Shown one piece after another: positions 1 to 64,000 of a stretch of 64,000 nucleotides of DNA. A program made the translations under genes and the position numbers. Position 1 is the stretch's first letter, and each line of letters starts with the position of its first letter. Source of the stretch: Caballeronia sp. NK8. GTDB lineage: Bacteria > Pseudomonadota > Gammaproteobacteria > Burkholderiales > Burkholderiaceae. Location: contig NZ_AP024326.1 in assembly GCF_018408855.1 (NCBI RefSeq), positions 868,001-932,000 on the forward strand, given 5' to 3'. The notes below the pieces were generated by a model. It was not told the origin of the DNA. It was given only the letters and a program-made list of their open reading frames with translations, and made no database searches.

Positions 1-522
1 GAGGCCGCCGGTAACCTGAAGCACCAAACCGCGCTGTCGGTCGCGTACGGCGCGGGGCTACGCGCCAGCGAAGTGGTGGCGCTGAAGGTCACCGACGTCG
101 ACAGCGAGCGCATGACACTGCGTATCGAGCAGGGCAAGGGCCGCCGTGACCGCTACGCGATGCTCTCGCCGGTGCTGCTCGAACGTCTGCGTGTGTGGTG
201 GCGCGTGGCCCGTGCGCAGGGCAAGATGCTCGATGGTGGGTGGCTGTTTCCCGGACTCGATCCGCTCGATCAGTTAAGCACGCGACAGTTCAACCGTGCC
301 ATTCATGCCGCCGCCGAGACTGCGAACATCGACAAACGTGTGTCCATGCACACGCTACGCCATAGCTTTGCGACACATCTCCTCGAACAGAAGGTGGATA
401 TCCGCGTGATCCAGGTGCTGCTCGGCCATGCAAAGCTCGAGAACACCGCGCTCTACGTCCAGGTGGCCACCGACCTGCTGCACGAGGTCACCAGTCCGCT
501 GGACCGTCTGCCCTCAGAGTAG
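1..522 (+). CDS. Tyrosine recombinase, C-terminal part (cut by window edge)
   Basis: The reading frame is open from base 1, so the start lies outside the window; an internal GTG at 73 is not the real start. The C-terminal catalytic core of a XerC/D-like phage integrase is visible: the first Arg in GLRASEV, the HTLRHSFATH box (H-x-x-R), the LGHAKLE box with the second His, and the nucleophile Tyr in ALYVQVA. It ends 22 bp before an IS91-type transposase. Some IS91-family elements carry such a recombinase just upstream of the transposase, so I treat the pair as one insertion sequence. It would cut and rejoin DNA through a covalent 3'-phosphotyrosine intermediate. Confidence 0.85.
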   Translation, partial: EAAGNLKHQTALSVAYGAGLRASEVVALKVTDVDSERMTLRIEQGKGRRDRYAMLSPVLLERLRVWWRVARAQGKMLDGGWLFPGLDPLDQLSTRQFNRAIHAAAETANIDKRVSMHTLRHSFATHLLEQKVDIRVIQVLLGHAKLENTALYVQVATDLLHEVTSPLDRLPSE

Positions 523-543
523 ACCCGCGGGCTGTAACGCCTC

Positions 544-1713
544 ATGCTGGAGGTTGCGGACATCTTCCGCAGCCACGGGCCAGCGTGGCGAGCCACGACA
601 CACTTGAGCCTGGGGCAGCTGAAGGTCATGTCGGCCATCGAACGGTGCCGCACGGCGGCACTGGGCGGACATGTGCTGCGCTGTTCAGGCTGCACAAGGA
701 CCGAGGTGTCCTTCAACTCGTGCCGAGACCGGCATTGCCCGAAGTGCCAGGCCAGCGCCGCACACCGCTGGCTAGAGGCGCGTCAGGCCGATCTGCTACC
801 CGTCGAGTACTTCCACGTCGTCTTCACGCTGCCCGCGCAAATCAGCGCGATCGCCTGGTACAACAAGCGGGTCATCTACGGGCTGCTGTTCGACATCGCC
901 GCCGACACGCTGCGCACGATCGCCGAGGATCCCAGGCATCTCGGCGCCCAGATCGGCGCCACGCTCGTACTGCACACTTGGGGATCGGCGCTCACGCATC
1001 ACCCGCATGTGCACGGCATCGTCCCCCGTGGCGGGCTGTCGCCTGACGGTGAACGCTGGATCGCCTGCCGGCCCGGCTACTTCCTGCCCGTGCGCGTCCT
1101 CTCACGCCTGTTCCGACGCCGCTTCCTCGAGGCACTCCAGTCGGTTCACCACCGTGGCGACCTGCAGTTCTTCGGCGAGTACACCGGGCTCGCCGACCCC
1201 GCCACCTTTGCCCGATGGCTTGCGCCCCTACGTACTTGCGAATGGGTGGTCTACGCCAAGCGCCCGTTCGCCGGACCGAAGGCGGTGCTCGAGTACCTCT
1301 CACGCTACACGCACCGCGTCGCCATCTCCAACCAGCGCCTGGTCGCCGTCGATGAGCGTGGCGTGACGTTCCGCTGGAAGGACTACCGTGCGAAGGGACG
1401 CACCCGCTACAAGACCATGACCCTCGAAACCGGCGAATTCATGCGCCGCTTCCTGCTCCATGTGCTGCCCGGTGGTTTCCATCGGATCCGCCACTTCGGG
1501 CTGCTCGCCAACCCGGTGCGCCGCGCCAATCTCGCAAAGGTGCGCGAACTGCTGCACGTCGAACCCGAGATCAGCCCGTCGCCGGACGACGCCATCATCG
1601 AAACCCGCCCCGTCTTCATCTGTCGGCACTGCGGCGCACCGATGGTCGTCATCGAAATCCTCGCGCGCAGCGCCCCGATCCGCGCACCGCCAATGCGCCG
1701 GGATCCGACATGA
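544..1713 (+). CDS. IS91-family transposase (HUH, two-Tyr type)
   Basis: 389 aa. The N-terminus has a Cys-rich zinc-binding region (CSGC, CRDRHCPKCQ, about residues 48-68). The HUH metal-binding motif is HPHVHGIV near residue 155, and the catalytic tyrosines are in YLSRYTHRVAIS near residue 250, two Tyr four residues apart. These are the features of IS91/IS801 transposases, which move by rolling-circle transposition and have no DDE core. A further zinc-ribbon-like CRHCGAPM lies near the C-terminus. Full length for the family. It follows the recombinase at 1-522 by 22 bp, probably in one transcript. Confidence 0.92.
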   Translation: MLEVADIFRSHGPAWRATTHLSLGQLKVMSAIERCRTAALGGHVLRCSGCTRTEVSFNSCRDRHCPKCQASAAHRWLEARQADLLPVEYFHVVFTLPAQISAIAWYNKRVIYGLLFDIAADTLRTIAEDPRHLGAQIGATLVLHTWGSALTHHPHVHGIVPRGGLSPDGERWIACRPGYFLPVRVLSRLFRRRFLEALQSVHHRGDLQFFGEYTGLADPATFARWLAPLRTCEWVVYAKRPFAGPKAVLEYLSRYTHRVAISNQRLVAVDERGVTFRWKDYRAKGRTRYKTMTLETGEFMRRFLLHVLPGGFHRIRHFGLLANPVRRANLAKVRELLHVEPEISPSPDDAIIETRPVFICRHCGAPMVVIEILARSAPIRAPPMRRDPT

Positions 1714-1988
1714 ACCCCACGGTTCCTCGACCTGCCTGTCGAACGTTGGCTCCGCGGCAACGCGGCCCAAGGATGGAAGCCTGCGCGTGTCGCTACGCGA
1801 AGCGCTTTGCCCGGCCGCCTCATCATCGCGAATGCACGACTAAACCACTTCGCTACGGCGTCAGCGTCCCTCCGGCACCCCGCCTGAGCGTGCCGCATCC
1901 GGCACCACTGACCATTCCGGTCTATCAATCGCCATAGCCGCGAACCCTCCAACCGCAGTGGGGCACTCCGCGGTTTCCTCCATCGGGC

Positions 1989-2056
1989 TTATTCGACGCC
2001 TGCCGACATGCGCGGCGGCACGCACATTTCTGCGGCCGATGGCAGGCATCGAATAA
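1989..2056. repeat. Inverted repeat downstream of IS91 transposase
   Basis: TTATTCGACGCCTGCC at 1989-2004 is the reverse complement of 2041-2056 with one mismatch in 16, around a 36-bp loop. IS91-type elements have subterminal hairpins at the end where rolling-circle transposition starts or stops, so this may be such an end. It could also be an unrelated structured site. Confidence 0.55.
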
Positions 2057-2127
2057 ACCTTAACGGATCCGGCCGGTTCACAATCTACGGTGTCCCGGTC
2101 CCCGGTCAGTATGAAAGGCAACACCGC

Positions 2128-2631
2128 AAAAGGTGCCTGTCTAAATTCGACGGCTATCGCCTGATGTGCAGGCTGGACGCGGGGCGGGTCAAACTCATCA
2201 CGCGCGGAGGCCACGACTGGACCGAGAAGATGCGCACGCTGGCGACCGCGATCGAGGATATGCCGGTCGATAAAGCGTGGCTGGACGGAGAGGTGGTCGT
2301 GCTCACCGAGACCGGCATTCCCGATTTCAACGCGCTGCAGAACGCGTTCGATCGGCGCAGCACGGCGCAACTGACATTTTTCGCGTTTGATATTCCGTTT
2401 CTCATCGGACGTGACTTGCGCGAGGTGCCGCTCTCGCAGCGCCGCGAGCTGCTCGGCGAGTTAATCGCTCAGACGTCGAGCGAGCGCGTGCGCTTCAGTG
2501 AGTCATTCACAGAGGATCCGGAATCGCTGCTCGCTTCGGCGTGCCGAATGCGGCTCGAAGGAATCATCGGTAAGCGTGCGGATGCTCCGTACTGCTCGGG
2601 TCGCTCGACCGATTGGATCAAGCTCTTATGA
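2128..2631 (+). pseudogene. ligD: ATP-dependent DNA ligase (LigD ligase domain) fragment
   Basis: The adenylation motif I is present as SKFDGYR (Lys nucleophile), then ITRGGHDWTEKM, the DGEVVVL motif, and motif IV as EGIIGKRADAPYCSGRS. The frame stops right after DWIKLL, where intact LigD proteins continue through motif V and an OB-fold domain of more than 100 residues. Upstream of the motif I region the homology is lost. Both ends are therefore missing and the product cannot be an active ligase. Position next to the IS91 element suggests the element disrupted or carried the fragment. Confidence 0.75.
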
Positions 2632-3303
2632 GCATTTTAGGGTGTCAATAGAGCCCTAAGCCCTTACAGAATAAGCCTTTTAGCGTATTGTCGTAGTAGC
2701 GGATGTAACTAATTTCGCCGAATATGGCCTTTTTATTTACGTTTTCCGCCCGGCGTAGCCGGGCTGCTCCTTTGCTTTTCTTTGCTTTTCCGTCCCGGAA
2801 GATATTTCTCATAGCTTTTGAGGGGGTGCAGGGGGCCAACGTAAGTTCTCCACAGGATCTGTCCTAGCCGCGCACGCCCGCGGCCACCGCGGAATAGTGA
2901 GCGTCTACCGGGTGTGATTTGATGTCAGCAGTCGCCGACCTTCCGCGGCCTCGATGACAGCCATTGGCCGCCGGCCAGCCGGCTCGCGTGGCGGCCACCC
3001 CATGTCAGGCAGAAGTCGGCCAATTGCCGCCGTTCAACGAGCGAGAGAACGTGTCGTTGGAGCGGCAGACTCACTCCGCAATCGGACATACGCGTGTCTC
3101 TCGGATACGCGCACGCTTCTCGCTTGGACGTGGCTCGGTCCAGGAAGGACGCCGTCGACGAATCAGCCCAGACAAGATTTGATCTGCCGACAAGCGAGGC
3201 TTTTCGAGCAACTGGGCAAGCTTAGCAGCCAGACGTTAGCCGCGTAGCCGTTGAGAATCTGGCGAAACTCCTACGGTGTGAACTCAGTCGCGACATCACC
3301 GGG
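2632..3303. other. Intergenic stretch, no credible gene
   Basis: No frame here looks coding. An AT-richer segment (2640-2830) includes a GC hairpin CCCGGCgtaGCCGGG near 2750 followed by pyrimidine-rich DNA, possibly an old terminator. From about 2950 the DNA resembles degenerate Burkholderia intergenic sequence (GGCCGCC/GGCCAATTGCC-type repeats). I see no promoter or RNA gene that I can defend. Confidence 0.4.
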
Positions 3304-3834
3304 CTACAGTTGCTTGTGAAAGAAAGTCGTTCCGCAGAGTCTGCCTTCAGGCGAAAACCCGCAGTTTGGAATCTCGCCGACCCGCTGCCAGCCCGCGCGC
3401 TCGTAAAGTCGCTCGGCATCACTGCCCGTCTCGGTATCGAGCACCAGCACTGATTTTGCAGCCTCGCGTGCGACTTCTTCGACTGCCGCCAGCAAGCTCG
3501 CGGCGACGCCCTGTTTTCTCGCGTCGCGACGCACCAGCATCTTCGAAATATCCGCGCGATGAGGCTGATTTTCGGGAAAGGAGATAATCAACTGCACAGT
3601 ACCTACGACTCGACCGTCAAGATCGTCCGCAATCAGCAAGACTCGCTCGCCGCAAGCCACATTTTGCGCGGCACGCTCCCAGAAATCGATCGCCTTGTGC
3701 CTGGCAATCGGCAACATGAAGCTTACTGCCGCGCCGCCTTCAACGCAGTCTATCAGGATATCGACAAGAGGTTCGATATAAGCCTTGACTTCGTCCGCCG
3801 AGAGAATTTTCACGCGTGCTGCACCACTCATCAT
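3304..3834 (-). CDS. GNAT family N-acetyltransferase
   Basis: 176 aa from the ATG at 3834, which has GGAG upstream; longer starts are possible. The GNAT fold is shown by ISKMLVRRDARKQGVAASLLAAVEE, where RKQGVA is the acetyl-CoA pyrophosphate-binding signature, and by the C-terminal LYERAGWQRVG helix-strand typical of small-molecule acetyltransferases. It would transfer acetyl from acetyl-CoA to an amine; the substrate is unknown. It ends the minus-strand cluster with the amino-acid oxidase and ABC importer, so the acceptor may be an amino acid or derived amine. Confidence 0.8.
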   Translation of the reverse strand: MMSGAARVKILSADEVKAYIEPLVDILIDCVEGGAAVSFMLPIARHKAIDFWERAAQNVACGERVLLIADDLDGRVVGTVQLIISFPENQPHRADISKMLVRRDARKQGVAASLLAAVEEVAREAAKSVLVLDTETGSDAERLYERAGWQRVGEIPNCGFSPEGRLCGTTFFHKQL

Positions 3835-3907
3835 GGGCTCCAGGAATTTCTTCATTAGCAAGGCGACGAAGCGTGCGCCGCCGGGACTGCTCACGAACAC
3901 TTTGCTT

Positions 3908-5146
3908 TCAAATGAAGCGACGCGGCGAGTAAGGCGCCGGATCGATGGACGGCTGTCTGGACGTAATGAGATCGGCCAGCATGCGCCCACTCGGCGGCGC
4001 CGCAGTCATCCCGTAGGTCCCATGCCCGAAGCAGAGCCAAAGGCCCGGCCGCTCGCCTGCTGCACCGATCGCCGGCAGGCTGTCCGGGGTCGACGGACGT
4101 TGACCGGTCCAGATTTGATGCGGCGCCTCGATGAGCGCGGGGAACAGTTCGCGTGCCTGCTGCAGAGCGTGCAACGCGCGCCGTTCGTTCGGCATGCCAT
4201 CAACGCCGCCGAATTCGACGCTGCCCGCGATGCGCAGGCCGTCGAGCATCGGCGTCAGGCCGATCGCGCGACCGCGATGAATGAAGGGCACACCGATCTT
4301 CACCCGGTCGGTGTCGACCATCACGTGATAGCCGCGCTGGCTTTCCAGTGGAATGCGGATGCCGAGCGGCGCGAGGAGTTGCATGGACCATACGCCGCCC
4401 GCCACCACGACGTCGCGCGTGCGGTGATTGCCGGTCGAGGTGAGGATCAGCCATTCGCCGTTTTCGGGGATCAGCTTCAACACCTTTTCTCGATGAAACG
4501 TCCCGCCGTTCTCGACGATCCGTTCGGCGAGCGCGCGATTCAGTTCCGCCGGACTCACGGTATGCGCGTTGCCTTTCTTCAGTATGCCGAACTGAACCGA
4601 TGCGTCGATCCCCGGATAAAGACGCTCGATGTCGGCGCGCGAGAGGGTCTCGACGTTCAGCCCGTAGCTCGCGGTCAACTGCCTTTCGACGTCGGCGGCC
4701 GAGCCTTGCGGTGGCACGTCGCTGAGAATCGCTTCGCCGTCTTCGCGAATGTAGCGGCGATAAAGCTCGTCGCCGAGCAGACGGCGCCATTCGATCAGCG
4801 CAGGCGCATGCAGTGCGTGCAGGCTCCTCGCGAGTGTTGTCATGCGGTCAACCTGGCCGGCTCGCAGCCATTGGATGAACCACGGCAACGCCTGTGGCGC
4901 ATAGGTCGGATGGATGGCCAGCGGACCCAGCGGATCGCGCAGCCAGCCCGGCACCTTGCGCAGCATGCCTGGCTGCGCGCCCGGCATGAAGCTGTCCGGC
5001 GAGATGAAGCCGCCGTTGCCGAACGATGCGGCGCCTGGCGACGGCAACGGATCGACGATCGCGACTTTGCGTCCAAGCAATTGCAGACTGCGCGCCACCG
5101 ACAGCCCGGCGACGCCGCCGCCGATCACCATCACTGTATCGACCAT
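3908..5146 (-). CDS. FAD-dependent oxidoreductase, D-amino-acid dehydrogenase (DadA) type
   Basis: 412 aa. The N-terminal dinucleotide-binding motif is VIGGGVAGLSVARSL at residues 7-21, followed by the DAO-fold segment SFGNGGFISPDSF typical of DadA-like enzymes. The C-terminal GHGTYGMTAAPPSGRMLADLI closes the FAD site. The family oxidises amino acids to imino acids, passing electrons to quinone or oxygen. The adjacent ABC importer and RidA support uptake of an amino acid, oxidation to the imine and hydrolysis of that imine. The exact substrate cannot be told. Downstream of the ABC ATPase gene by 37 bp, likely one operon. Confidence 0.85.
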   Translation of the reverse strand: MVDTVMVIGGGVAGLSVARSLQLLGRKVAIVDPLPSPGAASFGNGGFISPDSFMPGAQPGMLRKVPGWLRDPLGPLAIHPTYAPQALPWFIQWLRAGQVDRMTTLARSLHALHAPALIEWRRLLGDELYRRYIREDGEAILSDVPPQGSAADVERQLTASYGLNVETLSRADIERLYPGIDASVQFGILKKGNAHTVSPAELNRALAERIVENGGTFHREKVLKLIPENGEWLILTSTGNHRTRDVVVAGGVWSMQLLAPLGIRIPLESQRGYHVMVDTDRVKIGVPFIHRGRAIGLTPMLDGLRIAGSVEFGGVDGMPNERRALHALQQARELFPALIEAPHQIWTGQRPSTPDSLPAIGAAGERPGLWLCFGHGTYGMTAAPPSGRMLADLITSRQPSIDPAPYSPRRFI

Positions 5147-5183
5147 TGCAAAAAGCCCTGTTCCAAAGCTGTCGTTGTGGCCG

Positions 5184-5990
5184 TCAAGCCAGCAGCCGAT
5201 CGAGAAACGATCGGGTTCTGTCCGTCTGCGGATTCGAAAAGATCTGCCCGGGCGGTCCGTCCTCGATAATGCGTCCGCCGTCCATCACAACTACGCGATC
5301 GGCGACTTCGCGCGCAAAGCCCATCTCGTGCGTGACGACCACCATCGTCATGCCGGACTTCGCGAGGTCCTGCATCACCTTCAGTACTTCGCCGACCAGT
5401 TCGGGATCGAGCGCCGAAGTCGGTTCGTCGAACAGCATGATCTTCGGCTGCATCGTCAGCGCCCGCGCGATGGCCACGCGCTGCTGCTGGCCACCCGACA
5501 ATTGCGACGGATAGTGCTGCGCCTTGTCGGCGAGACCGACTCGCTCCAGCAGCGTGAGCGCGTCTTTCTCGACGCTCGCCTTCGTGCGCTTCAACACGAC
5601 CTGCGGCGCGAGGCACAGGTTTTCGAGCGCGGTCATGTGCGGAAAAAGATCGAAATGCTGGAACACCATGCCGATGTCGCGACGCCGCAGACATACTTCG
5701 CTCGGCTTGAGCTCGTAGATCCGGTTGCCGTCCTGGCGATAACCCACCAGTTCCCCATCGACGAAAAGCCGTCCGGCATTCACATGTTCGAGGTGGTTCA
5801 TGCAACGCAGCAGCGTCGACTTGCCTGAGCCGGACGGGCCGATGATGCAGACCACCTCGCCCTGATGGACGCGCAGGTTGATGCCGCTCAGCACTTCGAA
5901 GGCGCCGTAATGCTTGCCGACCTCGCGTGCCTCGACCATCACCTTGCGACGCTGCGCAGCGGCGTCGGTGCCTGGAATCGCATTCATCAT
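5184..5990 (-). CDS. Polar amino-acid ABC transporter ATP-binding protein
   Basis: 268 aa from the ATG at 5990, which overlaps the permease stop as ATGA. Walker A is GPSGSGKST, the Q-loop is [11 protein letters not shown], the ABC signature is LSGGQQQR, Walker B is [12 protein letters not shown], and the H-loop is VVTHEMGF. It belongs to the GlnQ/HisP-like PAAT family, which powers import of polar amino acids. A short N-terminal extension ([15 protein letters not shown]) precedes the fold. Translationally coupled to its permease. Confidence 0.95.
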
Positions 5991-6919
5991 TTCTCCTTCT
6001 TCATCACTTTCACCGACTTGTTCAGACGCTTCTCGATCCGGCTCTGGACCAGCGTCAGCACGGTCGTGATCGCGCCGTACCAGATCACCGCCACCATCAG
6101 CAGGGGAATCTGCTCGAAGGTGCGCGCGTAGATCACCTGCACGGTCGTGAGCAGTTCGGTGTAGGCGATCACGCTGACGAGCGAAGTCGCCTTGACCATC
6201 GAGATCACTTCGTTGCTGAGCGGCGGGATCACCACGCGCATCGCCTGCGGAAAGATGATGTGACGCATCGCGCGCAACGGCGTCATGCCGAGCGCAAGCG
6301 CCGCGCGGCTCTGTCCTGCTGACACCGACAGGATCCCCGATCGCACGATCTCCGAGACATACGCGGCCTGCGCGAGACCGAGGCCGATCACGGCCGCCGC
6401 CATCTGGGTGACGACCTTGTTGGTGGCGATCAGCTTGATTGACGGGCCGAACGGAATGCCGATGGACAAGGTCGGCACCAGCGCAGAGAAGAAGTAGATG
6501 AAGAGGATCATCACGAGCGGTGGAATGCCACGGAAGATCCATGTAAAGCCGGCGCTCGACCACGACAGCAGCGGATTCTCGGATAACCGCATGATCGCCA
6601 GCAGGATCCCCAGACCGATGCCGACGATCTCTGCAAGCACCGTCAGTAACAGCGTATTGCCGACGCCCGCCAGAATCGGCGCGCTGAACAGATAGTCGAG
6701 CACGGTGCGCCATTCCCAGCGCGGATTGGTGATCAGCAGATCGGCGATCGAGAGCAGAACGAACAGCATCAGGGCCGCGCACAGCCAGCGGCCCGGATGG
6801 CGCAGAGGCACGACCGTGAACTCTTCCGGCGGCGACGTCTGCGGGCGCGCGTCAGGCGGCATGTTCGGCGGCACTTCGGCGGCGCGTGCTCCCGCGCCAT
6901 ACGTTGATTGATTTCCCAT
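5987..6919 (-). CDS. Polar amino-acid ABC transporter permease
   Basis: 310 aa, start ATG at 6919 (MGNQSTYG). After a Pro-rich cytoplasmic N-terminus there are about six membrane helices (first [20 protein letters not shown] region) and the His/Glu/Gln/Arg/opine permease signature [16 protein letters not shown]. The EAA loop is [21 protein letters not shown], which contacts the ATPase. A single fused-type permease probably acts as a homodimer. Stop overlaps the ATPase start; the binding-protein gene ends 14 bp upstream. Confidence 0.93.
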
Positions 6920-6933
6920 GATGGCGGTGCGCG

Positions 6934-7788
6934 TCAGAGCCACGCGTCGTTGATGCTGATCTTGTCGGTTCGCGTATCGCCTTGTCCCCACTTGTCGAGG
7001 ATCTGCCGATATTTGCCATTGGTCTGCAGTTGCTCGAGCGCCGCCTTGACGGCGTCACGCACCTGCGTGTTCTGTTTGCCGACCGCATAACCGAGCAACG
7101 CGATGATGCGCATGTCGCCGACCTGTTCAAGCGCGTTCGGATACTGCTTGACCGCGTACGCGACCTGAGCGGTGTCGCCGGACCATACGTCGGCGCGGCC
7201 CGAGCGCAACGCCAGCACGGCGCCGGATGCATCGGTGAAAGTCTGGATGTCGAGCGCGCTGCCCTGTGTCTTGCATTTGGCCTGCTGCGCCGACAGTTCG
7301 CGTTCCTGGAAGGTGCCGCGCACCGCCGCGACGGTCTTGCCGCACAGGCTGGCCAGATTCTTGATGCCCGCGCCGCTGCCCTTTGGCGCCGCCATGCCGA
7401 CACCCGCTTTCACGTAGTCGACAAAATCGACTTGCGACTGGCGCGCTTTCAGATCGCCGATCGAACCGACCGCGAGATCCGCGCGGCCCGCGGCGATCGA
7501 CGGAATCAGGCTGTCGAAGGTGCCGGACGTGAGCTCGAGCTTCAGGCCGAGTGCATCGGCGACCGCCTGCGTCAGATCGATTTCCATGCCTTCGAGCGTA
7601 CGTGCGTCCTTGCCCGCATAGATCATCGGGGGACTATTCGGCGACGCGATCACGCGCAGCGTGCCGGCCTCGCGAATCGATTGCGGCAGCGTTTTCGTCA
7701 GCGCGGTATCCGCGTGCGCGGACATCGCGACGGCTTGACTCAGCGCGACCATCAGCGCTTGCATGACGAGCTTCGAGCACCACTTCAT
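6934..7788 (-). CDS. Amino-acid ABC transporter periplasmic binding protein
   Basis: 284 aa with a good AGGAG site before ATG 7788. The N-terminus is a Sec signal peptide (about residues 1-26, cleavage after SAHA). The mature part is a SBP_bac_3 fold: LRVIASPNSPPMIY, EGMEIDLTQAVADAL, LELTSGTFDSLIPSIAAGRADLAVGSI. Two Cys (LCGKT and AKCKT) could form a periplasmic disulfide. It delivers the substrate to the permease. First gene of the transporter group, 57 bp after ridA. Confidence 0.93.
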   Translation of the reverse strand: MKWCSKLVMQALMVALSQAVAMSAHADTALTKTLPQSIREAGTLRVIASPNSPPMIYAGKDARTLEGMEIDLTQAVADALGLKLELTSGTFDSLIPSIAAGRADLAVGSIGDLKARQSQVDFVDYVKAGVGMAAPKGSGAGIKNLASLCGKTVAAVRGTFQERELSAQQAKCKTQGSALDIQTFTDASGAVLALRSGRADVWSGDTAQVAYAVKQYPNALEQVGDMRIIALLGYAVGKQNTQVRDAVKAALEQLQTNGKYRQILDKWGQGDTRTDKISINDAWL

Positions 7789-7844
7789 GGCATTTCTCTC
7801 CTTTCGATCCGCAAAGTTTTGCGCGCCTGACGGCCGCGCCGAAC

Positions 7845-8222
7845 TCAGCCCAGGTTCGCGTTGACGACGATTTCGATCCGCATGCCTTCCAGCATCAGTT
7901 GCTTGACGACGACCGTCGCGCGCGCGGGGTACGGATCGGCGAAAGTCTCGGCCCAGATCGCGTGCATCGGCGCCCAGTCGGCGGGGTCGGTCAGATAGAC
8001 CTGCACCAGCATCACGTCGGCGAGCGTGCCGCCGGCCACCTGCATTGCGCGGTCGAGTTTGTGAAATACCTGGCGCACCTGCGCCTCGATGCCGCCGTCG
8101 ACCAGCTTGCCGGTCGCGCTGTCAGTCGGGGTCTGCACGGTCAGGACCTGGCCGCCTTTGCGGACCACACCGGAGATCGGGTGACCAGGACGTTTCGGAC
8201 CGACGTCGATGCTTTCGAACAT
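7845..8222 (-). CDS. RidA-family reactive imine/enamine deaminase
   Basis: 125 aa, start ATG 8222 with GGAG upstream. YjgF/YER057c/UK114 fold: HPISGVVRKGGQVLTVQTP, LDRAMQVAGGTLADVMLVQVYL, and the catalytic-site Arg in YPARATVVVKQL, followed by the C-terminal Glu of MRIEIVVNANLG. RidA proteins hydrolyse 2-imino acids to keto acids. Its position as first gene of the unit with an amino-acid oxidase downstream fits a role in clearing the imine product of that oxidase. Divergent from the LysR gene. Confidence 0.9.
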   Translation of the reverse strand: MFESIDVGPKRPGHPISGVVRKGGQVLTVQTPTDSATGKLVDGGIEAQVRQVFHKLDRAMQVAGGTLADVMLVQVYLTDPADWAPMHAIWAETFADPYPARATVVVKQLMLEGMRIEIVVNANLG

Positions 8223-8389
8223 GTTGTCTCCGTAAGTTATTCTTTAGCGCATAGGGTCAAGCGTTGATCAATCTGCGCGTAATCCCTTATGAATCATGGA
8301 TCGGTGGGTGAGTAAGCGCACCTTATCACTCCGATTTTTTCGGCGGAACTGCGATTTTCGTTATGCTTGCATGCGTTTTGTTATAGGGG

Positions 8390-9325
8390 GTGGACTTGAA
8401 GCGTGGGCAATTGCAGTTGAAGCACGTGGCGGCTTTTCGCGCGGTGATCACCGGCGGCAGCGCCTCGGCGGCAGCGCGCGCGCTGGGCCTGTCGCAGCCC
8501 GCGGTCAGCAAGATCATTGCGCAGGCGGAGGACTATACGGGCATCCGCCTGTTCGACCGGCAGCTCGGACGGCTGATCCCGACGCCGCTGGCCTACCAGC
8601 TGTACAACGAGACCAACGTGCTGTTCTCGACCATCGATCACATCGATCAGATCGTCTCGCGCGTGATCAACAGCGAAGTGCAGCCGATTGCCCTCGGCTC
8701 GGTGCCGCTGATCGCGGTGTCGCTGCTGCCGAAGGTGCTGCCCGACTGGCAACGCCGCACCGGGCGGTCGATTCTGATCTACACCTATGACACGCCGAAT
8801 CTGCTGAACGTCCTGGCGACGCGGCGACTGGAGATAGGCGTCGCGGTCGGGGGTCAGCCGAGTCACGGGCTCGAGACTGCTGCGCTGATCCGCAGCCCGA
8901 TCTACTGTGCGGTGCCGAAGGACCATCCGCTCGCGCAAAGGCCGCTGATCCGCGCGAGCGATCTGGATGGCGTCGATTACGTCAGTCTCTCGCGAGTCGA
9001 GAGTGCGCAGGCGGGCATCGACCGAATGTTCCTGGTCGAGAACGCGCGGCCCAACGAAGTGATGCAGGCGCCGCTGATGGCGGCAGCGATCCGGATGGCC
9101 GAGGAGGGCGTCGGTGTGACCCTCACTGACGTTTTCGGAATGGACGTCGCCCGACGCGATCGGCTGGTGTACCGCCGCTTTGAACCGGCAATCTTCTTCG
9201 ACTACTTTGCGGTGTGGCCCAAGAATCGAGAAGCGGATTTCGATCGCGACGAGCTGATCGCGCTATTGCGAAAGGCCGCAAAGGCCATGCTCGAGGATGC
9301 TGAGAAACTCGTCGATAAGATTTGA
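8390..9325 (+). CDS. LysR-type transcriptional regulator
   Basis: 311 aa from a GTG at 8390. Residues about 7-66 form the winged helix-turn-helix (LKHVAAFRAVITGGSASAAARALGLSQ is its first part, then PAVSKIIAQAE). The C-terminal two-lobed effector domain runs from about residue 95 (QPIALGSVPLIAVSLLPKVL) to the end. It is divergent from ridA with 167 bp between, the usual layout for a LysR protein that controls its neighbour and itself. The likely inducer is the imported amino acid or its keto acid; this is inference. Confidence 0.92.
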   Translation: MDLKRGQLQLKHVAAFRAVITGGSASAAARALGLSQPAVSKIIAQAEDYTGIRLFDRQLGRLIPTPLAYQLYNETNVLFSTIDHIDQIVSRVINSEVQPIALGSVPLIAVSLLPKVLPDWQRRTGRSILIYTYDTPNLLNVLATRRLEIGVAVGGQPSHGLETAALIRSPIYCAVPKDHPLAQRPLIRASDLDGVDYVSLSRVESAQAGIDRMFLVENARPNEVMQAPLMAAAIRMAEEGVGVTLTDVFGMDVARRDRLVYRRFEPAIFFDYFAVWPKNREADFDRDELIALLRKAAKAMLEDAEKLVDKI

Positions 9326-9853
9326 CAAACGTTTCTCATCCCGATACCAGGATTACATCTGTCACGCGCTGCACGTCTTTCTGTGAAGTGCAGTCTTCGA
9401 TGAGACGGACGCTCGAGATCACCTGCTTCGACGAGGCCGGCAGGCACTCTAGAAGTTTGCGGCGATTCGCCGAGTCGAGTTGGAGCGAGTGCCGCTTGCT
9501 GAGCGCTCAGCATCTTTCACAGGCAGCAATAAGGCAAGAGCTGGCCGTTCGAGATGCGGGTGCACGACCGACTGCTCTGGGTCGCCATGAGGCATTGGGC
9601 GACGTTGCGCGTAGCACGAGCACATCGTTGAAAGGCAACAGTCCGTGGATTTGGAAGGCAACAGATGTTTGAGACAGCCTTGGGAGACACGCCTTTGAAT
9701 GGCAACACCCGTCGAGGTGCCTACTTATACTTTATTTCGTAGACCCAGTCGCCGCTCGCGGGAGGTCGGCGCGCGAGCGTGGCCAGTTGAGGAGCGATAG
9801 ACTCCGGCAATGGCTCATCAGCGATGCGCCCGCCACCGCGCGAGGAGCGCCTT
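9326..9853. other. Intergenic junction, metabolic island to mobile backbone
   Basis: I see no credible gene. The DNA holds scattered fragments resembling degenerate Burkholderia intergenic repeats (9400-9600) and the three short repeats listed at 9628-9707. This may be the left border of the conjugative element, but no attachment site or tRNA is visible. Confidence 0.4.
9628..9707. repeat. Three iteron-like 13-bp direct repeats
   Basis: TTGAAAGGCAACA (9628-9640), TTGGAAGGCAACA (9651-9663) and TTGAATGGCAACA (9695-9707). Start-to-start distances are 23 and 44 bp, about two and four helical turns. Such spacing fits a protein-binding array (replication, partition or integration), but three imperfect copies could also be chance or mobile-repeat debris. 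Confidence 0.4.
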
Positions 9854-10075
9854 TCATCTTTTGCCCGGCTCATGGAAGATTTTGACTTGCGCTTTCGGAC
9901 AGAGTTGCGCGGCCAGATTCAGCGCCTCTTGCTCGTGAGCCACGATCGTGACGAACGTGCCGCCCGAACGGCTAGCATCAGGAAATTCGACGCGCCAACC
10001 AGCACCTTCGTTGGGCCGAATGACGACTTCGTTCGCCGGGTCATCACTGATGGTCATGGCGTGATACCTCGTCAA
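9854..10075 (-). CDS. Small conserved hypothetical protein
   Basis: 73 aa, MTRYHAMTISDDPANEVV... A compact alpha/beta protein without signal peptide or membrane segment. The pattern VIRPNEGAGWRVEFPD followed by VTIVAHEQEALNLAAQL is like DUF2188-type small proteins (strand, strand, then a helix starting at the repeated Ala/Glu), but the match is by eye only. Last of three small minus-strand genes (10644 to 9854) that appear to form an operon. Confidence 0.6.
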   Translation of the reverse strand: MTRYHAMTISDDPANEVVIRPNEGAGWRVEFPDASRSGGTFVTIVAHEQEALNLAAQLCPKAQVKIFHEPGKR

Positions 10076-10132
10076 AGAATTTTGCGATGCAGTGCAAACT
10101 CCTTGCCCGAACCTGTCAGCGGCCAGCCGTTC

Positions 10133-10348
10133 TTAGAAATTCTCTTCTATCCACGCTTTCGCCCAGCAAATGGCCCGTTCATGCGCCGCGCCCTCAGTGT
10201 CGAAGTGGCCAATATCGGAAAAATGAAATATCTGCCCATCCGCGCCGTCTTCGGTCGGCTTGCGCTCGACCTCACACCAGCAATGCCAGTGAAAGCCGAC
10301 CTTCTTTGGAAGCGAATCAATTGTCCACTCGTGATGCTCGAACTTCAA
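10133..10348 (-). CDS. Small hypothetical protein, Trp/His-rich
   Basis: 71 aa, MKFEHHEWTIDSLPKKVGFHWHCWCEV... Rich in aromatic residues and His, with CWCEVERK and a C-terminal helix HERAICWAKAWIEENF. No family recognised. Its ATG overlaps the stop of the upstream gene (ATGA at 10345-10348), so the two are translationally coupled, which supports both as genes. Confidence 0.65.
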   Translation of the reverse strand: MKFEHHEWTIDSLPKKVGFHWHCWCEVERKPTEDGADGQIFHFSDIGHFDTEGAAHERAICWAKAWIEENF

Positions 10349-10644
10349 GCGCAGACCTCCCCTCTATCCTGTTGGAACGCCCGCTCATGATCGTCATTGT
10401 CACGCAGAAACGCGCGGCTTACGAGGCTGTCGTAGCGGGCGCGTTCTGTCGTCACGATCGCCCGCAACATTTTCGCGAAAGCACCGGGGCCGGGGAGGTT
10501 GTCGACGATTACTCGCGCCGTGCGCAGCGAGATCTGTTGAATGCTTGAATCGCCAAATTCGGTGTCGAGCTGGAAGACGAAGCGATGAATCTCAACCGGC
10601 GATTCGGGAGGGGAAGGCTCGTGCGAGATGATTATGGCTTTCAT
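10345..10644 (-). CDS. Hypothetical protein, paralogue of the gene at 50267
   Basis: 99 aa, MKAIIISHEPSPPESPVEIHRFVF... Not a family I recognise. It is clearly related to the protein at 50267-50577: both have EIHRF(V/A)F(Q/E)L, ISLRTARV(I/V)V, an L-x-x-x-x-A-x-x-x-(M)-x-RAIV segment and a YD-x-LV motif at matching places. The two copies lie near opposite ends of the mobile backbone. First gene of a three-gene unit on the minus strand; stop overlaps the next start. Confidence 0.7.
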   Translation of the reverse strand: MKAIIISHEPSPPESPVEIHRFVFQLDTEFGDSSIQQISLRTARVIVDNLPGPGAFAKMLRAIVTTERARYDSLVSRAFLRDNDDHERAFQQDRGEVCA

Positions 10645-10790
10645 ATGCGCTCTTTAGCTGGACGCCGCAAAGCCAGCAGCAATCGCCGAGCCCGAGCATA
10701 GTCTCTGTCCAAAGTGCCCCAATGCCCTCCCTATCAGCCCCTCAAAACGTGCGATGCTGAGCATTGCGACAACCACCATTGGGGACGCTG

Positions 10791-11126
10791 ATGAACCCGA
10801 TATTCGACCAAAAGACGCGAGACGGAGAAATCGCTCGTGCGCTGAATCTCGCGCTGCACACTTTCAGCGTGTTCTCCGGCATAGAGGCCACGATAGAAGG
10901 CGAGCGCCTTCGACTGGACTTCGCTCGCGAAAGCGCGGCGATGATGCACGCGCTGCGGCTGCTTGGGGTGCAGCCGGGCGAAACACTACCCGCGCCGAAC
11001 TTCGACGATTTTGACCTCGAAAAAAAAACGTCCCAGGGTTTTAGCCTGGGACGTGTTGAAAAGCATGATGTGCAGCTACGCCGCTTCTGCAAAGAGACTC
11101 AACTGCGTCGCGTCATAGGCCAATAG
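10791..11126 (+). CDS. Hypothetical protein facing the PP-loop gene
   Basis: 111 aa from ATG 10791 (MNPIFDQKTRDGEIARAL). The first 75 residues read like a real soluble alpha/beta protein (ALNLALHTFSVFSGIEATIEGERLRLDFAR). The last 35 residues are encoded by the terminator hairpin of the convergent PP-loop gene and its 3' end, so the natural stop may have been lost. No family recognised. No strong ribosome-binding site is visible. Confidence 0.5.
   Translation: MNPIFDQKTRDGEIARALNLALHTFSVFSGIEATIEGERLRLDFARESAAMMHALRLLGVQPGETLPAPNFDDFDLEKKTSQGFSLGRVEKHDVQLRRFCKETQLRRVIGQ
11020..11053 (-). terminator. Rho-independent terminator of the 17.7-11.1 kb unit
   Basis: On the minus strand CGTCCCAGGCTAAAACCC forms the left part of a 9-bp GC-rich hairpin closing with CCTGGGACG, followed by a run of eight or nine T. 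It lies 23 bp after the stop of the PP-loop gene. Confidence 0.9.
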
Positions 11127-12881
11127 TGCCTGATGCGCTTCGTCGCCGATCGAGTTCTCGATCAGGTGTGCGTCGAGCTCTGCCGGTGTCAGGTTCAAGC
11201 GTTGCGCCAGCCGCGCGAAGTACTGCCCGCGCTTGGCCATGTCCTGATACCGCTGGGCCATGCCGGTCGGCAGCTTCACGATGCCCTCGTTTAGCCAGAA
11301 ATGCGCTGAAGCAATCGCGTCGCGATGCTGCGTGTCCAGCATGAAGGCGGTTTCGTAGGTGCATGTGACGAAAAGGCATGCCGCTTCCGCATCCACCTCG
11401 AACTGCGAGGCTTCGTCGAAGTAGACGGTCTGCTCACCGCCAGTCGTCCTCGCATATCGCCCGGGCCGACCCGGATGCCGGTACGGATTCCACTGTTCAG
11501 CATCGAACGAGCGCAATCCCGTTGAAGGCGCCTCCTTGTCGTACCGACCGACTGGATACCAGCCGTGCAGAACGATATCCGGCTTCGGAAGCGACTCGAG
11601 CGTTGGAATCGGGTAGCGACGCCCCAACACATTGACGTCATGCCAGACCGACAGTGCCGGGAACGCATGCGGCGCGTAGTGATGCATCGATAAAAAGAAG
11701 TCGATGGCCACCAACTGCTGCGGCGTCACGAACTCGAACTGCGGCTCACACAGCAGCCGGTTTTCTTCCGTATCGGGAATTAAGCCAGTCGCCAGTGCCC
11801 CGGAGTGCGCTTCGGCGCGGTCGCGCTCAGCCGCGTCAATACTGCAGAGCATTTTCAGTAGACCAACACGCGTGAGGTAGCTGTACGTGTCTGCCTGGAT
11901 GCGCGTGTAGCCCGCATCGCTCAGCGAACGACCCACCAACTCCCGGCGCGACATGTCCCACTGGATCGCGAGCAGATAGTTGCGGAAGTCGTTCAGCGGT
12001 CGAAGATGCCCATATTGCTCATCCTCGATCATGGCCTCAAGCGACTTGTCGCGATCGCCGCTGACACAACATATGGCGCAGCCAAAACGGCTTCCACAGG
12101 AAGCCCTCGCGCCCGAGTCGCCCACCACGACACCACACGTTCCACCGTTCCCTGCGCGATAAATCTCGGACAGGCGGTGTATCGTGCGGGGCATCAATGG
12201 CGATGGAAACGGCAGGCTTTGAGCATCCGCCAGCAGCGCGAGCATCGTCCACACATCATCGGACGTCCATTCGCTCAACGGGCTGAGGGTCAGCGCCCCG
12301 GTTCTGCTTCGGACCGCAACTTCGGCGCTGTCGCGCCGGTCGGTCATTGCTACCGCCCGCGAGGTGCTTTCGTCCCTGCGCAGCCCCAACACCGTTATAA
12401 CTTCGCGGGCACCGTCATCTGCCGCCCGGCGTTGAAGCAGTGTTCGAAGCCGACCTCCCGGCCGTACTTTCCACTCGTCCGCGCACGCCCTGGTCCGTCT
12501 ACCGTCACGCACGCCATTCTCAGGTGTGCGTACCAACGTGCCACGTCCAATCGTCGACACTACAAACTGGCTTGCCAACGAAGGCGTCGTCACATGAACC
12601 TGTACGGGCAACACCGACGCTTCGATATACAGCTGCAGCTCGTCCAAAACTGAGTGCAAGAAGTTTGCAATTGTCGGATTCTCGATCGTAGTGTCGACCG
12701 ACTGGACATGGTGGGTGATCATCGTGCCGCCGGCACGGCGAATCGCCTCAAGCATTAACACCAGAGTACACGTGTTGTCCTTGCCGCCCGAGTAGGCGCA
12801 GCTCAGACTATGCCCAAGTTCGATGTATCGCTGCATGACGCTGATGGCAGCTTCCATCTTCGAGAGAATTTCTTGTTCCAT
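11076..12881 (-). CDS. DndC-like PP-loop ATPase/sulfurtransferase (PAPS-reductase family)
   Basis: 601 aa from ATG 12881, chosen because an SD (GGAG) sits in the leader hairpin just upstream; the frame extends further but without a site. The PP-loop is SGGKDN at residues 31-36. Cys249, Cys262, Cys268 and Cys271 (C-x12-C-x5-C-x2-C), followed by DRDKSLEAMI and PLNDFRNYL, match the layout of DndC, the 4Fe-4S protein that activates DNA for phosphorothioation. The last 250 residues are extra and unassigned. No dndA/B/D/E is in the window. It follows the DpdA-like gene in one operon, suggesting work on nucleic acid. A simple sulfate-assimilation role is unlikely because of the Cys layout and context. 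Confidence 0.8.
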   Translation of the reverse strand: MEQEILSKMEAAISVMQRYIELGHSLSCAYSGGKDNTCTLVLMLEAIRRAGGTMITHHVQSVDTTIENPTIANFLHSVLDELQLYIEASVLPVQVHVTTPSLASQFVVSTIGRGTLVRTPENGVRDGRRTRACADEWKVRPGGRLRTLLQRRAADDGAREVITVLGLRRDESTSRAVAMTDRRDSAEVAVRSRTGALTLSPLSEWTSDDVWTMLALLADAQSLPFPSPLMPRTIHRLSEIYRAGNGGTCGVVVGDSGARASCGSRFGCAICCVSGDRDKSLEAMIEDEQYGHLRPLNDFRNYLLAIQWDMSRRELVGRSLSDAGYTRIQADTYSYLTRVGLLKMLCSIDAAERDRAEAHSGALATGLIPDTEENRLLCEPQFEFVTPQQLVAIDFFLSMHHYAPHAFPALSVWHDVNVLGRRYPIPTLESLPKPDIVLHGWYPVGRYDKEAPSTGLRSFDAEQWNPYRHPGRPGRYARTTGGEQTVYFDEASQFEVDAEAACLFVTCTYETAFMLDTQHRDAIASAHFWLNEGIVKLPTGMAQRYQDMAKRGQYFARLAQRLNLTPAELDAHLIENSIGDEAHQALLAYDATQLSLFAEAA

Positions 12882-12933
12882 CTTTTCGCTCCGAAAAAAA
12901 GGAGCGGCCCTTTCGGGATGCGCTCCCAAAGGG
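12882..12933 (-). promoter_or_regulatory. Structured leader of the PP-loop gene
   Basis: Hairpin 1 (12908-12933) pairs CCCTTT with AAAGGG and GGG with CCC around the loop AGCGCAT. AGCG of that loop can pair with CGCT one base after the stem, giving a pseudoknot. Hairpin 2 pairs CGCTCC with GGAGCG over a T-rich loop and hides the SD just before the ATG. The loop and the SD compete for the same CGCTCC strand. Confidence 0.7.
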
Positions 12934-12954
12934 TTGAAAGGGTCATGGTCTAAG

Positions 12955-13770
12955 TCAGATCGAAAGGTCAGCCGTCGCGCGTTGCGCTTCTTCAAGGCCG
13001 TCGTGCGCTGCGGCGAACATGTCGGCTTGACGCGTTGCGCGATCCAGCCGAGGAAGCGTCTTCGCATACCGGCTCACGCTGGTACCGTCGAAACTATCCG
13101 CACCGGCGGCCGCACAAATGCGAATGCGCCGCGCCGAGCTCACGCGGCCGACGTGCAGGTAGCAGTGACGCCGTCGCGCGAGGGACCCACACACGTGCGC
13201 CGTCTGTTCTTTCCACTCCGTTGAACCGCCGATGAAGATGCCGACAGCAGGCGACAGAAGCGAGGCGAGGTCTTCGACCTGCATACCGTTCTGAACGGCG
13301 ATCAGCATCCGGCACGGCATCCCGCGAAGTCGTTCCAGCCACTTTAGCGAGTAGTCGAGGGACGCCATGCCGCCCATGACGATGTCCGGAAGGACAAGCC
13401 AATCGGCCCGCTCGCCGAGTCGTTCGACGGCGACCGCAAACGCGTGCTCATCGAAGGGCTGACCCTGCTGGTACGCGGTCCAAGCGCCGTTGTCCAACGC
13501 AGAGCGATCGAAGCCCTCGGTACGCAACTCGCCCTTTGCCGAGACCAACAAGCGCCAGTCGGCGCCCTTGAGTGCGGCCAGGTTGCGGCGGGTGCCCGTG
13601 CGGCTCGCGTAACCGATGAGCGGCTGCCGATGCATTGCGATCCGCTCTTCGATTTCCGGGTCATCGTCAGCAGACCCGTCGACTACGTAGTACTCGGCGT
13701 AGGACATGAACGCTTGCGCATAGCCGGTCTTCTGGCCACTGGCGTATTGCTCCAGCCACGGCGGCGTCAT
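12955..13770 (-). CDS. DpdA-like protein (TGT/queuine tRNA-ribosyltransferase fold)
   Basis: 271 aa from ATG 13770, overlapping the upstream stop as ATGA. The sequence has the barrel-type signature of small phage and plasmid DpdA/TGT relatives: IGYASRTGTRRNL, ALDNGAWTAY (putative catalytic Asp), LVLPDIVMGGM, MLIAVQNGM, IFIGGSTEWKEQT, and HVGRVSSARRIRICAAAGADSFDGTSVS. DpdA swaps guanine for a 7-deazaguanine (preQ0) in DNA. Cys/His zinc ligands of tRNA TGT are not evident. Substrate is inferred from family resemblance only. No preQ0 synthesis gene is in the window, so the host would have to supply it. Confidence 0.65.
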   Translation of the reverse strand: MTPPWLEQYASGQKTGYAQAFMSYAEYYVVDGSADDDPEIEERIAMHRQPLIGYASRTGTRRNLAALKGADWRLLVSAKGELRTEGFDRSALDNGAWTAYQQGQPFDEHAFAVAVERLGERADWLVLPDIVMGGMASLDYSLKWLERLRGMPCRMLIAVQNGMQVEDLASLLSPAVGIFIGGSTEWKEQTAHVCGSLARRRHCYLHVGRVSSARRIRICAAAGADSFDGTSVSRYAKTLPRLDRATRQADMFAAAHDGLEEAQRATADLSI

Positions 13771-13952
13771 TGGCGCACCCCGTTTTGGGGTTGCACTCTG
13801 CCGCCGATGATCAGGAAGACCTTCGTATCGACGTTCCGGACCCACGGGCGAACTTCGCCCGCGTGCGTCGCGGTGCCGGCGATGTAACCAATCGCCGCTT
13901 CAAGGTTGGCGAACTGCTCCGGCGATGCGCCCAGCTTCGCTGCTTCAAACAT
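13767..13952 (-). CDS. Small hypothetical protein
   Basis: 61 aa, MFEAAKLGASPEQFANLEAA... The first half predicts helices with EQFANLEAAIGYIAG, the second two strands (DTKVFLIIGGRVQ). No family recognised. It is preceded by a full structured leader with a masked SD, and its stop overlaps the DpdA-like start, both good signs that it is translated. It may help the DpdA-like protein or simply couple its translation. Confidence 0.65.
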   Translation of the reverse strand: MFEAAKLGASPEQFANLEAAIGYIAGTATHAGEVRPWVRNVDTKVFLIIGGRVQPQNGVRQ

Positions 13953-14010
13953 GAAAACACTCCACAGAAAGAACGCGGAGCGACCCTAGCGGGCCGCTTG
14001 CCCGCAAGGG
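13953..14010 (-). promoter_or_regulatory. Structured leader of the 61-aa gene
   Basis: Hairpin 1 (13984-14010) is CCCTTGCGGG against CCCGCTAGGG with loop CAAGCGG. AGCG in the loop can pair with CGCT one base past the stem. Hairpin 2 pairs CTCC (13977-13980 region) with the SD GGAG at 13960-13963, seven bases before the ATG. Confidence 0.7.
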
Positions 14011-14044
14011 TTGACAAAAGAAATTGGACGGCGTTTCGCGCCGC

Positions 14045-14431
14045 TTACTCGATCAGCTTGACGCTTTGCCACCAGCGACCGCCCGAGGGCAAGTCTCTGA
14101 CGAAAGAGAACGCGTCCGCTTCTTTGCGCGTGAGCTCAATCACCCCGCCCTTCAATAGGGCCGCCTGGAGATAGATGACATTCGCAAGGGCGAGCGCGCC
14201 GTGCTTTTCGGCGATGCCGGTGAGCGTTTCGACGGCATCGAAGAGTTCGGCATGAAACTGCTTGGCGTCAGCGGCGAGACGAAGCGATACATCCGCTTCG
14301 CCGATTGCGCCCAATACCGCATCGCACTGAGCTTGCGGGTCGTCCGGTCCGTACTGCTCGGGTTTGATCCAGTTTCGGATCACCATGTCGTTCAGTACGT
14401 CGTCAACGAAATCAGTGCAGGAATAGGCCAT
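14045..14431 (-). CDS. Hypothetical protein
   Basis: 128 aa, MAYSCTDFVDDVLNDMVIRNW... Soluble, largely helical, with an acidic N-terminal half (EQYGPDDPQAQCDAVL) and a basic C-terminus. No family recognised. It sits in the middle of the operon between the Rad50-like gene and the DpdA-like gene, has an SD-masking hairpin directly upstream, and is followed by the leader of the next gene. Confidence 0.65.
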   Translation of the reverse strand: MAYSCTDFVDDVLNDMVIRNWIKPEQYGPDDPQAQCDAVLGAIGEADVSLRLAADAKQFHAELFDAVETLTGIAEKHGALALANVIYLQAALLKGGVIELTRKEADAFSFVRDLPSGGRWWQSVKLIE

Positions 14432-14467
14432 GGAAGGCTCCAGTCAAGAAGTGGAACAGAATGAGCC
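14432..14467 (-). promoter_or_regulatory. SD-masking hairpin of the 128-aa gene
   Basis: GGCTC (14463-14467) pairs with GAGCC (14436-14440) across 22 bases and covers part of the SD just before ATG 14431. The first hairpin of the leader family is absent because the previous gene ends only 40 bp upstream. Confidence 0.5.
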
Positions 14468-14471
14468 GGTG

Positions 14472-14651
14472 TTAGATGCGACGCAGACGGCCGTTATCGA
14501 ACGCGGACGCGCGACGCAGGTCCGGCGGCCGCGGCGGTTTCGATTGCGCAGTGGCCGGTGCGGCTTGCTGCGCTGGCGGCTCGTGACGCATCGCGTTCGA
14601 ATGAGACGGACTGCCGGCTGCGGCGAGCAGCAGCATCAAAAGGTTTGCCAT
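14472..14651 (-). CDS. Small Pro/Ala-rich protein with hydrophobic N-terminus
   Basis: 59 aa, start ATG 14651. The N-terminus MANLLMLLLAAAGS is a short hydrophobic stretch that could anchor it in the membrane or act as a weak signal; the rest is rich in Pro, Ala, Gln and Arg (PPAQQAAPATAQSKPPRPPDL). No family recognised. It lies between the Rad50-like gene and the 128-aa gene with its own structured leader. The SD is weak. Confidence 0.55.
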   Translation of the reverse strand: MANLLMLLLAAAGSPSHSNAMRHEPPAQQAAPATAQSKPPRPPDLRRASAFDNGRLRRI

Positions 14652-14730
14652 AGTGGATAGCGCCGAAGGGCGCGAGAAAATGAAAGAGGAGCGAGAAGCG
14701 CCCCTCGTGGGGGGCGACTCCCCACAAGGG
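14652..14730 (-). promoter_or_regulatory. Structured leader of the 59-aa gene
   Basis: Hairpin 1 (14702-14730) is an 11-bp stem CCCTTGTGGGG against CCCCACGAGGG with loop AGTCGC. CGCC at the loop edge can pair with GGCG right after the stem. A second tight hairpin GCGCCcttcGGCGC (14660-14673) lies just before the ATG, but here no clear GGAG is masked. Confidence 0.6.
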
Positions 14731-14740
14731 CTAATAAAGA

Positions 14741-17062
14741 TCAGGCGGCAAGCGCCTGTACGTCGATGACTGCGTCGGCCTCTGCAACAAGGTCGGGCGT
14801 CTGAGAGATAAAGAACTCCCGTTGATATCCGCCTTGGCGCAGCACTTCGCGCTTCATTCGCATGAACTGCACTTTGCGCTCGGGATCGAGTGGGCCGTCT
14901 GACTCGTCGCTGAACAAGGTCTGATACGGCTGACCGGTGTTCTGCGCGAGATAGAGCGCGATGCCCCGCGTGAGGCACTCGTTGATCCAGACCTTCTGAC
15001 CGCCGGACATGACGGAGACCGACTTGCTGCTGTCGGACTCGGCGTCGTGAACCAGAATCTCGAAGCCCTCACGCAGTTCGCCGCTTGCGAGCGTGCGCTG
15101 CGTGCGGATCTCAACGGTGAAGCGCATGCCGTAGCACGCGAGCAATAGCTCGTTGACGGTGTGCGTCAGCGCTGGACCCGCGTCATCGATGGTCAACGCG
15201 ATCACGCCGTCGTTGCCCAAGCCCTTAGCCAGCAGCTTCCAATGAGCAATCTCGTCGGAGAGGCGATCGACACGCGACTGCGTGGCCGTGAACTTCTCCA
15301 ACTCCAGCGCCAGGGCTTCCGCTTCGGCCTGCAACACACTCTGCGCGCGGATCGATTGCTCGATTCGACCATCCAGTGCCGCGACGGTCTCCCGGTTCGC
15401 TGCGATGTCGCGGTCAAGCTTCGCAATCGCTGCCGTAGCGTCGACGGAAGCGAGTCGCCCGACCTCCTCGGTAATGCGCGCAAGCTCCGCTTCCATACGC
15501 GTCTTCTCAGACTGGAACTTGGCGGTACGTGCGGCACTTTCCTCGGCGATCGAACGCAACTCAGCTTGCGCCGCTTCAAGTCCCGACACGGCTGCATCGA
15601 GCAATGGCTTAGTGGCGGCAAGCTCTGCCGCCGCCTGCAAGGCGCGGCGCAACTGCGCGGCCGCATCGGTGATGGCGAGCATCTCAACACGCTTCGCCGC
15701 CAATTCAGCCGGCACCAGCGCCAAGGCTTCGGCCTTCGCTTTCTTCTCGCGATATTCCGCCCGAAGATTCGCCACCGAAAGACGCTGCACCTCCGCTTGC
15801 TCTTTTGCTTGAAAGGCTTGCGCGAGCAGCGGACATTGCGCATGCATCGAATGACCGACGCACGGCACCTGCTCCGCCACCGCTGCCTGCTTGCTCAACG
15901 TGTCGAAGTGCGCGGCTTTCGTCGTGCCCTGGTTCATCAAGCTGGTAAGCGTTGCATCGAGCGTCGTCAACGTCGCGCGTTTGACCTCCAAATCGGCAAT
16001 GTCGCGCTGCAGGGGAGCAAACCTCGCTTCCTCGCGCGCAATCGCCAACTCGGCCTCCTCGCGCTTCGCCGCCGCACCGAGGATCGCCTCGCGGCGAGCC
16101 AGCGTTGCTTGGTGCGTGGCCACGGTTCGACTCAGCACGGAAACGCGCTGCTGACAACGAAGCGCCGCTGCCTGCTCGTCGTCGGCCGCGCTTTTCAGGG
16201 CACGCCCCAACTCGTCGCGGCGCACGCCCAGTTCTCGCAGGCGCGCCTCAGTTGTGGCCGATTCGCTTTGCTTCGCCGCAAGCGTCGCCCGTTCTTGAGT
16301 CAGCTTGCTCGCGTGCTCCAGCGCGGCGTCGCGTTGCTCCCGAGCGGCACGCAAGGTGTTGCCCTGCGCGACGATCGACTGCTCAGCGTCTGCTTTACGT
16401 TGCCGCTTTCCGGCGAGCGCGCCAAGCTCAGACTGGATGCCTTCGAGCGACTTGCTGAGCACTTTCGCGACCTCACCGGCTTTCGCCGACAATGCCTTCA
16501 GGTGGTCGATGCCAAGGAGTTCAGCCAGCAGCGTCTTGATCTCGCCCGCACCGTAGGACGCGAGCGGCCGCCGGTTCTGAGCCGAAAACACGCTCGTAAA
16601 GAACGTTTCCAACGAACCGTTGATCGCCTCGACACAGCGGTTATACGACTCCGCCTTGCCGTCCGACACCGTTCCGTCAGGCAGCGACACCGGGCGCCAC
16701 GTACCGTCGACGCCACGATAGGCAAGGTAATACTCAGCCTTGCCGGTCTTGCCGGGCTTGCGAAACGTGAAGGACGAGCGATAGCGAATGCCATCGTGCT
16801 CCCATACAAGTTCCTTCAACGCACTGGTGCCACAGATGTGATCCCAGTACGAGAAGGCGTCGACCGACAGCTTCGAAGCACGCGACGGCATGATCGGATA
16901 CGGGTGTAGGTTATCCATGATCGTTGTCTTGCCCGCCCCGTTGGGGCCGGTCAAGGCGATCAGGCCATCCGGCAACGTCTCCAGATTGAGCGTCACGCTG
17001 TCGCGCTTCATGCCATCGCGCACGCCAACGAAGCCTTCAAGCGTCAGTTTCAGAGGCCGCAT
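14741..17062 (-). CDS. Rad50/SbcC-like ATPase
   Basis: 773 aa from ATG 17062 (MRPLKLTLEGFVG); a longer frame exists but the SbcC N-terminus begins here. Walker A is TGPNGAGKTT (residues 39-47). A long coiled coil follows, interrupted by a hook with two Cys (CVGHSMHAQC) near the middle, then a return coil. The C-terminal ABC signature is VMSGGQKVW and the Walker B/D-loop is LFSDESDGPLDPE. With its Mre11-like partner (17826-19253) it would form a DNA end-processing nuclease. Shorter than chromosomal SbcC (about 1000 aa). Its start overlaps the 182-aa gene by 13 bp. Confidence 0.88.
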   Translation of the reverse strand: MRPLKLTLEGFVGVRDGMKRDSVTLNLETLPDGLIALTGPNGAGKTTIMDNLHPYPIMPSRASKLSVDAFSYWDHICGTSALKELVWEHDGIRYRSSFTFRKPGKTGKAEYYLAYRGVDGTWRPVSLPDGTVSDGKAESYNRCVEAINGSLETFFTSVFSAQNRRPLASYGAGEIKTLLAELLGIDHLKALSAKAGEVAKVLSKSLEGIQSELGALAGKRQRKADAEQSIVAQGNTLRAAREQRDAALEHASKLTQERATLAAKQSESATTEARLRELGVRRDELGRALKSAADDEQAAALRCQQRVSVLSRTVATHQATLARREAILGAAAKREEAELAIAREEARFAPLQRDIADLEVKRATLTTLDATLTSLMNQGTTKAAHFDTLSKQAAVAEQVPCVGHSMHAQCPLLAQAFQAKEQAEVQRLSVANLRAEYREKKAKAEALALVPAELAAKRVEMLAITDAAAQLRRALQAAAELAATKPLLDAAVSGLEAAQAELRSIAEESAARTAKFQSEKTRMEAELARITEEVGRLASVDATAAIAKLDRDIAANRETVAALDGRIEQSIRAQSVLQAEAEALALELEKFTATQSRVDRLSDEIAHWKLLAKGLGNDGVIALTIDDAGPALTHTVNELLLACYGMRFTVEIRTQRTLASGELREGFEILVHDAESDSSKSVSVMSGGQKVWINECLTRGIALYLAQNTGQPYQTLFSDESDGPLDPERKVQFMRMKREVLRQGGYQREFFISQTPDLVAEADAVIDVQALAA

Positions 17063-17598
17063 GACAGATCCTCCGGCGCGCTCATCGACGCCGACATAGC
17101 AGCCATCTGCGCATAGAAAGCGTCGTCGTCCTCGTTGGGAAACGGCTCGTTCATCACGACCGACGGCACAGACTGCACCGCTGCTTTGGGCGCTTGAAGC
17201 GTCCCGTCTAGTGCGGCCGCCACTTTGTCGCAGACTCTGCCGAACTCGCGACGCGCGTTCGTCAGGAGCTCGGACCAACCGCTATGCCCGGTGAGGCTGC
17301 GGATCTCGGCAGGAGACCACTGGCTTGCATACCCTTCCTGATACGACCACAGAAGGTGCTGCATCTCAACCGTCGGCGTGACAGCAACCTCGCACGCGCC
17401 GGGCGTCGTGGCGAGCAGCAACAGCGTCTGACCGATCTGCGCCAACACTGCGCCGCGGTGTTGGCCGAAGGGCTGATGCTGAATCGCCGGGGTGAACCCA
17501 GCGAAATCGACCAACGACTTTTGAAGGTCACGCGATGAGCAGTCGCCCAACGCAAAGGTGCGAACCCAGTTCGGGCCAGCGGGATAAAGACCAAACAT
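17050..17598 (-). CDS. Hypothetical protein between SbcD- and SbcC-like genes
   Basis: 182 aa, MFGLYPAGPNWVRTFALGDC... Soluble, with a central helical part and an acidic, Met/Ser-rich tail (EDDDAFYAQMAAMSASMSAPED). No family recognised. It overlaps the Rad50-like gene and begins a unit with the full leader, so it is probably co-made with the nuclease. Its constant place between the two nuclease subunits suggests an accessory role. Confidence 0.7.
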   Translation of the reverse strand: MFGLYPAGPNWVRTFALGDCSSRDLQKSLVDFAGFTPAIQHQPFGQHRGAVLAQIGQTLLLLATTPGACEVAVTPTVEMQHLLWSYQEGYASQWSPAEIRSLTGHSGWSELLTNARREFGRVCDKVAAALDGTLQAPKAAVQSVPSVVMNEPFPNEDDDAFYAQMAAMSASMSAPEDLSCGL

Positions 17599-17741
17599 GA
17601 TGCACTCCGTTATGGTGGACGGAATGCGGCCCCGGTAGGGATCGCTCCCCGCCAGGGTGAAAGAAGAAATGAACTGCTAGAGAAAGGTCCTGCCACTACG
17701 AATCGATGCGTCAAAGACGCGGTGAAACCTCTGTTTCGATA
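17599..17741 (-). promoter_or_regulatory. Promoter-proximal hairpin and structured leader, 17.6-kb unit
   Basis: The 5' hairpin GCGTC-ttt-GACGC (17708-17720) is followed by hairpin 1 (17631-17657, loop AGCGAT) whose GCG can pair with CGC one base past the stem. Hairpin 2 pairs CATTCCGT (17619-17626) with ACGGAGTG (17603-17610), eight pairs including one G-T, hiding the SD of the 182-aa gene. A -10-like TATCGA lies about 15 bp upstream of the 5' hairpin. Confidence 0.65.
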
Positions 17742-17825
17742 GCGACGATCAAAATCGGCTATCGGAACACGGCTTGCGTGTTCAAGCAAAGGAGTCATAC
17801 TGGCCTCCCCTGCATGCGCGGCTAC

Positions 17826-19253
17826 CTACGCCGCAAACAAATCATCGTTGAGCCACGAAAGCTGATCTGCCGAAGCCGACTCGACGATTTCCACCGTCGC
17901 ATCGGGCATTGGTAGTGCTTCGTCGTTATCGACGTCACTCGGACGCTCTTGGACAGCCACCGGCGTAGCCTCGGACTTGCTCGACAATGCGGGCAGTCCG
18001 TCAGTTGCGAACGGATGCGCCCCCTCGGCGTCGCTCAGTCGCGCCAGCACGCCAGCGGCGATTGCCTCCGCGTCCCCCGTTTCCAGCAACTGCAGCCGGT
18101 CAAGCAAGGGCGCCGGACCAACATCAGCGTGCTCGCACCACCGCTCGAGCTTTCGGTCAATCGACGTTTCAAGGCTGATGCCTTGAGCGCGTGACCGGAC
18201 GACGGGAAGAATGCGGGCTTCGACCTTCAGCTCGGCCGCGTTGCCGAACAGCGCCGCGATCGCGTCGCGGTCCACTGACTGTTTGTGCTCTTCGTCGACC
18301 TGCCAACGAATTCGCACGAACTTGTCGGTCGCATCGAGCGCGATTGCCGTCAGGCGTTGCATGTCGGGCGGTCCGTCAAAGTCGACGCAGATCGTCTGCC
18401 GGGACGGCGTCACGACCAGATCGGCTTGCGCGCTTCCCACCTCGACATTCCACATGAGGAAGCCCTTGTCGCCTTCCTCACCGTAGTGGAATCGCCCGAT
18501 CGAACCGGGATACGCCACGACGCGCCCCGCTCGCTTCCACTGCTGGGCTTTATGGATGTGCCCAAGCATGAAGGCATCGCATTCGGCCTCGAACAGACTG
18601 CCAAGCGAAAATTCGTGGTCGAATCCCGCCATCGTCACGCCGTGCTCGGTCGTACAACCGTTGACCGTGCCGTGGGAGACCCCGACAGTTCGAATTCCCG
18701 CGGCTCGAAGCTGCTGGTTGATGCGCCCTGCCGCGGCAAGATAATCACCTAGCACGGCTTCAAGACCCGTCCCGGCTTCCCTGGCACCAACGGCAGCCGC
18801 CAGTTGCCCCTTGTTGACCGTAGGCAAGCAGGTGAACACGACATCGGCGCCGATCGCGAGCACCTCGCGTAGCTCCTCGTCGGAGTACACCGGGCCGCTC
18901 GATGGATAGAACCTCCCTTCATGTACGCTCACCTGCTGGACACGTTCCGCCACATAGATCTGATGCCTCGTTGCCATTAGTTCGAAATTGCGTAGCGTGC
19001 CCGGCGGCTCATGGGAGAACGTGCCCTGCAGCATCAAGACCGGCATGCTGCCGCTCAGGCCGTTGATGCGCCGCGCTAGCCGGTTCAACGAAGGGGCATG
19101 GGCGTCGAGACGATGGTCCGTCGCGTCGCCCGAGATCACCGCAACATCGGCGTGTGCGAGAACCGCGTGGTCGGTGGCAAAGCCAAAGCATCGGTCCGAT
19201 TCTTCGAGGTTTCCCGGCGCGTAGTGCAAGTCAGAAAAATGAGCGATTTTCAA
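17826..19253 (-). CDS. Mre11/SbcD-like nuclease
   Basis: 475 aa. The start is a TTG at 19251-19253 with a strong AGGAGG eight bases upstream; it begins KIAHFSDLHYAPG, the first metallophosphoesterase motif. Others follow: VISGDATD, LQGTFSHE (in place of the usual GNHD/E), VSHGTV and LGHIHKAQ. The C-terminal 120 residues are acidic and Ser/Ala-rich, probably disordered. Partner of the Rad50-like protein for DNA-end cutting. Last gene before the 17.6-kb unit. Confidence 0.85.
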   Translation of the reverse strand: MKIAHFSDLHYAPGNLEESDRCFGFATDHAVLAHADVAVISGDATDHRLDAHAPSLNRLARRINGLSGSMPVLMLQGTFSHEPPGTLRNFELMATRHQIYVAERVQQVSVHEGRFYPSSGPVYSDEELREVLAIGADVVFTCLPTVNKGQLAAAVGAREAGTGLEAVLGDYLAAAGRINQQLRAAGIRTVGVSHGTVNGCTTEHGVTMAGFDHEFSLGSLFEAECDAFMLGHIHKAQQWKRAGRVVAYPGSIGRFHYGEEGDKGFLMWNVEVGSAQADLVVTPSRQTICVDFDGPPDMQRLTAIALDATDKFVRIRWQVDEEHKQSVDRDAIAALFGNAAELKVEARILPVVRSRAQGISLETSIDRKLERWCEHADVGPAPLLDRLQLLETGDAEAIAAGVLARLSDAEGAHPFATDGLPALSSKSEATPVAVQERPSDVDNDEALPMPDATVEIVESASADQLSWLNDDLFAA

Positions 19254-19342
19254 AGTCGCCTCCTAGAAATGAAAATGGCCACCCGAAGGCAGCCAATGGA
19301 TGTCGAATGCGCCACGAGGGCGCGTTCGAAAGGTCATTAGGA
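19254..19342 (-). promoter_or_regulatory. Leader of the Mre11-like gene
   Basis: A 5' hairpin GCGCC-ctcgt-GGCGC at 19309-19323, flanked by CG and ATTCGACA, resembles the 5' hairpins at 17708, 22101, 43372 and 48009. A second hairpin TGGC-tgCCttcGGgt-GGCCA follows at about 19276-19297, then the open SD AGGAGG. The start codon is TTG, which would keep expression low. Confidence 0.5.
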
Positions 19343-19819
19343 ACTGAGCGTGTCGCGAACTTTCATCAGTGCTTGGCCAAGGAGGTTCTGGCCACGCCAC
19401 TTCGATTTGTCAGTGATGTCAGGATGGTGCGCGCCTAAGCCCACGCCCCAGATCAGATCGTAGGGACTGGCTTCGACAAGTTCGGTCGGTGCCGTTGCGA
19501 GCAACAGCGTCCATAGCCCCGGATCCTGCGCGAACTTCTCCCGGCACCCGACATAGACGATCGACTCGCGCTTGGCCTTCCACGTTTCGAGGTCGAAGTT
19601 TTTGACCTTGCGGCCGAGGGCTTTTTGTTCCTTGGGCAGATGCGTGGCGAGCACAGCCTGAGCGATGTCCTCGTCGCCAAACAGCTTGGCTTTGGAGAAC
19701 ATCATGAACTGCTCGACGCTGACAAAATCGACGTCGTGATACGAAAAGCGGCACGGATGCCAGTTGCTAAAAGCGTCCTCCGCGCCGAAGAACAGCGTGA
19801 AGTTGCCGACTCTACGCAT
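19337..19819 (-). CDS. NADAR/YbiA-family (DUF1768) N-glycosidase
   Basis: 160 aa from ATG 19819 with GGAG upstream. The family core is clear: FGAEDAFSNWHPCRFSY, VSVEQFMMFSKAKLFGD, LGRKVKNFDLETWKAKRE, and the C-terminal YDLIWGVGLGAHHPDITDKSKW with GQNLLGQALMKVRDTL. NADAR proteins hydrolyse N-glycosidic bonds: YbiA acts on riboflavin intermediates, and others remove ADP-ribose from guanine bases, reversing DarT-type toxins. In this operon a nucleic-acid repair or anti-toxin role is more likely. The stop overlaps the promoter region of the Mre11-like gene. Confidence 0.88.
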   Translation of the reverse strand: MRRVGNFTLFFGAEDAFSNWHPCRFSYHDVDFVSVEQFMMFSKAKLFGDEDIAQAVLATHLPKEQKALGRKVKNFDLETWKAKRESIVYVGCREKFAQDPGLWTLLLATAPTELVEASPYDLIWGVGLGAHHPDITDKSKWRGQNLLGQALMKVRDTLSS

Positions 19820-19985
19820 CGGAATCTCCTTCGCGTGAACAAGTAGATGGGCCGCCGAAGCGGACAAATTCGATGCGCAGGTGCAGCGCGGTCGAAAACA
19901 TTTGAGCATGCGGTCCTTGCTGAAATGCTCTCATGCGCGAGCGTAGAAGAAGGGATGCCAGCCCCCATTCGGGGACTGGCCAAGG

Positions 19986-21314
19986 TTAGACGTATGCAGC
20001 TTGTGCGATCGCGTCCTGAATTTCGACGTCAAGCGAGGCGGGATCATCGAGCGCGTTCTTAAGACGTGCATTCATCGCATCGACATCAGCGATGCGTTCG
20101 ATCCAGCCGCGACCGTACGTCTGGTGCGCGTACTTGCGAAAGCCGTTCTGTCGCTCCGGCTGACTTAGGCCCAGACGATGCAGCAGGTCGGACATACGCT
20201 GACGCTTGTCCTCCAGCGTCTCATCGGGGTCGGGCGAGTCGTCGTCATGACCACCTGCGCCGTCGATGCCCGATGGCGCTCCATCGCCTGCCCGTTCGGC
20301 CTCAGATTGCTCCTGCTCGGGCTGAAGGGCCGGTTCGACAATCGACTGTACCGTCCCGTCTGACTCCAACAGCGCCACCGCACGACTGGCAGCATCGAGC
20401 GCCGGTTGAGCCTCGTCCGCGCCGTCCAACAGCGCGCCTAGGTCGATATCGGCATCGAGCACCGTCAACATCTGCTTCTGACGCACGGCCTGGCCATTGT
20501 CGTCAATCCGCGTGATGTCAAACTCTTTCTTCGAAAGCCAGAAGCGCGTACCGGTGAGCCTGCCACGCGCCAATGCCACGGTCTGCATCGCAGAATACGC
20601 TTTCTGCAGCACGTAGATGGAGTTGGTCGGCAGCTCGATCAGCCCGAGTCCCTTCACGTCCGGAACTGCAAACAAGAAGTTTGCGATCAGGTTGCACTTG
20701 CGGTCCTGATACTGCGGACAGACGTGAGGATCACAGACGCCATCGGGAATGTCGTCGTCTTGCCGGTGAACGACCAGTCGCCCACCGAAGGATCGTCGCG
20801 CCCGCTGTGCGCGTGCGTTACGCTCGACCGGCGCGTAAGTCTTGCAATAGCGTTTGCCGTCGCGGTCGTACTCCGAGAAGTACTGTCGCCCGGTTGTCGT
20901 GTACGCGGCCATCTGATTCGGCACATTGCGCAGCCAGTCGTCGAACGCGAACATGATCGGGAAGCGGTATAGCCGCAACCCGTGACCGCGATCTTCGCCA
21001 TACAGCCGCAGGATCTCGTCCGCCGTGTCGGGATTCGAGAAATCCGAGCGTCTGCAGACGAAGTAGTCGACGTTGCGCGGAATGAGCGCGTTGCGCAGCT
21101 TCAGCGACGTTTCGAGCACCTTGCCGATCGCTTCGAACGACTCACCCGCGGCCACCATGTCGTTATAGAGCTTGACCGCTTTTTCGTTGGCTTGATGCGC
21201 CCGCGTGAGCACCTTGATACCGGGTCGAATCTTGCCGATCGTGGGCGGGCGAATAGCTCGTTCTTCAACGAGACTACGCGGCGCGTGATCGAACATCTGA
21301 ACTACTGCATTCAT
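19986..21314 (-). CDS. gp3-like recombination-directionality/metal-binding protein
   Basis: 442 aa, start ATG 21314 overlapping the upstream stop (ATGA). It matches, by recall, proteins labelled 'hydrolase or metal-binding protein' of the L5 gp3-like family: IRPGIKVLTRAHQANEKAVKLY, FVCRRSDF, ILRLYGEDRGHGLRLYRFP, CDPHVCPQYQDRKCNLI (likely Cys metal site near residue 220) and LIELPTNSIYVLQ. The last 130 residues are acidic and disordered. Related phage proteins are linked to recombination direction. The label is tentative but the protein is long and well formed. Confidence 0.6.
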   Translation of the reverse strand: MNAVVQMFDHAPRSLVEERAIRPPTIGKIRPGIKVLTRAHQANEKAVKLYNDMVAAGESFEAIGKVLETSLKLRNALIPRNVDYFVCRRSDFSNPDTADEILRLYGEDRGHGLRLYRFPIMFAFDDWLRNVPNQMAAYTTTGRQYFSEYDRDGKRYCKTYAPVERNARAQRARRSFGGRLVVHRQDDDIPDGVCDPHVCPQYQDRKCNLIANFLFAVPDVKGLGLIELPTNSIYVLQKAYSAMQTVALARGRLTGTRFWLSKKEFDITRIDDNGQAVRQKQMLTVLDADIDLGALLDGADEAQPALDAASRAVALLESDGTVQSIVEPALQPEQEQSEAERAGDGAPSGIDGAGGHDDDSPDPDETLEDKRQRMSDLLHRLGLSQPERQNGFRKYAHQTYGRGWIERIADVDAMNARLKNALDDPASLDVEIQDAIAQAAYV

Positions 21315-21580
21315 GATGGTTTCCTCGCGAGAAAGAAGATGGCGTTGGTCCGCAGCGTTTCGGCCTGAGATTGCATCTCTCGGGCTGCCGCACTGCCGCG
21401 ACGTTCGCTGACATGGGAAATGAAGACAGAGCGCTCTGCGTCGCTGAACATCGCGACTCGAGCTACTTCGCACCGCTCACGCCACACAGGGGACGTAGTG
21501 TCCGCCTGCTCGCGCTCGGTATTGATTTGATGCTTGATGGCCTCGGCGATACGCTGATTGAGGCGGTCGGGCAATAGCAT
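21311..21580 (-). CDS. Small hypothetical helical protein
   Basis: 89 aa from ATG 21580 with GGAGG ten bases upstream. MLLPDRLNQRIAEAIKHQINTE begins a fully helical, highly charged protein (WRERCEVARVAMFSDAERSVFISHV, SAAAREMQSQAETLR). No family recognised; small helical DNA-element proteins often bind DNA or partners. First gene of its unit, behind a long leader with an internal terminator, and coupled to the gp3-like gene. Confidence 0.65.
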   Translation of the reverse strand: MLLPDRLNQRIAEAIKHQINTEREQADTTSPVWRERCEVARVAMFSDAERSVFISHVSERRGSAAAREMQSQAETLRTNAIFFLARKPS

Positions 21581-21631
21581 GGAACAGCACCTCCGTTGAG
21601 AAAGGTCCGGCTCGCGCAAAAGCGACGGACG

Positions 21632-21663
21632 AAAAAAAAGCCCGCTCCCGTGAGGGAGCGAGC
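21632..21663 (-). terminator. Rho-independent terminator inside the leader
   Basis: On the minus strand GCTCGCTCCC-tcac-GGGAGCGGGC is followed by eight T. It lies 50 bp upstream of ATG 21580 with no gene directly before it on this strand, so it probably ends a leader RNA or acts as an attenuator. Confidence 0.85.
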
Positions 21664-21684
21664 TTCGTGAAATCGATATAGAGA

Positions 21685-21723
21685 CCTGCACGCCACGTCC
21701 CTTCCGGGGACGTGGCGTGCAGG
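21685..21723 (-). other. Very strong 17-bp hairpin in the leader
   Basis: CCTGCACGCCACGTCCC pairs perfectly with its complement across a 5-base loop. Such stems can be transcription-stable leader elements or protein-binding sites. It lies immediately upstream of the terminator at 21632-21663. Confidence 0.7.
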
Positions 21724-22211
21724 GAGCGGCCGGCATAAGCCGGGGTCGCTCGATCAGAGAACGTAAAGTCGTTCTCGCGCAGCATGGTCACGCCGCGCAA
21801 CAGCCCTTTTCGGAATTACTTCCGCCGCAGGAATCACGGATCAGCCAACTTCGATCGTTCTACCCAGATCAGGCTCTGGAGAGAGAACACCCGAAAACCC
21901 GGGTTCGAACGATGTACCGGCGCAAATGAATGCGGCTCAGGGTACGAGTATCACGGCTGAAATTGGGGAGTGTGTAGCGAGCACACTCAGCACAAGGAAG
22001 ATTTCCACACCGGTAGCTATCCGGTCGGCGCATGCCAACGCACGGGGCGGGCACGACTTGCAGAAAAAAGATGGACTCCGGGCTTGGAGTCGAGGTCGAT
22101 GCGTCGGCGACGCGGGGAATGGAGTTGAGTATCCGGGTTAATGACGTGCGCGTGCGCTTGAAAGCTCACGAAATTCATATAGCTTTCGCCCGTTCGACTC
22201 TTGCCTAATCA

Positions 22212-22856
22212 ATGAAAATTATATGTGAGAGAGAACACAGACATACCGAAAATCCCATGGCCGTTACTGACCTAGAAGCGCCTGACGAAGACCCTAAGCA
22301 AACCGCTGCGCTCGGCAACGAGAGCGGCGCGCAGAGCGGTCTTCGTCCGCTGAACCGACTGACGAACGACAGTCGTCTCGCTCGCATCAACGGCGACACG
22401 CTGGCGAAAACGGAACTGCCGTACTACTCATTGTTCGCGCGTGAATTCCTGCGCGCCGACTTCAACTTCGCCGCCGCAAAGATGACCGTTGCGCGCGGAG
22501 GGAAGCTCATCGCGATCGAGTCGGAGTTTCGAACTGCCGAGGCGTTCATGAAGAAGGCGCTCGCATGGGCAGGTAAGTTTCCAGGTCGACGTGCACCGAC
22601 TCCGCCCGAGATGGTCACGCTTGAAATTAAGCACGCCATGTCCGGTCGTCTTGTGCGACTCCTCTCGATGTATGACCAGCTTTTCCTGAAGACGATGGAA
22701 GCGCTGATGCTGAGAACCATGACGGCTCAAGTGCGCCAATCCGCGCTGGAGGCTGCCGAGGCACGCATCAATCAAATCCCTTTCTTGTGCATGCCTGACA
22801 ACGACCGCTTTGCGCCAGAAGGTGTGCTGCTTCCGGACTCGGATCGTACTCACTGA
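22212..22856 (+). CDS. DUF1845/AcaB-like conjugative-element protein
   Basis: 214 aa from ATG 22212; ATG 22257 (MAVTDLEAPDEDP) is an equal candidate and neither has a clear SD. Key stretches AAAKMTVARGGKLIAIESEF, AFMKKALAWAGKFPGRRAPT, PPEMVTLEIKHAMSGRLVRL and IPFLCMPDNDRFAPEG resemble, by recall, the PF08900 family that includes AcaB and PFL_4669-type proteins of integrative conjugative elements. AcaB-type proteins control transfer genes. It heads a plus-strand unit divergent from the 22.1-kb leader. Confidence 0.6.
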   Translation: MKIICEREHRHTENPMAVTDLEAPDEDPKQTAALGNESGAQSGLRPLNRLTNDSRLARINGDTLAKTELPYYSLFAREFLRADFNFAAAKMTVARGGKLIAIESEFRTAEAFMKKALAWAGKFPGRRAPTPPEMVTLEIKHAMSGRLVRLLSMYDQLFLKTMEALMLRTMTAQVRQSALEAAEARINQIPFLCMPDNDRFAPEGVLLPDSDRTH

Positions 22857-22942
22857 CATCCGATATGAACGGCCCTGCGCTTCGCGTTTGCCACGCGGTG
22901 GGCCTGGACTTGCTCGACCTAACAACGACGGGAGGACCCCGC

Positions 22943-23773
22943 ATGGACTTACGCGAAATTCAACGACTGCATGCGCAGTTCGCACCTGACTCGATGACCA
23001 TCGATCTGCCGCGGCAAATCGCTGCGCTCCCAGCGCCGGCCGACCTGACGGCAGACGCCAAGACACCCACGCTCAGACTGCGGCTTCCGAAGGCGGTGCC
23101 TGTCGCTCGCCGAAGCGTCGTCGCGGTCGCTATCGCCGCTGTCGTGGCTATGGCGGGTATGGGAGCCGCGTCGTTGTACAAGTCGGTGGGCGCGCCGTCC
23201 GCGCACGACGTAAAGAACACCGCCGCGCAGCCGAAATCCGACGGCAGCGAACGGCCAACAACGGAAGGACCGGCAGTAGCCCCGGCGACGCGCCCGATCG
23301 ACGCAGAGCCGCCTCATCCAGTAGCGCTCGCTCCGATGCTGACGGGAAAAGACATTGCTGCGGCTTCCCCTATCGGTCTGACGGCTGACCAGTTCAAGAA
23401 TTCGCTGGGTACAACGAGCGGCCCAGCGGCGAGCGCAGCAAGCACGGCCGCCAGCAAGGCCGTTCCTCCTGTCTCGAACGATGTGCAACGCGCGGCTGCC
23501 TCGCCTATTCATCAAGCGCGTCGCGAGGCAGAGGTGGCTAGCCAGGCTCCCACTCAACCCGTGGCGTCAGTGCCGCCCGCGCAAGCGGTGGCGCAGCCTG
23601 CCGCCGACGAACAAGCGTCGCAACAACACGCGGCACCGGCCCGTACGCACACCTACCGTCATCGCTCGCATTCGCGGGATGAGCAGGTAAGCGATGGCGA
23701 CACGGGGTCGGCTGCAAGCAAGAAGTCAGCGCCTGCGAACCGCGGCGGGGCGAACGAAGTACAAATGTTTTGA
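22943..23773 (+). CDS. Single-pass membrane protein, Pro/Ala-rich
   Basis: 276 aa from ATG 22943, preceded by GGGAGG. An N-terminal cytoplasmic part (about 55 residues) leads to one membrane helix (RRSVVAVAIAAVVAMAGMGA) and a long periplasmic, Ala/Pro/Gln-rich tail ending in QMF. This layout recalls the N-terminal part of VirB10/TraB-like or pilus-assembly proteins, but no globular C-terminal domain is present. The bactofilin gene starts 12 bp later, so the pair probably works together at the inner membrane. Confidence 0.7.
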   Translation: MDLREIQRLHAQFAPDSMTIDLPRQIAALPAPADLTADAKTPTLRLRLPKAVPVARRSVVAVAIAAVVAMAGMGAASLYKSVGAPSAHDVKNTAAQPKSDGSERPTTEGPAVAPATRPIDAEPPHPVALAPMLTGKDIAAASPIGLTADQFKNSLGTTSGPAASAASTAASKAVPPVSNDVQRAAASPIHQARREAEVASQAPTQPVASVPPAQAVAQPAADEQASQQHAAPARTHTYRHRSHSRDEQVSDGDTGSAASKKSAPANRGGANEVQMF

Positions 23774-23785
23774 GGAATCGACACC

Positions 23786-24238
23786 ATGAAAACCGAACTT
23801 AATATCACGCTTATTGCGCGCGGCTGCGCGATCTCCGGCGACATGGTCGTGGATCACGGCATTTCGTTCTTCGGCCTGCTCGACGGCGGCATCATCTCGA
23901 CACAGGGTCTGCTGCACATTGGGGAAGGTGGGCTCGTAAAGGGCTCCGCGCAGGGCGAGCACGTTCGCATTGACGGGCGCGTCGACGGGGATGTGCACGC
24001 TCGGGGTTCGTTGGAAATCAATGGCCAAGTCTCGGGCGACATCTTCTACTACAGCACGATCCGCCTTGGTCCGCGTGCGTCTTTGAACGGCACGCTCAAA
24101 CGCGTTGCCAGAATGCTGACGATCGAGGCCGATTCCACGCCGGACGAAGGGCCTATCGCCGGTCCGCGTCTGGACGACGTGAAAGGCCACGAACGCGCGG
24201 AATCAAATGTGACAGAGCTCTCCCGCGCAATGGCCTGA
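23786..24238 (+). CDS. Bactofilin (polymer-forming cytoskeletal protein)
   Basis: 150 aa with GAGGA upstream of ATG 23786. The right-handed beta-helix repeats are visible: ARGCAISGDMVVDHG, LHIGEGGLVKGSAQGEHVRID, GRVDGDVHARGSLEINGQVS, GDIFYYSTIRLGPRASLNG, each with the alternating hydrophobic and Gly pattern of DUF583. Bactofilins self-assemble into filaments without nucleotide. Being in a conjugative backbone next to a membrane protein suggests a scaffold for the transfer machine or for element positioning. The C-terminal tail is acidic. Confidence 0.85.
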   Translation: MKTELNITLIARGCAISGDMVVDHGISFFGLLDGGIISTQGLLHIGEGGLVKGSAQGEHVRIDGRVDGDVHARGSLEINGQVSGDIFYYSTIRLGPRASLNGTLKRVARMLTIEADSTPDEGPIAGPRLDDVKGHERAESNVTELSRAMA

Positions 24239-24296
24239 GCCTCTATAAGCCCCATGATTTGCCGATAACGGGTCAAAGTCTCTAAGAACCCCGACC

Positions 24297-24506
24297 ATGA
24301 AACCGATTGACCCGATCTTCGATTTCCTCACCTTGACGTGGGACGCGGCAGCGCAAGAAGCCGCGTTCGAAGGCCATTGCTTTTGCATGCTCGACACCGG
24401 GCGGCTTGTGAACGGTCAGGCAATGACGCCGGGCACACCGCACTGGAACCGCCCGGCGTACAAGTCGGTCGTGACGTACAAACTGGCTATGCGTCAGAAA
24501 TCCTAG
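24297..24506 (+). CDS. Small hypothetical protein
   Basis: 69 aa, MKPIDPIFDFLTLTWDAAAQ... Two Cys (HCFCML) and a Pro/Gly-rich middle. No family recognised. It follows the bactofilin by 58 bp without a clear SD. Codon use looks like the neighbours. A T-run follows the stop (about 24518) but without a convincing hairpin. Confidence 0.45.
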   Translation: MKPIDPIFDFLTLTWDAAAQEAAFEGHCFCMLDTGRLVNGQAMTPGTPHWNRPAYKSVVTYKLAMRQKS

Positions 24507-25076
24507 CTTTAAGCGGGCTTTTTTTTCTCCGTATGGACGTCACGGGTCCACGTGAGGGTGAGTGACGACGGGTTAGCACCGCCCAACGAGTTGGTATATG
24601 TGCGCCCTGAAGCCCGGACGCTTATAACGGCGCGATGCCTTCCACTTCCTGCTGAGTCCACCATGCCCGACGCCGTCCCGAAGCCCGAAAGCGAGTTTCT
24701 GAATGGGTCGCGCGAAGAGCGCAAGCGCGTCGGGACGTGCAGACGCTGGCAACCAGACCTGTCACATTTCGTGCCGCCACAGGCGCGCTGCAACACAGTC
24801 TGCGACGTTCCCTTGACCGCGTGGCCGACCTCGCCGCAATAGTGGTGGAGGGACGCTCTCCGGAGAGCGTCCCACTGCGGTTGGGCATTTGGTTAGCGCT
24901 ATGAATTTAAAGCAAAAAAGGCCTGTTACAAAATGATCCGAATATTCACAGCCCCCTTAGTCGGATAACTTTTCATATTGTGAAAGCCTGTCGGATTGCC
25001 ATTGCGCGCGTCAAGTTCTAGACCGCCAGTCGATTCCTTGAATCCTCCCGGCTAGCGTTGCCCGGCAAATTTGGAC
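24507..25076. other. Intergenic region containing repeat copy 1
   Basis: A possible 59-aa frame (24663-24842) has no SD and no recognised family, so I leave it uncalled. The main content is the direct repeat at 24851-24985. The UvrD-like gene ends at 25077 on the other strand and I see no terminator for it here except perhaps the palindrome. Confidence 0.4.
24851..24985. repeat. Direct repeat with palindrome, copy 1
   Basis: Starts with a perfect 22-bp palindrome (half-site GGACGCTCTCC, 24851-24872), then 48 bp, then a conserved 60-bp block from GCCTGTTACAAAATGATCC (24921) through TTAGTCGGATAACTTTT to TGAAA (24985). The copy at 38684-38818 has the same order, orientation and the same 48-bp spacing, although the spacer sequence has diverged except at its ends. 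Confidence 0.85.
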
Positions 25077-26801
25077 TTAGGCCGCGATAGCGCCCTGGTT
25101 AAGCTGCGCCTCGATCACAAACCGGGACTCAAAGTTTTTCGACGTCCCCGAGACCATCAACGATTCGCGAGCACGCGTCATGGCGACATAGAACAGCCGC
25201 CGCTCTTCTGGCTCGGTCGATTTGGGGTCCGGGACAATCGTCTCCTCGCTGCGGGCAATCCAGACGTGATCCCATTCGAGCCCTTTGGAGCTGTGCATTG
25301 TCGTGAGAATGAGCGCGCCCCCCGTCGGCTCATTGTTGTCCTGGCGCAGAAACAGCAGCCGCTCAGCGAAACTGCCGGACAGGCGCGACAACACGTCGTT
25401 CGTCGCCTGAATTGCGCGGATTGCGGAATCCTTCTTCGCGTACTTCAACATCCACTCGGCGACGCCGGAGAGCGTAAGCGAATAGAACTTGCGATCACAA
25501 AGGCTTTGCCATTCAGCGAGCCGCTTCATGAACTCGCGATAGTTCGTCGCCACGTCCTCGGGCAGCCCGAGATCAACCAACTCCGCCCGCCCCTTCTGCG
25601 TCAGTTCCGCACCCATGTCCGCGTGGAGGGCGCGTAGCTGTTGGGCGGTAAGCCCAAGGTGCGCCAAGACCGCATCGAGGCCGGTGTCTTTGATTCGCTC
25701 CACGATTTCAAGCAGATTGCACATCAGCGCGCCCTCCGGGCGGCTAAGGACGGACGCGCCCGATGCCCGGTAGTACTTGATGCCGTGCGAGCGGCAGACT
25801 GCCTCAAGGGGGTCTAGTATGCGGTTTGTACGCGCCAGGATCGCGCACGACTGCCCTTTCGCGAGCAAGGGCCCGAGCACCTCGACCGCCGCCGTTGCCT
25901 CCTCGTACTCGTCTGGATGGCGGGACGTTTGCACAGTACCGCCCGAGCCCTTTTCCGCACGCAGCACTTTTGCGATGCGGTCGGCGTTATTCCGAATCAC
26001 CCGGTCCGCTGCGCCCAAAATCTCTGCACGGCACCGGTAGTTGCTGCCCAAGACAACGGGCTTTGCGGCGAACGACTGGATGAACGACTCCATGCCTCGG
26101 TACCCAAGCGCCTCGCGGAACGCGTAGATGCTCTGGTCATCGTCGCCGACGACCGTCACGATCGAACCGGCCTTCGCATGAAGCTCGATCCACCGGTACT
26201 GCAGCGGGTCGGTATCCTGAAACTCGTCAACGAGGAGATAGGTGAACACGTATGGGGCAATGGTGCCTTGCTCCATCCCCTCCACAGCGAGGCGCAGCAT
26301 GTCCTGAAAATCGATCTTGCCGTTACGCGCAAGCGCGTCCTGATAGGCGTGATAAAGCTCGCCGTCGGCAGTGCCCGGATCGCACCGTCCGAAATTGGTT
26401 TTGATCTTCTCGATCGTTGGAATGGCGTCTTCTGCCTTCCCGTCGCGCCCGAGTTCTTGCATCACGCGGATGAGCAGACCGAGCCGGTCGCCATCGGAGG
26501 CGATATCGAGCGCACGCGCACCGGGGCGTTTCAGTTGCTTGAAAGCCAGGGAATGGAAGGTACCGGCGATCAGGCGCTTCTTCGCCGACTCGCCGGCGGC
26601 AGCCAGGATGCGCTCGCGCAATTCGAGCGCGGCGTCCTTGGAGAAAGTGACGGCGCCCACCGTCGCGGCGCTGTCTTGTAGCAGCAGCGCTGCTTTCGTG
26701 GCGATTGTCTTTGTCTTGCCCGCGCCGGGGCAGGCGATCGCCACGCAATGCTGGCGCAACTGGGCGACTTCCCGTTGCTGGGGATTGAGTTCGTCCAGCA
26801 T
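25077..26801 (-). CDS. UvrD/Rep-family superfamily 1 helicase
   Basis: 574 aa. Q-motif LNPQQREVAQ, Walker A ACPGAGKTKT (24-30), motif II LVDEFQDTDP, motif III VVGDDDQSIYAFR, motif IV-like LGSNYRC, motif V TMHSSKGLEWDHVW and motif VI FYVAMTRARESL. Compact compared with UvrD (720 aa). SF1A helicases unwind DNA 3' to 5' and often act in plasmid replication or repair. Follows the 278-aa gene by 10 bp at the end of the transfer region. Confidence 0.92.
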   Translation of the reverse strand: MLDELNPQQREVAQLRQHCVAIACPGAGKTKTIATKAALLLQDSAATVGAVTFSKDAALELRERILAAAGESAKKRLIAGTFHSLAFKQLKRPGARALDIASDGDRLGLLIRVMQELGRDGKAEDAIPTIEKIKTNFGRCDPGTADGELYHAYQDALARNGKIDFQDMLRLAVEGMEQGTIAPYVFTYLLVDEFQDTDPLQYRWIELHAKAGSIVTVVGDDDQSIYAFREALGYRGMESFIQSFAAKPVVLGSNYRCRAEILGAADRVIRNNADRIAKVLRAEKGSGGTVQTSRHPDEYEEATAAVEVLGPLLAKGQSCAILARTNRILDPLEAVCRSHGIKYYRASGASVLSRPEGALMCNLLEIVERIKDTGLDAVLAHLGLTAQQLRALHADMGAELTQKGRAELVDLGLPEDVATNYREFMKRLAEWQSLCDRKFYSLTLSGVAEWMLKYAKKDSAIRAIQATNDVLSRLSGSFAERLLFLRQDNNEPTGGALILTTMHSSKGLEWDHVWIARSEETIVPDPKSTEPEERRLFYVAMTRARESLMVSGTSKNFESRFVIEAQLNQGAIAA

Positions 26802-26811
26802 CGCGCCCTCC

Positions 26812-27648
26812 TTAGTTGCCGCGGACCGTCGTCATCAGCTTCAGGTGCGTCATGTACCCGCGAATGCCAAGCGGGTTGAAGCGCTTGAGGAAGTTGACGG
26901 CTTCATCGTCCACATCGGACTGATCGCGGATGCCGTTCCACACCATGAAGTCGAAGTGATCCATCGCCCGGTCGAACTTCATGATGACGCCCAGCACGCG
27001 CATCGAAAAGCGCGAATAGGCTTCGACTTCGATGTCCATCGCGGGCATCGGGATCGTCGGCTCGAACACGAATTCCTTGTTGGCCCGAAGCTCCGCTTCC
27101 TTTTGCTGACGGAAGCCTTCGGCCACGCGCAGTTGCTCGTCAACGTAGCTCTCGATACCCCCGAGCAGCTTTTCGAGCGCGCTGTTGACCACTTCCTTGT
27201 CGTTCTCGCCGAAGGTCGAGCGGCCGAAACGCTGCATGTTGATGCTCATGCGGTTGATGTACGGCCACCACTGCTCGAACAGCGGTTTCAGGCGCGTATG
27301 GTTCAGACGCACGCGGGCGGTCACGACTGCGGCACCGGAAAGCTGGCGGTCAAGCAACTGACGACCGATTTCACGGCGGCGCTTGATGATTGAGATACGC
27401 TCAGCGGCAGGCAGATCGCGGAACAGCTTGCGCGTCTTGGCGACTTCCGCCCGCTTCATGTCGGCGTCGTCGGTGGAAATCACGCCTTCCTTCTGGAGGC
27501 GGTCCGCATCGGCCTCCATCTGCGTCAACTCGCGCTCAAGCTCGCCGTCGTCCGCGCCGTCGGTCGTGAGCGGCGCCTCGGCCGTACCTTGTTCAAGTGC
27601 GCTCAGCGCGACCTTCTCTTCACTGCCGGGTTCCACAACCGTGCTCAT
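26812..27648 (-). CDS. Hypothetical transfer-region protein
   Basis: 278 aa from ATG 27648, AGGAG upstream. An acidic N-terminal coiled-coil-like part (ELERELTQMEADADRLQKEG) is followed by a helical core (ARVRLNHTRLKPLFEQWWPYINR) and a C-terminal segment VEAYSRFSMRVLGVIMKFDRA. It resembles conserved conjugative-element proteins but I cannot name the family with confidence. In one unit with the helicase, after a strong terminator that closes the transfer operon. Confidence 0.65.
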   Translation of the reverse strand: MSTVVEPGSEEKVALSALEQGTAEAPLTTDGADDGELERELTQMEADADRLQKEGVISTDDADMKRAEVAKTRKLFRDLPAAERISIIKRRREIGRQLLDRQLSGAAVVTARVRLNHTRLKPLFEQWWPYINRMSINMQRFGRSTFGENDKEVVNSALEKLLGGIESYVDEQLRVAEGFRQQKEAELRANKEFVFEPTIPMPAMDIEVEAYSRFSMRVLGVIMKFDRAMDHFDFMVWNGIRDQSDVDDEAVNFLKRFNPLGIRGYMTHLKLMTTVRGN

Positions 27649-27834
27649 TCGCCGTTTCTCCTGTCTGGACCGCATCGGTCCCGTTTCATCGTTGGGTATC
27701 AGGCAAGCAAAGCGCGTTGCCCATATTCAACATTGTTGCGGCGGTGGCAGCGTGCGAAAGCTCGAAACGGTGGCTATTTATTGCGCCTTTCACCGAATTA
27801 TCGGCGCGCTCTAAGTTGGAAGGGAAGACGAAGG

Positions 27835-27874
27835 CGGAAAAAACAAAGGCAACGCTATCCGGGTAGCGTTGCCT
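27835..27874 (-). terminator. Terminator closing the T4SS/transfer operon
   Basis: On the minus strand AGGCAACGCTA-cccgga-TAGCGTTGCCT is an 11-bp stem followed by TTTGTTTTTT. It lies 60 bp after the stop of the DUF4400 gene. Confidence 0.9.
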
Positions 27875-27932
27875 AAAGTGGAATAGAGCAATTGTTTTGT
27901 CGAACTCCTAACGAGTCGCGCGACGTTTTTCC

Positions 27933-28547
27933 CTATCTCGACGACTGGAAGGACTCGGCAGCTTTCCACAGGAGGCCTCCGAGGAGCGCAGCGACGGCGA
28001 CCCAGTACCCGACCAAGACAGGCAACGGAACCACCAGCACCGCGAACAGCGTGCCGGTCACGAGCAGCAGCCCGTGCCCCGCCAGATGGAAAGACAGGGG
28101 ACTCACGAAGCCCGCAGCCGACGCTTTAATCTTGCGGCGCGCCGCGCCGTCGATGAACATGCCGATTGCAAAAAGCAGCGTCCCGATGATCCACATCTTC
28201 ATCACCATCGCGCGGAACAACATCCGGTACACCAGCAGCCAGAAGTTCTCGGTCCAGGTATGGGCGAAAGATGAGAAGCCCCCATCGTCCAAGCCGCCTA
28301 CCTTTCCGGAGGCATTCAGCGTACGGTGCAGCAGCCCGCTATCGACGAATGCACGGCGGAACTCTTCGTTGGCGCTGCGCATGGCGCGGTCGACCCGGTC
28401 CTGCCCCACAGACTCAACAAGAGAATGGGTTTCCGCTTCCGGCACCTCGAAGAGCTTCCGCTCGGGGATCGCCGGCATGACCGCGATGGCCAGCACCGGC
28501 ACGAGCAGAAACCACACCTTGATATGCGAACCGAACCGACTAGCCAT
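27933..28547 (-). CDS. DUF4400-type membrane protein (transfer region)
   Basis: 204 aa with about four membrane helices: VWFLLVPVLAIAVMPAI, FWLLVYRMLFRAMVMKMWII, a helix around GTLLFAIGMFIDG, and VLVGYWVAVAALLGGLL, with a soluble stretch (residues 30-90) between the first two. The pattern, and the position after traD, fit the DUF4400 family found beside TraD in SXT/TOL-type elements. Role unknown, probably at the inner membrane with the coupling protein. Start overlaps the upstream gene by 8 bp. Confidence 0.7.
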   Translation of the reverse strand: MASRFGSHIKVWFLLVPVLAIAVMPAIPERKLFEVPEAETHSLVESVGQDRVDRAMRSANEEFRRAFVDSGLLHRTLNASGKVGGLDDGGFSSFAHTWTENFWLLVYRMLFRAMVMKMWIIGTLLFAIGMFIDGAARRKIKASAAGFVSPLSFHLAGHGLLLVTGTLFAVLVVPLPVLVGYWVAVAALLGGLLWKAAESFQSSR

Positions 28548-28794
28548 GTAGCACCTTGACTAGCATGAGGGCGGGCACCGCGACGAGTGCCATCAGTCCG
28601 CCCCAAAACAGCGCAGGGCGGAATTCGGCGATTGTGGCCAACGCATAACACCGGGCGCCCGCGCCGTAAGTGAATTCCTCGGGCACGGCCGCGCTCACGT
28701 CGCCGTCGAATGCCGCAGCGGTATCGCGCGCCCGTTGAGCCGTGCGCGGCTCAACTCCCGACAGCTTCGCTATGATCGTAACGGTGAGCGACAT
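28540..28794 (-). CDS. Small membrane protein
   Basis: 84 aa from ATG 28794. Soluble N-terminal half (MSLTVTIIAKLSGVEPRTAQ...) and a C-terminal membrane helix LFWGGLMALVAVPALMLVKV. Overlaps the preceding gene by 44 bp and the DUF4400 gene by 8 bp, in keeping with tight coupling in this operon. No family recognised. Confidence 0.65.
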   Translation of the reverse strand: MSLTVTIIAKLSGVEPRTAQRARDTAAAFDGDVSAAVPEEFTYGAGARCYALATIAEFRPALFWGGLMALVAVPALMLVKVLHG

Positions 28795-29269
28795 CGTATT
28801 CCTCGAAGTAACGGCGGAAAGCTTCCCCTTGAAGCACGCGTGCGGCGAGCTGGAACGCGGCGGTGCGCTCAGTGATCTCGTCCGGACAACGCTCATCGAC
28901 CATCTCGAACTGGTACTCGAAGTGGCGCGCTTCGAACGCGGGAATCGCCTCGACCATCGGGCACCACACCGATACCTTGTCGCCAAACCGCGCGACAAGA
29001 CGGCGGGCGTACAGCGCTTTCGACGGCTCGAACAATCCCTGCATGAACGCGATGTGCTGGTCACCCGTGCGCTTCGCGCGCCGGAAACCATCTAGCGCCG
29101 ACTCGATCATCTCCGCGGCCAGCGGCCCTTTGTCTCCCATAAACCGCTCGCCGACGAAGTCGGCCACGCGCGAGCACGCGAGCTCCAGCTCCGGTGCGAC
29201 ATTGGAGACCGCAACCAGCCTGTGCGAGAGCTTGTGATCGCGAATGATGTTTTTATATGCAGCGGACAT
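28751..29269 (-). CDS. Hypothetical transfer-region protein
   Basis: 172 aa, MSAAYKNIIRDHKLSHRLVAV... Soluble alpha/beta protein with GPLAAEMIESALDGFRRAKRTG and aromatic-rich AFEARHFEYQFEMVDERC. No family recognised. It starts 11 bp after the TraD gene and overlaps the next gene. Confidence 0.65.
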   Translation of the reverse strand: MSAAYKNIIRDHKLSHRLVAVSNVAPELELACSRVADFVGERFMGDKGPLAAEMIESALDGFRRAKRTGDQHIAFMQGLFEPSKALYARRLVARFGDKVSVWCPMVEAIPAFEARHFEYQFEMVDERCPDEITERTAAFQLAARVLQGEAFRRYFEEYDVAHRYDHSEAVGS

Positions 29270-29280
29270 AATCTTGTGTT

Positions 29281-31152
29281 TTAGCCTTCGATGATAGGAA
29301 TTCGACCCTGATACACGGCACCGCCAGAGATGCGCATGAAGTACTGCAGATTCGGCAAACTGTGAAGCAGCTTCACGGGAATGAGCGGCACTTTCTCCAA
29401 CTGGATGGACCGGGATTGCGATCCGCTGAATTCAAGCGCATGCGCTTCTGTCGTCGTATTGGTGCTGTTGGACACGTTCACCACGCGGATCGCAGTCTCT
29501 CCGACCTTGTCCGAGAACCACTTTGCTGTATCCGAGTCCTCTAGTCTAAGCACCACCTGATTGTTGAGGTTACCCAAAACCTGCAGCATTTTCGCTGCGT
29601 TTCCGAGTTTCGCTTCAAGGTCGGCGCGCGCCTGGAAGGCGACAAACGCCTTGAATCCCGCCCCTCGTCCCTTGTTCAAAATTTGAATAACCTGCTCGTT
29701 GATGGCCTCGGCGATCTCGTCGATGATGAGCACGACGTCCGGCTTCTCAGCGTAGAAGTTATAGATCGCGCCGCAGACGGCCGCCACGTCCGACAGCGCC
29801 ATCGAAGCGATCGCTTTTTGCACGATGTTGTTCGACAGCGAGTCAAGCCCCATGTACAACACCGCCTTCTGCTTAATGATCTTGTCGATGTCCCATATCT
29901 CGCGCTCGTCCTCGAAATCGTCTGCTTTCGGCGCGAGCATGAGGCCCGTTTCCCCCGTCGCTAGCATCTGTAGCAGCGGCAACGCGGACGCGATGATCTT
30001 CATGTAGTGCTCGCGGTCGTGGGTGTGCGTGGCGATCAACCCATCGATCGTCTCGTGCCCCCGGTCGTGAGCGGCAAAGCGGTCGAGATATAACTTCACC
30101 ATCCCGTCAATCAGCGAGGCGTCGTTGCGGCGCTGCGCGTCTTTTACGGTCGCGGTAACGGTCAGTTCTTCCCAATCAGTCAGGCCGTTCTCGATAAAGA
30201 ATCGTCGCAGCCCGCGGTCGAGCAAATTGCCAATGCCTGACTGTGCGTATTTGAGAATCGATCGCAGGTTGGGCTTGTCGCCGACGTACAGCTCACCTTT
30301 CACCGCGCGGTCGATGAAGAGAAACGCGAAGTCACGGAACTGACCTTCTTCCATCAACTGCGCGATGCGCGACGGAATTTCCGACGGCTGCGACCAGTTT
30401 TCGAGCGGGTTCAGGCGGATCGACTCATGCGGCTTCGCCTGATTGAAGTACAGAAACTTGCGCCCGGTGCGCGCGCATTCCTTTTCCACGCGTTTTTTCC
30501 ACTCGTCATCGTTCTTGGGGTCGACGATGATCAGGACGTCCTTCGGGTTGTGGATCACCTGCGTGGAGATGACTTCGTAGGTGCGGGTCTTTCCTGCGCC
30601 AGTCGTGCCCGCCACCAGCGTGTGTCCGCCCATCGCCTTATAGTGAAACGGCACCTCGACCTTCTTCTGCTCCATACCGTGGATCCAGGACGACCCCTGC
30701 GGCATGCGATCGCGAATGCTGTCGCGCGGACCGAATAGCCGCTCGATGCGCTCCTCCACGGTCCGGCCTATCTCGGTTTTCGGCAGCCACTTCGGCAACG
30801 ACGGAATGTCGGTTACGGGCATCCGGAGGATCTCGTGCGCAATCTGGGTATGCTTCTGCGTCCACTCGTAGCCGATGCCGAGGTACATCGAGTCCGCTGT
30901 TTTTCGCATCGCATTCTGCGTGGCGAGGAGCTTTTCAATCCGGATCTTGCTGAGCCATTTTGTGGAAATCGCCATTCGAAAGCTCAGTGCCTTCCATATC
31001 TGGAGCGCACGGATCGACAGCAGGGCTGCGCCGGCTAACGCGAACGCCCAGCCGTAGGGCATCCCTGAGACCAAGATGCCAACGATGACGATGGGCCAGA
31101 CGAGAAACGGTCGAAATTCGTAAATCGGACGGAAGTGATTGACGTAGTTCAT
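29281..31152 (-). CDS. traD: Type IV coupling protein TraD (SXT/TOL type)
   Basis: 623 aa. Two N-terminal membrane helices (VWPIVIVGILVSGMPYGW and FALAGAALLSIRALQIW), then Walker A AGTTGAGKT at 181-189 after the typical FHYKAMGGHTLV, and Walker B VVLIIDEIAEA. The IHGMEQK...VPFHYKAMGGHTLVAG stretch is characteristic of TraD of the SXT/R391 and TOL group. It links the relaxosome to the secretion channel and pumps DNA. Start overlaps the relaxase stop (ATGA-type at 31149-31152). Confidence 0.9.
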   Translation of the reverse strand: MNYVNHFRPIYEFRPFLVWPIVIVGILVSGMPYGWAFALAGAALLSIRALQIWKALSFRMAISTKWLSKIRIEKLLATQNAMRKTADSMYLGIGYEWTQKHTQIAHEILRMPVTDIPSLPKWLPKTEIGRTVEERIERLFGPRDSIRDRMPQGSSWIHGMEQKKVEVPFHYKAMGGHTLVAGTTGAGKTRTYEVISTQVIHNPKDVLIIVDPKNDDEWKKRVEKECARTGRKFLYFNQAKPHESIRLNPLENWSQPSEIPSRIAQLMEEGQFRDFAFLFIDRAVKGELYVGDKPNLRSILKYAQSGIGNLLDRGLRRFFIENGLTDWEELTVTATVKDAQRRNDASLIDGMVKLYLDRFAAHDRGHETIDGLIATHTHDREHYMKIIASALPLLQMLATGETGLMLAPKADDFEDEREIWDIDKIIKQKAVLYMGLDSLSNNIVQKAIASMALSDVAAVCGAIYNFYAEKPDVVLIIDEIAEAINEQVIQILNKGRGAGFKAFVAFQARADLEAKLGNAAKMLQVLGNLNNQVVLRLEDSDTAKWFSDKVGETAIRVVNVSNSTNTTTEAHALEFSGSQSRSIQLEKVPLIPVKLLHSLPNLQYFMRISGGAVYQGRIPIIEG

Positions 31153-32531
31153 GCCGCGGGTCTCTCCACGATGAGACGGCCGGCGCGCTCGACAATGCAG
31201 ATGTCATTGCCGTGTGCGCGCATGAGGAGGCTGCGCTTCTTGAGTTGTTCGACAAGCGTATCGCTCGTGATGCCGTATCCGCCCACAAGCCGCTTCTTGA
31301 CGGCCAGCCCCTTCTCTTCCCACGCCACTTCCGCCTTCCCTGCTGCCACGTCGCCAGCAAGAGCTTTGAAAAACTCTTTCAGCATTGCAGCGCCGGGGCC
31401 GAGGAGTTCCGTCAATTCTTCGTCAGACGGCCCGACCCTGTTTGCATTCGACGTCGTAGGACGCGCTGTGGCGGGGTCGACCGGCGCCGGACGCGATGCA
31501 GGCGCGCTCGGGCCGGTCGAGGGCTCAGTCGCAGCCGCACCAGCGGCCCGTGCTTCGCTGCGCTCCAACGCATCGAGCAACGACTGAGAGAACTTCGGCG
31601 CGGAGGCGCTCGCCTGCTGCTGCGACGCGACCGTTGCTCCAACAACGGCAGGTTGCGGGTCGGCAGTATTCGTCACCGACGCCGGAGCCGCTTCCCCGTT
31701 TGGCGCACCGGAACTCGCCGGCGGCTGCCCCGGGGGCACGGCCGAATCGGCGGTCGCGGGGGCGGGCGCCGCGACGAACTGCGGCTCAAGCGCGAGCGCG
31801 ACGTGCACGGCTGAGGGAACGTCGTACTTCACGGGCGCAAAGACGGCGCGTTGCGCCTTGCGCTCAAAGTCCACCGCAACGTCCATGGCCTGCCGCACCA
31901 CCTTGTGGACGAGGGGTTCGAACCCCTGCGGGCTGCGCTCTGGATTGATTGCGTTGAAGAGGTCGTCGAGCACCGCTGTGTCGAATCCGGAGAGCAGCTC
32001 GGGCGTGATGACGGTCTGTGCAAACATGGCAGTGCGCATGCGCTCATCCTTCAGTGGAGTCACACGCCGCTCAACGGCGAACTGACCGGTTCCTATCCAC
32101 GTGCCGAACGCCCCGTGCGCCGCCGGATTCCACTTCGTGCGGTCCGGGAGCCGCACCATCTCAAAGTGACGAAACGGCTCATCAAGCAGCGAGCATGCGG
32201 CGGCCAGGAAGACGGCGTAGTTGTATTGCGGCTCCAGCCGCCGACGCTTATCTGACGTGAGGTCCGCCGCGAACTTCTGCCCGCCCGCGAGCCGCATCGC
32301 ATAAAAGGTCGATTCAATCGTCGCGCGGAATGCACCGCCCGGCTCGCAATGCATCTCGGGCGTGAGCGGCATAGACGAGAACCAGTTAGCACAGCGACGC
32401 AGCACAGACACCCACTTGCGTGCGAACTCCGTTTCCGTGCTTTCATTGGCGCATTGTCGGACTAGTTCGACTCGCTTTTGGTGCGTGGCGAACAGGTCCT
32501 CGACAGAGATTGCAAGGTGAGCGGTCGTCAT
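31149..32531 (-). CDS. traI: TraI_2/MobH-type relaxase homologue
   Basis: 460 aa. The N-terminal TraI_2 region is recognisable: VLRRCANWFSSMPLTPEMHC, EPGGAFRATIESTFYAMRL and YNYAVFLAAACSLLDEPFRHFE. A 150-residue Ala/Pro-rich linker leads to a C-terminal winged-helix domain (LGPGAAMLKEFFKALA ... GGYGITSDTLVEQLKKRSLL) like TraI_2_C. MobH relaxases start transfer by nicking oriT. Here the His of the usual HxLE step is Thr (RATIES) and the HD pair is not seen (SLLDE), so nicking activity is doubtful. Order relaxase-traD matches SXT/TOL elements. Confidence 0.75.
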   Translation of the reverse strand: MTTAHLAISVEDLFATHQKRVELVRQCANESTETEFARKWVSVLRRCANWFSSMPLTPEMHCEPGGAFRATIESTFYAMRLAGGQKFAADLTSDKRRRLEPQYNYAVFLAAACSLLDEPFRHFEMVRLPDRTKWNPAAHGAFGTWIGTGQFAVERRVTPLKDERMRTAMFAQTVITPELLSGFDTAVLDDLFNAINPERSPQGFEPLVHKVVRQAMDVAVDFERKAQRAVFAPVKYDVPSAVHVALALEPQFVAAPAPATADSAVPPGQPPASSGAPNGEAAPASVTNTADPQPAVVGATVASQQQASASAPKFSQSLLDALERSEARAAGAAATEPSTGPSAPASRPAPVDPATARPTTSNANRVGPSDEELTELLGPGAAMLKEFFKALAGDVAAGKAEVAWEEKGLAVKKRLVGGYGITSDTLVEQLKKRSLLMRAHGNDICIVERAGRLIVERPAA

Positions 32532-33550
32532 GGGATAAATTTGGCCGCCAGCTTCATTGCACCGGTACCGGTTGCTGTCGCTCCGCCGCCGAAGATCGTC
32601 GCGAGCTTCGGAACCTCGAACGAGAGCAGCAGCACGAATATCGCTAGATCCAAGACATACGCTCCGTTGACGGTAGTTGAGCCGCCGACTTCGGTCGCCT
32701 TTTTCACTGCGTCTGTGATCGACGAGCCGACAAGCTTGATCAGAACGGCAACTACCACCGTGTACATCCCCGCACTAATCATCCAATCAAGCCACTTTTT
32801 GAAATAGCTCCGCGTGTACGACGAGAACCCAAGCGCAATCGCGATCGGGCCTAGGACGATACCGATCGCTGCCTGGATCTGGCCAATTGCCGTGTAATAG
32901 ACGAAGATGATCGAGGCGAGGGCCATCACAAGCGCGGAGACGGCGAGGACGACAACGTCAGTCAGCAGTGCAGGGATGTCCCACAACTTGACCGTTTTCA
33001 GCTTGGTGGTCAGCGCGTCGATGATGGTCCCCGCGAGCGAGGCCATCTGCGAACCGACTGAGCCGTTGTCCGACTGGCTGATATGCGCCGCCAACTGCTC
33101 GAACCATGTCCAGAAACCGGCCGCTGACGTGGTATATCCAAGGTACAAGGCGACGAAGATTCCCAGGATTGCCACTTCTTCGAAAAGATCGACCCACGCC
33201 GAAATAGGATGATGAGTCCCGGCGAAACGGACTCCGACGAGGACCAACGAGATCACGCCCAGCCCCCATGCGAACTTGTTCGCCTCGCTCATTACCCCCG
33301 AACTCGCAGCGACGGCCGCGTCGACGACGTTGGAAAGCAGAACGTGGATCTGCTGAGCCGCACTCGTCGCGCCTTTAGCAAAATCGCCTGGCTTGCTCGC
33401 AAGCAACGCCGCAGAGCTTGTTGCCGCGGAAGCTGGCGCGTCGGCCGCTGCTTGCGCCATGGCCCGGTTAGAGGTGATAGCAAAGCAGCCGATCGCTGCG
33501 GCAAGCACAAGCAGCGTTCTGATTAAAGTCATGACAGACCGCAGCATCAT
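32528..33550 (-). CDS. VirB6/TrbL-like T4SS inner-membrane protein
   Basis: 340 aa. A signal peptide (MMLRSVMTLIRTLLVLAAAI, cleavage near MAQA) precedes a periplasmic stretch and about six membrane helices (e.g. FAWGLGVISLVLVGV, VAILGIFVALYLGY, VVVLAVSALVMALASIIFVY, AIGIVLGPIAIALGF). The LGPIAIAL...YFKKWLDWMIS pattern is typical of TrbL/VirB6, the channel protein. Overlaps the VirB5 stop as ATGA at 33547-33550. Confidence 0.88.
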   Translation of the reverse strand: MMLRSVMTLIRTLLVLAAAIGCFAITSNRAMAQAAADAPASAATSSAALLASKPGDFAKGATSAAQQIHVLLSNVVDAAVAASSGVMSEANKFAWGLGVISLVLVGVRFAGTHHPISAWVDLFEEVAILGIFVALYLGYTTSAAGFWTWFEQLAAHISQSDNGSVGSQMASLAGTIIDALTTKLKTVKLWDIPALLTDVVVLAVSALVMALASIIFVYYTAIGQIQAAIGIVLGPIAIALGFSSYTRSYFKKWLDWMISAGMYTVVVAVLIKLVGSSITDAVKKATEVGGSTTVNGAYVLDLAIFVLLLSFEVPKLATIFGGGATATGTGAMKLAAKFIP

Positions 33551-34314
33551 TGCCCCAGCACCTTCGAAGAGCCGATCTGTGTGTCGAAGGCAGCACGCTC
33601 TCGGTCCTGTTGCGCCTTAATCGCCGCCTGACTCGCATTGTTCGCCTTCTGATCCGCGACTGTTGCGGAATCTTTGACAGCGTCACTGCGTTGCTTGGCC
33701 GCCATCATCGTCAGAAGGTCGCTGTTCTGACTGGAGATGATATCCAGCATGTGCGTGGTCAACTGAGCGGTCGCCTGCATCGTCGGGGACATGTTCAGTT
33801 GGTCCTGGATTTCCTGCCGACGCTTGGCGAGCGTGCTCACATGCGAAATTACATCGTTGCCCTGCTGGAAAAGCTGCTTGGCCGTCTTGTCGTTGTTTTG
33901 CAGTAGCGTGTTCTGGTCCGTGAACCACTGGTCCGCCGATTTGCCTGACTGCGTGATGAGCGCCTGAACCTTGCTCGCGTACTCCGCGTTGCTTTGCAGC
34001 CCGCCGTACAAGTCCTTCAAGGCGTCGGTGTACTTGCTCAGGCCCGAAATATCGTCCTTGATGCTGTTGAACTGCGCAAGCATCGCGGCAGGATTGAGGT
34101 TGGTCGCCTGCTTGAGCTGGTTGAGCATCATCTGGTATTGATAAACCAGGTTGGAGTCCTGATAAACCTCACCCTTCACCGCGGCCGCCGCAGTCATGGT
34201 GTTCTGAATGAAGTTGGATGCGTCGAATACGGGCATGTTCGCATTAGCGTGTTGCACAAATCCGAGCGTCAAAACACCGGTGGCTGCGACGCAGCGGAGC
34301 AGTTTTTTCATCAT
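33547..34314 (-). CDS. VirB5/TrbJ-like T4SS protein
   Basis: 255 aa from ATG 34314 (MMKKLLRC). Signal peptide MMKKLLRCVAATGVLTLGFV (cleavage near HANA), then a helical secreted protein: NMPVFDASNFIQNTMTAAAA, YQYQMMLNQLKQATNLNPAA, long Gln-rich helices (KRRQEIQDQLNMSPTMQATA). This fits TrbJ/VirB5, a minor pilus-tip component. In the usual place between VirB4 and VirB6. Confidence 0.88.
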   Translation of the reverse strand: MMKKLLRCVAATGVLTLGFVQHANANMPVFDASNFIQNTMTAAAAVKGEVYQDSNLVYQYQMMLNQLKQATNLNPAAMLAQFNSIKDDISGLSKYTDALKDLYGGLQSNAEYASKVQALITQSGKSADQWFTDQNTLLQNNDKTAKQLFQQGNDVISHVSTLAKRRQEIQDQLNMSPTMQATAQLTTHMLDIISSQNSDLLTMMAAKQRSDAVKDSATVADQKANNASQAAIKAQQDRERAAFDTQIGSSKVLGQ

Positions 34315-34337
34315 GGCGATACCTTTATCTAATGCGT

Positions 34338-36800
34338 TCAAGCGTTGACGAGCACGTCGCGCACGTAGTCCTCCCGCCAATGCGGGCTGCCTGACTTCAC
34401 GTGCTTGTCGAGGAGCGCCTGCGCGCGACCATCCGAGCGCAGGTAGGCGAGCGCCTCCTTAGGGAACTGTGCCTGCAGCATCCGGCTTTGCTTCGCCGTC
34501 ACCCACAGGTAGTCGCGGTTGGGCACCGCGTCGGAAATCATCTTGATCTGATGCTGCGTCAGACCAAACACGTCGCTGTACAAGCCTTGGTTGTTGATTG
34601 CGTCGCTGTTTGGCAGATAGATAATGTTCGGGATGTTCTCTTTCAGAATCTCGAAGTTCGGCACACGGGCCAACTGGCCGAGCGACTGCGTGGCCATCAG
34701 CAGCGCCGCGTTGAGCTTTCGGATCGTCACCGCCCAGATTTCGAGGCGGGCATAGAACTTCGGGTAAGTGAAGAAAAAGCCTGCCTCTTCGATCTCGATC
34801 ACCGTGTAGCGCTTGCCGTCGAGGATCTGCGCGATTCGGTAGAACGCATAGTCCATGAACAAGGCGGCGGCGACCGGGAAATTCTGGAACAGATCGCCCA
34901 TCTCGATCGACAGGTCGTCCGAGATTGCGAAGCCGTCGTCGGCGTGGTCGAAGAACTTGCCGTTCTTGTTGCCCTCGGTCCAGACTTGCAGGCGCTCCCG
35001 CAGGTCCGCTGGAAGCAGCGTGATGAGGCCCGAAAGGCGCCACTTCTCGGGCGGAAACCCGAGCGCCAGCGTCCGGATACGCTCGTAAATCTCGGTCTGC
35101 TGCTGCGGGGTGCAGGTGTAGTCCTCCCCCTCAATGGCAAGCTGCACCCAGTCCGCGACGTACGACCAGTGCTTCTCTTCGGAGATCAGCGAAAGTGGAT
35201 TGACCGAGGTCGCCGCCTCAAAACGCCCGGTCGCGTCGATGAACCGGCCACCAGCGAGCAACGTTGGAATGCGGGTCGAGCGGTCCTTGTCAAAACGGAT
35301 GCGGCGCGCCCCGTGGCGCCCGGTCTGCGTCACCAGGTAGTTCAGGAACACCGACTTACCGGCACCGATTGGGCCGACGACCAGCGTGTGCGCTTTGCCG
35401 CCTGGATGATGCAAGTCGAAATACTGCAGCGTGCGATGGCGGGTCGGCAGGCACGTGAGCGGGCCGGTTTTCGTACCGGACTGCTGCGTCAGCCATTCAT
35501 TGACCTTCGAACCCTCGCCCACGCTGCAGAGCGGCGCAATGTCGGAGACGGCAGGTGTCTCAACGAACTGCAGGCGCTTCTGCTGGTCCCAGCGGCCCGG
35601 CAGCGTCGCGCTCCACGAGGCGAACAGGTTCGTCTTTTCCAGGATCACGCCAAAGCCCGCGTTGCCGATGACGCCGACCACCTGACGCGTCGCGTCCTCG
35701 CACTCCTCAGGCGTGCTCCCATAGACGACCACCGAAATGTTTGCGAAGCCGTACTGTTGACCCTCGGCGTCGAGCTTCGCGAGCGCGTCGCCGGCTTCCT
35801 TCGCAAGGATCTCACGACCTTCGTCGTTTTTCTGCTCTTCCTTCGTTGCCCACTGCTTCAGGATCGCGACCGGATTGAAGGCCGCGACCTTATAAAAGCC
35901 GCGTATCTTCTTGATGTACGCGCTCGCCCGCGAAGTGTCGAGGAATCGGAACATCACACAGACGTCCAGTTCCGCGTCCACCTGGGAGAGCACGTCGAGC
36001 GCCGCTTCTTGAAAGCCCATCCATTCCTTGATGCCGATGACGCGGGCGTACAGCTTGCCGTGCGCCGATTCGAACATCAGCTCGGTCGCGCCGATCGTCA
36101 CTTCCGTTTCGGTCAAATGCGTATCAAGCATCGTGACCGGGTAGCGCACGCGACGCTTGGGCGTCGACGGATTCGCTCGCTGATGCAGGAACGAGAGCAC
36201 GTTCTGAAGCTGAAGCCGCTTCATCTTCAGGCGCGTAACGCCGCCGACAAAGCCGTCGATCACCGATTCAAACCGCTTGATCTCGTTCTGAATCTTGGTC
36301 AGGTCGAACGCAAAGGCGCTGCGCGCGAGAATCGTGTCTTTTGCGGCTTCGAACATCGCCACAGCCAGGTTCTTGCCGCCGACCGTCATGTGGTAGCTGA
36401 TCTTGTCGAAGATCCGCGAGATGCCGGTTTCAGGCGTGAACGCCAGCGCCAGCGAGTGCGAGTTTTTGAAGTACTTGCCGCTGCCGATGATCGCCTGATT
36501 GATCGCATCGACGCGCGCATCGGCCTCCGACGCGAAGTTGCCGTCCATGCCACCCCGCACGCGCCGGTGCGACATGCGCCACCACGCGGTCACGCGATGG
36601 TCGAAGTTGCGGCATGCATGGTCGAGGTTGTCGCGGGCGGCCGTGATGTCGCCGGGATTGGGCGAATCTGCGTCGATGCCTTCAAACTCGAACACGGTCA
36701 GCAGCGACCCGTCCTTGTTGAGCACCAGTTCGGGCGTGACCATCGTCGCCCACGGCGCGATCTCCTGTACCGCGCGCTTGGTGAACATCATTTTCAGCAT
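34338..36800 (-). CDS. VirB4/TrbE-like T4SS ATPase
   Basis: 820 aa. The N-terminal CagE/TrbE-VirB domain includes ISYHMTVGGKNLAVAMFEAA and LTETEVTIGATELMFESAHG. Walker A is VVGPIGAGKSVFLNYLV near residue 480, Walker B is YTVIEIEEAGFFF, followed by the ATQSLGQLA motif. The C-terminus ends with NRDYLWVTAKQSRMLQAQFP. This ATPase powers pilus formation and substrate transfer. Overlaps the VirB3 gene by 7 bp. Confidence 0.95.
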   Translation of the reverse strand: MLKMMFTKRAVQEIAPWATMVTPELVLNKDGSLLTVFEFEGIDADSPNPGDITAARDNLDHACRNFDHRVTAWWRMSHRRVRGGMDGNFASEADARVDAINQAIIGSGKYFKNSHSLALAFTPETGISRIFDKISYHMTVGGKNLAVAMFEAAKDTILARSAFAFDLTKIQNEIKRFESVIDGFVGGVTRLKMKRLQLQNVLSFLHQRANPSTPKRRVRYPVTMLDTHLTETEVTIGATELMFESAHGKLYARVIGIKEWMGFQEAALDVLSQVDAELDVCVMFRFLDTSRASAYIKKIRGFYKVAAFNPVAILKQWATKEEQKNDEGREILAKEAGDALAKLDAEGQQYGFANISVVVYGSTPEECEDATRQVVGVIGNAGFGVILEKTNLFASWSATLPGRWDQQKRLQFVETPAVSDIAPLCSVGEGSKVNEWLTQQSGTKTGPLTCLPTRHRTLQYFDLHHPGGKAHTLVVGPIGAGKSVFLNYLVTQTGRHGARRIRFDKDRSTRIPTLLAGGRFIDATGRFEAATSVNPLSLISEEKHWSYVADWVQLAIEGEDYTCTPQQQTEIYERIRTLALGFPPEKWRLSGLITLLPADLRERLQVWTEGNKNGKFFDHADDGFAISDDLSIEMGDLFQNFPVAAALFMDYAFYRIAQILDGKRYTVIEIEEAGFFFTYPKFYARLEIWAVTIRKLNAALLMATQSLGQLARVPNFEILKENIPNIIYLPNSDAINNQGLYSDVFGLTQHQIKMISDAVPNRDYLWVTAKQSRMLQAQFPKEALAYLRSDGRAQALLDKHVKSGSPHWREDYVRDVLVNA

Positions 36801-37102
36801 GGAAGGTCCTGATCAAACCCATACGGGCGCCTGAAGCGCGCGCTAAAACGGCTGCTCGGCCCCGGCTCATAGACGTCCGGGTAGCGGTTGTACACCAGCA
36901 TCACGATTCGCCACCACGGGTCAGTCGAGCTTTTCCAGCGCAAGAACACATGCACCACCACGCCGACAATGAGAAACCCCGGTGTCCAGCTCGTGTAGGT
37001 GAGCAGCGCCGTCATCGTCCCGTTGAAAATGGCGAGTCCCCGGTCTGCACCGCCCATCTGGCGCGGCAATGAGAGGCCTCGACTAACCTTGTGTTGGCGC
37101 AT
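36794..37102 (-). CDS. VirB3/TrbD-like T4SS protein
   Basis: 102 aa from ATG 37102. A short N-terminal part (MRQHKVSRGLSLPRQMGGAD) leads to two membrane helices (GLAIFNGTMTALLTYTS and GFLIVGVVVHVFLRW) and a cytoplasmic tail. Size and position between the pilin and VirB4 genes fit VirB3/TrbD. Starts 2 bp after the pilin stop. Confidence 0.85.
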   Translation of the reverse strand: MRQHKVSRGLSLPRQMGGADRGLAIFNGTMTALLTYTSWTPGFLIVGVVVHVFLRWKSSTDPWWRIVMLVYNRYPDVYEPGPSSRFSARFRRPYGFDQDLPC

Positions 37103-37103
37103 A

Positions 37104-37457
37104 TCAGCAGGCGTTGGCCATGTGGAAGTGGCTCTGCATGATCGGAACGGCCACCGAGGCGATACCGAGGCCGACCAGCACCACCGAGAAGGTCTTCGCG
37201 ATGTTGCTTTCCGAGTTCGCCACTGCGACGCCGCCCAGCGTGATGAGCACGATGCCGATGCCATAGAGGTACGGGCCGCTGATCAAGTTGCTGATCGTGC
37301 AGATGATGTCGGTCAGACCCGTCAGGTTCGAAAAATCGCCCGCAGCCATTGCCGCAACCGATACGACGCTCAGCAGCGCGCCGACCAACATCGACTTGCC
37401 CGGACGCAGACGTTTTGCCACCGTCGCGGCTCTGTTGAGTACCTTCTTGCCCTTCAT
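37104..37457 (-). CDS. VirB2/TrbC-like pilin
   Basis: 117 aa. Basic N-terminus and signal (MLVGALLSVVSVAAMAAG, cleavage after MAA), then two hydrophobic helices (LISGPYLYGIGIVLITLGGV and TFSVVLVGLGIASVAVPIMQ) joined by a short loop, as in VirB2 pilins. Ends HFHMANAC. The major pilus subunit of the transfer system. Directly after the VirB11 gene (12 bp). Confidence 0.88.
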   Translation of the reverse strand: MKGKKVLNRAATVAKRLRPGKSMLVGALLSVVSVAAMAAGDFSNLTGLTDIICTISNLISGPYLYGIGIVLITLGGVAVANSESNIAKTFSVVLVGLGIASVAVPIMQSHFHMANAC

Positions 37458-37469
37458 TTGATGCTCCCG

Positions 37470-38519
37470 TCAAAAAACGCGTTGTAGGTCGTAATCGTTG
37501 TTTTTGAATCCCCTAATTTCGAGGATTTCGGAGACATGCCGCATCTCGCCGGTGCGCTTGAAGTGCACGACGTAGTTGAAGCAGTCAGCGATGTTTTTGC
37601 GCATGTCTTCCAGCTCCCACCGCGATCCGGTCGGAATGCCGAGCATGGCGAGCGATTCGAGGCGGCTCAGCGCGGTGCGCCCGTTGTTCGCGTGAATGGA
37701 CGCGAGGCCGCCATCGTGGCCAGTGTTGAGAGCCTGCAGCAGGTCATAGGCTTCGCCGCCCCGGACTTCACCAACGATGATGCGGTCGGGGCGAAAGCGC
37801 AGGCACAGCGCCACGAGCAGCTGCGTCGTCACGTTCGTATCGGCATTGGAAAGTAGCCGCACGCGATTGGGCACGTGCAGCTTCAGTTCCATCGTGTCCT
37901 CGATGGAGATGACCCGCTGGTCGGACGGGATCTGCTCAATCAGCGCGTTGAGGAACGTCGTCTTACCCGCCGACGTCCCGCCGGCGACGAGCACGTTCTT
38001 GCGCGACTGGACGAGCGCGACGAGCGCGCGCATGAGCGCTTCGTCCTCGATGCCGTCCTCGAAGTGAATGGCTTCCGCGTATTCCGGTCGGGCGTTCGCT
38101 GCGGAAAAGGCGCCCATGTTCACGTAGTCGGACAGCGTGAGTTTCGATTCACGGTGCTTCCGGATGCTTAGCGCATGACCGTCGATCGACGTCGGGCTCA
38201 TGACCGCCGCAATACGCAAGTTCTGGTGACCGGCGTTAATGATGCCCTTATCACTGCCCGCCTTCGCCGACTTCTCAACGGACGAGGCGAGCGAGTGAAT
38301 TGCGCCTTCGAGCTGCTCGGGGCGCAGGTCGATGTTCTCGCGTGTCATTACGCCGCGACGTTCCACCCAGACATTGCGGTAATCGTTGATCATGATTTCC
38401 GCAAGGTCGGGCGAGTCGAGCAACTCGCGCAGCGGCGAAAGCGCATGGAAGAACATGCGCACGGCTTCAGCTTCGAGGGGTCGCAGCTTTAGGATGTGAT
38501 TGTCGGCAGACTCGAACAT
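37470..38519 (-). CDS. VirB11/TrbB-like T4SS ATPase
   Basis: 349 aa. N-terminal domain with LLDSPDLAEIMINDYRNVWV, then Walker A VAGGTSAGKTTFLNAL near residue 190, Asp box VISIEDTMELKL, Walker B RIIVGEVRGGEAYDLLQAL and His box STGHDGGLASIHAN-like (NTGHDGGLASIHAN). A hexameric ATPase at the base of the channel. First clear gene of the transfer operon; the direct repeat at 38684-38818 lies upstream. Confidence 0.95.
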   Translation of the reverse strand: MFESADNHILKLRPLEAEAVRMFFHALSPLRELLDSPDLAEIMINDYRNVWVERRGVMTRENIDLRPEQLEGAIHSLASSVEKSAKAGSDKGIINAGHQNLRIAAVMSPTSIDGHALSIRKHRESKLTLSDYVNMGAFSAANARPEYAEAIHFEDGIEDEALMRALVALVQSRKNVLVAGGTSAGKTTFLNALIEQIPSDQRVISIEDTMELKLHVPNRVRLLSNADTNVTTQLLVALCLRFRPDRIIVGEVRGGEAYDLLQALNTGHDGGLASIHANNGRTALSRLESLAMLGIPTGSRWELEDMRKNIADCFNYVVHFKRTGEMRHVSEILEIRGFKNNDYDLQRVF

Positions 38520-38743
38520 GCGATGCTTTGTGGGCGATCTAACATGTCGGCTATTGTTGGTGTTGGCAAACGCGCGCAGGCAGCGAAAGAGGCGTCAAAT
38601 TCAGCAGCTTTCTCCGCGAGTGCAGCGATATCTTCGGGGGCTGTTATGGGAAGGCCCGCCGATTTTTCGCTGACCGCGGCGACCAACGCTCTCCGGAGAG
38701 CGTCCCACTGCACTCGTCGCTTACGGTAAATTACTGAATTCAA
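38489..38743 (-). CDS. Possible small protein before the VirB11 gene
   Basis: 84 aa if a TTG at 38743 is used; GTG near 38713 is another choice. The stretch VAAVSEKSAGLPITAPEDIAA reads like real protein, and it overlaps the VirB11 gene by 31 bp. No SD is visible and the first third is encoded by the direct repeat, including the palindrome. I rate it as uncertain. Confidence 0.3.
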   Translation of the reverse strand: MNSVIYRKRRVQWDALRRALVAAVSEKSAGLPITAPEDIAALAEKAAEFDASFAACARLPTPTIADMLDRPQSIACSSLPTITS

Positions 38744-38818
38744 AACAAAAAATGCCTGTTACAAAATGATCCGGATATTCACATCCCCCTTAGTCGGATA
38801 ACTTTTTGCATTATGAAA
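38684..38818. repeat. Direct repeat with palindrome, copy 2
   Basis: Same orientation and layout as 24851-24985. The palindrome core ACGCTCTCCGGAGAGCGT is at 38686-38703, followed after the same 48-bp distance by GCCTGTTACAAAATGATCC (38754) and TTAGTCGGATAACTTTTT. It sits between the divergent transfer operon and the plus-strand gene at 38887, where operators would be expected. Confidence 0.85.
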
Positions 38819-38886
38819 CGTAGCGTTTGACTGGCGGTACTGACCCGGCTTGCTATATTTGACGTTTCCGCCAGGAGTCCTCGGTG

Positions 38887-39354
38887 ATGCGCGTCGGAAA
38901 ACCAGTCAAGCCTCTGCCCCACCCCAACTGTGACTACTGCGGCACGCCCGCGACGCTCGTGCACGCCGGTGACGACGCTTACCCTTACCGCGACGATCAC
39001 AGCCCATTGTGGCTTTGCGCGGACTGCCAGGCGTGGGTCGGCGTGTTTCCGCGCAGCAGGCGCAATGTGCCGCTCGGGCGTCTCGCCGACGCTCGCCTAC
39101 GCGACCTGAAGGCGAAGCTCCACGCGGCGCTCGAGCCGTTGGTTGCGGCGAAGGTCAGGCGCGATGGCTGCAATGTATTTGAGGCGCGCGCCAAGGCAAT
39201 GAAATGGCTCGCCGGCGAGATCGAGGCGGACGCGGAGAAGTGCTCGATCCATACGCTCGACGCGGACCAATGCGAGCGCGCGATCGCTGTCGTCGAGCGT
39301 TTCCAGCGCGCCCGCACCGCTAGCCCTTCAGAACCGGCGTGGGAAGATCGTTAA
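38887..39354 (+). CDS. DUF3268-type zinc-finger protein
   Basis: 155 aa from ATG 38887 (GTG 38884 also possible) with AGGAG upstream. Two CxxC pairs, CDYCGTPATLVHAGDDAYPY and LWLCADCQAWVGVFP, form a zinc ribbon typical of DUF3268 proteins carried by plasmids and prophages. The C-terminal part is helical (RLRDLKAKLHAALEPLVAAK) and may bind nucleic acid. Divergent from the transfer operon. Confidence 0.8.
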   Translation: MRVGKPVKPLPHPNCDYCGTPATLVHAGDDAYPYRDDHSPLWLCADCQAWVGVFPRSRRNVPLGRLADARLRDLKAKLHAALEPLVAAKVRRDGCNVFEARAKAMKWLAGEIEADAEKCSIHTLDADQCERAIAVVERFQRARTASPSEPAWEDR

Positions 39355-39380
39355 CACGGGCAGTCAACCAAACGTTTGCT

Positions 39381-39848
39381 ATGTCTCGCACTCTTCCCTT
39401 CCAGCGCTCCGCTCAAGCGGCTCGTGCGCGCCTCACCAAGGCGCAATTGCTCCCGATCCCGCGCGCCGTCGCCGATGACCTCGCGCTTCGTGCCCACCTG
39501 TCGTTGGAAGCGATCCGCGGTGCCTGCGACCACATCGGCCCCGCGCAGCACATCACCGAAGTCGTGTTGCTCGGCAAGTTTCTCAGCGAGGCGGGTCACG
39601 GCGAGTTTTCGCACGAATCGCTGCTGGCGGCCGACCGGACAATGGCCGAGGTGTTCGAAGGCGGCCGGCAGACCGGTACGTGGGGCGTGGCCTCCGACGC
39701 CGCGTTTGCGCTGCTCGCTGCGATCGTCAGCATGTACGACCGGCAACTCCGCAGCGCGACGCTCGGCGCGCTGACCACGGCGAGCGACCGTCTGGAAAGG
39801 TTCAAAGGCGGCGAGGCTTACCAGCCGCTGCAGAAACGCCGCGCCTGA
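39381..39848 (+). CDS. Hypothetical plasmid-type protein
   Basis: 155 aa from ATG 39381 (MSRTLPFQRSAQAARARL). Helical: LALRAHLSLEAIRGACDHIG, ITEVVLLGKFLSEAGHGEF, FALLAAIVSMYDRQLRSATL. Similar small proteins occur in Burkholderia plasmids and are sometimes called Fis-like, but I see no helix-turn-helix. Starts 27 bp after the zinc-finger gene. Followed by a bidirectional terminator. Confidence 0.7.
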   Translation: MSRTLPFQRSAQAARARLTKAQLLPIPRAVADDLALRAHLSLEAIRGACDHIGPAQHITEVVLLGKFLSEAGHGEFSHESLLAADRTMAEVFEGGRQTGTWGVASDAAFALLAAIVSMYDRQLRSATLGALTTASDRLERFKGGEAYQPLQKRRA

Positions 39849-39864
39849 GCCTCGCGCGCAGTCG

Positions 39865-39900
39865 AAAAAAAAGCCCGGCAGATGCCGGGCTTTCGTTTTT
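39865..39900. terminator. Bidirectional terminator between convergent genes
   Basis: AAAGCCCGGC-agat-GCCGGGCTTT has a 10-bp stem with an A-run before and a T-run after, so it works on both strands. It separates the plus-strand gene ending at 39848 from the minus-strand gene ending at 39927. Confidence 0.92.
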
Positions 39901-39926
39901 CAGGGAATGCCCGGTCAAGCCGGGGA

Positions 39927-41213
39927 CTAGCAAATCACTTCCACCGTCTCGCCAAACGGCGCTTTTCGAGCCCGTGGCAGAGGCGTAGTTGACGCCCACA
40001 GCACCGGGTAGTGCGGCGCGACCGTCGGGAAGCGCCCCACCATATCTGTCAGATAAACCAGAAAGGCGGGGTTCATGCCGTCTTCCGCGACCCGGTTGAA
40101 CGGATCGACGAACGCCGTCCCGCCCCCACCACGCACGGGCTTGATCTCCGCCGAGTCGCCTCGCTCGAAGATCTGCACCTGCGTAACGCGCGTGTCGCAA
40201 TCCATCACGATCAAGCGCGCGGGCTTCAACGAGTGGAAAACCGCAAGGATCTCCGCGTCGAACTGAGCCTGCGTCTCGTCGAACACCGAACCGCTGGAGT
40301 CACGCACGAAGACCGCGTCGCCGATCGCCGGTGTATGCAGCGCGGGCAGATAGAACCCGAGATGCAGATACCGGCGGTTAGGCGTCGCGAAGCTGTAGTC
40401 CGACGGTGACGACTGCTGCGCGAAGCGATGCAGCACCGCGCGCCAGTCCACCACAGGCCGAACCGCTTCACCGGCCATCGCCTGCAGATCGCCGGGGAGC
40501 TTGCCGCGCATCGCGGCCGCTTTCGCGGCTTGCGTGACGGCAATCTTCCACTCCGCCTCCTTCACCGGTTTGTCCGGACCTTTGTAGGGACGCACTTCGC
40601 CGAATGAGCCGGGTTTCGCTTGCTGATCGGCGGGCGCCTGCCCCGGCGCGGTGCCGTTCTGGCCACCTGGTTTCGGAGCCTGCTTGCCGTTCGGCTGCTG
40701 CGGATCTTGCGGACCCGGCTGCGGCTGCTGCTGGTTCTGCGGCTGCTGTTGATGCTGCTGCGGAGGCTGTTGCTGCTTTTCCTTCGCCTCCTGCGTCAGC
40801 AAACCGTAGATCTCCTCGGCCGACTTGCCCGTGTAGCGCGGATCGACAAGCGCCCCTTTCGGCAAAACCATGCCCGACGACAGCACGATCGGGTTGATCG
40901 CGTAGTCACAGGCATCGTTCCATCGGTCGGGATCGCGCGCGCCCTGACGCCAGCAGTGGCCATTGGCCACGTGCAGCACCTCGTGCGCGACGACGCCGCG
41001 CACTTCAAGGTCGCTGAGCGACTCCATGTACGTCGGGTTGTAGCCCAGCGTCTCGCCGTCGACCCAAAACGTCTTGGCCGACGGATCCTCGCGAACATCC
41101 AATCGGAGCGCGAGCGCCCCGAAGAATGGTTGCGAGAGAACGAGCTCGGTGCGCTGCCGGGCAATGCGCGGATGGACCGCGCTACTACCCAGCACAACAT
41201 CGTTGCGGTCCAT
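39927..41213 (-). CDS. Metallopeptidase-VWA protein (DUF2201 type)
   Basis: 428 aa, SD AAGGGGG. N-terminal metallopeptidase-like domain with VVAHEVLHVANGHCWRQG (HEVLH, an HExxH zinc motif). A Gln/Pro-rich linker of about 70 residues follows (QQQPPQQHQQQPQNQQQ). The C-terminal VWA-like domain has VRDSSGSV (MIDAS), GGGGTAF and YLTDMVG. Such proteins pair with MoxR ATPases as in YehP/CobT-like systems and may remodel or assemble metal-containing or membrane complexes. Third gene of the MoxR-DUF3150-VWA set. Confidence 0.88.
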   Translation of the reverse strand: MDRNDVVLGSSAVHPRIARQRTELVLSQPFFGALALRLDVREDPSAKTFWVDGETLGYNPTYMESLSDLEVRGVVAHEVLHVANGHCWRQGARDPDRWNDACDYAINPIVLSSGMVLPKGALVDPRYTGKSAEEIYGLLTQEAKEKQQQPPQQHQQQPQNQQQPQPGPQDPQQPNGKQAPKPGGQNGTAPGQAPADQQAKPGSFGEVRPYKGPDKPVKEAEWKIAVTQAAKAAAMRGKLPGDLQAMAGEAVRPVVDWRAVLHRFAQQSSPSDYSFATPNRRYLHLGFYLPALHTPAIGDAVFVRDSSGSVFDETQAQFDAEILAVFHSLKPARLIVMDCDTRVTQVQIFERGDSAEIKPVRGGGGTAFVDPFNRVAEDGMNPAFLVYLTDMVGRFPTVAPHYPVLWASTTPLPRARKAPFGETVEVIC

Positions 41214-41222
41214 GACGCCCCC

Positions 41223-42137
41223 TTACGCGACGAGGCGCAATTGGCTTGCACCCGCCGATTCGACTTCCATCGGCTCCGGCTGCATGCCCATGAACGCGGC
41301 CATCAGCCCTTCGATCTCCTGTGCCTTGCTAGCCACCTGAGAACGAAGCACGCGCGAGTCCTTCAGTTCCGCTCCCGTGTGCACGGCCAGATGCGTCTTG
41401 GCCTGCTCGAGGATGTGCGTGAGCTGCGGGTCGTTAGCGAAGTTCAGCTTCGGCAGCAAGGCGCACAGTTCACGCACGTTGTTGGCGACGTCCAGTCGGA
41501 CGTTGCCCGTCGCATACAGCCGATTGGCCATCTGCGACACGGCTTCGTACAGACGCCGCACCAGGTCCTCGTTCGCGGTCGCGATCGAGGCCAGAACGTG
41601 CTGGTCCAGTTCGCTCTTGAGCGTGTTGAGCACGTTCGCCGGAAGCTCGACGCCGAACTGGCTCGCGTCGGGAAACGGCAGAACGGCCATCTTCACGCCG
41701 AACTTCGTGGTCAGCTCAGCGAGGGTCGGATAGTCCGCCTCGTTGAAAAGCCCATTCAGTTCTTCGCGAGCCGCTTCCTTCAGGTTCAGATAGTCAGTCA
41801 GGAATACGGAGACCGCCAAGTCGAACTCGTCTTTCAACGAGCGCATCTTTTCGGCGAAGTCCATGTAGACCATCGTCGGCAGCAGTCGCACGCCCAACTG
41901 GTCGTACTTCAGCGTGTGGTCGTAGAAGTACGAGCGGATGCGGCCGGCGAGCGTCACAACTTCTGCGAAGCTCGGCGCGTGCTCGGGCAACAGGCGTTTG
42001 TTGAATCTGCCGATGCCCTTTGCGTGGTGCTTGCTCTCGACTTCCTGCGTCACCTTGCCGTCGAAGCGGCGGGCGACCCAGGTCGAAATCGTGACGGAGC
42101 AGAGCATGACCTTCGATTGGATGGAAGTGATGTCCAT
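41223..42137 (-). CDS. DUF3150-type protein
   Basis: 304 aa from ATG 42137 with GAGG upstream. Helical with [20 protein letters not shown] at the start, [19 protein letters not shown] and several Leu-rich helices ([20 protein letters not shown]). It matches the DUF3150 family by recall, which occurs between MoxR and VWA genes in phages and plasmids. Role unknown, likely a partner of those two. Confidence 0.75.
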
Positions 42138-42171
42138 GAGAAAACCTCGTAGAAATGGAATGGATGAAGCA

Positions 42172-42210
42172 AAGAAAAAGGCCCTGAGCGTCCGAAGACA
42201 CGACAGGGCC
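42172..42210 (-). terminator. Terminator after the MoxR gene
   Basis: Minus-strand GGCCCTG pairs with CAGGGCC around an inner GTGTCttcgGACGC hairpin and is followed by TTTTTCTTT. It lies 35 bp after the MoxR stop, so the DUF3150 and VWA genes are either read through it or have their own promoter. Confidence 0.85.
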
Positions 42211-42244
42211 AACATGGGTGATGCTGAGAAAAGTGGAGTGCTTG

Positions 42245-43270
42245 TTACTCGCCGCGGATGATTTTTCCGATCTCTCCGGCTTGCGCGGCAATGAAGGCAT
42301 ACGAGTTCTGGATCTGCGGCGAGCGCTGGACAGCGTCTCGCACGAGCAGCGCCGCAAACTCGCGATGCCCTTCACCGATCAGACGCTCGGTGTAGCGCAC
42401 GACGCGATCAAAGTTGTTTTCGTTCGCGCGTGCCGCAAGCGCGGCCGCGACCGCGTACAACGCCGCCGGCATCGTCGGAATCATCGCCGTGTCAGGCGCG
42501 AGAAGAATCGCGTCCGGATTCGGCAGTTCGCGGAAGATCTGGAGGAAGCCAACAAGCTCGGTTGCGGCACCCTCTCCCACCGAACCGGCGTAGGAGATGT
42601 GCTCCAGGTGCTTGGCGACTACATCCATGGTTTTCGCCACGAACCCCCAGCTACGCGGGCTCGGTGCGTTTTCGATATCGCGCGACGTCTTCTGCACGGA
42701 CAGCAAGTCCGGACGGAAGCGCAGGAACGCGATGAGCGCGGGCGGGATGTTTTCGCGCACGGCCCACTGCGTCCAGTCGTCGATAGTCGGTTCCAGCTCT
42801 ACCACCGTGGCGAAACGCGAGATCACCGGATCGAGAATCCCGGAGACACCAGCGTTGTCAGTGCGGCGGTTCGTGGCCGCGAGGAAAGTGACCTGCGGTG
42901 GCAGCACGTGCTCACCGACGCGCCGCGCGAGTAGCAACTGCATCTTCGCGGCTTGCACGGCGGGCGAGGCCTGCCCAAGGTCATCCAGAAACCAGATCAG
43001 CGGGCGTCTGGCGGTCATCGCGCGCTCCAAATCCCCGAACGGCAGGAACTTGGCGGTCGTGCCGTCGGGCGAAGGAAACGGCAACCCTTTCGAGTCGGTC
43101 GGATCCTCGACAACCGGGTGACTGATGAGCAGTTCGTGATCAGTCGCATGTGCGGTCTGCTCGACGATGTCGCTCTTGCCGATGCCGGGGCGGCCAGTGA
43201 TGAGCACCGGCAGACGCTTCGGCACGTACAGCGAGAGGAGTTCGGTGAGTTGAGCGGGCGTGACTTTCAT
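42245..43270 (-). CDS. MoxR-type AAA+ ATPase
   Basis: 341 aa from ATG 43270. Walker [15 protein letters not shown] near residue 25, Walker [10 protein letters not shown], sensor 1 FLAATNRRT and the arginine-finger region [11 protein letters not shown]. The second half is helical. MoxR ATPases act as chaperones that insert metals or assemble complexes with a VWA partner, here the protein at 39927. Its leader has the two-hairpin design with a masked SD. Confidence 0.92.
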
Positions 43271-43403
43271 GATGGCTTCCAAAGAGAAGCCCCATAAAGA
43301 CTACGCCCGTAGGGACGTGGTCCCTCAGGGGCAAGATATGAAAAAGCCGGCTCGTAGCCGGCTTGATCGATGCGTCAGTGACGCGGGTGATAGATGCAGT
43401 GTA
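43271..43403 (-). promoter_or_regulatory. Promoter-proximal hairpin, terminator-like stem and structured leader of MoxR gene
   Basis: Minus-strand order: -10-like TACACT (43398-43403), 5' hairpin GCGTC-act-GACGC (43372-43384), stem AAGCCGGC/GCCGGCTT with five T (43346-43366), hairpin 1 GCCC..GGGC with GGG/CCC (43305-43332, loop ACCACGT, ACG can pair with CGT after the stem), and hairpin 2 GGCTTC/GAAGCC (43274-43291) over the SD of ATG 43270. Confidence 0.65.
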
Positions 43404-43481
43404 GGGGTCGAGCGGTCAGGCAATTCGTGGAAAGGTCACTATTTCGCATCGTCTTAAGCTTTGGCGCTGGCGCAACCGACG

Positions 43482-43508
43482 AAAAAAAACCCGGCACGTA
43501 GCCGGGTT
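43482..43508 (-). terminator. Terminator after the 505-aa gene
   Basis: Minus-strand AACCCGGC-tacg-TGCCGGGTT followed by eight T, 14 bp after the stop at 43522. Confidence 0.92.
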
Positions 43509-43521
43509 CCTCGAAGGTGAA

Positions 43522-45039
43522 TTAGCTCGCGCGCCGTTCGAGCGCCACGCGCGCGTAGGCGAGCGTACCGTCGTTTGCACGAAGCGATACCTGCAACTGC
43601 CGCACAGGATCTGCGAGCGCGTAGCGCACGCTCGTCCCCTGCCGCAGGCTGACGATCTGCGAGAAGCCGTCGGCGATCGTGCGATCTACCCACTCCGCAC
43701 CGGTCAGCACCGCGCAGTCTTCCGCACGAACGCGCGACATCTCAGCCGCTTCGCGAGCGCGAGCGACCTCGCGGGCGACGCGCCTCGCCTCACGTTGGGA
43801 AACCGACAACGCCTCCCACTCTGCTTGCTGTGCGGCGTCCATCCCCGCCAGTTGGAAGATGCCCCGGCGCCGAGCCGCAGCTCGAACGCCGATGAGCTTG
43901 ATCCCGAACACCTCGTGCACCGCTTGCTTGCTCGCGCGGTTCGCATCGTCGGGCCGGTCCAGGATACCGAGGAGATAGGACATGTCGGCCGTCTGCACTG
44001 CCTTCGCAAACTCGTTGGCGAAAGTGTGCGTGTGCCTTCCGTGATCGAGAATGGCCAGTTGCGAGTCGAGTTGGAAGCGGCGGGCGCTGATGCTGCCCGA
44101 ATTCCGCGCCTTCTCGAGTTCCGCTAGCCGGTTGTCACGCGCGCCGTCGGCGAGCGTGCGCCGCAGTACCTCCGCAAACTGGCAGGTCGGTAGGCCGACA
44201 TCGACGGGCTTCAGGTACGCCTCAGGCAAAGGATGCGCTTCGAGAATGCCCTTCGCGTACAGCAGGTCGTCGACTTCGACTGTCGTTGGCGAGTTCGGCA
44301 CGAGACCCATCAGCATCGAGAGCAGCGCGGCATTGTCAGAGGTGATCGCCTGGTTCGAATGGCGCATCACCGTTGCGAGCGGCACGAGCTTCGCAAGCGG
44401 CAACGCACCACGCAACTCCGGCACCGCGAGAAGCGGCTTGGCCCATTGCAAGTCGGAATCGAACTTCGACAACGAAGCGTAGTCATCGATCACCGCCTGC
44501 GGAACGGGCTTGCCCGCCGCGAGCGCGTAGGCGACATGAACCTCGTGCCGACCGTTGCTCTGTCGATTGTCCAGCACTGAGCCGGAGTAGCGAAAGCCGA
44601 ACCGACGCTCGGACTCGTCCTGCAGCAGCTCGAACAGGTCCAGCCCGCGACGGCCGCTCTTAGCCGCCTCTTCGTTGGCTTGCGCCATCTGGTCCGAGGA
44701 GAACAAATACAGCGGCTCGCGCGCCAGATCAAAAGCCAGATAAAGCAGTTGCCAGTGCTCGCGCCGGATTTGCCACGCTTCGAGCGCGGCGAACGACGGT
44801 CTGAAGTAGGTCGCGTCGATCTCGTCGATGAGCGACAGGAAGAGGCTTGTCGCCGTTCCGGGCCGACGAACGGTCAGCTTGCCGTTATAGCGAGTAACGG
44901 ATACGGAGTGGCTGACGAACGTGAGCGCGATCTCTGCCGCGTCGACTGCTGCGACGCTCGCGTCGTCTCGCAGGAAACGGAGCACTTCGAGCATCGTACG
45001 GAAGGAATGGGCGGAGCCCGCGAAGGAAAGCTGATACAT
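43522..45039 (-). CDS. Large hypothetical protein
   Basis: 505 aa from ATG 45039 (MYQLSFAGSAHSFRT); a longer frame lacks an SD. No membrane segment. I do not recognise a domain. Notable parts are the N-terminal LEVLRFLRDDASVAAVD, the central NGRHEVHVAYALAAGKPVPQ region and the highly charged helix EARRVAREVARAREAAEMSR. The protein is conserved enough in composition to be real and has the leader typical of this element. It could be a replication or phage-type structural protein, but that is a guess. Confidence 0.75.
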   Translation of the reverse strand: MYQLSFAGSAHSFRTMLEVLRFLRDDASVAAVDAAEIALTFVSHSVSVTRYNGKLTVRRPGTATSLFLSLIDEIDATYFRPSFAALEAWQIRREHWQLLYLAFDLAREPLYLFSSDQMAQANEEAAKSGRRGLDLFELLQDESERRFGFRYSGSVLDNRQSNGRHEVHVAYALAAGKPVPQAVIDDYASLSKFDSDLQWAKPLLAVPELRGALPLAKLVPLATVMRHSNQAITSDNAALLSMLMGLVPNSPTTVEVDDLLYAKGILEAHPLPEAYLKPVDVGLPTCQFAEVLRRTLADGARDNRLAELEKARNSGSISARRFQLDSQLAILDHGRHTHTFANEFAKAVQTADMSYLLGILDRPDDANRASKQAVHEVFGIKLIGVRAAARRRGIFQLAGMDAAQQAEWEALSVSQREARRVAREVARAREAAEMSRVRAEDCAVLTGAEWVDRTIADGFSQIVSLRQGTSVRYALADPVRQLQVSLRANDGTLAYARVALERRAS

Positions 45040-45101
45040 GGTCGATCGCCTCGGAAAAATTGCGGGCAATCGCTCCCTGTCGGGTCGATGCCCGGCAAGG
45101 G
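45040..45101 (-). promoter_or_regulatory. Structured leader of the 505-aa gene
   Basis: Hairpin 1 (45075-45101): CCCT..AGGG and CGGG..CCCG with loop CATCGA. ATCG in the loop can pair with CGAT (45069-45072) two bases past the stem. A weaker stem TTGCC/GGCGA covers part of the SD GAGG before ATG 45039. Confidence 0.65.
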
Positions 45102-45143
45102 TTAAGTGCGCCAAAACGGGCGCGGATACGAGTTGAGAAGCTA

Positions 45144-45602
45144 TTACGCCGCGTCGATTAGACGGGCAATCAGACGAGCGAGCGACCACGCGTGGTCAGT
45201 CGAAAACACCTTCGCCCGGAGCAACGGCATGATCGCGTAGGTGCGGTCGAGCGAGTCGCTAAGCTGCGGTCGGCTGATGAAGTCGACATGAATAAGCCAG
45301 CCCTCGCTGTTTCCCATGCACACGGAAACGGAGATTCGTTCGTATGACGACGGCTCGGGCCACGGTCTGCTGTGGCGCGCTCCGTACATGGCTTCGTTCG
45401 CGTCGTCCTGCAGGTTCGCGTGACAAAGCCACTCGGGTTCGAGCTCCGTTCCGCGCACGATGCGGCACAGATCTTGGAAGACCTGATCGACCGTTTTGCC
45501 GTCGGTGTCGAGCCGCGCGACTGACGTGATATCGACTACGCCATCGGCGCTGATACCGTTGGTGACAGGGTCCGACAGCACATCGGCGTTTGCTTGAGAC
45601 AT
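45144..45602 (-). CDS. Hypothetical protein
   Basis: 152 aa from ATG 45602 with AGGAG upstream. MSQANADVLSDPVTNGISAD begins a soluble alpha/beta protein (VSVCMGNSEGWLIHVDFISR, AIMPLLRAKVFSTDHAWSLA). No family recognised. Two terminator-like hairpins lie directly upstream. Confidence 0.7.
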   Translation of the reverse strand: MSQANADVLSDPVTNGISADGVVDITSVARLDTDGKTVDQVFQDLCRIVRGTELEPEWLCHANLQDDANEAMYGARHSRPWPEPSSYERISVSVCMGNSEGWLIHVDFISRPQLSDSLDRTYAIMPLLRAKVFSTDHAWSLARLIARLIDAA

Positions 45603-45617
45603 AACCAGCTCCTGAAA

Positions 45618-45642
45618 TGAAAAACGCGCCCGGAGGCGCGCT
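45618..45642 (-). terminator. Attenuator-like hairpin before the 152-aa gene
   Basis: Minus-strand CGCGCC-tccg-GGCGCG followed by TTTTT, ending about 15 bases before the ATG at 45602 and directly before its SD. It may end most transcripts or, through CCTCC in the loop, touch the SD. Confidence 0.6.
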
Positions 45643-45656
45643 AGAAAAAGGAAGTC

Positions 45657-45686
45657 AAAAAAAAACCGCACCCCAAAGGGTGCGGT
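45657..45686 (-). terminator. Terminator after the 36-aa gene
   Basis: Minus-strand ACCGCACCC-tttg-GGGTGCGGT followed by nine T, 34 bp past the stop of the 36-aa gene. Confidence 0.92.
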
Positions 45687-45719
45687 CTTGTCTGTGGACT
45701 CAGCTTGCGCTGTGTCGAA

Positions 45720-45830
45720 TCATTTGCCCCACTCGCGTTCGCGATCGGCTTTTTGCCCGTTATGCCCGGTCCAGAGGAAGAAACCGGCAATGGAGAGGCC
45801 AAGCACTACCGTGAAAATCGTCGCACCCAT
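45720..45830 (-). CDS. 36-aa membrane protein
   Basis: ATG 45830 has a perfect AGGAG six bases upstream, inside the end of the previous gene. The peptide MGATIFTVVLGLSIAGFFLW is a membrane helix, followed by a charged tail TGHNGQKADREREWGK. No family recognised. It ends the 46.7-45.7 kb unit. Very small but well supported by SD, position and membrane profile. Confidence 0.65.
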   Translation of the reverse strand: MGATIFTVVLGLSIAGFFLWTGHNGQKADREREWGK

Positions 45831-45831
45831 T

Positions 45832-46293
45832 TCACTCTCCTTTCATATTGAAATAGCCGCAGTACCATAATACTAACCCAAGCGCTGCAAGTGCGATCGT
45901 GTTCACTGCTGTTAGCAGGTCCCACGACGCCGCCGAATGCGCGTAGCCTACTGCGCCGACTATTGAGGCCGCTGAGAGCGTATGCAGTAGACGCCCGTTC
46001 TGCTGGCGCTGGTCCTTGGTCGGCGTCTTAATTGCATGAACTATCTGCCGCCATCCGGGGCGTGGGCCCGCTGGAATGGTGACTGCGTATCCGCCGCCGA
46101 CATTCGTCACCGGCAGGATGTAGCCCATGTACTCAAGTGTGAACGACGGCGAACACTCCGACTCCTCCATCTTGCCGAGTAGCCCGAGTACACGCGGTGC
46201 CAGATGAACCTGACCTGTTGTTGGATCGAAAGTCACCCGGTCCATGATCGTGGTGCCGGAGCTGTACTCGATTTTCACCTTCGCCAGCTTCAT
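45832..46293 (-). CDS. Hypothetical protein with C-terminal membrane helices
   Basis: 153 aa from ATG 46293 (MKLAKVKIEYSSGTTIM), overlapping the previous stop as ATGA. The first 90 residues are strand-rich and soluble (FDPTTGQVHLAPRVLG, YMGYILPVTNVGGGYAVTIP); two hydrophobic segments follow (HTLSAASIVGAVGYAHSA, LLTAVNTIALAALGLVLW). No family recognised. Confidence 0.7.
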   Translation of the reverse strand: MKLAKVKIEYSSGTTIMDRVTFDPTTGQVHLAPRVLGLLGKMEESECSPSFTLEYMGYILPVTNVGGGYAVTIPAGPRPGWRQIVHAIKTPTKDQRQQNGRLLHTLSAASIVGAVGYAHSAASWDLLTAVNTIALAALGLVLWYCGYFNMKGE

Positions 46294-46688
46294 CGACGAC
46301 CTCCGCACTTCAGATCGATGCCGCCAGCCAAACGCAGACCGTCCAGCATCGCTCGATAGCCCGCGGGCGTCTCGAGTTGCGTCAGGGCGACGTGGTTCTC
46401 GCCACCGCCCGTAAGGTCGGAGCGGCCGCGCCAGGTTCTGAAGCTCAGCTCGACACCTGAACCTCCTCGACGCTCGAGCACGTCGACAAACAAGGTCTCG
46501 GTACGCAACGACACCCGTACGGCAGCATTGCCGCGGCGGGTATCGGTGACGATCTCGTGAGCATGCGCCGGAATACGCAAGTCCTGGGCGACTCGTCGCA
46601 GAACGCGCGTCGCATGACGTTGCAGAGCCGCTTTCGCGCCGGCATTGGCACTACTGCGGTCCGCATAAAACACTCGGGGAAATTTCAT
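46290..46688 (-). CDS. Hypothetical protein
   Basis: 132 aa, MKFPRVFYADRSSANAGAKA... N-terminal helix, then strands (RRGNAAVRVSLRTETLFVDV, GVELSFRTWRGRSDLTGGGE). No family recognised. It has the clearest leader of the whole set: two perfect hairpins with a 5-bp loop-tail match. Coupled to the next gene. Confidence 0.7.
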   Translation of the reverse strand: MKFPRVFYADRSSANAGAKAALQRHATRVLRRVAQDLRIPAHAHEIVTDTRRGNAAVRVSLRTETLFVDVLERRGGSGVELSFRTWRGRSDLTGGGENHVALTQLETPAGYRAMLDGLRLAGGIDLKCGGRR

Positions 46689-46744
46689 GATTGCCTCATT
46701 GCAGACGAGGCAGGTCCCTTGCGGGGAGCCTGCCCCGCAAGGGT
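46689..46744 (-). promoter_or_regulatory. Structured leader, best-formed copy
   Basis: Hairpin 1 (46717-46744) is a perfect 11-bp stem CCCTTGCGGGG/CCCCGCAAGGG with loop CAGGCT. CAGG (GCAGG with the stem edge) can pair with CCTG(C) one base after the stem. Hairpin 2 pairs TGCCTC (46708-46713) with GAGGCA (46693-46698), fully hiding the SD four bases before ATG 46688. Confidence 0.8.
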
Positions 46745-46798
46745 TGGCGCGGTTTTCACCGCGCTATCAAGATTGTCGGTCCCGCTAGCGACCGGGCT

Positions 46799-47260
46799 TT
46801 AATGAGTGATCCGGTAGCCGGACCCATTCGAGACGAGAAATACCTGCTGACCAGGAGCGAACTGCTGATCGTCGACCTGCGTGACGACCACCGTCTGACC
46901 GTTGGCGCGACGAAGGAAGACTTCGACACCGCTGTGGCGAGACATAACGGCGCTTACGCGCTGAGCCACCAACCCGGAAACCGAGCCGGAAAGCGCGCCG
47001 GCGATATAGCGGCCGCTACCGTTGCCGATGACTTGCGAGCCCAGGAACGCACCTGCTGCTGCGCTGAAGATCGAAGCAATGCCCGACGAGCCAGAATTGC
47101 TCTCGATGGTGATCGGGCGCACGCGCAGGATGGTTGCCTGCTCGAACTGGCCGATGCTTTGAACGTCGTAGCGCTGGTAGGTATCCGGCGAGCCGAAGTC
47201 CGCCGTGGCGCAGCCAGTCAGAGACGAAAGAAGCAACACGGAACAGAAAAACTTGATCAT
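46799..47260 (-). CDS. Lipoprotein, glycine-zipper type
   Basis: 153 aa. Lipoprotein signal MIKFFCSVLLLSSLTGCATA with the lipobox LTGC (Cys16). The mature part has a Gly-zipper region (IFSAAAGAFLGSQVIGNGSG, AGALSGSVSGLVAQ) like the Rickettsia 17-kDa/SlyB family, then a strand-rich tail. Likely outer-membrane; in a conjugative context it could act as a VirB7-like or entry-exclusion lipoprotein, but that is inference. Confidence 0.8.
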   Translation of the reverse strand: MIKFFCSVLLLSSLTGCATADFGSPDTYQRYDVQSIGQFEQATILRVRPITIESNSGSSGIASIFSAAAGAFLGSQVIGNGSGRYIAGALSGSVSGLVAQRVSAVMSRHSGVEVFLRRANGQTVVVTQVDDQQFAPGQQVFLVSNGSGYRITH

Positions 47261-47322
47261 GGATCACCTCGATTGAATGTGAGGCAATCCATTCCCGAAG
47301 GGGCTGGTTTGCCCCAAAGGGA
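47261..47322 (-). promoter_or_regulatory. Structured leader of the lipoprotein gene
   Basis: Hairpin 1 (47293-47322): TCCC..GGGA and GGGGC..GCCCC with loop AAACCA; CCA can pair with TGG just after the stem. Hairpin 2: TTGCCTC (47281-47287) pairs with GAGGTGA (47264-47270), two G-T pairs, hiding the SD. Confidence 0.7.
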
Positions 47323-47359
47323 AGAGAAACGGGAATTACGCAGCGAAAAGCTACGTGAG

Positions 47360-47494
47360 TCAGTGGGTGACCGAGGCGATTGCCGTCGAGACGTACACGA
47401 CGACAACGAGAAACGACAGAATCTTCCAGGCTTCGGCGTCCTGCTTGGCGTACCAGGCGAGGCTGCTGAGAGCGTGTTTGAGCATGGGAAACAT
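47360..47494 (-). CDS. 44-aa membrane protein
   Basis: From ATG 47494: MFPMLKHALSSLAWYAKQDA then a membrane helix KILSFLVVVVYVSTAIASV and a short end. A longer frame upstream is not coding because it runs through the leader. No family recognised. The leader with a masked SD supports translation. Confidence 0.65.
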   Translation of the reverse strand: MFPMLKHALSSLAWYAKQDAEAWKILSFLVVVVYVSTAIASVTH

Positions 47495-47546
47495 GGGCAA
47501 CTCCCGAAATGTAGGAGCCGCCCTTGATGGGAGGCTCCCATCAAGG
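47495..47546 (-). promoter_or_regulatory. Structured leader of the 44-aa gene
   Basis: Hairpin 1 (47522-47546): CCTTGATGGGA/TCCCATCAAGG, an 11-bp stem with a GCC loop; AGCC can pair with GGCT two bases past the stem. Hairpin 2: CTCC (47514-47517) pairs with GGAG (47501-47504), the SD, seven bases before ATG 47494. Confidence 0.75.
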
Positions 47547-47562
47547 AAAGATTTGGACCTGA

Positions 47563-47594
47563 AGAAACGGCGTCCAGCGAACCGCACTGGACGC
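47563..47594 (-). terminator. Terminator-like hairpin between the 81-aa and 44-aa genes
   Basis: Minus-strand GCGTCCAG-tgcggttcg-CTGGACGC followed by CGTTTCTTC. The T-run is imperfect, so it may be weak. Confidence 0.6.
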
Positions 47595-47609
47595 GTCATT
47601 TACGAAGAC

Positions 47610-47855
47610 CTACGAGGCGGTATGGCTGAGGTGATGCAGTCTGACACGACCGCTTTGCACCAGATGCCGTTCGGCTGGACGGTTGAGCGAATAGTCCCAA
47701 TCCACCATTGCCGTGCCGTCGCTCCACACCGAATGAATGCGTCCGGTGTAAAGCTGCGGCGGGCTGGCCTCGACGTCCTGACCGACCACACGCTGATTCG
47801 CCATGAAACCGTTCTTGCTGGAAACTTTGACGACAGGTGCGAGATTGCGAGACAT
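47610..47855 (-). CDS. Small basic hypothetical protein
   Basis: 81 aa from ATG 47855. MSRNLAPVVKVSSKNGFMAN begins a strand-rich protein (TGRIHSVWSDGTAMVDWDYS, RHLVQSGRVRLHHL) that could be a small SH3- or KOW-like barrel; this is from secondary-structure pattern only. First gene of the 47.9-45.7 kb unit. Confidence 0.65.
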   Translation of the reverse strand: MSRNLAPVVKVSSKNGFMANQRVVGQDVEASPPQLYTGRIHSVWSDGTAMVDWDYSLNRPAERHLVQSGRVRLHHLSHTAS

Positions 47856-48039
47856 AGACAACTCCAAAAAAATAGTGGGAGCTGTCTCCCGGAGGGATAG
47901 GCTCCCGACGGGACGAAAAAAGGCGACCAACGAGGGTCGCCAGAAGATTGCCGTCATAGACGGCTGGAGAGAAGCTGGTCCTCCAGCACGCTGGAGGGGT
48001 AGGTCGATGCGCTAAAGCGCGGGGAATGGAGCCAGTCTA
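47856..48039 (-). promoter_or_regulatory. Promoter-proximal hairpin, terminator and structured leader, 47.9-kb unit
   Basis: Minus-strand order: -10-like TAGACT (48034-48039); 5' hairpin GCGC-ttta-GCGC (48009-48020); CTCCAGC/GCTGGAG stem; terminator GGCGACC/GGTCGCC with six T (47914-47940); hairpin 1 CCCG..CGGG, GGG..CCC (47888-47912, loop AGCCTAT); hairpin 2 GACAGCTCC (47878-47886) with GGAGTTGTC (47857-47865), nine pairs covering the SD. GAGC of hairpin 1 matches GCTC of hairpin 2. Confidence 0.7.
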
Positions 48040-48338
48040 CGGAGTCGGCCGAGCCGTGGGCCGCCGAAAGCTCAACGAATCGCTAAGCCTTTCACTCGAA
48101 CCGGAGCCGGCGACCGCACGCGTTACAACGAGAATGAAAAAAGCCGACAAGATGCGTCGGCCGTAGAACATCCGCAATCGAGGGGAACAGGCGGATGCTG
48201 AGAGAGATTTAAGTATATGACTACCGCAAACGTTTGCAAGGAGATTGTCGCCCCGGGAAGCGAGCGATGCAAATTCGTCGGATGGATGGCACATACATTG
48301 CGCTAAGTTAACCTTTCTTTCTCACGCAGCAGAAAACC
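48040..48338. other. Gap between divergent units
   Basis: No gene. A hairpin GCCGAC/GTCGGC with six T on the minus strand (48137-48162) looks like a terminator without a gene before it. The rest contains the promoter side of the 47.9-kb unit. I see no clear promoter for the plus-strand gene at 48339. Confidence 0.4.
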
Positions 48339-48641
48339 GTGAATAACTTCAAGCGACTGCCTGCATCGACGCCTGCAGCGACGCATAAACGCACGGCTCG
48401 GGAAGCCGACTTTGAGATCGCTCATCTCGAGGCCATCGTCAAATGTCTGCCCGCCAGCCCGATGCGGGTACCTGGACTGACGCCCGCCTACTGGCGGAGC
48501 CGAGCGACGGCGCTGGATCGTAATTACATGCTGCTTCCGCCGCAGACGGCGCGGATCAACGCACTGCATCGCGCGATCGACGAGTTCGAGGGAGCCACCG
48601 CTGAAAGTGCGCCGCTCAGAGAGGAGCGCGCGGCCGCCTAA
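48339..48641 (+). CDS. Hypothetical protein
   Basis: 100 aa from a GTG at 48339. MNNFKRLPASTPAATHKRTA leads to a helix DFEIAHLEAIVKCLPASPMR and TPAYWRSRATALDRNYMLLP. Soluble, basic, no family recognised. Codon pattern looks coding throughout. Its 3' end overlaps the PP-loop fragment. Confidence 0.6.
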   Translation: MNNFKRLPASTPAATHKRTAREADFEIAHLEAIVKCLPASPMRVPGLTPAYWRSRATALDRNYMLLPPQTARINALHRAIDEFEGATAESAPLREERAAA

Positions 48642-48834
48642 AGAGCACCCAAACGTCGCACTCACGCGTGAGGAAGTGGCGGTGCTCGCGACCGACGCGG
48701 TCGTCGCGATCGGGCTGGAGCCGGCGGCACGCAGCGAAGACAAAAAAAGCGCCTGCTCCATTGCTGACGCAGCGCTTGAAAGTCCGTCGCAAAGCCGAGG
48801 GCCGTCGACGAACCTGAGAGAGAGGCCATTCTAG
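48607..48834 (+). pseudogene. N-terminal scrap of a PP-loop gene
   Basis: The stretch NVALTREEVAVLATDAVVAI matches NVALVPEVSALLASDAVVAI of the PP-loop gene at 49417, in protein and largely in DNA (48652-48715 against 49490-49553). The copy breaks off just before the SGGKDS loop and continues as unrelated sequence. It is a degraded duplicate of the start of that gene. Confidence 0.6.
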
Positions 48835-49416
48835 CCATCGACATCGAAGCCGATGCATTGAAAAGGTCGCTAAAAAGCTCGCGATTCGAAAAAAACAGCG
48901 CTCCCAACGGACAGGAAGGGAAGAAAAAATGCGGACACGAAGGAGCGCGCCGACAGGAGCGCGAGCTGCGAGTACCGGTGCGACGCTGGGTGCCTATTTC
49001 AGGCGAAGAAAAGGCCATCCAGGGATGTGCCCTGGATGGCCTCAGTTTTTATTGTTTTTGTATGGTCTGGTCTCTCAGCACCCTTATGAACGGGTAGGGG
49101 CAATATAGACTGACAAAAGGACACAAACTGTTGGATACGTCACGTTTTGGTTCTCTCCACCCGCATCGGCCGGTCGGATGTCGACGAGACCGTCTTTTGT
49201 GAGCGGGCTTTTCTTGCTCACCGCGGCTTACCGACTAGGCTATTACTGCGCGTCCCCGTGGCTGTGGGCGCGCGCTGTTGTAGATCACGTCCGTTAGCCC
49301 GCTTTCGTTCACCGCGTTGCGGGCTTTTCTTTCGGTAGCTCCTCTTAAAGCCCCGCCTACTTGACTTTGCGCTGTAGCTGCGAAGATGAATCACCTACCC
49401 CGATTCTTCTTCGCCC
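48835..49416. other. Degraded region with a plus-strand terminator
   Basis: Frames such as EAILAIDIEADALKRSLKSS (48817-48880) look like remnants of coding DNA but carry no full gene. A long-range stem (GCGCTCC/GGAGCGC, about 48895-48945) is possible. The terminator at 49012-49050 is strong. From 49100 to 49416 I see repeated GCGGGCTTTTCTT-like segments but no gene. Confidence 0.4.
49012..49050 (+). terminator. Rho-independent terminator
   Basis: AGGCCATCCAGGG-atgtg-CCCTGGATGGCCT, a 13-bp stem, followed by CAGTTTTTATT. It closes whatever plus-strand transcript runs through 48.3-49.0 kb. Confidence 0.88.
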
Positions 49417-49902
49417 ATGCTCCAGACCATCGATCTTTCTTCGCTTCGCGCCCGTTCAAGCGGCGACGTTCCAGCGCGTGCCCGTAACGTCGCACTTGTG
49501 CCAGAGGTGTCGGCGCTGCTCGCGAGCGACGCTGTCGTCGCTATCGGCGTGAGCGGCGGCAAGGACAGCGTCGCCTGCGCGCTCGCGGTTGCCCGCCATC
49601 TGGACGCCATCGGCCACAGCGGTCCGCGCGTCCTCGTTCATTCCGATCTCGGCCGTGTTGAATGGAAGGACAGCGGTCCGGCGTGCGAGCGTCTTGCCGC
49701 CCATCTCGGCTGGGAACTGCTCACGTTGCAACGGCAAGCCGGTGACATGCTCGCCAGATGGGAGAAGCGCTGGTCGAACAATGTCGAGCGCTATCGCGAG
49801 TTGTCTTGCGTCCGGTTGATCCTTCCTTGGAGCACGCCGTCGATGCGCTTTTGCACGTCTTACGGTGACCGAGCGAGAGTAAACGACCGCGCTGCACGCT
49901 GA
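49417..49902 (+). pseudogene. PAPS-reductase-family PP-loop gene, 3' truncated
   Basis: The first 149 residues are intact: DAVVAIGVSGGKDSVACALA (PP-loop at about 45-50), VLVHSDLGRVEW, LLTLQRQAGDMLARW and STPSMRFCTS. After MRFCTS, where relatives continue for 200 or more residues with Cys-rich motifs, the frame turns into an unrelated tail and stops. A deletion near 49860 seems to have removed the rest. The family acts in sulfur or nucleic-acid modification; this copy should be inactive. Confidence 0.75.
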
Positions 49903-50266
49903 CACACGGGGACTTGAAGGTTCCGATGCTTGCGAGGAACTGAAGATGGTCAACAACCTTCATTCAACGCGATCGGACGGCGCGATTTGTTGACAGCTTT
50001 ACGCGGACAGCATGGCGCTGCGGCGCAGGTCCTGGTCACGTCCGCAGGTCTCAGGCGGCCACAAGCGTTCGGTCGGGGTCGCCATCCAATGCGAATCGCC
50101 AAGGTCTCGTCCGCCCACGCTCAATGGCTGGTCTTCGGCGAGCAGATCGCAGGTGACATTGCCTCTACGCGGCCAGTAGCTGACCTCCCTTCGCCAGTTG
50201 CGGGTAGGACCGCCGTGGCATCAACCTTGCGGTCCTTTTGGGGAAAAACATTCAGGGCGCAAGGGA
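49903..50266. other. Intergenic region with repeat copy
   Basis: No gene. It begins at the deletion scar of the PP-loop gene and holds the first copy of the 107-bp repeat (50077-50183). GGGGAAAAACATT precedes the next gene without a good SD. Confidence 0.35.
50077..50183. repeat. Dispersed intergenic repeat, copy 1
   Basis: About 107 bp beginning GGTCGCCATCCA, with AATCGCCAAGGTCTCGT and CGCTCAATGG in the middle, roughly 80 percent like 50639-50745 in the same orientation. Degenerate sequences of this style are common between Burkholderia genes. Confidence 0.7.
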
Positions 50267-50577
50267 TGAAAGCAACAATTTGGGGACATACACGGCTGCC
50301 GGACGGGCATCAAGAGATTCATCGCTTTGCTTTCGAACTACACGACGGAAGCACGGCTCCGCCCGTTCGCGAGTCTATTTCTTTGCGCACCGCTCGTGTT
50401 GTCGTCGCACATCTACACGATGGCAACGCATTAATCCAGATGTTCCGAGCCATCGTGAATAGCGAGCCGACGGACTACGATCACTTGGTCGGACAGACCT
50501 TTGAGGATGATTTCATCGAAAATGGTCCGAGCGATCGCATCGATGAATCGCGGGAATGGCAAAACGCTGATCGCTGA
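50267..50577 (+). CDS. Hypothetical protein, paralogue of the gene at 10345
   Basis: 102-103 aa from ATG 50267 (MKATIWGHTRLPDGHQEIHR). Shares EIHRFAFEL, ISLRTARVVV, MFRAIVNSE and YDHLVGQTF with the protein at 10345-10644. The acidic C-terminus differs. No family recognised. It lies between two copies of a 107-bp repeat. The longer frame from 49930 is not coding. Confidence 0.65.
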
Positions 50578-50638
50578 CGCCCTGACATTGACGAAATTCG
50601 GACCGCGGGGCGCTTGTCGGCCACGAGCTCCCGGCCAA

Positions 50639-50745
50639 GGTCGCCATCCACATTGAATCGCCAAGGTCTCGTTCGCCCCCCGCTCAATGGCCGGTTTCCG
50701 GCGAGCAAATTGCCGGTGGCACTGCCTCGACCCGGCCAGCAAGCG
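50639..50745. repeat. Dispersed intergenic repeat, copy 2
   Basis: Second copy of the repeat at 50077-50183, including AATCGCCAAGGTCTCGT, CGCTCAATGG and GGCGAGCA. Together the copies bracket the gene at 50267. Confidence 0.7.
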
Positions 50746-51308
50746 TCGTTCGTTGGCGCCGCCTATGAGTCGCTTCCATGTCCGTTCCGCCTCAGCGACC
50801 GGACCTTTGGTTCAAGCAATACTTGTGGGATCTCCACGGAATAGTGCGCGCCTGTGGTGCATCGCGTGCATTCACAAGGGCAACAATAAGAACCGGCTTT
50901 TACCGAAAGGCTGCTCGGGGACGAGTTGACCAGCGTCAGTAATCTACGAAGTAGAGCATATCTCTTACATCGTCGCCTCGTCGATACGAGGCGCCGCTGT
51001 TCGAGCGTGCCGTCGCTTGCGGCTCGCTCTCACACGAACAGGCAAGGCGCAGTTCGCGCTATTCAGCGACTTTTAAACCAAGAAACGGTAAGTCGGCGTC
51101 TGAACGACGCGTGCGATGCAATACCACAAGGAGATCCAAAGTCTTGGTGGAAACGATTTGTCATATGCTAATGTCAGCGATATGCGCTCTGAGAAAAGCA
51201 AATCTGACTTCTTGCTAAAGGCAGGTATTGCAATTTAAGAACCGAAAGAGCTTCGTGCCTCGCCTGACCGATGCGATATTGAGTAAAGGTATGACGAGGA
51301 GAAGGAAA
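50746..51308. other. Intergenic region, probable right border of backbone
   Basis: No credible gene. A hairpin GCCTCG-tcgata-CGAGGC lies near 50970-50995. AT-rich DNA at 51070-51240 probably holds the promoter of the winged-helix gene. No attachment site is recognised. Confidence 0.35.
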
Positions 51309-52070
51309 ATGAGGAACGCTGCTGACACGCTCCAATTGGCTTTCTTGTCTGATTCCACCGTCAAGATACGCCTCGACTCGTTGGATTTCTTCGTGAATGG
51401 TCGAAAGGGTCGCTTCCCGGGGACGCGCGCCCGCGACTTTGTCGTTCAGGTCATCCGGCACTGGCCCAACGTCGCGGATTACGGGCAATTGAGCGTCGTG
51501 ACGTCGATCGGGCTCGACGCGAACTTCGCCAAGCTCGCGTATCACGCGAAGACCGCGCTGGCCGCAGCGGGGCTCAGCGTCGATCTCCTGAGGGCCGTGC
51601 GCGGCGAAGGATACGGACTCGTGGAGGGGTGGACCGTTGTTCACGAGTCCGTCAACCCTCTTGAACTCGCGCGAGGCTATCTGGCGGAATTGCGCGTCGC
51701 GCTCGACCAAGCACAACAACACGTCACCCGTGCACATCTCGAAACCAACGCAGCGGGACTGATGTACGTCGTGCGCACCCCGACAGTGAGGAATATCGCA
51801 TCGCGCAACTACACGCTCATCGAGGATGCGGGATGGCAACTCATTTATTTGCTGAGCGAACCGACCACGGATCTCCTGCGAGGTCAGCGTCTCGTCGAAC
51901 TGAAAATGAAGATCGAATCACTGGCGAGCTACGTCCTGCTGTGGAGACTCGGCGATGGAAATCTGATGAACGCACGCGACTGGCGCTCGGATTTCCTCAA
52001 CGAAAGCGAGGCGCTGTTTTCGTTGGTGGAAAACATGGTGCATGCGATGCTCGAACGTCGTGAGCCTTGA
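51309..52070 (+). CDS. Winged-helix (OmpR-type) transcriptional regulator
   Basis: 253 aa from ATG 51309, which follows GGAGAAGGAA; upstream starts are weaker. Residues about 15-110 form a winged helix like the DNA-binding domain of response regulators, ending in LLRAVRGEGYGLVEGW, the typical wing. No receiver domain is present. The C-terminal 130 residues are helical (LARGYLAELRVALDQAQQHV) and may sense a ligand or bind the neighbouring ATPase. Convergent with the STAND-like pair. Confidence 0.75.
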   Translation: MRNAADTLQLAFLSDSTVKIRLDSLDFFVNGRKGRFPGTRARDFVVQVIRHWPNVADYGQLSVVTSIGLDANFAKLAYHAKTALAAAGLSVDLLRAVRGEGYGLVEGWTVVHESVNPLELARGYLAELRVALDQAQQHVTRAHLETNAAGLMYVVRTPTVRNIASRNYTLIEDAGWQLIYLLSEPTTDLLRGQRLVELKMKIESLASYVLLWRLGDGNLMNARDWRSDFLNESEALFSLVENMVHAMLERREP

Positions 52071-52091
52071 TGCCCGGATCGCGATGCGGGC

Positions 52092-53975
52092 TCACGGCGC
52101 GAGTCCCTCAAGTTCGAGCCCGAGCCCGGCGAGCGTAGTCAGGCGGGGTCCCCAGCGCTCGCTCGAATCTATGTCGTAGGCGTAGAGCGGATCGATGGCG
52201 GCAGGCGTATGGATAGACAGATAATGACCGCGTCCGAGTAATTGCTCGTGAAGCGCTTCTCCGGCATCCGGGTCTTCCAGTAGTGTAGCGCGCAGCCGGC
52301 TCAGGCAATCACGGCTGTGGCGCCTTGCTGCCTCAGCCACGCGTACATACCCGCGTGACTGGGCGCGATCAAAGCATGGCCGCAGGTAAGCCGCGTAAGC
52401 GCGTGCGTAACGCTCCTGCTCGGCCACCGTCCTTCCCGCCTCAAGCAGAAACGCGAGGAACGTGCGTTCCGAGCAGCCATATTGCAGGATGTCGTGATAC
52501 ACCTGGTCGAGCGTCGCCTCGGCTGCGTCGGCCATCCGCAGGCGACGGAACAGATGCCCGAGCGCGACCCGAAATCCCAACGCTTCGTGGTGGAGACCGT
52601 GCGACGTATTCTCGAAGAGATTGCGGATGCAGATGCTCATTGCGAGACGCAGGTCGGACTCCTCCTTGGTTGCGCCGAGCGTGGCGATGTACGTATGAGC
52701 GACATCCCTGACCAGCGCCGGGCCGCGCTGAGATTCCATGTGCTGATAAATCTCCCGCGCGCCTTGTATATCCCCGCCCAGATAGCGCAATTGAGCCTGC
52801 CGCGCACCGACGCGGGTTTCCAAATTCAGTCGCGCGCGTCGGGCGTCGAAGTTCGCCTCACCAACTGGCATCAGGCTTGAGAGAGCGGTCTTAATGGAGT
52901 CGAGCCTCGCCTTCGCGGCGTCCAACTCGTTGCGGGCGGCGAGGACGACGATCAGGTCGAGCTCATAGTCGAATCGCTCGAGCGGGCCGGAACCACGTTG
53001 CGATGTCAGCTCGATCAGACGCTCAAAGTTCCGCGTGGCTCCGGGAAGGTCGCCGAGGTCGAGTTGTGCATAGCCCACTTCTCGCAGATAGCGTGGCACA
53101 TGCTCCGGACTGAGCGCCCAATGCGGTTCCCCCAGCCGGTTGTCTTGGCTCATCAACTGAAGCAGCTCTCCCGTCAACTGATAGGCGCCATGCTGCCTCG
53201 ATAGCTTGCGGTTATGAATCGTGCCGCTCCGGCTGTTCCCGTTCAGCTCCTGCCAGAAGATTTTACCGAAGCAGAAATTGACAACCTCCACCGGATCGCA
53301 TCCCAACAGCGTGTCATTCGGCGCGGAAGGAAACTCTCCGGTGATGTACGGCTCATCGGGCTCCGACCGATTGCGCGGTGAATTCGAGTTTCCGCACGCA
53401 CGCATCAGATGACGAATGCTCTCCGCGAGGAATTGCATGCGGGATCGGCCCCAATGCGGCTCGATGGGAAACTCCGCCGTTAGCATCTCCTTGTTGTCCC
53501 GCAAGTGGTATAGGCGCCATGCGATCTGATGATGAACGCAAGCGCGTCCAAACGGATCCTGCTTGGCCCACTGGTCCTGGAGGACGGCGCGCAGGGCGAG
53601 ATCCATCCGGTACAAGGACCGGCGGCCCTGCGATTGGCTGTCTAGTTGCACTAGGTGCGGCACCTTTTCGATGGAGTGCCGAAAGCCCTCGACCGTGGTC
53701 CGCGGCGCCATCTTGCCGAGCTGGGCAACTGCATCGTCGCTTAGCCAGTAGAGTGCGGTGCTGCACCATCGGAGCGCCCGCAGGACGGGCTGTCGTTTGC
53801 CCGACGGCACCGTCAGGGCTTGAAACCGAGCGTCCTCAAGGTACATGCGGATGTCATCCGGCAGTCGCTCGGGCGGCAGCGCGGCAAGGTGGTTCCAGCC
53901 CGCGGTTGGATCGAAATAGCTGAACGTTCGTAGTTCGATGCGAAGAACGCTAGAAGCCGAATGGTGCTCGGCCAC
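52092..53975 (-). CDS. Winged-helix/TPR-like protein, C-terminal half of a split STAND protein
   Basis: 627 aa from a GTG at 53973-53975 inside the upstream gene. LRALRWCSTALYWLSDDAVA looks like the winged helix that follows a NACHT/NB-ARC ATPase. From about residue 290 the protein is a solenoid of helix pairs with TPR-like rhythm (REVGYAQLDLGDLPGATRNF, ARQAQLRYLGGDIQGAREIY, FLLEAGRTVAEQERYARAYA). Such C-termini detect a ligand or protein. The 163-bp overlap with the ATPase gene suggests one protein split by a frameshift or two coupled proteins. Confidence 0.7.
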   Translation of the reverse strand: MAEHHSASSVLRIELRTFSYFDPTAGWNHLAALPPERLPDDIRMYLEDARFQALTVPSGKRQPVLRALRWCSTALYWLSDDAVAQLGKMAPRTTVEGFRHSIEKVPHLVQLDSQSQGRRSLYRMDLALRAVLQDQWAKQDPFGRACVHHQIAWRLYHLRDNKEMLTAEFPIEPHWGRSRMQFLAESIRHLMRACGNSNSPRNRSEPDEPYITGEFPSAPNDTLLGCDPVEVVNFCFGKIFWQELNGNSRSGTIHNRKLSRQHGAYQLTGELLQLMSQDNRLGEPHWALSPEHVPRYLREVGYAQLDLGDLPGATRNFERLIELTSQRGSGPLERFDYELDLIVVLAARNELDAAKARLDSIKTALSSLMPVGEANFDARRARLNLETRVGARQAQLRYLGGDIQGAREIYQHMESQRGPALVRDVAHTYIATLGATKEESDLRLAMSICIRNLFENTSHGLHHEALGFRVALGHLFRRLRMADAAEATLDQVYHDILQYGCSERTFLAFLLEAGRTVAEQERYARAYAAYLRPCFDRAQSRGYVRVAEAARRHSRDCLSRLRATLLEDPDAGEALHEQLLGRGHYLSIHTPAAIDPLYAYDIDSSERWGPRLTTLAGLGLELEGLAP

Positions 53976-55045
53976 ATGACCGGCTCCACCTCTGAATTGC
54001 AGTACTGGCGCGCTCTTTTGAGTCTGGCGCCAACGTCATCCGCGATCACGTTATTCCTGAACTCGCAGAAACGCCTCCATTGTGACTCGAAAAATTCGCT
54101 GCGCTCCTGGCTCGTTCTGCTCCCGAAGGCCAACAGGCTTCCCATGTCGTTGACTACGGTGGTCCGCCCGGACGACAGCTCAACGGGCGGCTTGCCGATG
54201 AGGACGACGGGCGCCGGCCCCTCCTTACGCAGACAATCCGACCGCGCCTCGGAAATCAGATCGCACAGCTTGCTGGCGTTGTCGCGGGACTCCGGAGCGA
54301 GGCATTCCGCGTGAAGGACAAAAAGTACGCTTCGCATACGCCGCAGCGCCTGTAGGATCTGAAGTCCTGACGCGCGCCCTTCGAGGTTGAGGTGTTCACA
54401 AAGCGCATTCATCGCCGCATCGAATACGTCAACCGGTGAATAGGCTTCCTGTGCAAGAACGCCCCGGTTGTCCGCATCTAGGCTGGGCTTGATCAGATAG
54501 GTGTTGGTAATCTCGCACTGAGGTAGGGAATTGGCCGCCAGCGTGTGGGCGACGAACGAGGATCCGATTGGCGGTGGATCGGTCCAGCAGATGACGTTGA
54601 AGCGGCCATCGGTGATGTGATTGAGAAGGTGGTTGATCGCCCTCTCCTCTCGTGGATGCAGCGCAAGGCGTTTGAAGGGGAGGGTTTGAGCGACGATGAA
54701 GCTGCCGTGCGCCCTCGTGGGCCGAGTCGGCTTTGTGCGGCCAAACACCGTTGCGTCCATCACGGCGTCGATTTCCGATTCCGACCGACAATCGAACAGC
54801 CCTTCGCAAAGTAGCGCGTTCTCGATGCTTGCGAGGACGTCGCGGTCCTCCAAACGCTGACAGATTCGCTTTGGTGTGCTCGCTTTCGGATTGGTAAGCC
54901 TTGAATATTCGTCTGCTTGCAGTGGCCGGTCGGGAATCTTCAGCAGCGTGCAGAACCTCTCGCAGTCGAGTCCGCGAACCTTGCGCCAGTAGAGACGGTA
55001 GTTCTTTTGCACATATTTAATGATCCTGTCCGGCGACATCGTCAT
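53813..55045 (-). CDS. STAND-like ATPase with degenerate P-loop
   Basis: 410 aa. The N-terminus (residues 1-85) may be a helical DNA-binding or adaptor part. A P-loop position is marked by VICWTDPPPIGSSFVAHTLA, where the GKS/T of a normal Walker A is missing. A Walker-B-like strand is SVLFVLHAECLAP and a sensor-like strand PAPVVLIGKPPVEL. The last 30 residues are out of frame relative to the downstream protein and probably not native. ATP hydrolysis is doubtful. Confidence 0.6.
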   Translation of the reverse strand: MTMSPDRIIKYVQKNYRLYWRKVRGLDCERFCTLLKIPDRPLQADEYSRLTNPKASTPKRICQRLEDRDVLASIENALLCEGLFDCRSESEIDAVMDATVFGRTKPTRPTRAHGSFIVAQTLPFKRLALHPREERAINHLLNHITDGRFNVICWTDPPPIGSSFVAHTLAANSLPQCEITNTYLIKPSLDADNRGVLAQEAYSPVDVFDAAMNALCEHLNLEGRASGLQILQALRRMRSVLFVLHAECLAPESRDNASKLCDLISEARSDCLRKEGPAPVVLIGKPPVELSSGRTTVVNDMGSLLAFGSRTSQERSEFFESQWRRFCEFRNNVIADDVGARLKRARQYCNSEVEPVMWPSTIRLLAFFASNYERSAISIQPRAGTTLPRCRPSDCRMTSACTLRTLGFKP

Positions 55046-55158
55046 GCCTCCTGGTGCTTAACGAATCGGAAAGGACGGCGAATCCCCATCGGGGATAATA
55101 AGCCCGCGCGCCTGCTGGTCCGATTCTACTTGCCCCAATGAGTGAACGATTTCGTCAG

Positions 55159-55192
55159 TCATAAAGCGGCCGGCTTTCAATGGCCGCTTTCA
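55159..55192. terminator. Terminator-like inverted repeat
   Basis: AAAGCGGCC (55163-55171) and GGCCGCTTT (55182-55190) form a 9-bp stem with an 10-base loop. It lies downstream of the AlaX gene and upstream of the ATPase start on the minus strand. No clean T-run follows, so it could also be a common Burkholderia intergenic repeat. Confidence 0.5.
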
Positions 55193-55232
55193 ACTCACAT
55201 TTGCCGTGATTTGACAGCTTTGCAATTCACTA

Positions 55233-55880
55233 CTAGGTACTGACTTCATAGCTCACGCGGATTTGCCCGCTTTTCTTTTTCACGGCAGTAACCCTTACCG
55301 ACGCGAGCGTACCCAAACTTCGTACGTGCGTGCCGCCACAGGCAATGGGGGGATAGTCCCCGATACGAATGCACCGGTCGCGATAGGGATCGCCGTGGAG
55401 AGACACTGGCAAATCGCACTGAATGTCTTGTGCGATGCGAGAGTTGACTTCGTCCATTGGAACGTCTGCTGTCTGATCTCCCAAAGAAAACTCGACACGG
55501 CCTTCACCCGGCCACTGATGACCGGACACGGCGTGCAGCGAGGGTACGAGGGCTTCCACGACACATGCGATCAGATGCCCCGCCGTGTGGTAGCTCGCAT
55601 TGAGCATTCGCCACGACCGGTCAATGTCGAGCGCCACGGTCATCCCTTCCTTTAAGCCCGTTACCGAATCCACCAAATGGTCCACCGAATCGGCGTTATG
55701 CGAAACGTGCAGGACGCTGCTCGCGCCGATGCGCCCCCTGTCGGCCTTCTGCCCGCCACCCTGCGGATGAAACCATGTCTGGTCAAGGCAAAGCGTCGGA
55801 CGTTCGCCGGGAATGATGGCGGTGATGATCGCCGTGCCAGAATACGTATGCGGTTCGGCCAAATACAGCTTTCGGGTCAT
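55233..55880 (-). CDS. AlaX-type aminoacyl-tRNA trans-editing protein
   Basis: 215 aa from ATG 55880, with AGGAG upstream. The tRNA second-additional (SAD) domain has NASYHTAGHLIACV (HxxxH) and IACGGTHVRSLG (CxxxH), the four zinc ligands. The N-terminal part FHPQGGGQKADRG is the conserved Gly-rich patch of AlaX. It would remove a wrong amino acid such as Ser or Gly from tRNA-Ala (or a non-protein amino acid). It follows the 2OG oxygenase gene by 70 bp on the same strand, likely one unit. Confidence 0.9.
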   Translation of the reverse strand: MTRKLYLAEPHTYSGTAIITAIIPGERPTLCLDQTWFHPQGGGQKADRGRIGASSVLHVSHNADSVDHLVDSVTGLKEGMTVALDIDRSWRMLNASYHTAGHLIACVVEALVPSLHAVSGHQWPGEGRVEFSLGDQTADVPMDEVNSRIAQDIQCDLPVSLHGDPYRDRCIRIGDYPPIACGGTHVRSLGTLASVRVTAVKKKSGQIRVSYEVST

Positions 55881-55950
55881 GATCGGTTCTCCTGTCAATG
55901 TCTCTGCGGCGAAGCGTCTTCGGCGCTTCGCCTCGATCGGTCTTTGGCTG

Positions 55951-56742
55951 TCAGCTAAACAGCTCCAGCGGTTGACCGGGCCCCGACGTCTTTATGAACA
56001 TCGATGCGGTGGCGCGCGGGGTGCGCGATGGCTCGACTTCGTGGATGTGTCGCGCATCGAAGATGATCAACTCGCCCACCTCGGGATTTATCCGGATTGG
56101 AGGCGGGAGGTCATCGACACGGAGTCCATAGGAGTCCGTCAGCTTTCTGGCCTCGTAGTCCTCACGGTCCGGCCGACGCTCATAGACGAACAGTGCCCCG
56201 CCGTCCTTCTCAGCTGGAACGCGTAGGTAGATGTTCACCGCGAGTTGTACGGGCGAGGCCACTTCCTCGGATAATCCAACCGACTCCGCATCCCACCCGG
56301 CATTGTCGATGTGCGGCTCAGCGCCGGCGCTGTTCTGGAACAGCCGCATCAGGCCGGCGAACATCGGCAGTCCCTTCAGGCGTGCAAGCCGAGCGCCAGC
56401 GGGCCACAACTCGTCGAGCTGCAGGCGCACCTTGTCGATCGGAGACAGCACGGGACTCACCGCTGCGCGCAATTGTTCGAGCCACACCGGCGCTTGCTCG
56501 AGATAGATTTCGAGGTTGCGCTGCGACACGACCGCCTCAAACAACGCCATTCCCACTCGACCGATGTCAGGCGCGTTTTCATAAACGCCTAGCAATGGCG
56601 AGGCGATGAGTGCGTCGGCCGCCCGGTCGCACGCGTGCTCGTCATAGAAGCCCTTGAAGCGACCAATCTGGAATTCGCCCGTGCTCAGTAGCCTCAGCGC
56701 TTCGGTGGAGAGCTTGCCGGAAGTGTCAGTGAAAATCTTCAT
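55951..56742 (-). CDS. 2-oxoglutarate/Fe(II)-dependent oxygenase
   Basis: 263 aa from ATG 56742 with AGGA upstream. The double-stranded beta-helix iron site is AEPHIDNAGWD (HxD) and the distal His in FDARHIHEVEP; the Arg of EVEPSRTPRATASMFIK binds 2-oxoglutarate. A helical N-terminus precedes it. The family hydroxylates amino acids, peptides or small molecules. Coupling with AlaX suggests that its product is an amino acid that can be mischarged onto tRNA. Confidence 0.82.
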   Translation of the reverse strand: MKIFTDTSGKLSTEALRLLSTGEFQIGRFKGFYDEHACDRAADALIASPLLGVYENAPDIGRVGMALFEAVVSQRNLEIYLEQAPVWLEQLRAAVSPVLSPIDKVRLQLDELWPAGARLARLKGLPMFAGLMRLFQNSAGAEPHIDNAGWDAESVGLSEEVASPVQLAVNIYLRVPAEKDGGALFVYERRPDREDYEARKLTDSYGLRVDDLPPPIRINPEVGELIIFDARHIHEVEPSRTPRATASMFIKTSGPGQPLELFS

Positions 56743-57300
56743 GGTCCTATTCCTCATCCGTTAGGATCAGACGTGATCCCATGACTTCAGAATAGGGGGG
56801 ACGGCCCTCTCGTAGATTCCGAGTCGCTCCCTTCGAATATTCCAATCTTGGAATCGACAGAAGACAACCCGGTTTAAAGCGTAGCGCACCGCGATGCAAC
56901 CTAAACTGCTGTTTGCGGCGTCGAACGTAATTCTCAGGGCTCTGCACCACTCCGGAGAATGACCGGTTGTACAACCGCAGCGACATGTTGCGGGCAGCGC
57001 GCTCTTGCCAATATGCGGCCCAGCGCTTGGTTGGAATGACCGTTGTCTCAAATCGAGCCGCCGTTGAACTGGCGAACCTCCGAACGACGGTAGTGGGTCG
57101 GGAGTGCGCACTGCCGATTGGCCGCTTCGGGGCCGCAGAAATCAGTGACCGCTTCCGAGCAATTAGTTCGGGCACCCGAATGACGAGGCCCGACCCGGAG
57201 CGGCCCTTCACATTGCCCAATTGCGGTCGTTCAACAGGTGTGGTTTCCGGCACATTGTCGACGCGGGGTGCACGATGAAGCGTGAAGTGGCCCGAGGGGC
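56743..57300. other. Intergenic region, no credible gene
   Basis: 558 bp. Frames here lack coding character. The segment 57040-57240 resembles degenerate Burkholderia intergenic sequence (TGGGTCGGGAGTGCGCACTG and similar). The MerR-type promoter of the next gene starts at 57301. Confidence 0.4.
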
Positions 57301-57331
57301 TTGACCTTGAAGTTAGCTTAAAGCTTATGCT
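57301..57331 (+). promoter_or_regulatory. MerR-type promoter, 19-bp spacer
   Basis: -35 TTGACC (57301-57306), 19-bp spacer TTGAAGTTAGCTTAAAGCT, -10 TATGCT (57326-57331). The long spacer with a partial dyad (CTTGAAGTTAGCTTAAAG) is the mark of promoters that MerR proteins twist into an active shape. It serves the gene at 57367. Confidence 0.75.
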
Positions 57332-57366
57332 CGGCGGTGATGCCATTTCACCTTCGAGGCAAGAGC

Positions 57367-58323
57367 ATGAAAAGCACTTCCGTGGCTCCCTCCGTCGACA
57401 CCTCCCTGCCGGCCGAAACTGTTGTGATCAAGATCGGTAAGCACGATGTCCCCGTTGTAAAAGGCGGCCTGTACGACCGCTTCCGCTCCAGGCCGCCGCT
57501 CTCCGTTATCGCCGCCGAGTCGCCGGCCGCCGACCTGAGCTGGTTCAAGGGGATCACCAAGGAAAAGGTCGACATCGGCTTTGAAAGCTGGTCGCCGAAC
57601 TTCTATTACGAAAACAGCCGTGTAACGGCCATCTTCACCGCCGATCTCGCACGGCTGCGGGAATTGATAGCGCCCAAGGTGCGGGAGCAGGTGCAGCCGC
57701 TGCAAGTGTGGCCGGGCAGAGGCGTTGTCGCGCTGACCGCTTACGCTTACCACTACTGCGACAACGACAGCTACAACGAGATCGGCCTATCCGTCGTCAC
57801 CAACAAACCTGGTTCGTCGAACTGGGGGCCGTTCTCCTTGATGGGCCAGTCGTTTTCCGACGATTTCTGGGGCTATGTGCTGAAGCTGCCCGTCGATACC
57901 GAACTGGCGCGGGTGCGCGGTGTGGTTGGCTACAACCTGCCCAAGTGGCTCACGCGCATCGACTACAGCGAGGGCGATAACAACGTTGTCGTCACGATCT
58001 ATGACAGCCAAACCCAGGCGCTCGACGTCACGCTTCAGACGCGCAAGCTCGACGTTTCTTCCAGCAAGGAAACACTGGTGACCAACAGCTTCACGAACGT
58101 CGACCCGCGAGGGCGGTTGACCACCGGCTACACCACCTCCCGCCAGTTGCGCCATGCCAGCACGTCCAGCGCGGACGCCGTGAAGCTGATGCTGACGGAC
58201 GGCAGCCTCTCGCGCTTCATCGCGTCGCTGAAGCTGGGAAAGATGCTCAAATACGAGTACGTGCCCGACTTCCAGGCGGCGCTGTACGCACCCAGCCTGC
58301 TCAAATCCGACGCTAGGCGTTGA
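57367..58323 (+). CDS. Acetoacetate-decarboxylase-like protein
   Basis: 318 aa from ATG 57367 with GAGG upstream. The fold signature includes FYYENSRVTAIFTADLARLR, VVALTAYAYHYCDNDSYNEI and GLSVVTNK, followed by GYNLPKWLTRIDYSEG. ADC-superfamily members decarboxylate or hydrate keto acids, but the Schiff-base Lys cannot be fixed by eye. It heads a plus-strand operon with an aldehyde dehydrogenase and a MerR gene, under a MerR-type promoter. Confidence 0.75.
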   Translation: MKSTSVAPSVDTSLPAETVVIKIGKHDVPVVKGGLYDRFRSRPPLSVIAAESPAADLSWFKGITKEKVDIGFESWSPNFYYENSRVTAIFTADLARLRELIAPKVREQVQPLQVWPGRGVVALTAYAYHYCDNDSYNEIGLSVVTNKPGSSNWGPFSLMGQSFSDDFWGYVLKLPVDTELARVRGVVGYNLPKWLTRIDYSEGDNNVVVTIYDSQTQALDVTLQTRKLDVSSSKETLVTNSFTNVDPRGRLTTGYTTSRQLRHASTSSADAVKLMLTDGSLSRFIASLKLGKMLKYEYVPDFQAALYAPSLLKSDARR

Positions 58324-58354
58324 CAGCAGTCGTCCAGAAACCGGGAGAGACCAT

Positions 58355-59788
58355 TTGACTGAAGACAACGCTCGCATGGCCGACCTGCTGAGCCGGCAGC
58401 GCAACGCATTCCTCCACGATGGGCCGCCGGACCTTGCGGTGCGTAAGGCCCGGCTCGCCCGGCTGCGTGCTGCCGTGCTGGCGCACCGCGAAGCAATCAA
58501 GGACGCGGTCAGCGCCGATTTCGGCAACCGTTCGCGCCATGAGACCGACATCATGGAGCTGTCTTGCGTCATCCAGGCCATCGACTATCTCTCTAGCCAC
58601 TTGCGCCACTTCATGAAGCGCGAGCGCCGCCACGTGAATTTCTTCTACCGCACGGCGCGCGCCTGGGTCGAATACCAGCCGCTGGGCGTCGTGGGCGTGA
58701 TGGCGCCGTGGAACTACCCCGTCTCCCTCACGCTGGTGCCGCTGGCCACCGCGTTGGCCGCTGGCAACCGCGCCATGCTCAAGCCTTCGGAGCTGACCCC
58801 GCGCACCAGCGAGGCGCTCAGGCATATGCTGGCCGGGGCTTTCGCGGAAGATGAGGTGGCCGTGGTGCTGGGCGGCCCAGAGGTTGGTGCCGCGTTTAGT
58901 GCACTGCCATTTGACCACCTGCTGTTCACGGGCAGCACGCAGGTCGGTCGCAAGGTAATGCACGCTGCCAGTGACAATCTGGTACCCGTGACCCTGGAGC
59001 TGGGTGGCAAGAGTCCCGCCATCGTGGCGCGTGGCCACGTCAACGACCGCACCGTGCAAAGCCTGGCGTACGGCAAGTTATCCAACGCCGGCCAGACCTG
59101 CGTGGCGCCGGATTTCGCCCTGGTGCACAAGGAAGACCTGGAAGCTTTTATCGCCCAGTACACCGCCACGGTTCATCGCTTTTACCCGGCTGGCCCCGCT
59201 AGCCGCGACTACACGACCATCGTCAGCGATCGCCACTACGACAGGCTGCACGGGCTGGTCGACGACGCGCGCCGCAGTGGCGCCCGCGTGATCGAGGTGG
59301 GAGAACGCCCTGCCCACATGCCCGGGCGCGAGCGCACCCTGGTGCCGACGCTCGTCGTCAATGCGGGCGATGAAATGCCCCTCATGCAGGAGGAGATCTT
59401 CGGCCCCATCCTGCCGGTGCTTACCTACGGCACCATCGACGAGGCCATCACCTATGTGAACGCGCGACCCCGCCCGCTTGCGCTCTACTACTTCGGCGCC
59501 GAGGACCGCGACTGCGCCAGGCTTCTGGCGCACACCACGTCCGGCAACGTCGGCATCAACAACACCTTGATTCACGTGGCGCAGGATGATCTGCCCTTTG
59601 GCGGCGTCGGCCCGAGCGGCATGGGGGCCTATCATGGCATCGAGGGTTTCCGTGCGATGAGCCACGCCAAGGGCGTCTTTGTGCAGGGCCGCTGGAACTT
59701 CCCCGGTCTGCTGCATGCGCCCTTCGGCAGGCTCGCCGACATGGCCATCTCGCTCACGTTGGGAAAAAACAAGGCGTCATCGCCATGA
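58355..59788 (+). CDS. Aldehyde dehydrogenase, coniferyl-aldehyde type
   Basis: 477 aa from a TTG at 58355 with GGGAGAG before it; ATG 58376 is an alternative. Cofactor motif FTGSTQVGRKVM, general-base Glu in TLELGGKSPAIV, catalytic Cys in NAGQTCVAPD, and FGPILPVL. The length and LLSRQRNAFLHDG start are like coniferyl/benzaldehyde-type dehydrogenases (CalB). Oxidises an aldehyde to the acid with NAD(P)+. Stop overlaps the MerR start as ATGA. Confidence 0.92.
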   Translation: MTEDNARMADLLSRQRNAFLHDGPPDLAVRKARLARLRAAVLAHREAIKDAVSADFGNRSRHETDIMELSCVIQAIDYLSSHLRHFMKRERRHVNFFYRTARAWVEYQPLGVVGVMAPWNYPVSLTLVPLATALAAGNRAMLKPSELTPRTSEALRHMLAGAFAEDEVAVVLGGPEVGAAFSALPFDHLLFTGSTQVGRKVMHAASDNLVPVTLELGGKSPAIVARGHVNDRTVQSLAYGKLSNAGQTCVAPDFALVHKEDLEAFIAQYTATVHRFYPAGPASRDYTTIVSDRHYDRLHGLVDDARRSGARVIEVGERPAHMPGRERTLVPTLVVNAGDEMPLMQEEIFGPILPVLTYGTIDEAITYVNARPRPLALYYFGAEDRDCARLLAHTTSGNVGINNTLIHVAQDDLPFGGVGPSGMGAYHGIEGFRAMSHAKGVFVQGRWNFPGLLHAPFGRLADMAISLTLGKNKASSP

Positions 59789-60219
59789 AGATCGGAGAAC
59801 TCGCGCTACGCACGAGCCTCGCGCCGTCGCGTATCCGCTTTTACGAGCGCATTGGCCTGCTGAAGGTCGTGGAGCGGCAGGCCAATGGCTACCGCAGCTA
59901 TCCCGAAGATGCGGTGCTCGTGCTCCAGTTGATTACGACCGCGCAGAAAGCAGGCTTCCGTCTGGATGAGCTACGTGCGCTACTGCCTGACGAGCTGGCC
60001 GCCTGGAAACATGGCGACCTGATCGGCACCCTGCGCCGCAAGGTGCAGGACATCGAGGTATTGCAAGTGCAGCTTGCCGAGAACAAAGCGCACCTGCTCG
60101 CGCTGCTGGCCCAGATTGACGCCAAACCTGCCGACATGGATTGCGCCGCGAATGCGAGGCGCGTGCTGTCAGAAATGCAATTGAGCGCAGACAGAGGCAG
60201 CCGGCGAACTCCGGTCTGA
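59785..60219 (+). CDS. MerR-family transcriptional regulator
   Basis: 144 aa. N-terminal winged helix MKIGELALRTSLAPSRIRFY and ERIGLLKVVERQANGYRSYP, coiled-coil dimer helix in the second half, and a short DMDCAANARRVLSEM tail with no metal-site Cys pair. Close paralogue of the regulator at 63481. It likely acts on the 19-bp-spacer promoters nearby, sensing an organic molecule or aldehyde. Coupled to the aldehyde dehydrogenase gene. Confidence 0.92.
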   Translation: MKIGELALRTSLAPSRIRFYERIGLLKVVERQANGYRSYPEDAVLVLQLITTAQKAGFRLDELRALLPDELAAWKHGDLIGTLRRKVQDIEVLQVQLAENKAHLLALLAQIDAKPADMDCAANARRVLSEMQLSADRGSRRTPV

Positions 60220-60293
60220 GCTGCCCAGCCTCGGGCAGGCCATGACGGTTCCCCCGTCAGACCGCGGTCCATCTTCTGAACAGGAGCGATGCA

Positions 60294-61373
60294 ATGAGCA
60301 AGCAAAGCGGTAGTCCCGAGCGCGTGCGCTGGATGATCTATGGCGCGAACGGCTACACCGGCGAGCTAATCGCCCGCGAAGCGGCACGGCGGGGGCTCAA
60401 GCCCGTACTGGCAGGGCGCAGGCGCGAAAGCGTCGAGGAACTGGCGCGCACGCTTGGGCTGGAGGCACGTCCGTTCGGCCTCGATGACGAGGCGGCGCTG
60501 ACTGGGCAAATCCAGGGCCATGCGCTAGTGCTGAACTGCGCCGGCCCGTTCTCGGCCACCGCAGCCCCGATCATGGAAGCCTGCCTGCGCGCAGGCGCTC
60601 ATTATCTGGACATCACCGGCGAGATCGCCGTATTCGAGCGCGCGCAGTCGGTCGATGCCCGCGCACGGGACGCCGGTGTGGTGCTGTGCCCTGGCGTGGG
60701 CTTCGACGTTATCCCAACCGACTGCGTGGCCGCAGCACTCAAAGCGGCGCTGCCAGATGCCACGCATCTCGCGCTGGGCTTTGACTCACGTTCGGGCTTT
60801 TCGCCCGGGACCGCCAAGACCTCGGTCGAGGGACTGGCCCAAGGCGGCAAGGTGCGCCGCGACGGGAAGATCGTGACCGTGCCGCTGGCCTACGAGGTGC
60901 GCCGCATCGACTTCGGCGATGGAGAGAAAGAGGCGATGACCATCCCCTGGGGCGACGTATCGACCGCCTGGCACACCACCGGCATTCCGAACATCGAGGT
61001 GTTCATCCCCGGCTCGCCCCGCATGATCGCCAACGCCAGGCGCGCCAACTATATCCGCCCATTGCTGGGGCTACTTTGGGTGCAAAAGCTGATCAAGGCG
61101 CGCATTGCCAAGACTGTGAAGGGCCCCAGCGAGGAAAAGCGTGCAAAGATGCCCACCTTCGTCTGGGGGGAAGTCACCAATGCACGTGGAGAGAAAAAGA
61201 CAGCACGCATCCGCACTGCCAACGGCTATAGCCTGACCATCACCGGCTCGCTGGCCGTGGTCGAACACCTGATGGCGGCCCGCCCCGCGGGCGGCGCCTA
61301 CACACCAGCCAGACTGGTGGGCGCGGATCTGGTCAAGCGCCTTCCGGGGTCGGGGCTGCTGCAGGTGGTCTAG
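60294..61373 (+). CDS. Saccharopine-dehydrogenase-like/trans-acting enoyl reductase family protein
   Basis: 359 aa. Rossmann motif MIYGANGYTGELIAREAARR (residues about 13-32), then PFGLDDEAALTGQIQGHALV, NCAGPFSATAAPIMEACLRA and YLDITGEI, and GVGFDVIPTDCVAAALKAAL. The family includes NAD(P)-dependent reductases acting on lipid or polyketide-like substrates. No membrane helix. Follows the MerR gene by 74 bp with GGAG before ATG 60294, in the same direction. Confidence 0.85.
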   Translation: MSKQSGSPERVRWMIYGANGYTGELIAREAARRGLKPVLAGRRRESVEELARTLGLEARPFGLDDEAALTGQIQGHALVLNCAGPFSATAAPIMEACLRAGAHYLDITGEIAVFERAQSVDARARDAGVVLCPGVGFDVIPTDCVAAALKAALPDATHLALGFDSRSGFSPGTAKTSVEGLAQGGKVRRDGKIVTVPLAYEVRRIDFGDGEKEAMTIPWGDVSTAWHTTGIPNIEVFIPGSPRMIANARRANYIRPLLGLLWVQKLIKARIAKTVKGPSEEKRAKMPTFVWGEVTNARGEKKTARIRTANGYSLTITGSLAVVEHLMAARPAGGAYTPARLVGADLVKRLPGSGLLQVV

Positions 61374-61440
61374 TCTCAACGGTCAAATCGGCCCATCAAC
61401 CAGGCGCCGGTAACCACCTTTCCGGATGTCCACCGGGAGG

Positions 61441-62277
61441 CTATGCGCGGATGAACGCAAGCAGGTCGGCGTTGATCACGTCCGCATTGGTCGTATGCAT
61501 GCCGTGCGGGTAGCCGGGATAGATCTTGAGTGTGTTGTGGGCGAGCAGCTTGTCCTGAAGAAGCGCAGCGTTCTTGTAGGGTACAACCTGATCGTCGTCG
61601 CCCTGCATAACCAGCGTTGGCACCGAGATCGCTTTCAGATCCTCGGTCTGGTCGGTCTCCGAGAAAGCCTTGATGCCTTCGTAGTGGGCCTTTGCACTGC
61701 CCATCATGCCCTGACGCCACCAATTCTGGATGATGCCCTGCGAAACCTTCGCACCGGCCCTGTTGAAGCCATAGAATGGCCCCGTCGGAACATCGAGATA
61801 GAACTGCGAACGGTTGGCGGCAAGCGCCGCGCGGAATTCATCGAATACCTCAACCGGTGTGCCGCCGGGGTTGCTATCCGTCCTGACCATCAGTGGCGGT
61901 ACCGAGCTGACCAACACCGCCTTCGCCACACGTCCCTGAGGCTGGCCATACTTCGCGACGTAACGCGCGACCTGGCCACCCCCGGTTGAGTGGCCGATGT
62001 GAACGGCATTCTTAAGGTCCAGGTGCTCCACAACCGCCGAGGCATCCGCCGCGTAGTGGTCCATGTCGTGCCCCTCGCTGACCTGGGACGACCGGCCGTG
62101 GCCACGGCGATCGTGCGCCACGACTCTGAAACCTTGGGAGAGGAAGAACAGCATCTGCACGTCCCAGTCATCCGCGCTTAGAGGCCAGCCATGATGAAAC
62201 ACCAGCGGCTGCGCATCCTTCGGGCCCCAGTCCTTGTAGAAGATCTGAACCCCATCCTGGGTCGTAACATAGGTCAT
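61441..62277 (-). CDS. Alpha/beta-hydrolase, non-haem chloroperoxidase/esterase type
   Basis: 278 aa from ATG 62277. Oxyanion-hole HHGWPLSADDWD, the nucleophile elbow GHSTGGGQVARY (Ser), the Asp in VMQGDDDQVVPY, and the His in YPGYPHGMHTT. DRRGHGRSSQ is typical of the chloroperoxidase-like group, which hydrolyses esters or perhydrolyses acids. A MerR-type promoter lies 113 bp upstream on the same strand. Confidence 0.93.
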   Translation of the reverse strand: MTYVTTQDGVQIFYKDWGPKDAQPLVFHHGWPLSADDWDVQMLFFLSQGFRVVAHDRRGHGRSSQVSEGHDMDHYAADASAVVEHLDLKNAVHIGHSTGGGQVARYVAKYGQPQGRVAKAVLVSSVPPLMVRTDSNPGGTPVEVFDEFRAALAANRSQFYLDVPTGPFYGFNRAGAKVSQGIIQNWWRQGMMGSAKAHYEGIKAFSETDQTEDLKAISVPTLVMQGDDDQVVPYKNAALLQDKLLAHNTLKIYPGYPHGMHTTNADVINADLLAFIRA

Positions 62278-62389
62278 GGCTTCGACTCCTTGCTTAGTGG
62301 CTGCAGATTGAAGTGAGGATCGGGCGGCGGTCTGCACGGCGCGAAAAGAGTCGTGCGAGGCGAATCCGCCTGATCAGGACATCATCAAA

Positions 62390-62420
62390 ACCATAGCCTT
62401 GAAGTGTAGTTCAAGGTCAA
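62390..62420 (-). promoter_or_regulatory. MerR-type promoter with perfect dyad
   Basis: Minus-strand -35 TTGACC (62415-62420), 19-bp spacer, -10 TATGGT (62390-62395). The spacer holds CCTTGAA-ctacac-TTCAAGG with 7-bp perfect arms, the best MerR operator of the four. Confidence 0.85.
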
Positions 62421-62434
62421 GCGATAAGTGATGC

Positions 62435-63373
62435 TCACGGCACCTTACCCGGCCAATCCTTACGGATCAGTTCAAGTCCCTCCCGATAGGTCGTCACATC
62501 GAACCGGGGAAAGCGGCGCTTGAACTTCGTGGAATCAAAAAGGTTGTCCTGCTCGTAGCGGGGCAGCAATTCCCTGAGCTCGCGCACCTGCTTCGAGAAC
62601 AGCCCGGCAGCGGTCAATGTCCACTTGCTGATTACCGAATAGCCAGGCTTGCGCCCAAAAGCCTGGCTACCCATCGCGACGAACTCCTTGTACGTCGGCC
62701 GGTCGTCGCTGCACGGCAGATGCCAGGTCTGGCCAAAGGCATCGGGAGCATTGCCCAAGGTCGCCAGCGCGCGGCTCGCGTCGGGCGTCCAGATAAGCGT
62801 GCGCCGCGTATCGTCGCGCACAGGCACACGCGCTTTCTTGCCGGCCTGAAGTTTTTCAATGACCAGCGCGTTCGTGATGCTCTGCGTCTTACCCGGGCCA
62901 TAGAACTCAGGCGCCCGGCCAATGAGTACGGGGATCTCGCCGCGTAACATTTCTTCGAGCACCATCGAGGCCATCGCCGCGCGCACCTTGCCCTTGCGGC
63001 CCACTGGGGCGAAAGGCGCTCGCTCGGTCAATAGCCGCGCATCCTGCGGATACATGTAGGTGTTATCGAAATAGGCGAAGCTAGCGCCCGCTACGCGGCA
63101 CGCATCCAGGGCGTTCTTCAGCATCGTGGGGAACTGCGCTTCCCATAGCGCCGTGTCTGGCGGCAGGCCGGCCGTAAAGTAGACGATGCTGCTTCCCTTA
63201 ACCGCATCCAGGGTCTGCTTCGCATCGAGCAGGTTGGCGGACACCAGGGTGTCGCTGTCGCTGACCTTGCGTGGGTTGCGGCTGACCAGCCGCACGTCAT
63301 TGGTGTATTTGCGCTGCAGCTCCCGCGCCAGTTCCACGGCTATTTGGCCGTTCGCCCCTAATATCGTTTGCAT
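62435..63373 (-). CDS. NAD(P)-binding epimerase/reductase (extended SDR type)
   Basis: 312 aa from ATG 63373 with GGAGG. Rossmann motif MQTILGANGQIAVELARELQ, then LVSRNPRK, FDNTYMYPQ (Tyr of the SDR type, YxxxK not clear), and GRAPEFYGPG. NAD(P)-dependent reduction or epimerisation of a small molecule. Divergent from the MerR gene at 63481 with a MerR-type promoter between. Confidence 0.85.
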   Translation of the reverse strand: MQTILGANGQIAVELARELQRKYTNDVRLVSRNPRKVSDSDTLVSANLLDAKQTLDAVKGSSIVYFTAGLPPDTALWEAQFPTMLKNALDACRVAGASFAYFDNTYMYPQDARLLTERAPFAPVGRKGKVRAAMASMVLEEMLRGEIPVLIGRAPEFYGPGKTQSITNALVIEKLQAGKKARVPVRDDTRRTLIWTPDASRALATLGNAPDAFGQTWHLPCSDDRPTYKEFVAMGSQAFGRKPGYSVISKWTLTAAGLFSKQVRELRELLPRYEQDNLFDSTKFKRRFPRFDVTTYREGLELIRKDWPGKVP

Positions 63374-63420
63374 GCAGTCCGCCTCCATGAAAAATTGCAC
63401 CTCTTAGTGCGATGGACCCA

Positions 63421-63451
63421 AGGTTAACTTTGAAGTAATGTTTAATGTCAA
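63421..63451 (-). promoter_or_regulatory. MerR-type promoter of the epimerase gene
   Basis: Minus-strand -35 TTGACA (63446-63451), 19-bp spacer with partial dyad (TTAAACATTACTTCAAAGT), -10 TAACCT (63421-63426). It overlaps the first possible ATG (63445) of the MerR frame, which supports the later start 63481. Confidence 0.75.
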
Positions 63452-63480
63452 ACCCTGTGAACACTCGAAGCACCTCGATC

Positions 63481-63930
63481 ATGAAAATTGGAGAACTTGC
63501 AGAGCGCACCGGCCTGACCACCTCGCGCATCCGCTTTTACGAGCGCATTGGCCTGCTCAAGTCGGTCGAGCGCCAGAACAACGGCTATCGCAGCTACCCC
63601 GACGATGCGGTATTGGTACTCAAGCTGATCGCGACCGGGCAGAGCGCGGGCTTCAGCCTGGACGAACTGCGCACGTTACTGCCTCGCGACCTCGCCAACT
63701 GGGAACATGGCACCCTGCTCGACACGCTGAGCCGCAAGGTGAAGGACATCGAGGCCTTGCAGGCACAGCTTGCGCAAAGCAAGGCTCAACTGGTTGAACT
63801 GATGTGGCAGATCGAGGCCAAGCCGCAGGACATGGATTGTGCCGCCAACGCGCGGCGTGTTCTGTCGGAAATGCGGTTGGCGGAGGCCGAAATGCCTCCG
63901 ACCAGCACGAGGGCCCGTCGCCGTCATTAG
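63481..63930 (+). CDS. MerR-family transcriptional regulator
   Basis: 149 aa from ATG 63481 (MKIGELAERTGLTTSRIRFY); an upstream ATG at 63445 lies inside the divergent promoter. Recognition helix as in the regulator at 59785 (SRIRFYERIGLLK), coiled coil, and DMDCAANARRVLSEM tail; basic C-terminus RARRRH. Probably controls the divergent epimerase and its own gene through TTGAA-type operators. Confidence 0.92.
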   Translation: MKIGELAERTGLTTSRIRFYERIGLLKSVERQNNGYRSYPDDAVLVLKLIATGQSAGFSLDELRTLLPRDLANWEHGTLLDTLSRKVKDIEALQAQLAQSKAQLVELMWQIEAKPQDMDCAANARRVLSEMRLAEAEMPPTSTRARRRH

Positions 63931-63959
63931 AAAGGCATCGTACCCAGTTGCTTAATCGC

Positions 63960-63990
63960 TTGACATTGAAGTTATATTCAACGTTAGAGT
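63960..63990 (+). promoter_or_regulatory. MerR-type promoter at the right edge
   Basis: -35 TTGACA (63960-63965), 19-bp spacer TTGAAGTTATATTCAACGT with TTGAA/TTCAA dyad, -10 TAGAGT (63985-63990). It should drive a gene beyond the window, a likely further member of the regulon. Confidence 0.8.
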
Positions 63991-64000
63991 TCATCAACTG

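Follow-up and report, generated by a model that had tools for sequence, protein, structure and literature searches.

A recurrent two-hairpin leader before genes of conjugative elements is a probable bistable translational switch

The leader described here recurs before establishment, maintenance and DNA-processing genes and is probably a bistable switch of translation. It was analysed in a 64,000-nucleotide stretch of Caballeronia sp. NK8 (contig NZ_AP024326.1, positions 868,001 to 932,000), called the window below. Each leader may be divided into six segments: segment 1 (CCC), segment 2 (GGG plus loop, a copy of the Shine-Dalgarno (SD) strand), segment 3 (CCC), segment 4 (GGG), segment 5 (the anti-SD) and segment 6 (the SD). 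Pairings 1:4 and 2:3 would form hairpin 1, and 5:6 would hide the SD. Segment 2 can pair with segment 5 instead.

Leader sites and their folds

The initial annotation placed two-hairpin leaders before ten ATGs. We folded the 110 nt 5' of each ATG. Eight sites (12881, 13952, 17598, 45039, 46688, 47260, 47494 and 47855) show hairpin 1 and, 3' of it, a hairpin that includes the SD. The 110-nt fold at 43270 is without the two-hairpin form; a shorter stretch gives two hairpins with the SD hidden and the second hairpin further downstream. This leader is kept in orthologues and, judged by its predicted fold, is a variant. At 14651 a GC-rich hairpin is present and the SD arm is absent from the fold of the stretch 5' of the ATG. 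The near-identical plasmid p3 of Caballeronia zhejiangensis, with a gene table known to be incomplete, lists no CDS at the equivalent position, and membership of 14651 in the family is doubtful. The leaders are thus real at nine of the ten sites, with variant 43270 counted in.

A covariance model, R1, was trained on 16 leaders, to which the window contributes only 12881 and 47855. R1 recovers the other eight window sites with E-values from 4e-10 (13952) to 0.053 (14651). One extra match in the window, 45600-45683 (E=1e-4), resembles two terminator hairpins plus an SD, and the next-best has E=0.13. With a descriptor scan, all reported minus-strand starts but 14651 yield a leader (nine in total), and one plus-strand match antisense to 47494 comes in addition. 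The descriptor pattern was derived from these same window copies, so R1 is the better evidence. The sites are as follows, together with one other RNA in the window.

12882..12937, minus strand: leader of the 601-aa PAPS-reductase-domain gene (ATG 12881); two-hairpin fold; R1 E=1e-14, in training set
12908-12933, 12921-12927, 12900-12906 and 12887-12892, minus strand: hairpin 1, segment 2, anti-SD and SD arm of the 12881 leader
13953..14013, minus strand: leader of a 61-aa gene (ATG 13952); two clear hairpins, weak second pairing; R1 E=4e-10
14652..14733, minus strand: doubtful leader of a 60-aa ORF (ATG 14651); no SD hairpin; R1 E=0.053
17599..17660, minus strand: leader of a 182-aa gene preceding an SbcC-like ATPase gene (ATG 17598); folding; R1 E=4e-7
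21682-21831: sbcD RNA (RF01757), Rfam match, one copy
43271..43334, minus strand: predicted variant leader of a 341-aa AAA ATPase gene (ATG 43270); fold; R1 match 43293-43334, E=3e-5
45040..45104, minus strand: leader of a 505-aa gene (ATG 45039); folding and pairing of segment 2 with the anti-SD; R1 E=5e-3
46689..46746, minus strand: leader of a 132-aa gene (ATG 46688); R1 E=1.4e-3
46716-46743, 46729-46738, 46705-46714 and 46692-46697, minus strand: hairpin 1, segment 2, anti-SD and SD arm of the 46688 leader
47261..47325, minus strand: leader of a 153-aa glycine-zipper protein gene (ATG 47260); segment 2 with anti-SD 8 bp; folding; R1 E=3e-4
47309-47316, 47280-47287 and 47261-47270, minus strand: segment 2, anti-SD and SD arm of the 47260 leader
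47495..47549, minus strand: leader of a 44-aa gene (ATG 47494); segment 2 with anti-SD 8 bp; folding; R1 E=1e-8
47856..47916, minus strand: leader of an 81-aa gene (ATG 47855); segment 2 with anti-SD 6 bp; folding; R1 E=1e-14, in training set

A second partner for the anti-SD strand

The interior of hairpin 1 holds a copy of the SD strand, and the anti-SD strand therefore has two exclusive partners, the SD or its copy. The annotated SD-hiding hairpins stand in that the 5:6 pairing is kept; the picture was incomplete, with segment 2 as alternative partner making a two-state device. The 2:5 pairing played no part in finding the leaders, while the score for 5:6 is partly selected, as the models themselves contain this pairing.

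Partner specificity was judged by segment-wise permutation, used in place of R-scape. Column-wise covariation in the Infernal alignment A7 tells nothing, since the variable length of segment 5 puts it out of register. One set of 40 leaders combined 35 representatives of ten gene families with five others. In it, segment 2 pairs with its own anti-SD at -15.0 kcal/mol and with those of other families at -9.5 kcal/mol (z=-12.0); partner specificity of 2:5 is missing from family 6 and a few more. With one leader per family in 15 groups the median is z=-6.7. Twenty loci that had no part in the model supply 81 leaders; these give z=-16.3, with a median of z=-7.6 when one is taken per locus. Among 268 nonredundant leaders from 85 loci, z is 29.7 for 2:5 and 28.3 for 5:6. 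A 2:5 of at least 7 contiguous base pairs is present in 160 of them; shifting the partners lowers this number to 46. Each of loop positions 4-9 takes all six pair types. G-T pairs are frequent in 2:5 (82 of 236 at position 3), which fits RNA rather than DNA. This comparison of sequences shows both pairings kept while the letters drift. The initial annotation had described one family whose pairing is kept across differing copies, and this holds; the covariance model finds leaders far outside the window.

Predicted structures agree with two states. Unconstrained folding leaves 221 of the 268 leaders closed, 45 open and 2 in other forms, and the open form costs a median of 4.4 kcal/mol over the closed one. 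The closed form is thus the predicted ground state of most copies. When the SD arm is blocked, 34 of the 40 and 225 of the 268 leaders take the open form, with 43 of the 268 still not open. The leaders before 12881 (7 bp between segment 2 and anti-SD) and 46688 (10 bp) open in this way, and that before 13952 does not. When leaders are cut before the SD, 2:5 folds in 60 of 81. The prediction is thus that the open form prevails as long as the SD is still untranscribed or is already taken up. An H-type pseudoknot between loop and anti-SD was considered and rejected; it is not needed because the SD-blocked folds show that 2:5 can nest around 3:4. Outside the pairings, conservation lies in the flank just 5' of hairpin 1, which is pyrimidine-rich, G-poor and ends in A. 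This flank is a possible contact site.

Distribution

In the 9.2-Mb host genome all 21 R1 matches with E<0.01 fall within two mobile elements (contig C5, 880.9-987.5 kb, and contig C7, 343.8-411.2 kb); the best match on any other host contig has E=0.018. Matches are not confined to the window or to this host: the leader model matches 52 of 300 Burkholderiales genomes, its own counted, and leaders are also found in ICE-like loci of other proteobacteria. Of 152 matches, 150 have the leader on the strand of the gene. Most leaders sit in short gaps with co-directional genes on either side, and a long ORF ends at most 90 nt upstream in 209 of 297. Dependence on PRTRC was rejected. Of 300 genomes of the order, 10 have a PRTRC ParB above the cut-off, and 9 of these 10 have leaders, yet so do 43 of the 290 others, so PRTRC is associated and not required. 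A phage collection gave no match to the 505-aa protein; in viral contigs one exact pattern of the ICE-type leader, the only type sought, gave one matching stretch.

Proposed switch

We infer the direction and the trigger of the switch as follows. In the closed state, 1:4 and 2:3 would form hairpin 1 and 5:6 would hide the SD, turning translation off. In the open state, 2:5 would enclose a small 3:4 hairpin; hairpin 1 would be dismantled and the SD left single-stranded, turning translation on. The leaders would in this way jointly set the translation of establishment, maintenance and DNA-processing genes on conjugative plasmids and ICEs. What shifts the balance may be a shared trigger that works on the common core (the strand exchange of hairpin 1 and the pyrimidine-rich CAACCC flank), or a short-lived open state of the nascent RNA.

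A broader reading is offered tentatively. The leaders may be an aptamer-free, stand-alone class of RNA switch that, throughout proteobacteria, gives each conjugative element a single translational regulon. This regulon might lie closed in established hosts. An element-encoded RNA or protein, or the still refolding transcripts of a new arrival, might open it and give an entry burst of antirestriction, recombination, methylation and partition proteins; free co-drift of segments 2, 5 and 6 may have hidden the family from sequence searches. If the switch reading is right, many plasmid and ICE genes (antirestriction, RecT, RadC, ParB, helicase and many of unknown function) share one unrecognised translational control, and there is a handle on the timing of establishment-gene expression by conjugative elements. 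The covariance model could then flag the member genes of one element's regulon.

Alternative explanations

The main rival, which we consider rather unlikely as a general account, is a transcription attenuator in which 2:5, its inner 3:4 hairpin and the T-rich linker would together form an intrinsic terminator, with hairpin 1 acting as antiterminator and SD hiding adding a second lock. The linker from anti-SD to SD is indeed 54-59% T and 14-17% A, whereas the corresponding stretch of 28 leaderless genes has 26% T and 19% A. T peaks 2-6 nt past segment 5 (0.71-0.74 at +2 to +5 in one set), and at least 5 T of 8 occur in 39%, 57% and 56% of three leader sets. The 2:5 folding of leaders cut before the SD would also suit a terminator, as would a simple scan of one 5-kb stretch: it shows 20 terminator-like sites where 6.0 are expected, and leaders account for only part of them. 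However, about half of the leaders, for example 46688, are without such a T-run, the 5:6 pairing kept beyond the SD core stays unexplained, and serial leaders between close genes, with an ORF ending nearby in those 209 of 297, would bring strong polarity. Attenuation is compatible with the bistable switch and is possibly true for part of the family.

Static SD-hiding hairpins, which would keep translation low or coupled to neighbours with hairpin 1 a mere spacer, agree with the closed ground state predicted in 221 of 268 leaders, but they give no need for hairpin 1 to copy the SD strand, and the partner specificity of 2:5 extends beyond the training loci; this reading is improbable. The initial annotation had proposed one shared element-encoded factor for all copies. 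None was found, and the candidate, the sbcD RNA, is a weak one. It would act in trans, pairing with CAACCC 5' of hairpin 1 and opening the leaders, through a stretch AAA(A/T)GGG(T/C)TG that can pair with segment 1 and the flank and is followed by a terminator-like hairpin with a T-run. It is present in the window and in 4 of 4 related loci scanned, and 41 of 45 genomes with it also have the 505-aa gene; but in 20 plasmids (20 of 26 loci parsed) pairing within the own plasmid barely beats that with other plasmids (z=-1.9) and is 1.6 sd better than shuffled, and seven leader-rich loci of other families hold no Rfam match to it, making this role quite improbable. Repression of the CsrA/RsmA type, by a protein dimer on GGA in the hairpin 1 loop and GGA in the SD, draws on SDs that contain GGA and on some leaders with GGA at both sites. 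Segment 2 carries GGA in only 36 of 113, 47 of 77 and 68 of 147 leaders, by which we rejected it as a general reading and regard it as very unlikely. Hairpins of single-stranded DNA at work in transfer or recombination would suit the location on conjugative elements, but the position is tied to the SD and the gene strand (150 of 152) and G-T pairs are numerous; this reading is extremely unlikely.

Comparison with known RNA systems

The initial annotation could match the leaders to no known motif with certainty, and this agrees with our comparison of the window and leader-rich loci with Rfam 15, where no family describes them. In the literature searched, no description of these leaders was recognised; a 2017 set of 224 candidate RNAs is covered to the extent of its entries in Rfam. 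The sbcD RNA lies on the same plasmids, but it has another structure, is single-copy and overlaps no leader.

The radC RNA (RF01754) is a candidate proteobacterial cis-regulatory RNA before genes of the same kind of element. The 149-nt consensus of this RNA comes first and the leader after it: between radC RNA and the start codon a leader of the present type is found in 24 examined copies (15 by strict pattern, nine by eye). In one locus (L244) the radC match, 61-217, runs 34 nt into the leader match, 184-251, and its last hairpin fits poorly. Even with E allowed up to 10, the 149-position Rfam model matches nothing in the window, nor does it reach gathering in seven leader-rich loci. Among Burkholderiales the radC RNA occurs in 5 of 200 genomes, whereas the leader model matches 52 of 300. 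In the radC-linked leaders (n=15), crudely parsed, 2:5 spans 4-9 bp with a median of 5, which does not exceed what shifted partners give elsewhere.

Comparison with STAXI had been suggested, and the leaders are not STAXI. The STAXI motif (RF01728) is described as a pseudoknot in two or three repeats, listed for Enterobacteriales, near antirestriction, SSB, topoisomerase and integrase genes (PMC2864571). On that description the gene neighbourhoods (antirestriction, SSB, topoisomerase, integrase) are similar, whereas STAXI forms tandem pseudoknots and the leader a single nested switch before each SD. Folding of the leaders gives exclusive, nested pairings with one unit per gene and not tandem pseudoknots, and the STAXI Rfam model has no match in the window or the leader-rich loci.

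Other parallels are switches with alternative folds. In repZ/repA leaders of IncI-alpha, IncB and IncL/M plasmids, the loop of an upstream stem reportedly pairs with the SD-hiding strand and frees the SD. Permutation tests point to the same kind of pairing in the leaders, in nested and not pseudoknotted form. The repZ-type switch is a pseudoknot serving one replication gene, with an upstream leader peptide and under the control of an antisense RNA to the loop, whereas the leaders are nested, occur in many copies and have no antisense RNA known. Translational riboswitch expression platforms, erm-type translation attenuators and the metastable folds of hok mRNA are also alternative-fold systems. 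They resemble the leaders in an anti-SD with exclusive partners and in a transient fold of the nascent RNA; the leaders differ in that no conserved unpaired core was seen beyond the flank, and in being present on one element in many copies, each with its private letters.

Leaders at the ten window sites

Eight of the ten window sites fold as the initial annotation had described, with a two-hairpin leader RNA before the ATG, while site 43270 (named by its ATG position) is a variant and site 14651 is doubtful. The descriptor pattern was derived from the window copies themselves, so the independent check is R1, a covariance model trained on 16 leaders of which the window supplied just two. R1 recovered the remaining eight window sites with E-values of 4e-10 to 0.053. 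In the whole genome it makes 21 matches at E<0.01, every one confined to two elements, on contigs C5 and C7. On the remaining contigs no match scores better than E=0.018. At window 45600-45683 on the minus strand, two terminator-like hairpins with T-runs lie directly before a gene start. This R1 match (E=1e-4) is probably not a leader.

The window (C5:868001-932000) belongs to a genome of 9.2 Mb in seven contigs. An 8.3-kb stretch of it matches two Caballeronia plasmids at 92–93%. The window's conjugation genes encode a T2SSE-type ATPase and proteins resembling TraD, TraI_2 and VirB4; pMOL28, a related plasmid, falls into type MOBH/MPF_T. A 505-aa gene of the window has relatives in 51 plasmid records (46 from Cupriavidus, Burkholderia and Paraburkholderia); within the family, 48 of 299 genomes have one. 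The host genome has two copies of this gene, 95% alike, and two PRTRC ParB genes (G000:C5:948924-950564 and C7:388503-390143, G000 being this genome), each with a leader match upstream. The host therefore carries two related elements. At window 11076-21473 on the minus strand lies a cluster encoding a PAPS-reductase-domain protein, an SbcC-like ATPase, a metallophosphatase, a NADAR protein and a Gp3-like recombination directionality factor, kept in part in pMOL28.

Two possible partners of the anti-SD

The leader comprises six segments: CCC (1), a copy of the SD strand (2), CCC (3), GGG (4), anti-SD (5) and SD (6). Hairpin 1 is formed by 1:4 and 2:3. In most leaders its interior repeats the SD strand, which gives the anti-SD two possible partners, the SD (5:6) or the copy (2:5). 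In 35 representatives plus five leaders, 2:5 energy was -15.0 kcal/mol with own partners vs -9.5 kcal/mol with partners from other families (z=-12.0; median z=-6.7 over 15 groups with one leader per family). A second sample, 81 leaders at 20 loci from other families of the order with no training leaders, gave z=-16.3. When a single leader was drawn from each locus, 200 draws had a median z of -7.6 and a weakest value of -5.3; in 54% of the 81 leaders the own partner scored better than 90% or more of the foreign ones. Among 268 nonredundant leaders, training leaders included, z was 29.7 for 2:5 and 28.3 for 5:6, neither reached in 5000 permutations. The 5:6 score is partly selected for, as this pairing is built into R1 and the later model R2; 2:5 is absent from both. 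In segment 2, every position from 4 to 9 shows all six pair types. By partner comparison or folding, the 2:5 advantage or the opening is absent in leader family 6, one member of family 2 and window site 13952. At the level of sequence comparison, these tests show evolutionary conservation of both pairings.

Predicted states and mechanism

Unconstrained folding of the 268 leaders gave 221 closed, 45 open and two other structures. When the SD arm was barred, 2:5 formed around a small 3:4 hairpin in 34 of the 40 leaders of the first sample and in 225 of the 268. For these 225 the median penalty of the open form relative to the closed one is 4.4 kcal/mol (half at or below 5), and the open form is favoured in 24%. 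Of the 81 independent leaders, 60 are open if the RNA ends before the SD, and 8 at full length. The closed form is thus predicted to be the ground state, with the open form arising before the SD is made.

The leader is likely a bistable translational switch. The closed leader would hide the SD and turn translation off, and the open leader would free the SD and turn it on. We infer this off/on sign, the joint control of the genes and a trigger. The CCC-GGG-CCC-GGG order may itself result from the switch logic, because an SD implies an anti-SD, then an SD copy, then its CCC, GGG and CCC partners. A transcription attenuator would use the same alternative hairpin with opposite sign: 2:5, followed by the linker ahead of the SD, which is T-rich, would be an intrinsic terminator and hairpin 1 an antiterminator. 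We consider this unlikely, and it may apply to part of the leader family.

The nine positions ahead of hairpin 1, of which the leader model spans only the last four, are rich in pyrimidines, poor in G and close with an A. In 297 leaders this final A occurs in 82% and G reaches at most 13%; in the 126 leaders identified without using the flank, the figures are 69% and 17%. A long upstream ORF ends within 90 nt in 209 of 297 leaders, at a median of 33 nt before hairpin 1.

Distribution and downstream genes

For the initial annotation, a model hitting only this window would have counted against the family; within the order, R1 matches 52 of 300 genomes at E<=0.01, own genome counted, often as same-strand arrays, some within single-contig chromosomes. 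A scan using a loose pattern and folding energies of hairpin 1 and the SD-containing hairpin, with pairing between hairpin 1 and the anti-SD unused, found 149 leaders at 42 loci ahead of 19 protein clusters, ten with more than one member. The leader is kept at orthologous genes in Caballeronia and related genera with its letters changed. R2, trained on plasmid and ICE leaders, was run on 274 genomes of the class and at E<=1e-4 matches 18, of which 16 are outside the order; 14 of these 16 stretches fit the loose leader pattern, and those at loci L156 and L166 do not. Starting from an SNF2-type helicase whose gene follows leaders, 80 named loci were collected. In the 49 of these that were searched, R2 at E<=3e-4 found 152 leaders at 46 loci, 150 on the gene strand, including Paraburkholderia xenovorans LB400 chromosome 1, Stutzerimonas stutzeri KOS6 and Neisseria weixii. 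From their gene content, these chromosomal arrays appear to be ICEs.

Genes behind leaders encode PRTRC ParB (in the window's own element too), RecT, ArdC-N and antirestriction proteins, RadC, SNF2 helicases, DUF6094 methyltransferases, and DUF3799, DUF932, DUF3275, DUF6573 and DUF7168 proteins. In the window they include a PAPS-reductase-domain protein, an AAA ATPase and a glycine-zipper protein. Many products have no family (4 of 10 in one protein set, 9 of 10 in another). Genes of such kinds are typical of leading or establishment regions. PMC11541004 deals with anti-defence genes in leading regions.

Comparison with known RNA families

Rfam 15 found nothing overlapping any leader in the window at E up to 10, and no leader match at gathering thresholds in seven leader-rich loci. 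Other RNAs were:

Window 21682-21831, minus strand: sbcD RNA (RF01757), 122 bits, with a terminator-like hairpin and its T-run behind it
Window 48741-48824, minus strand: Burkholderia sRNA ncS54, sub-threshold (38.3 bits vs gathering 43)
L034 (C. zhejiangensis plasmid) 23777-23836, plus strand: Betaproteobacteria toxic small RNA (RF02278), barely above threshold

The sbcD RNA is nearly confined to the same plasmid family (505-aa gene in 41 of 45 genomes with sbcD RNA). An ncS54 copy in C. zhejiangensis p3 is above threshold (46 bits).

In eight other loci, Rfam 15 identified radC RNA three times, at positions 61-217 and 1580-1728 of locus L244 and 808-953 of locus L218. Both L244 sites are directly followed by a two-hairpin leader, a link not mentioned in the examined passages of the paper describing the radC motif (PMC2864571). 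A crude parse of the radC-linked leaders did not show 2:5. Most leaders have no radC RNA. Across five genomes, a two-hairpin leader comes after each of 24 radC RNAs (recognised by strict pattern in 15 and by eye in nine), so the leader can carry radC RNA as an additional upstream domain.
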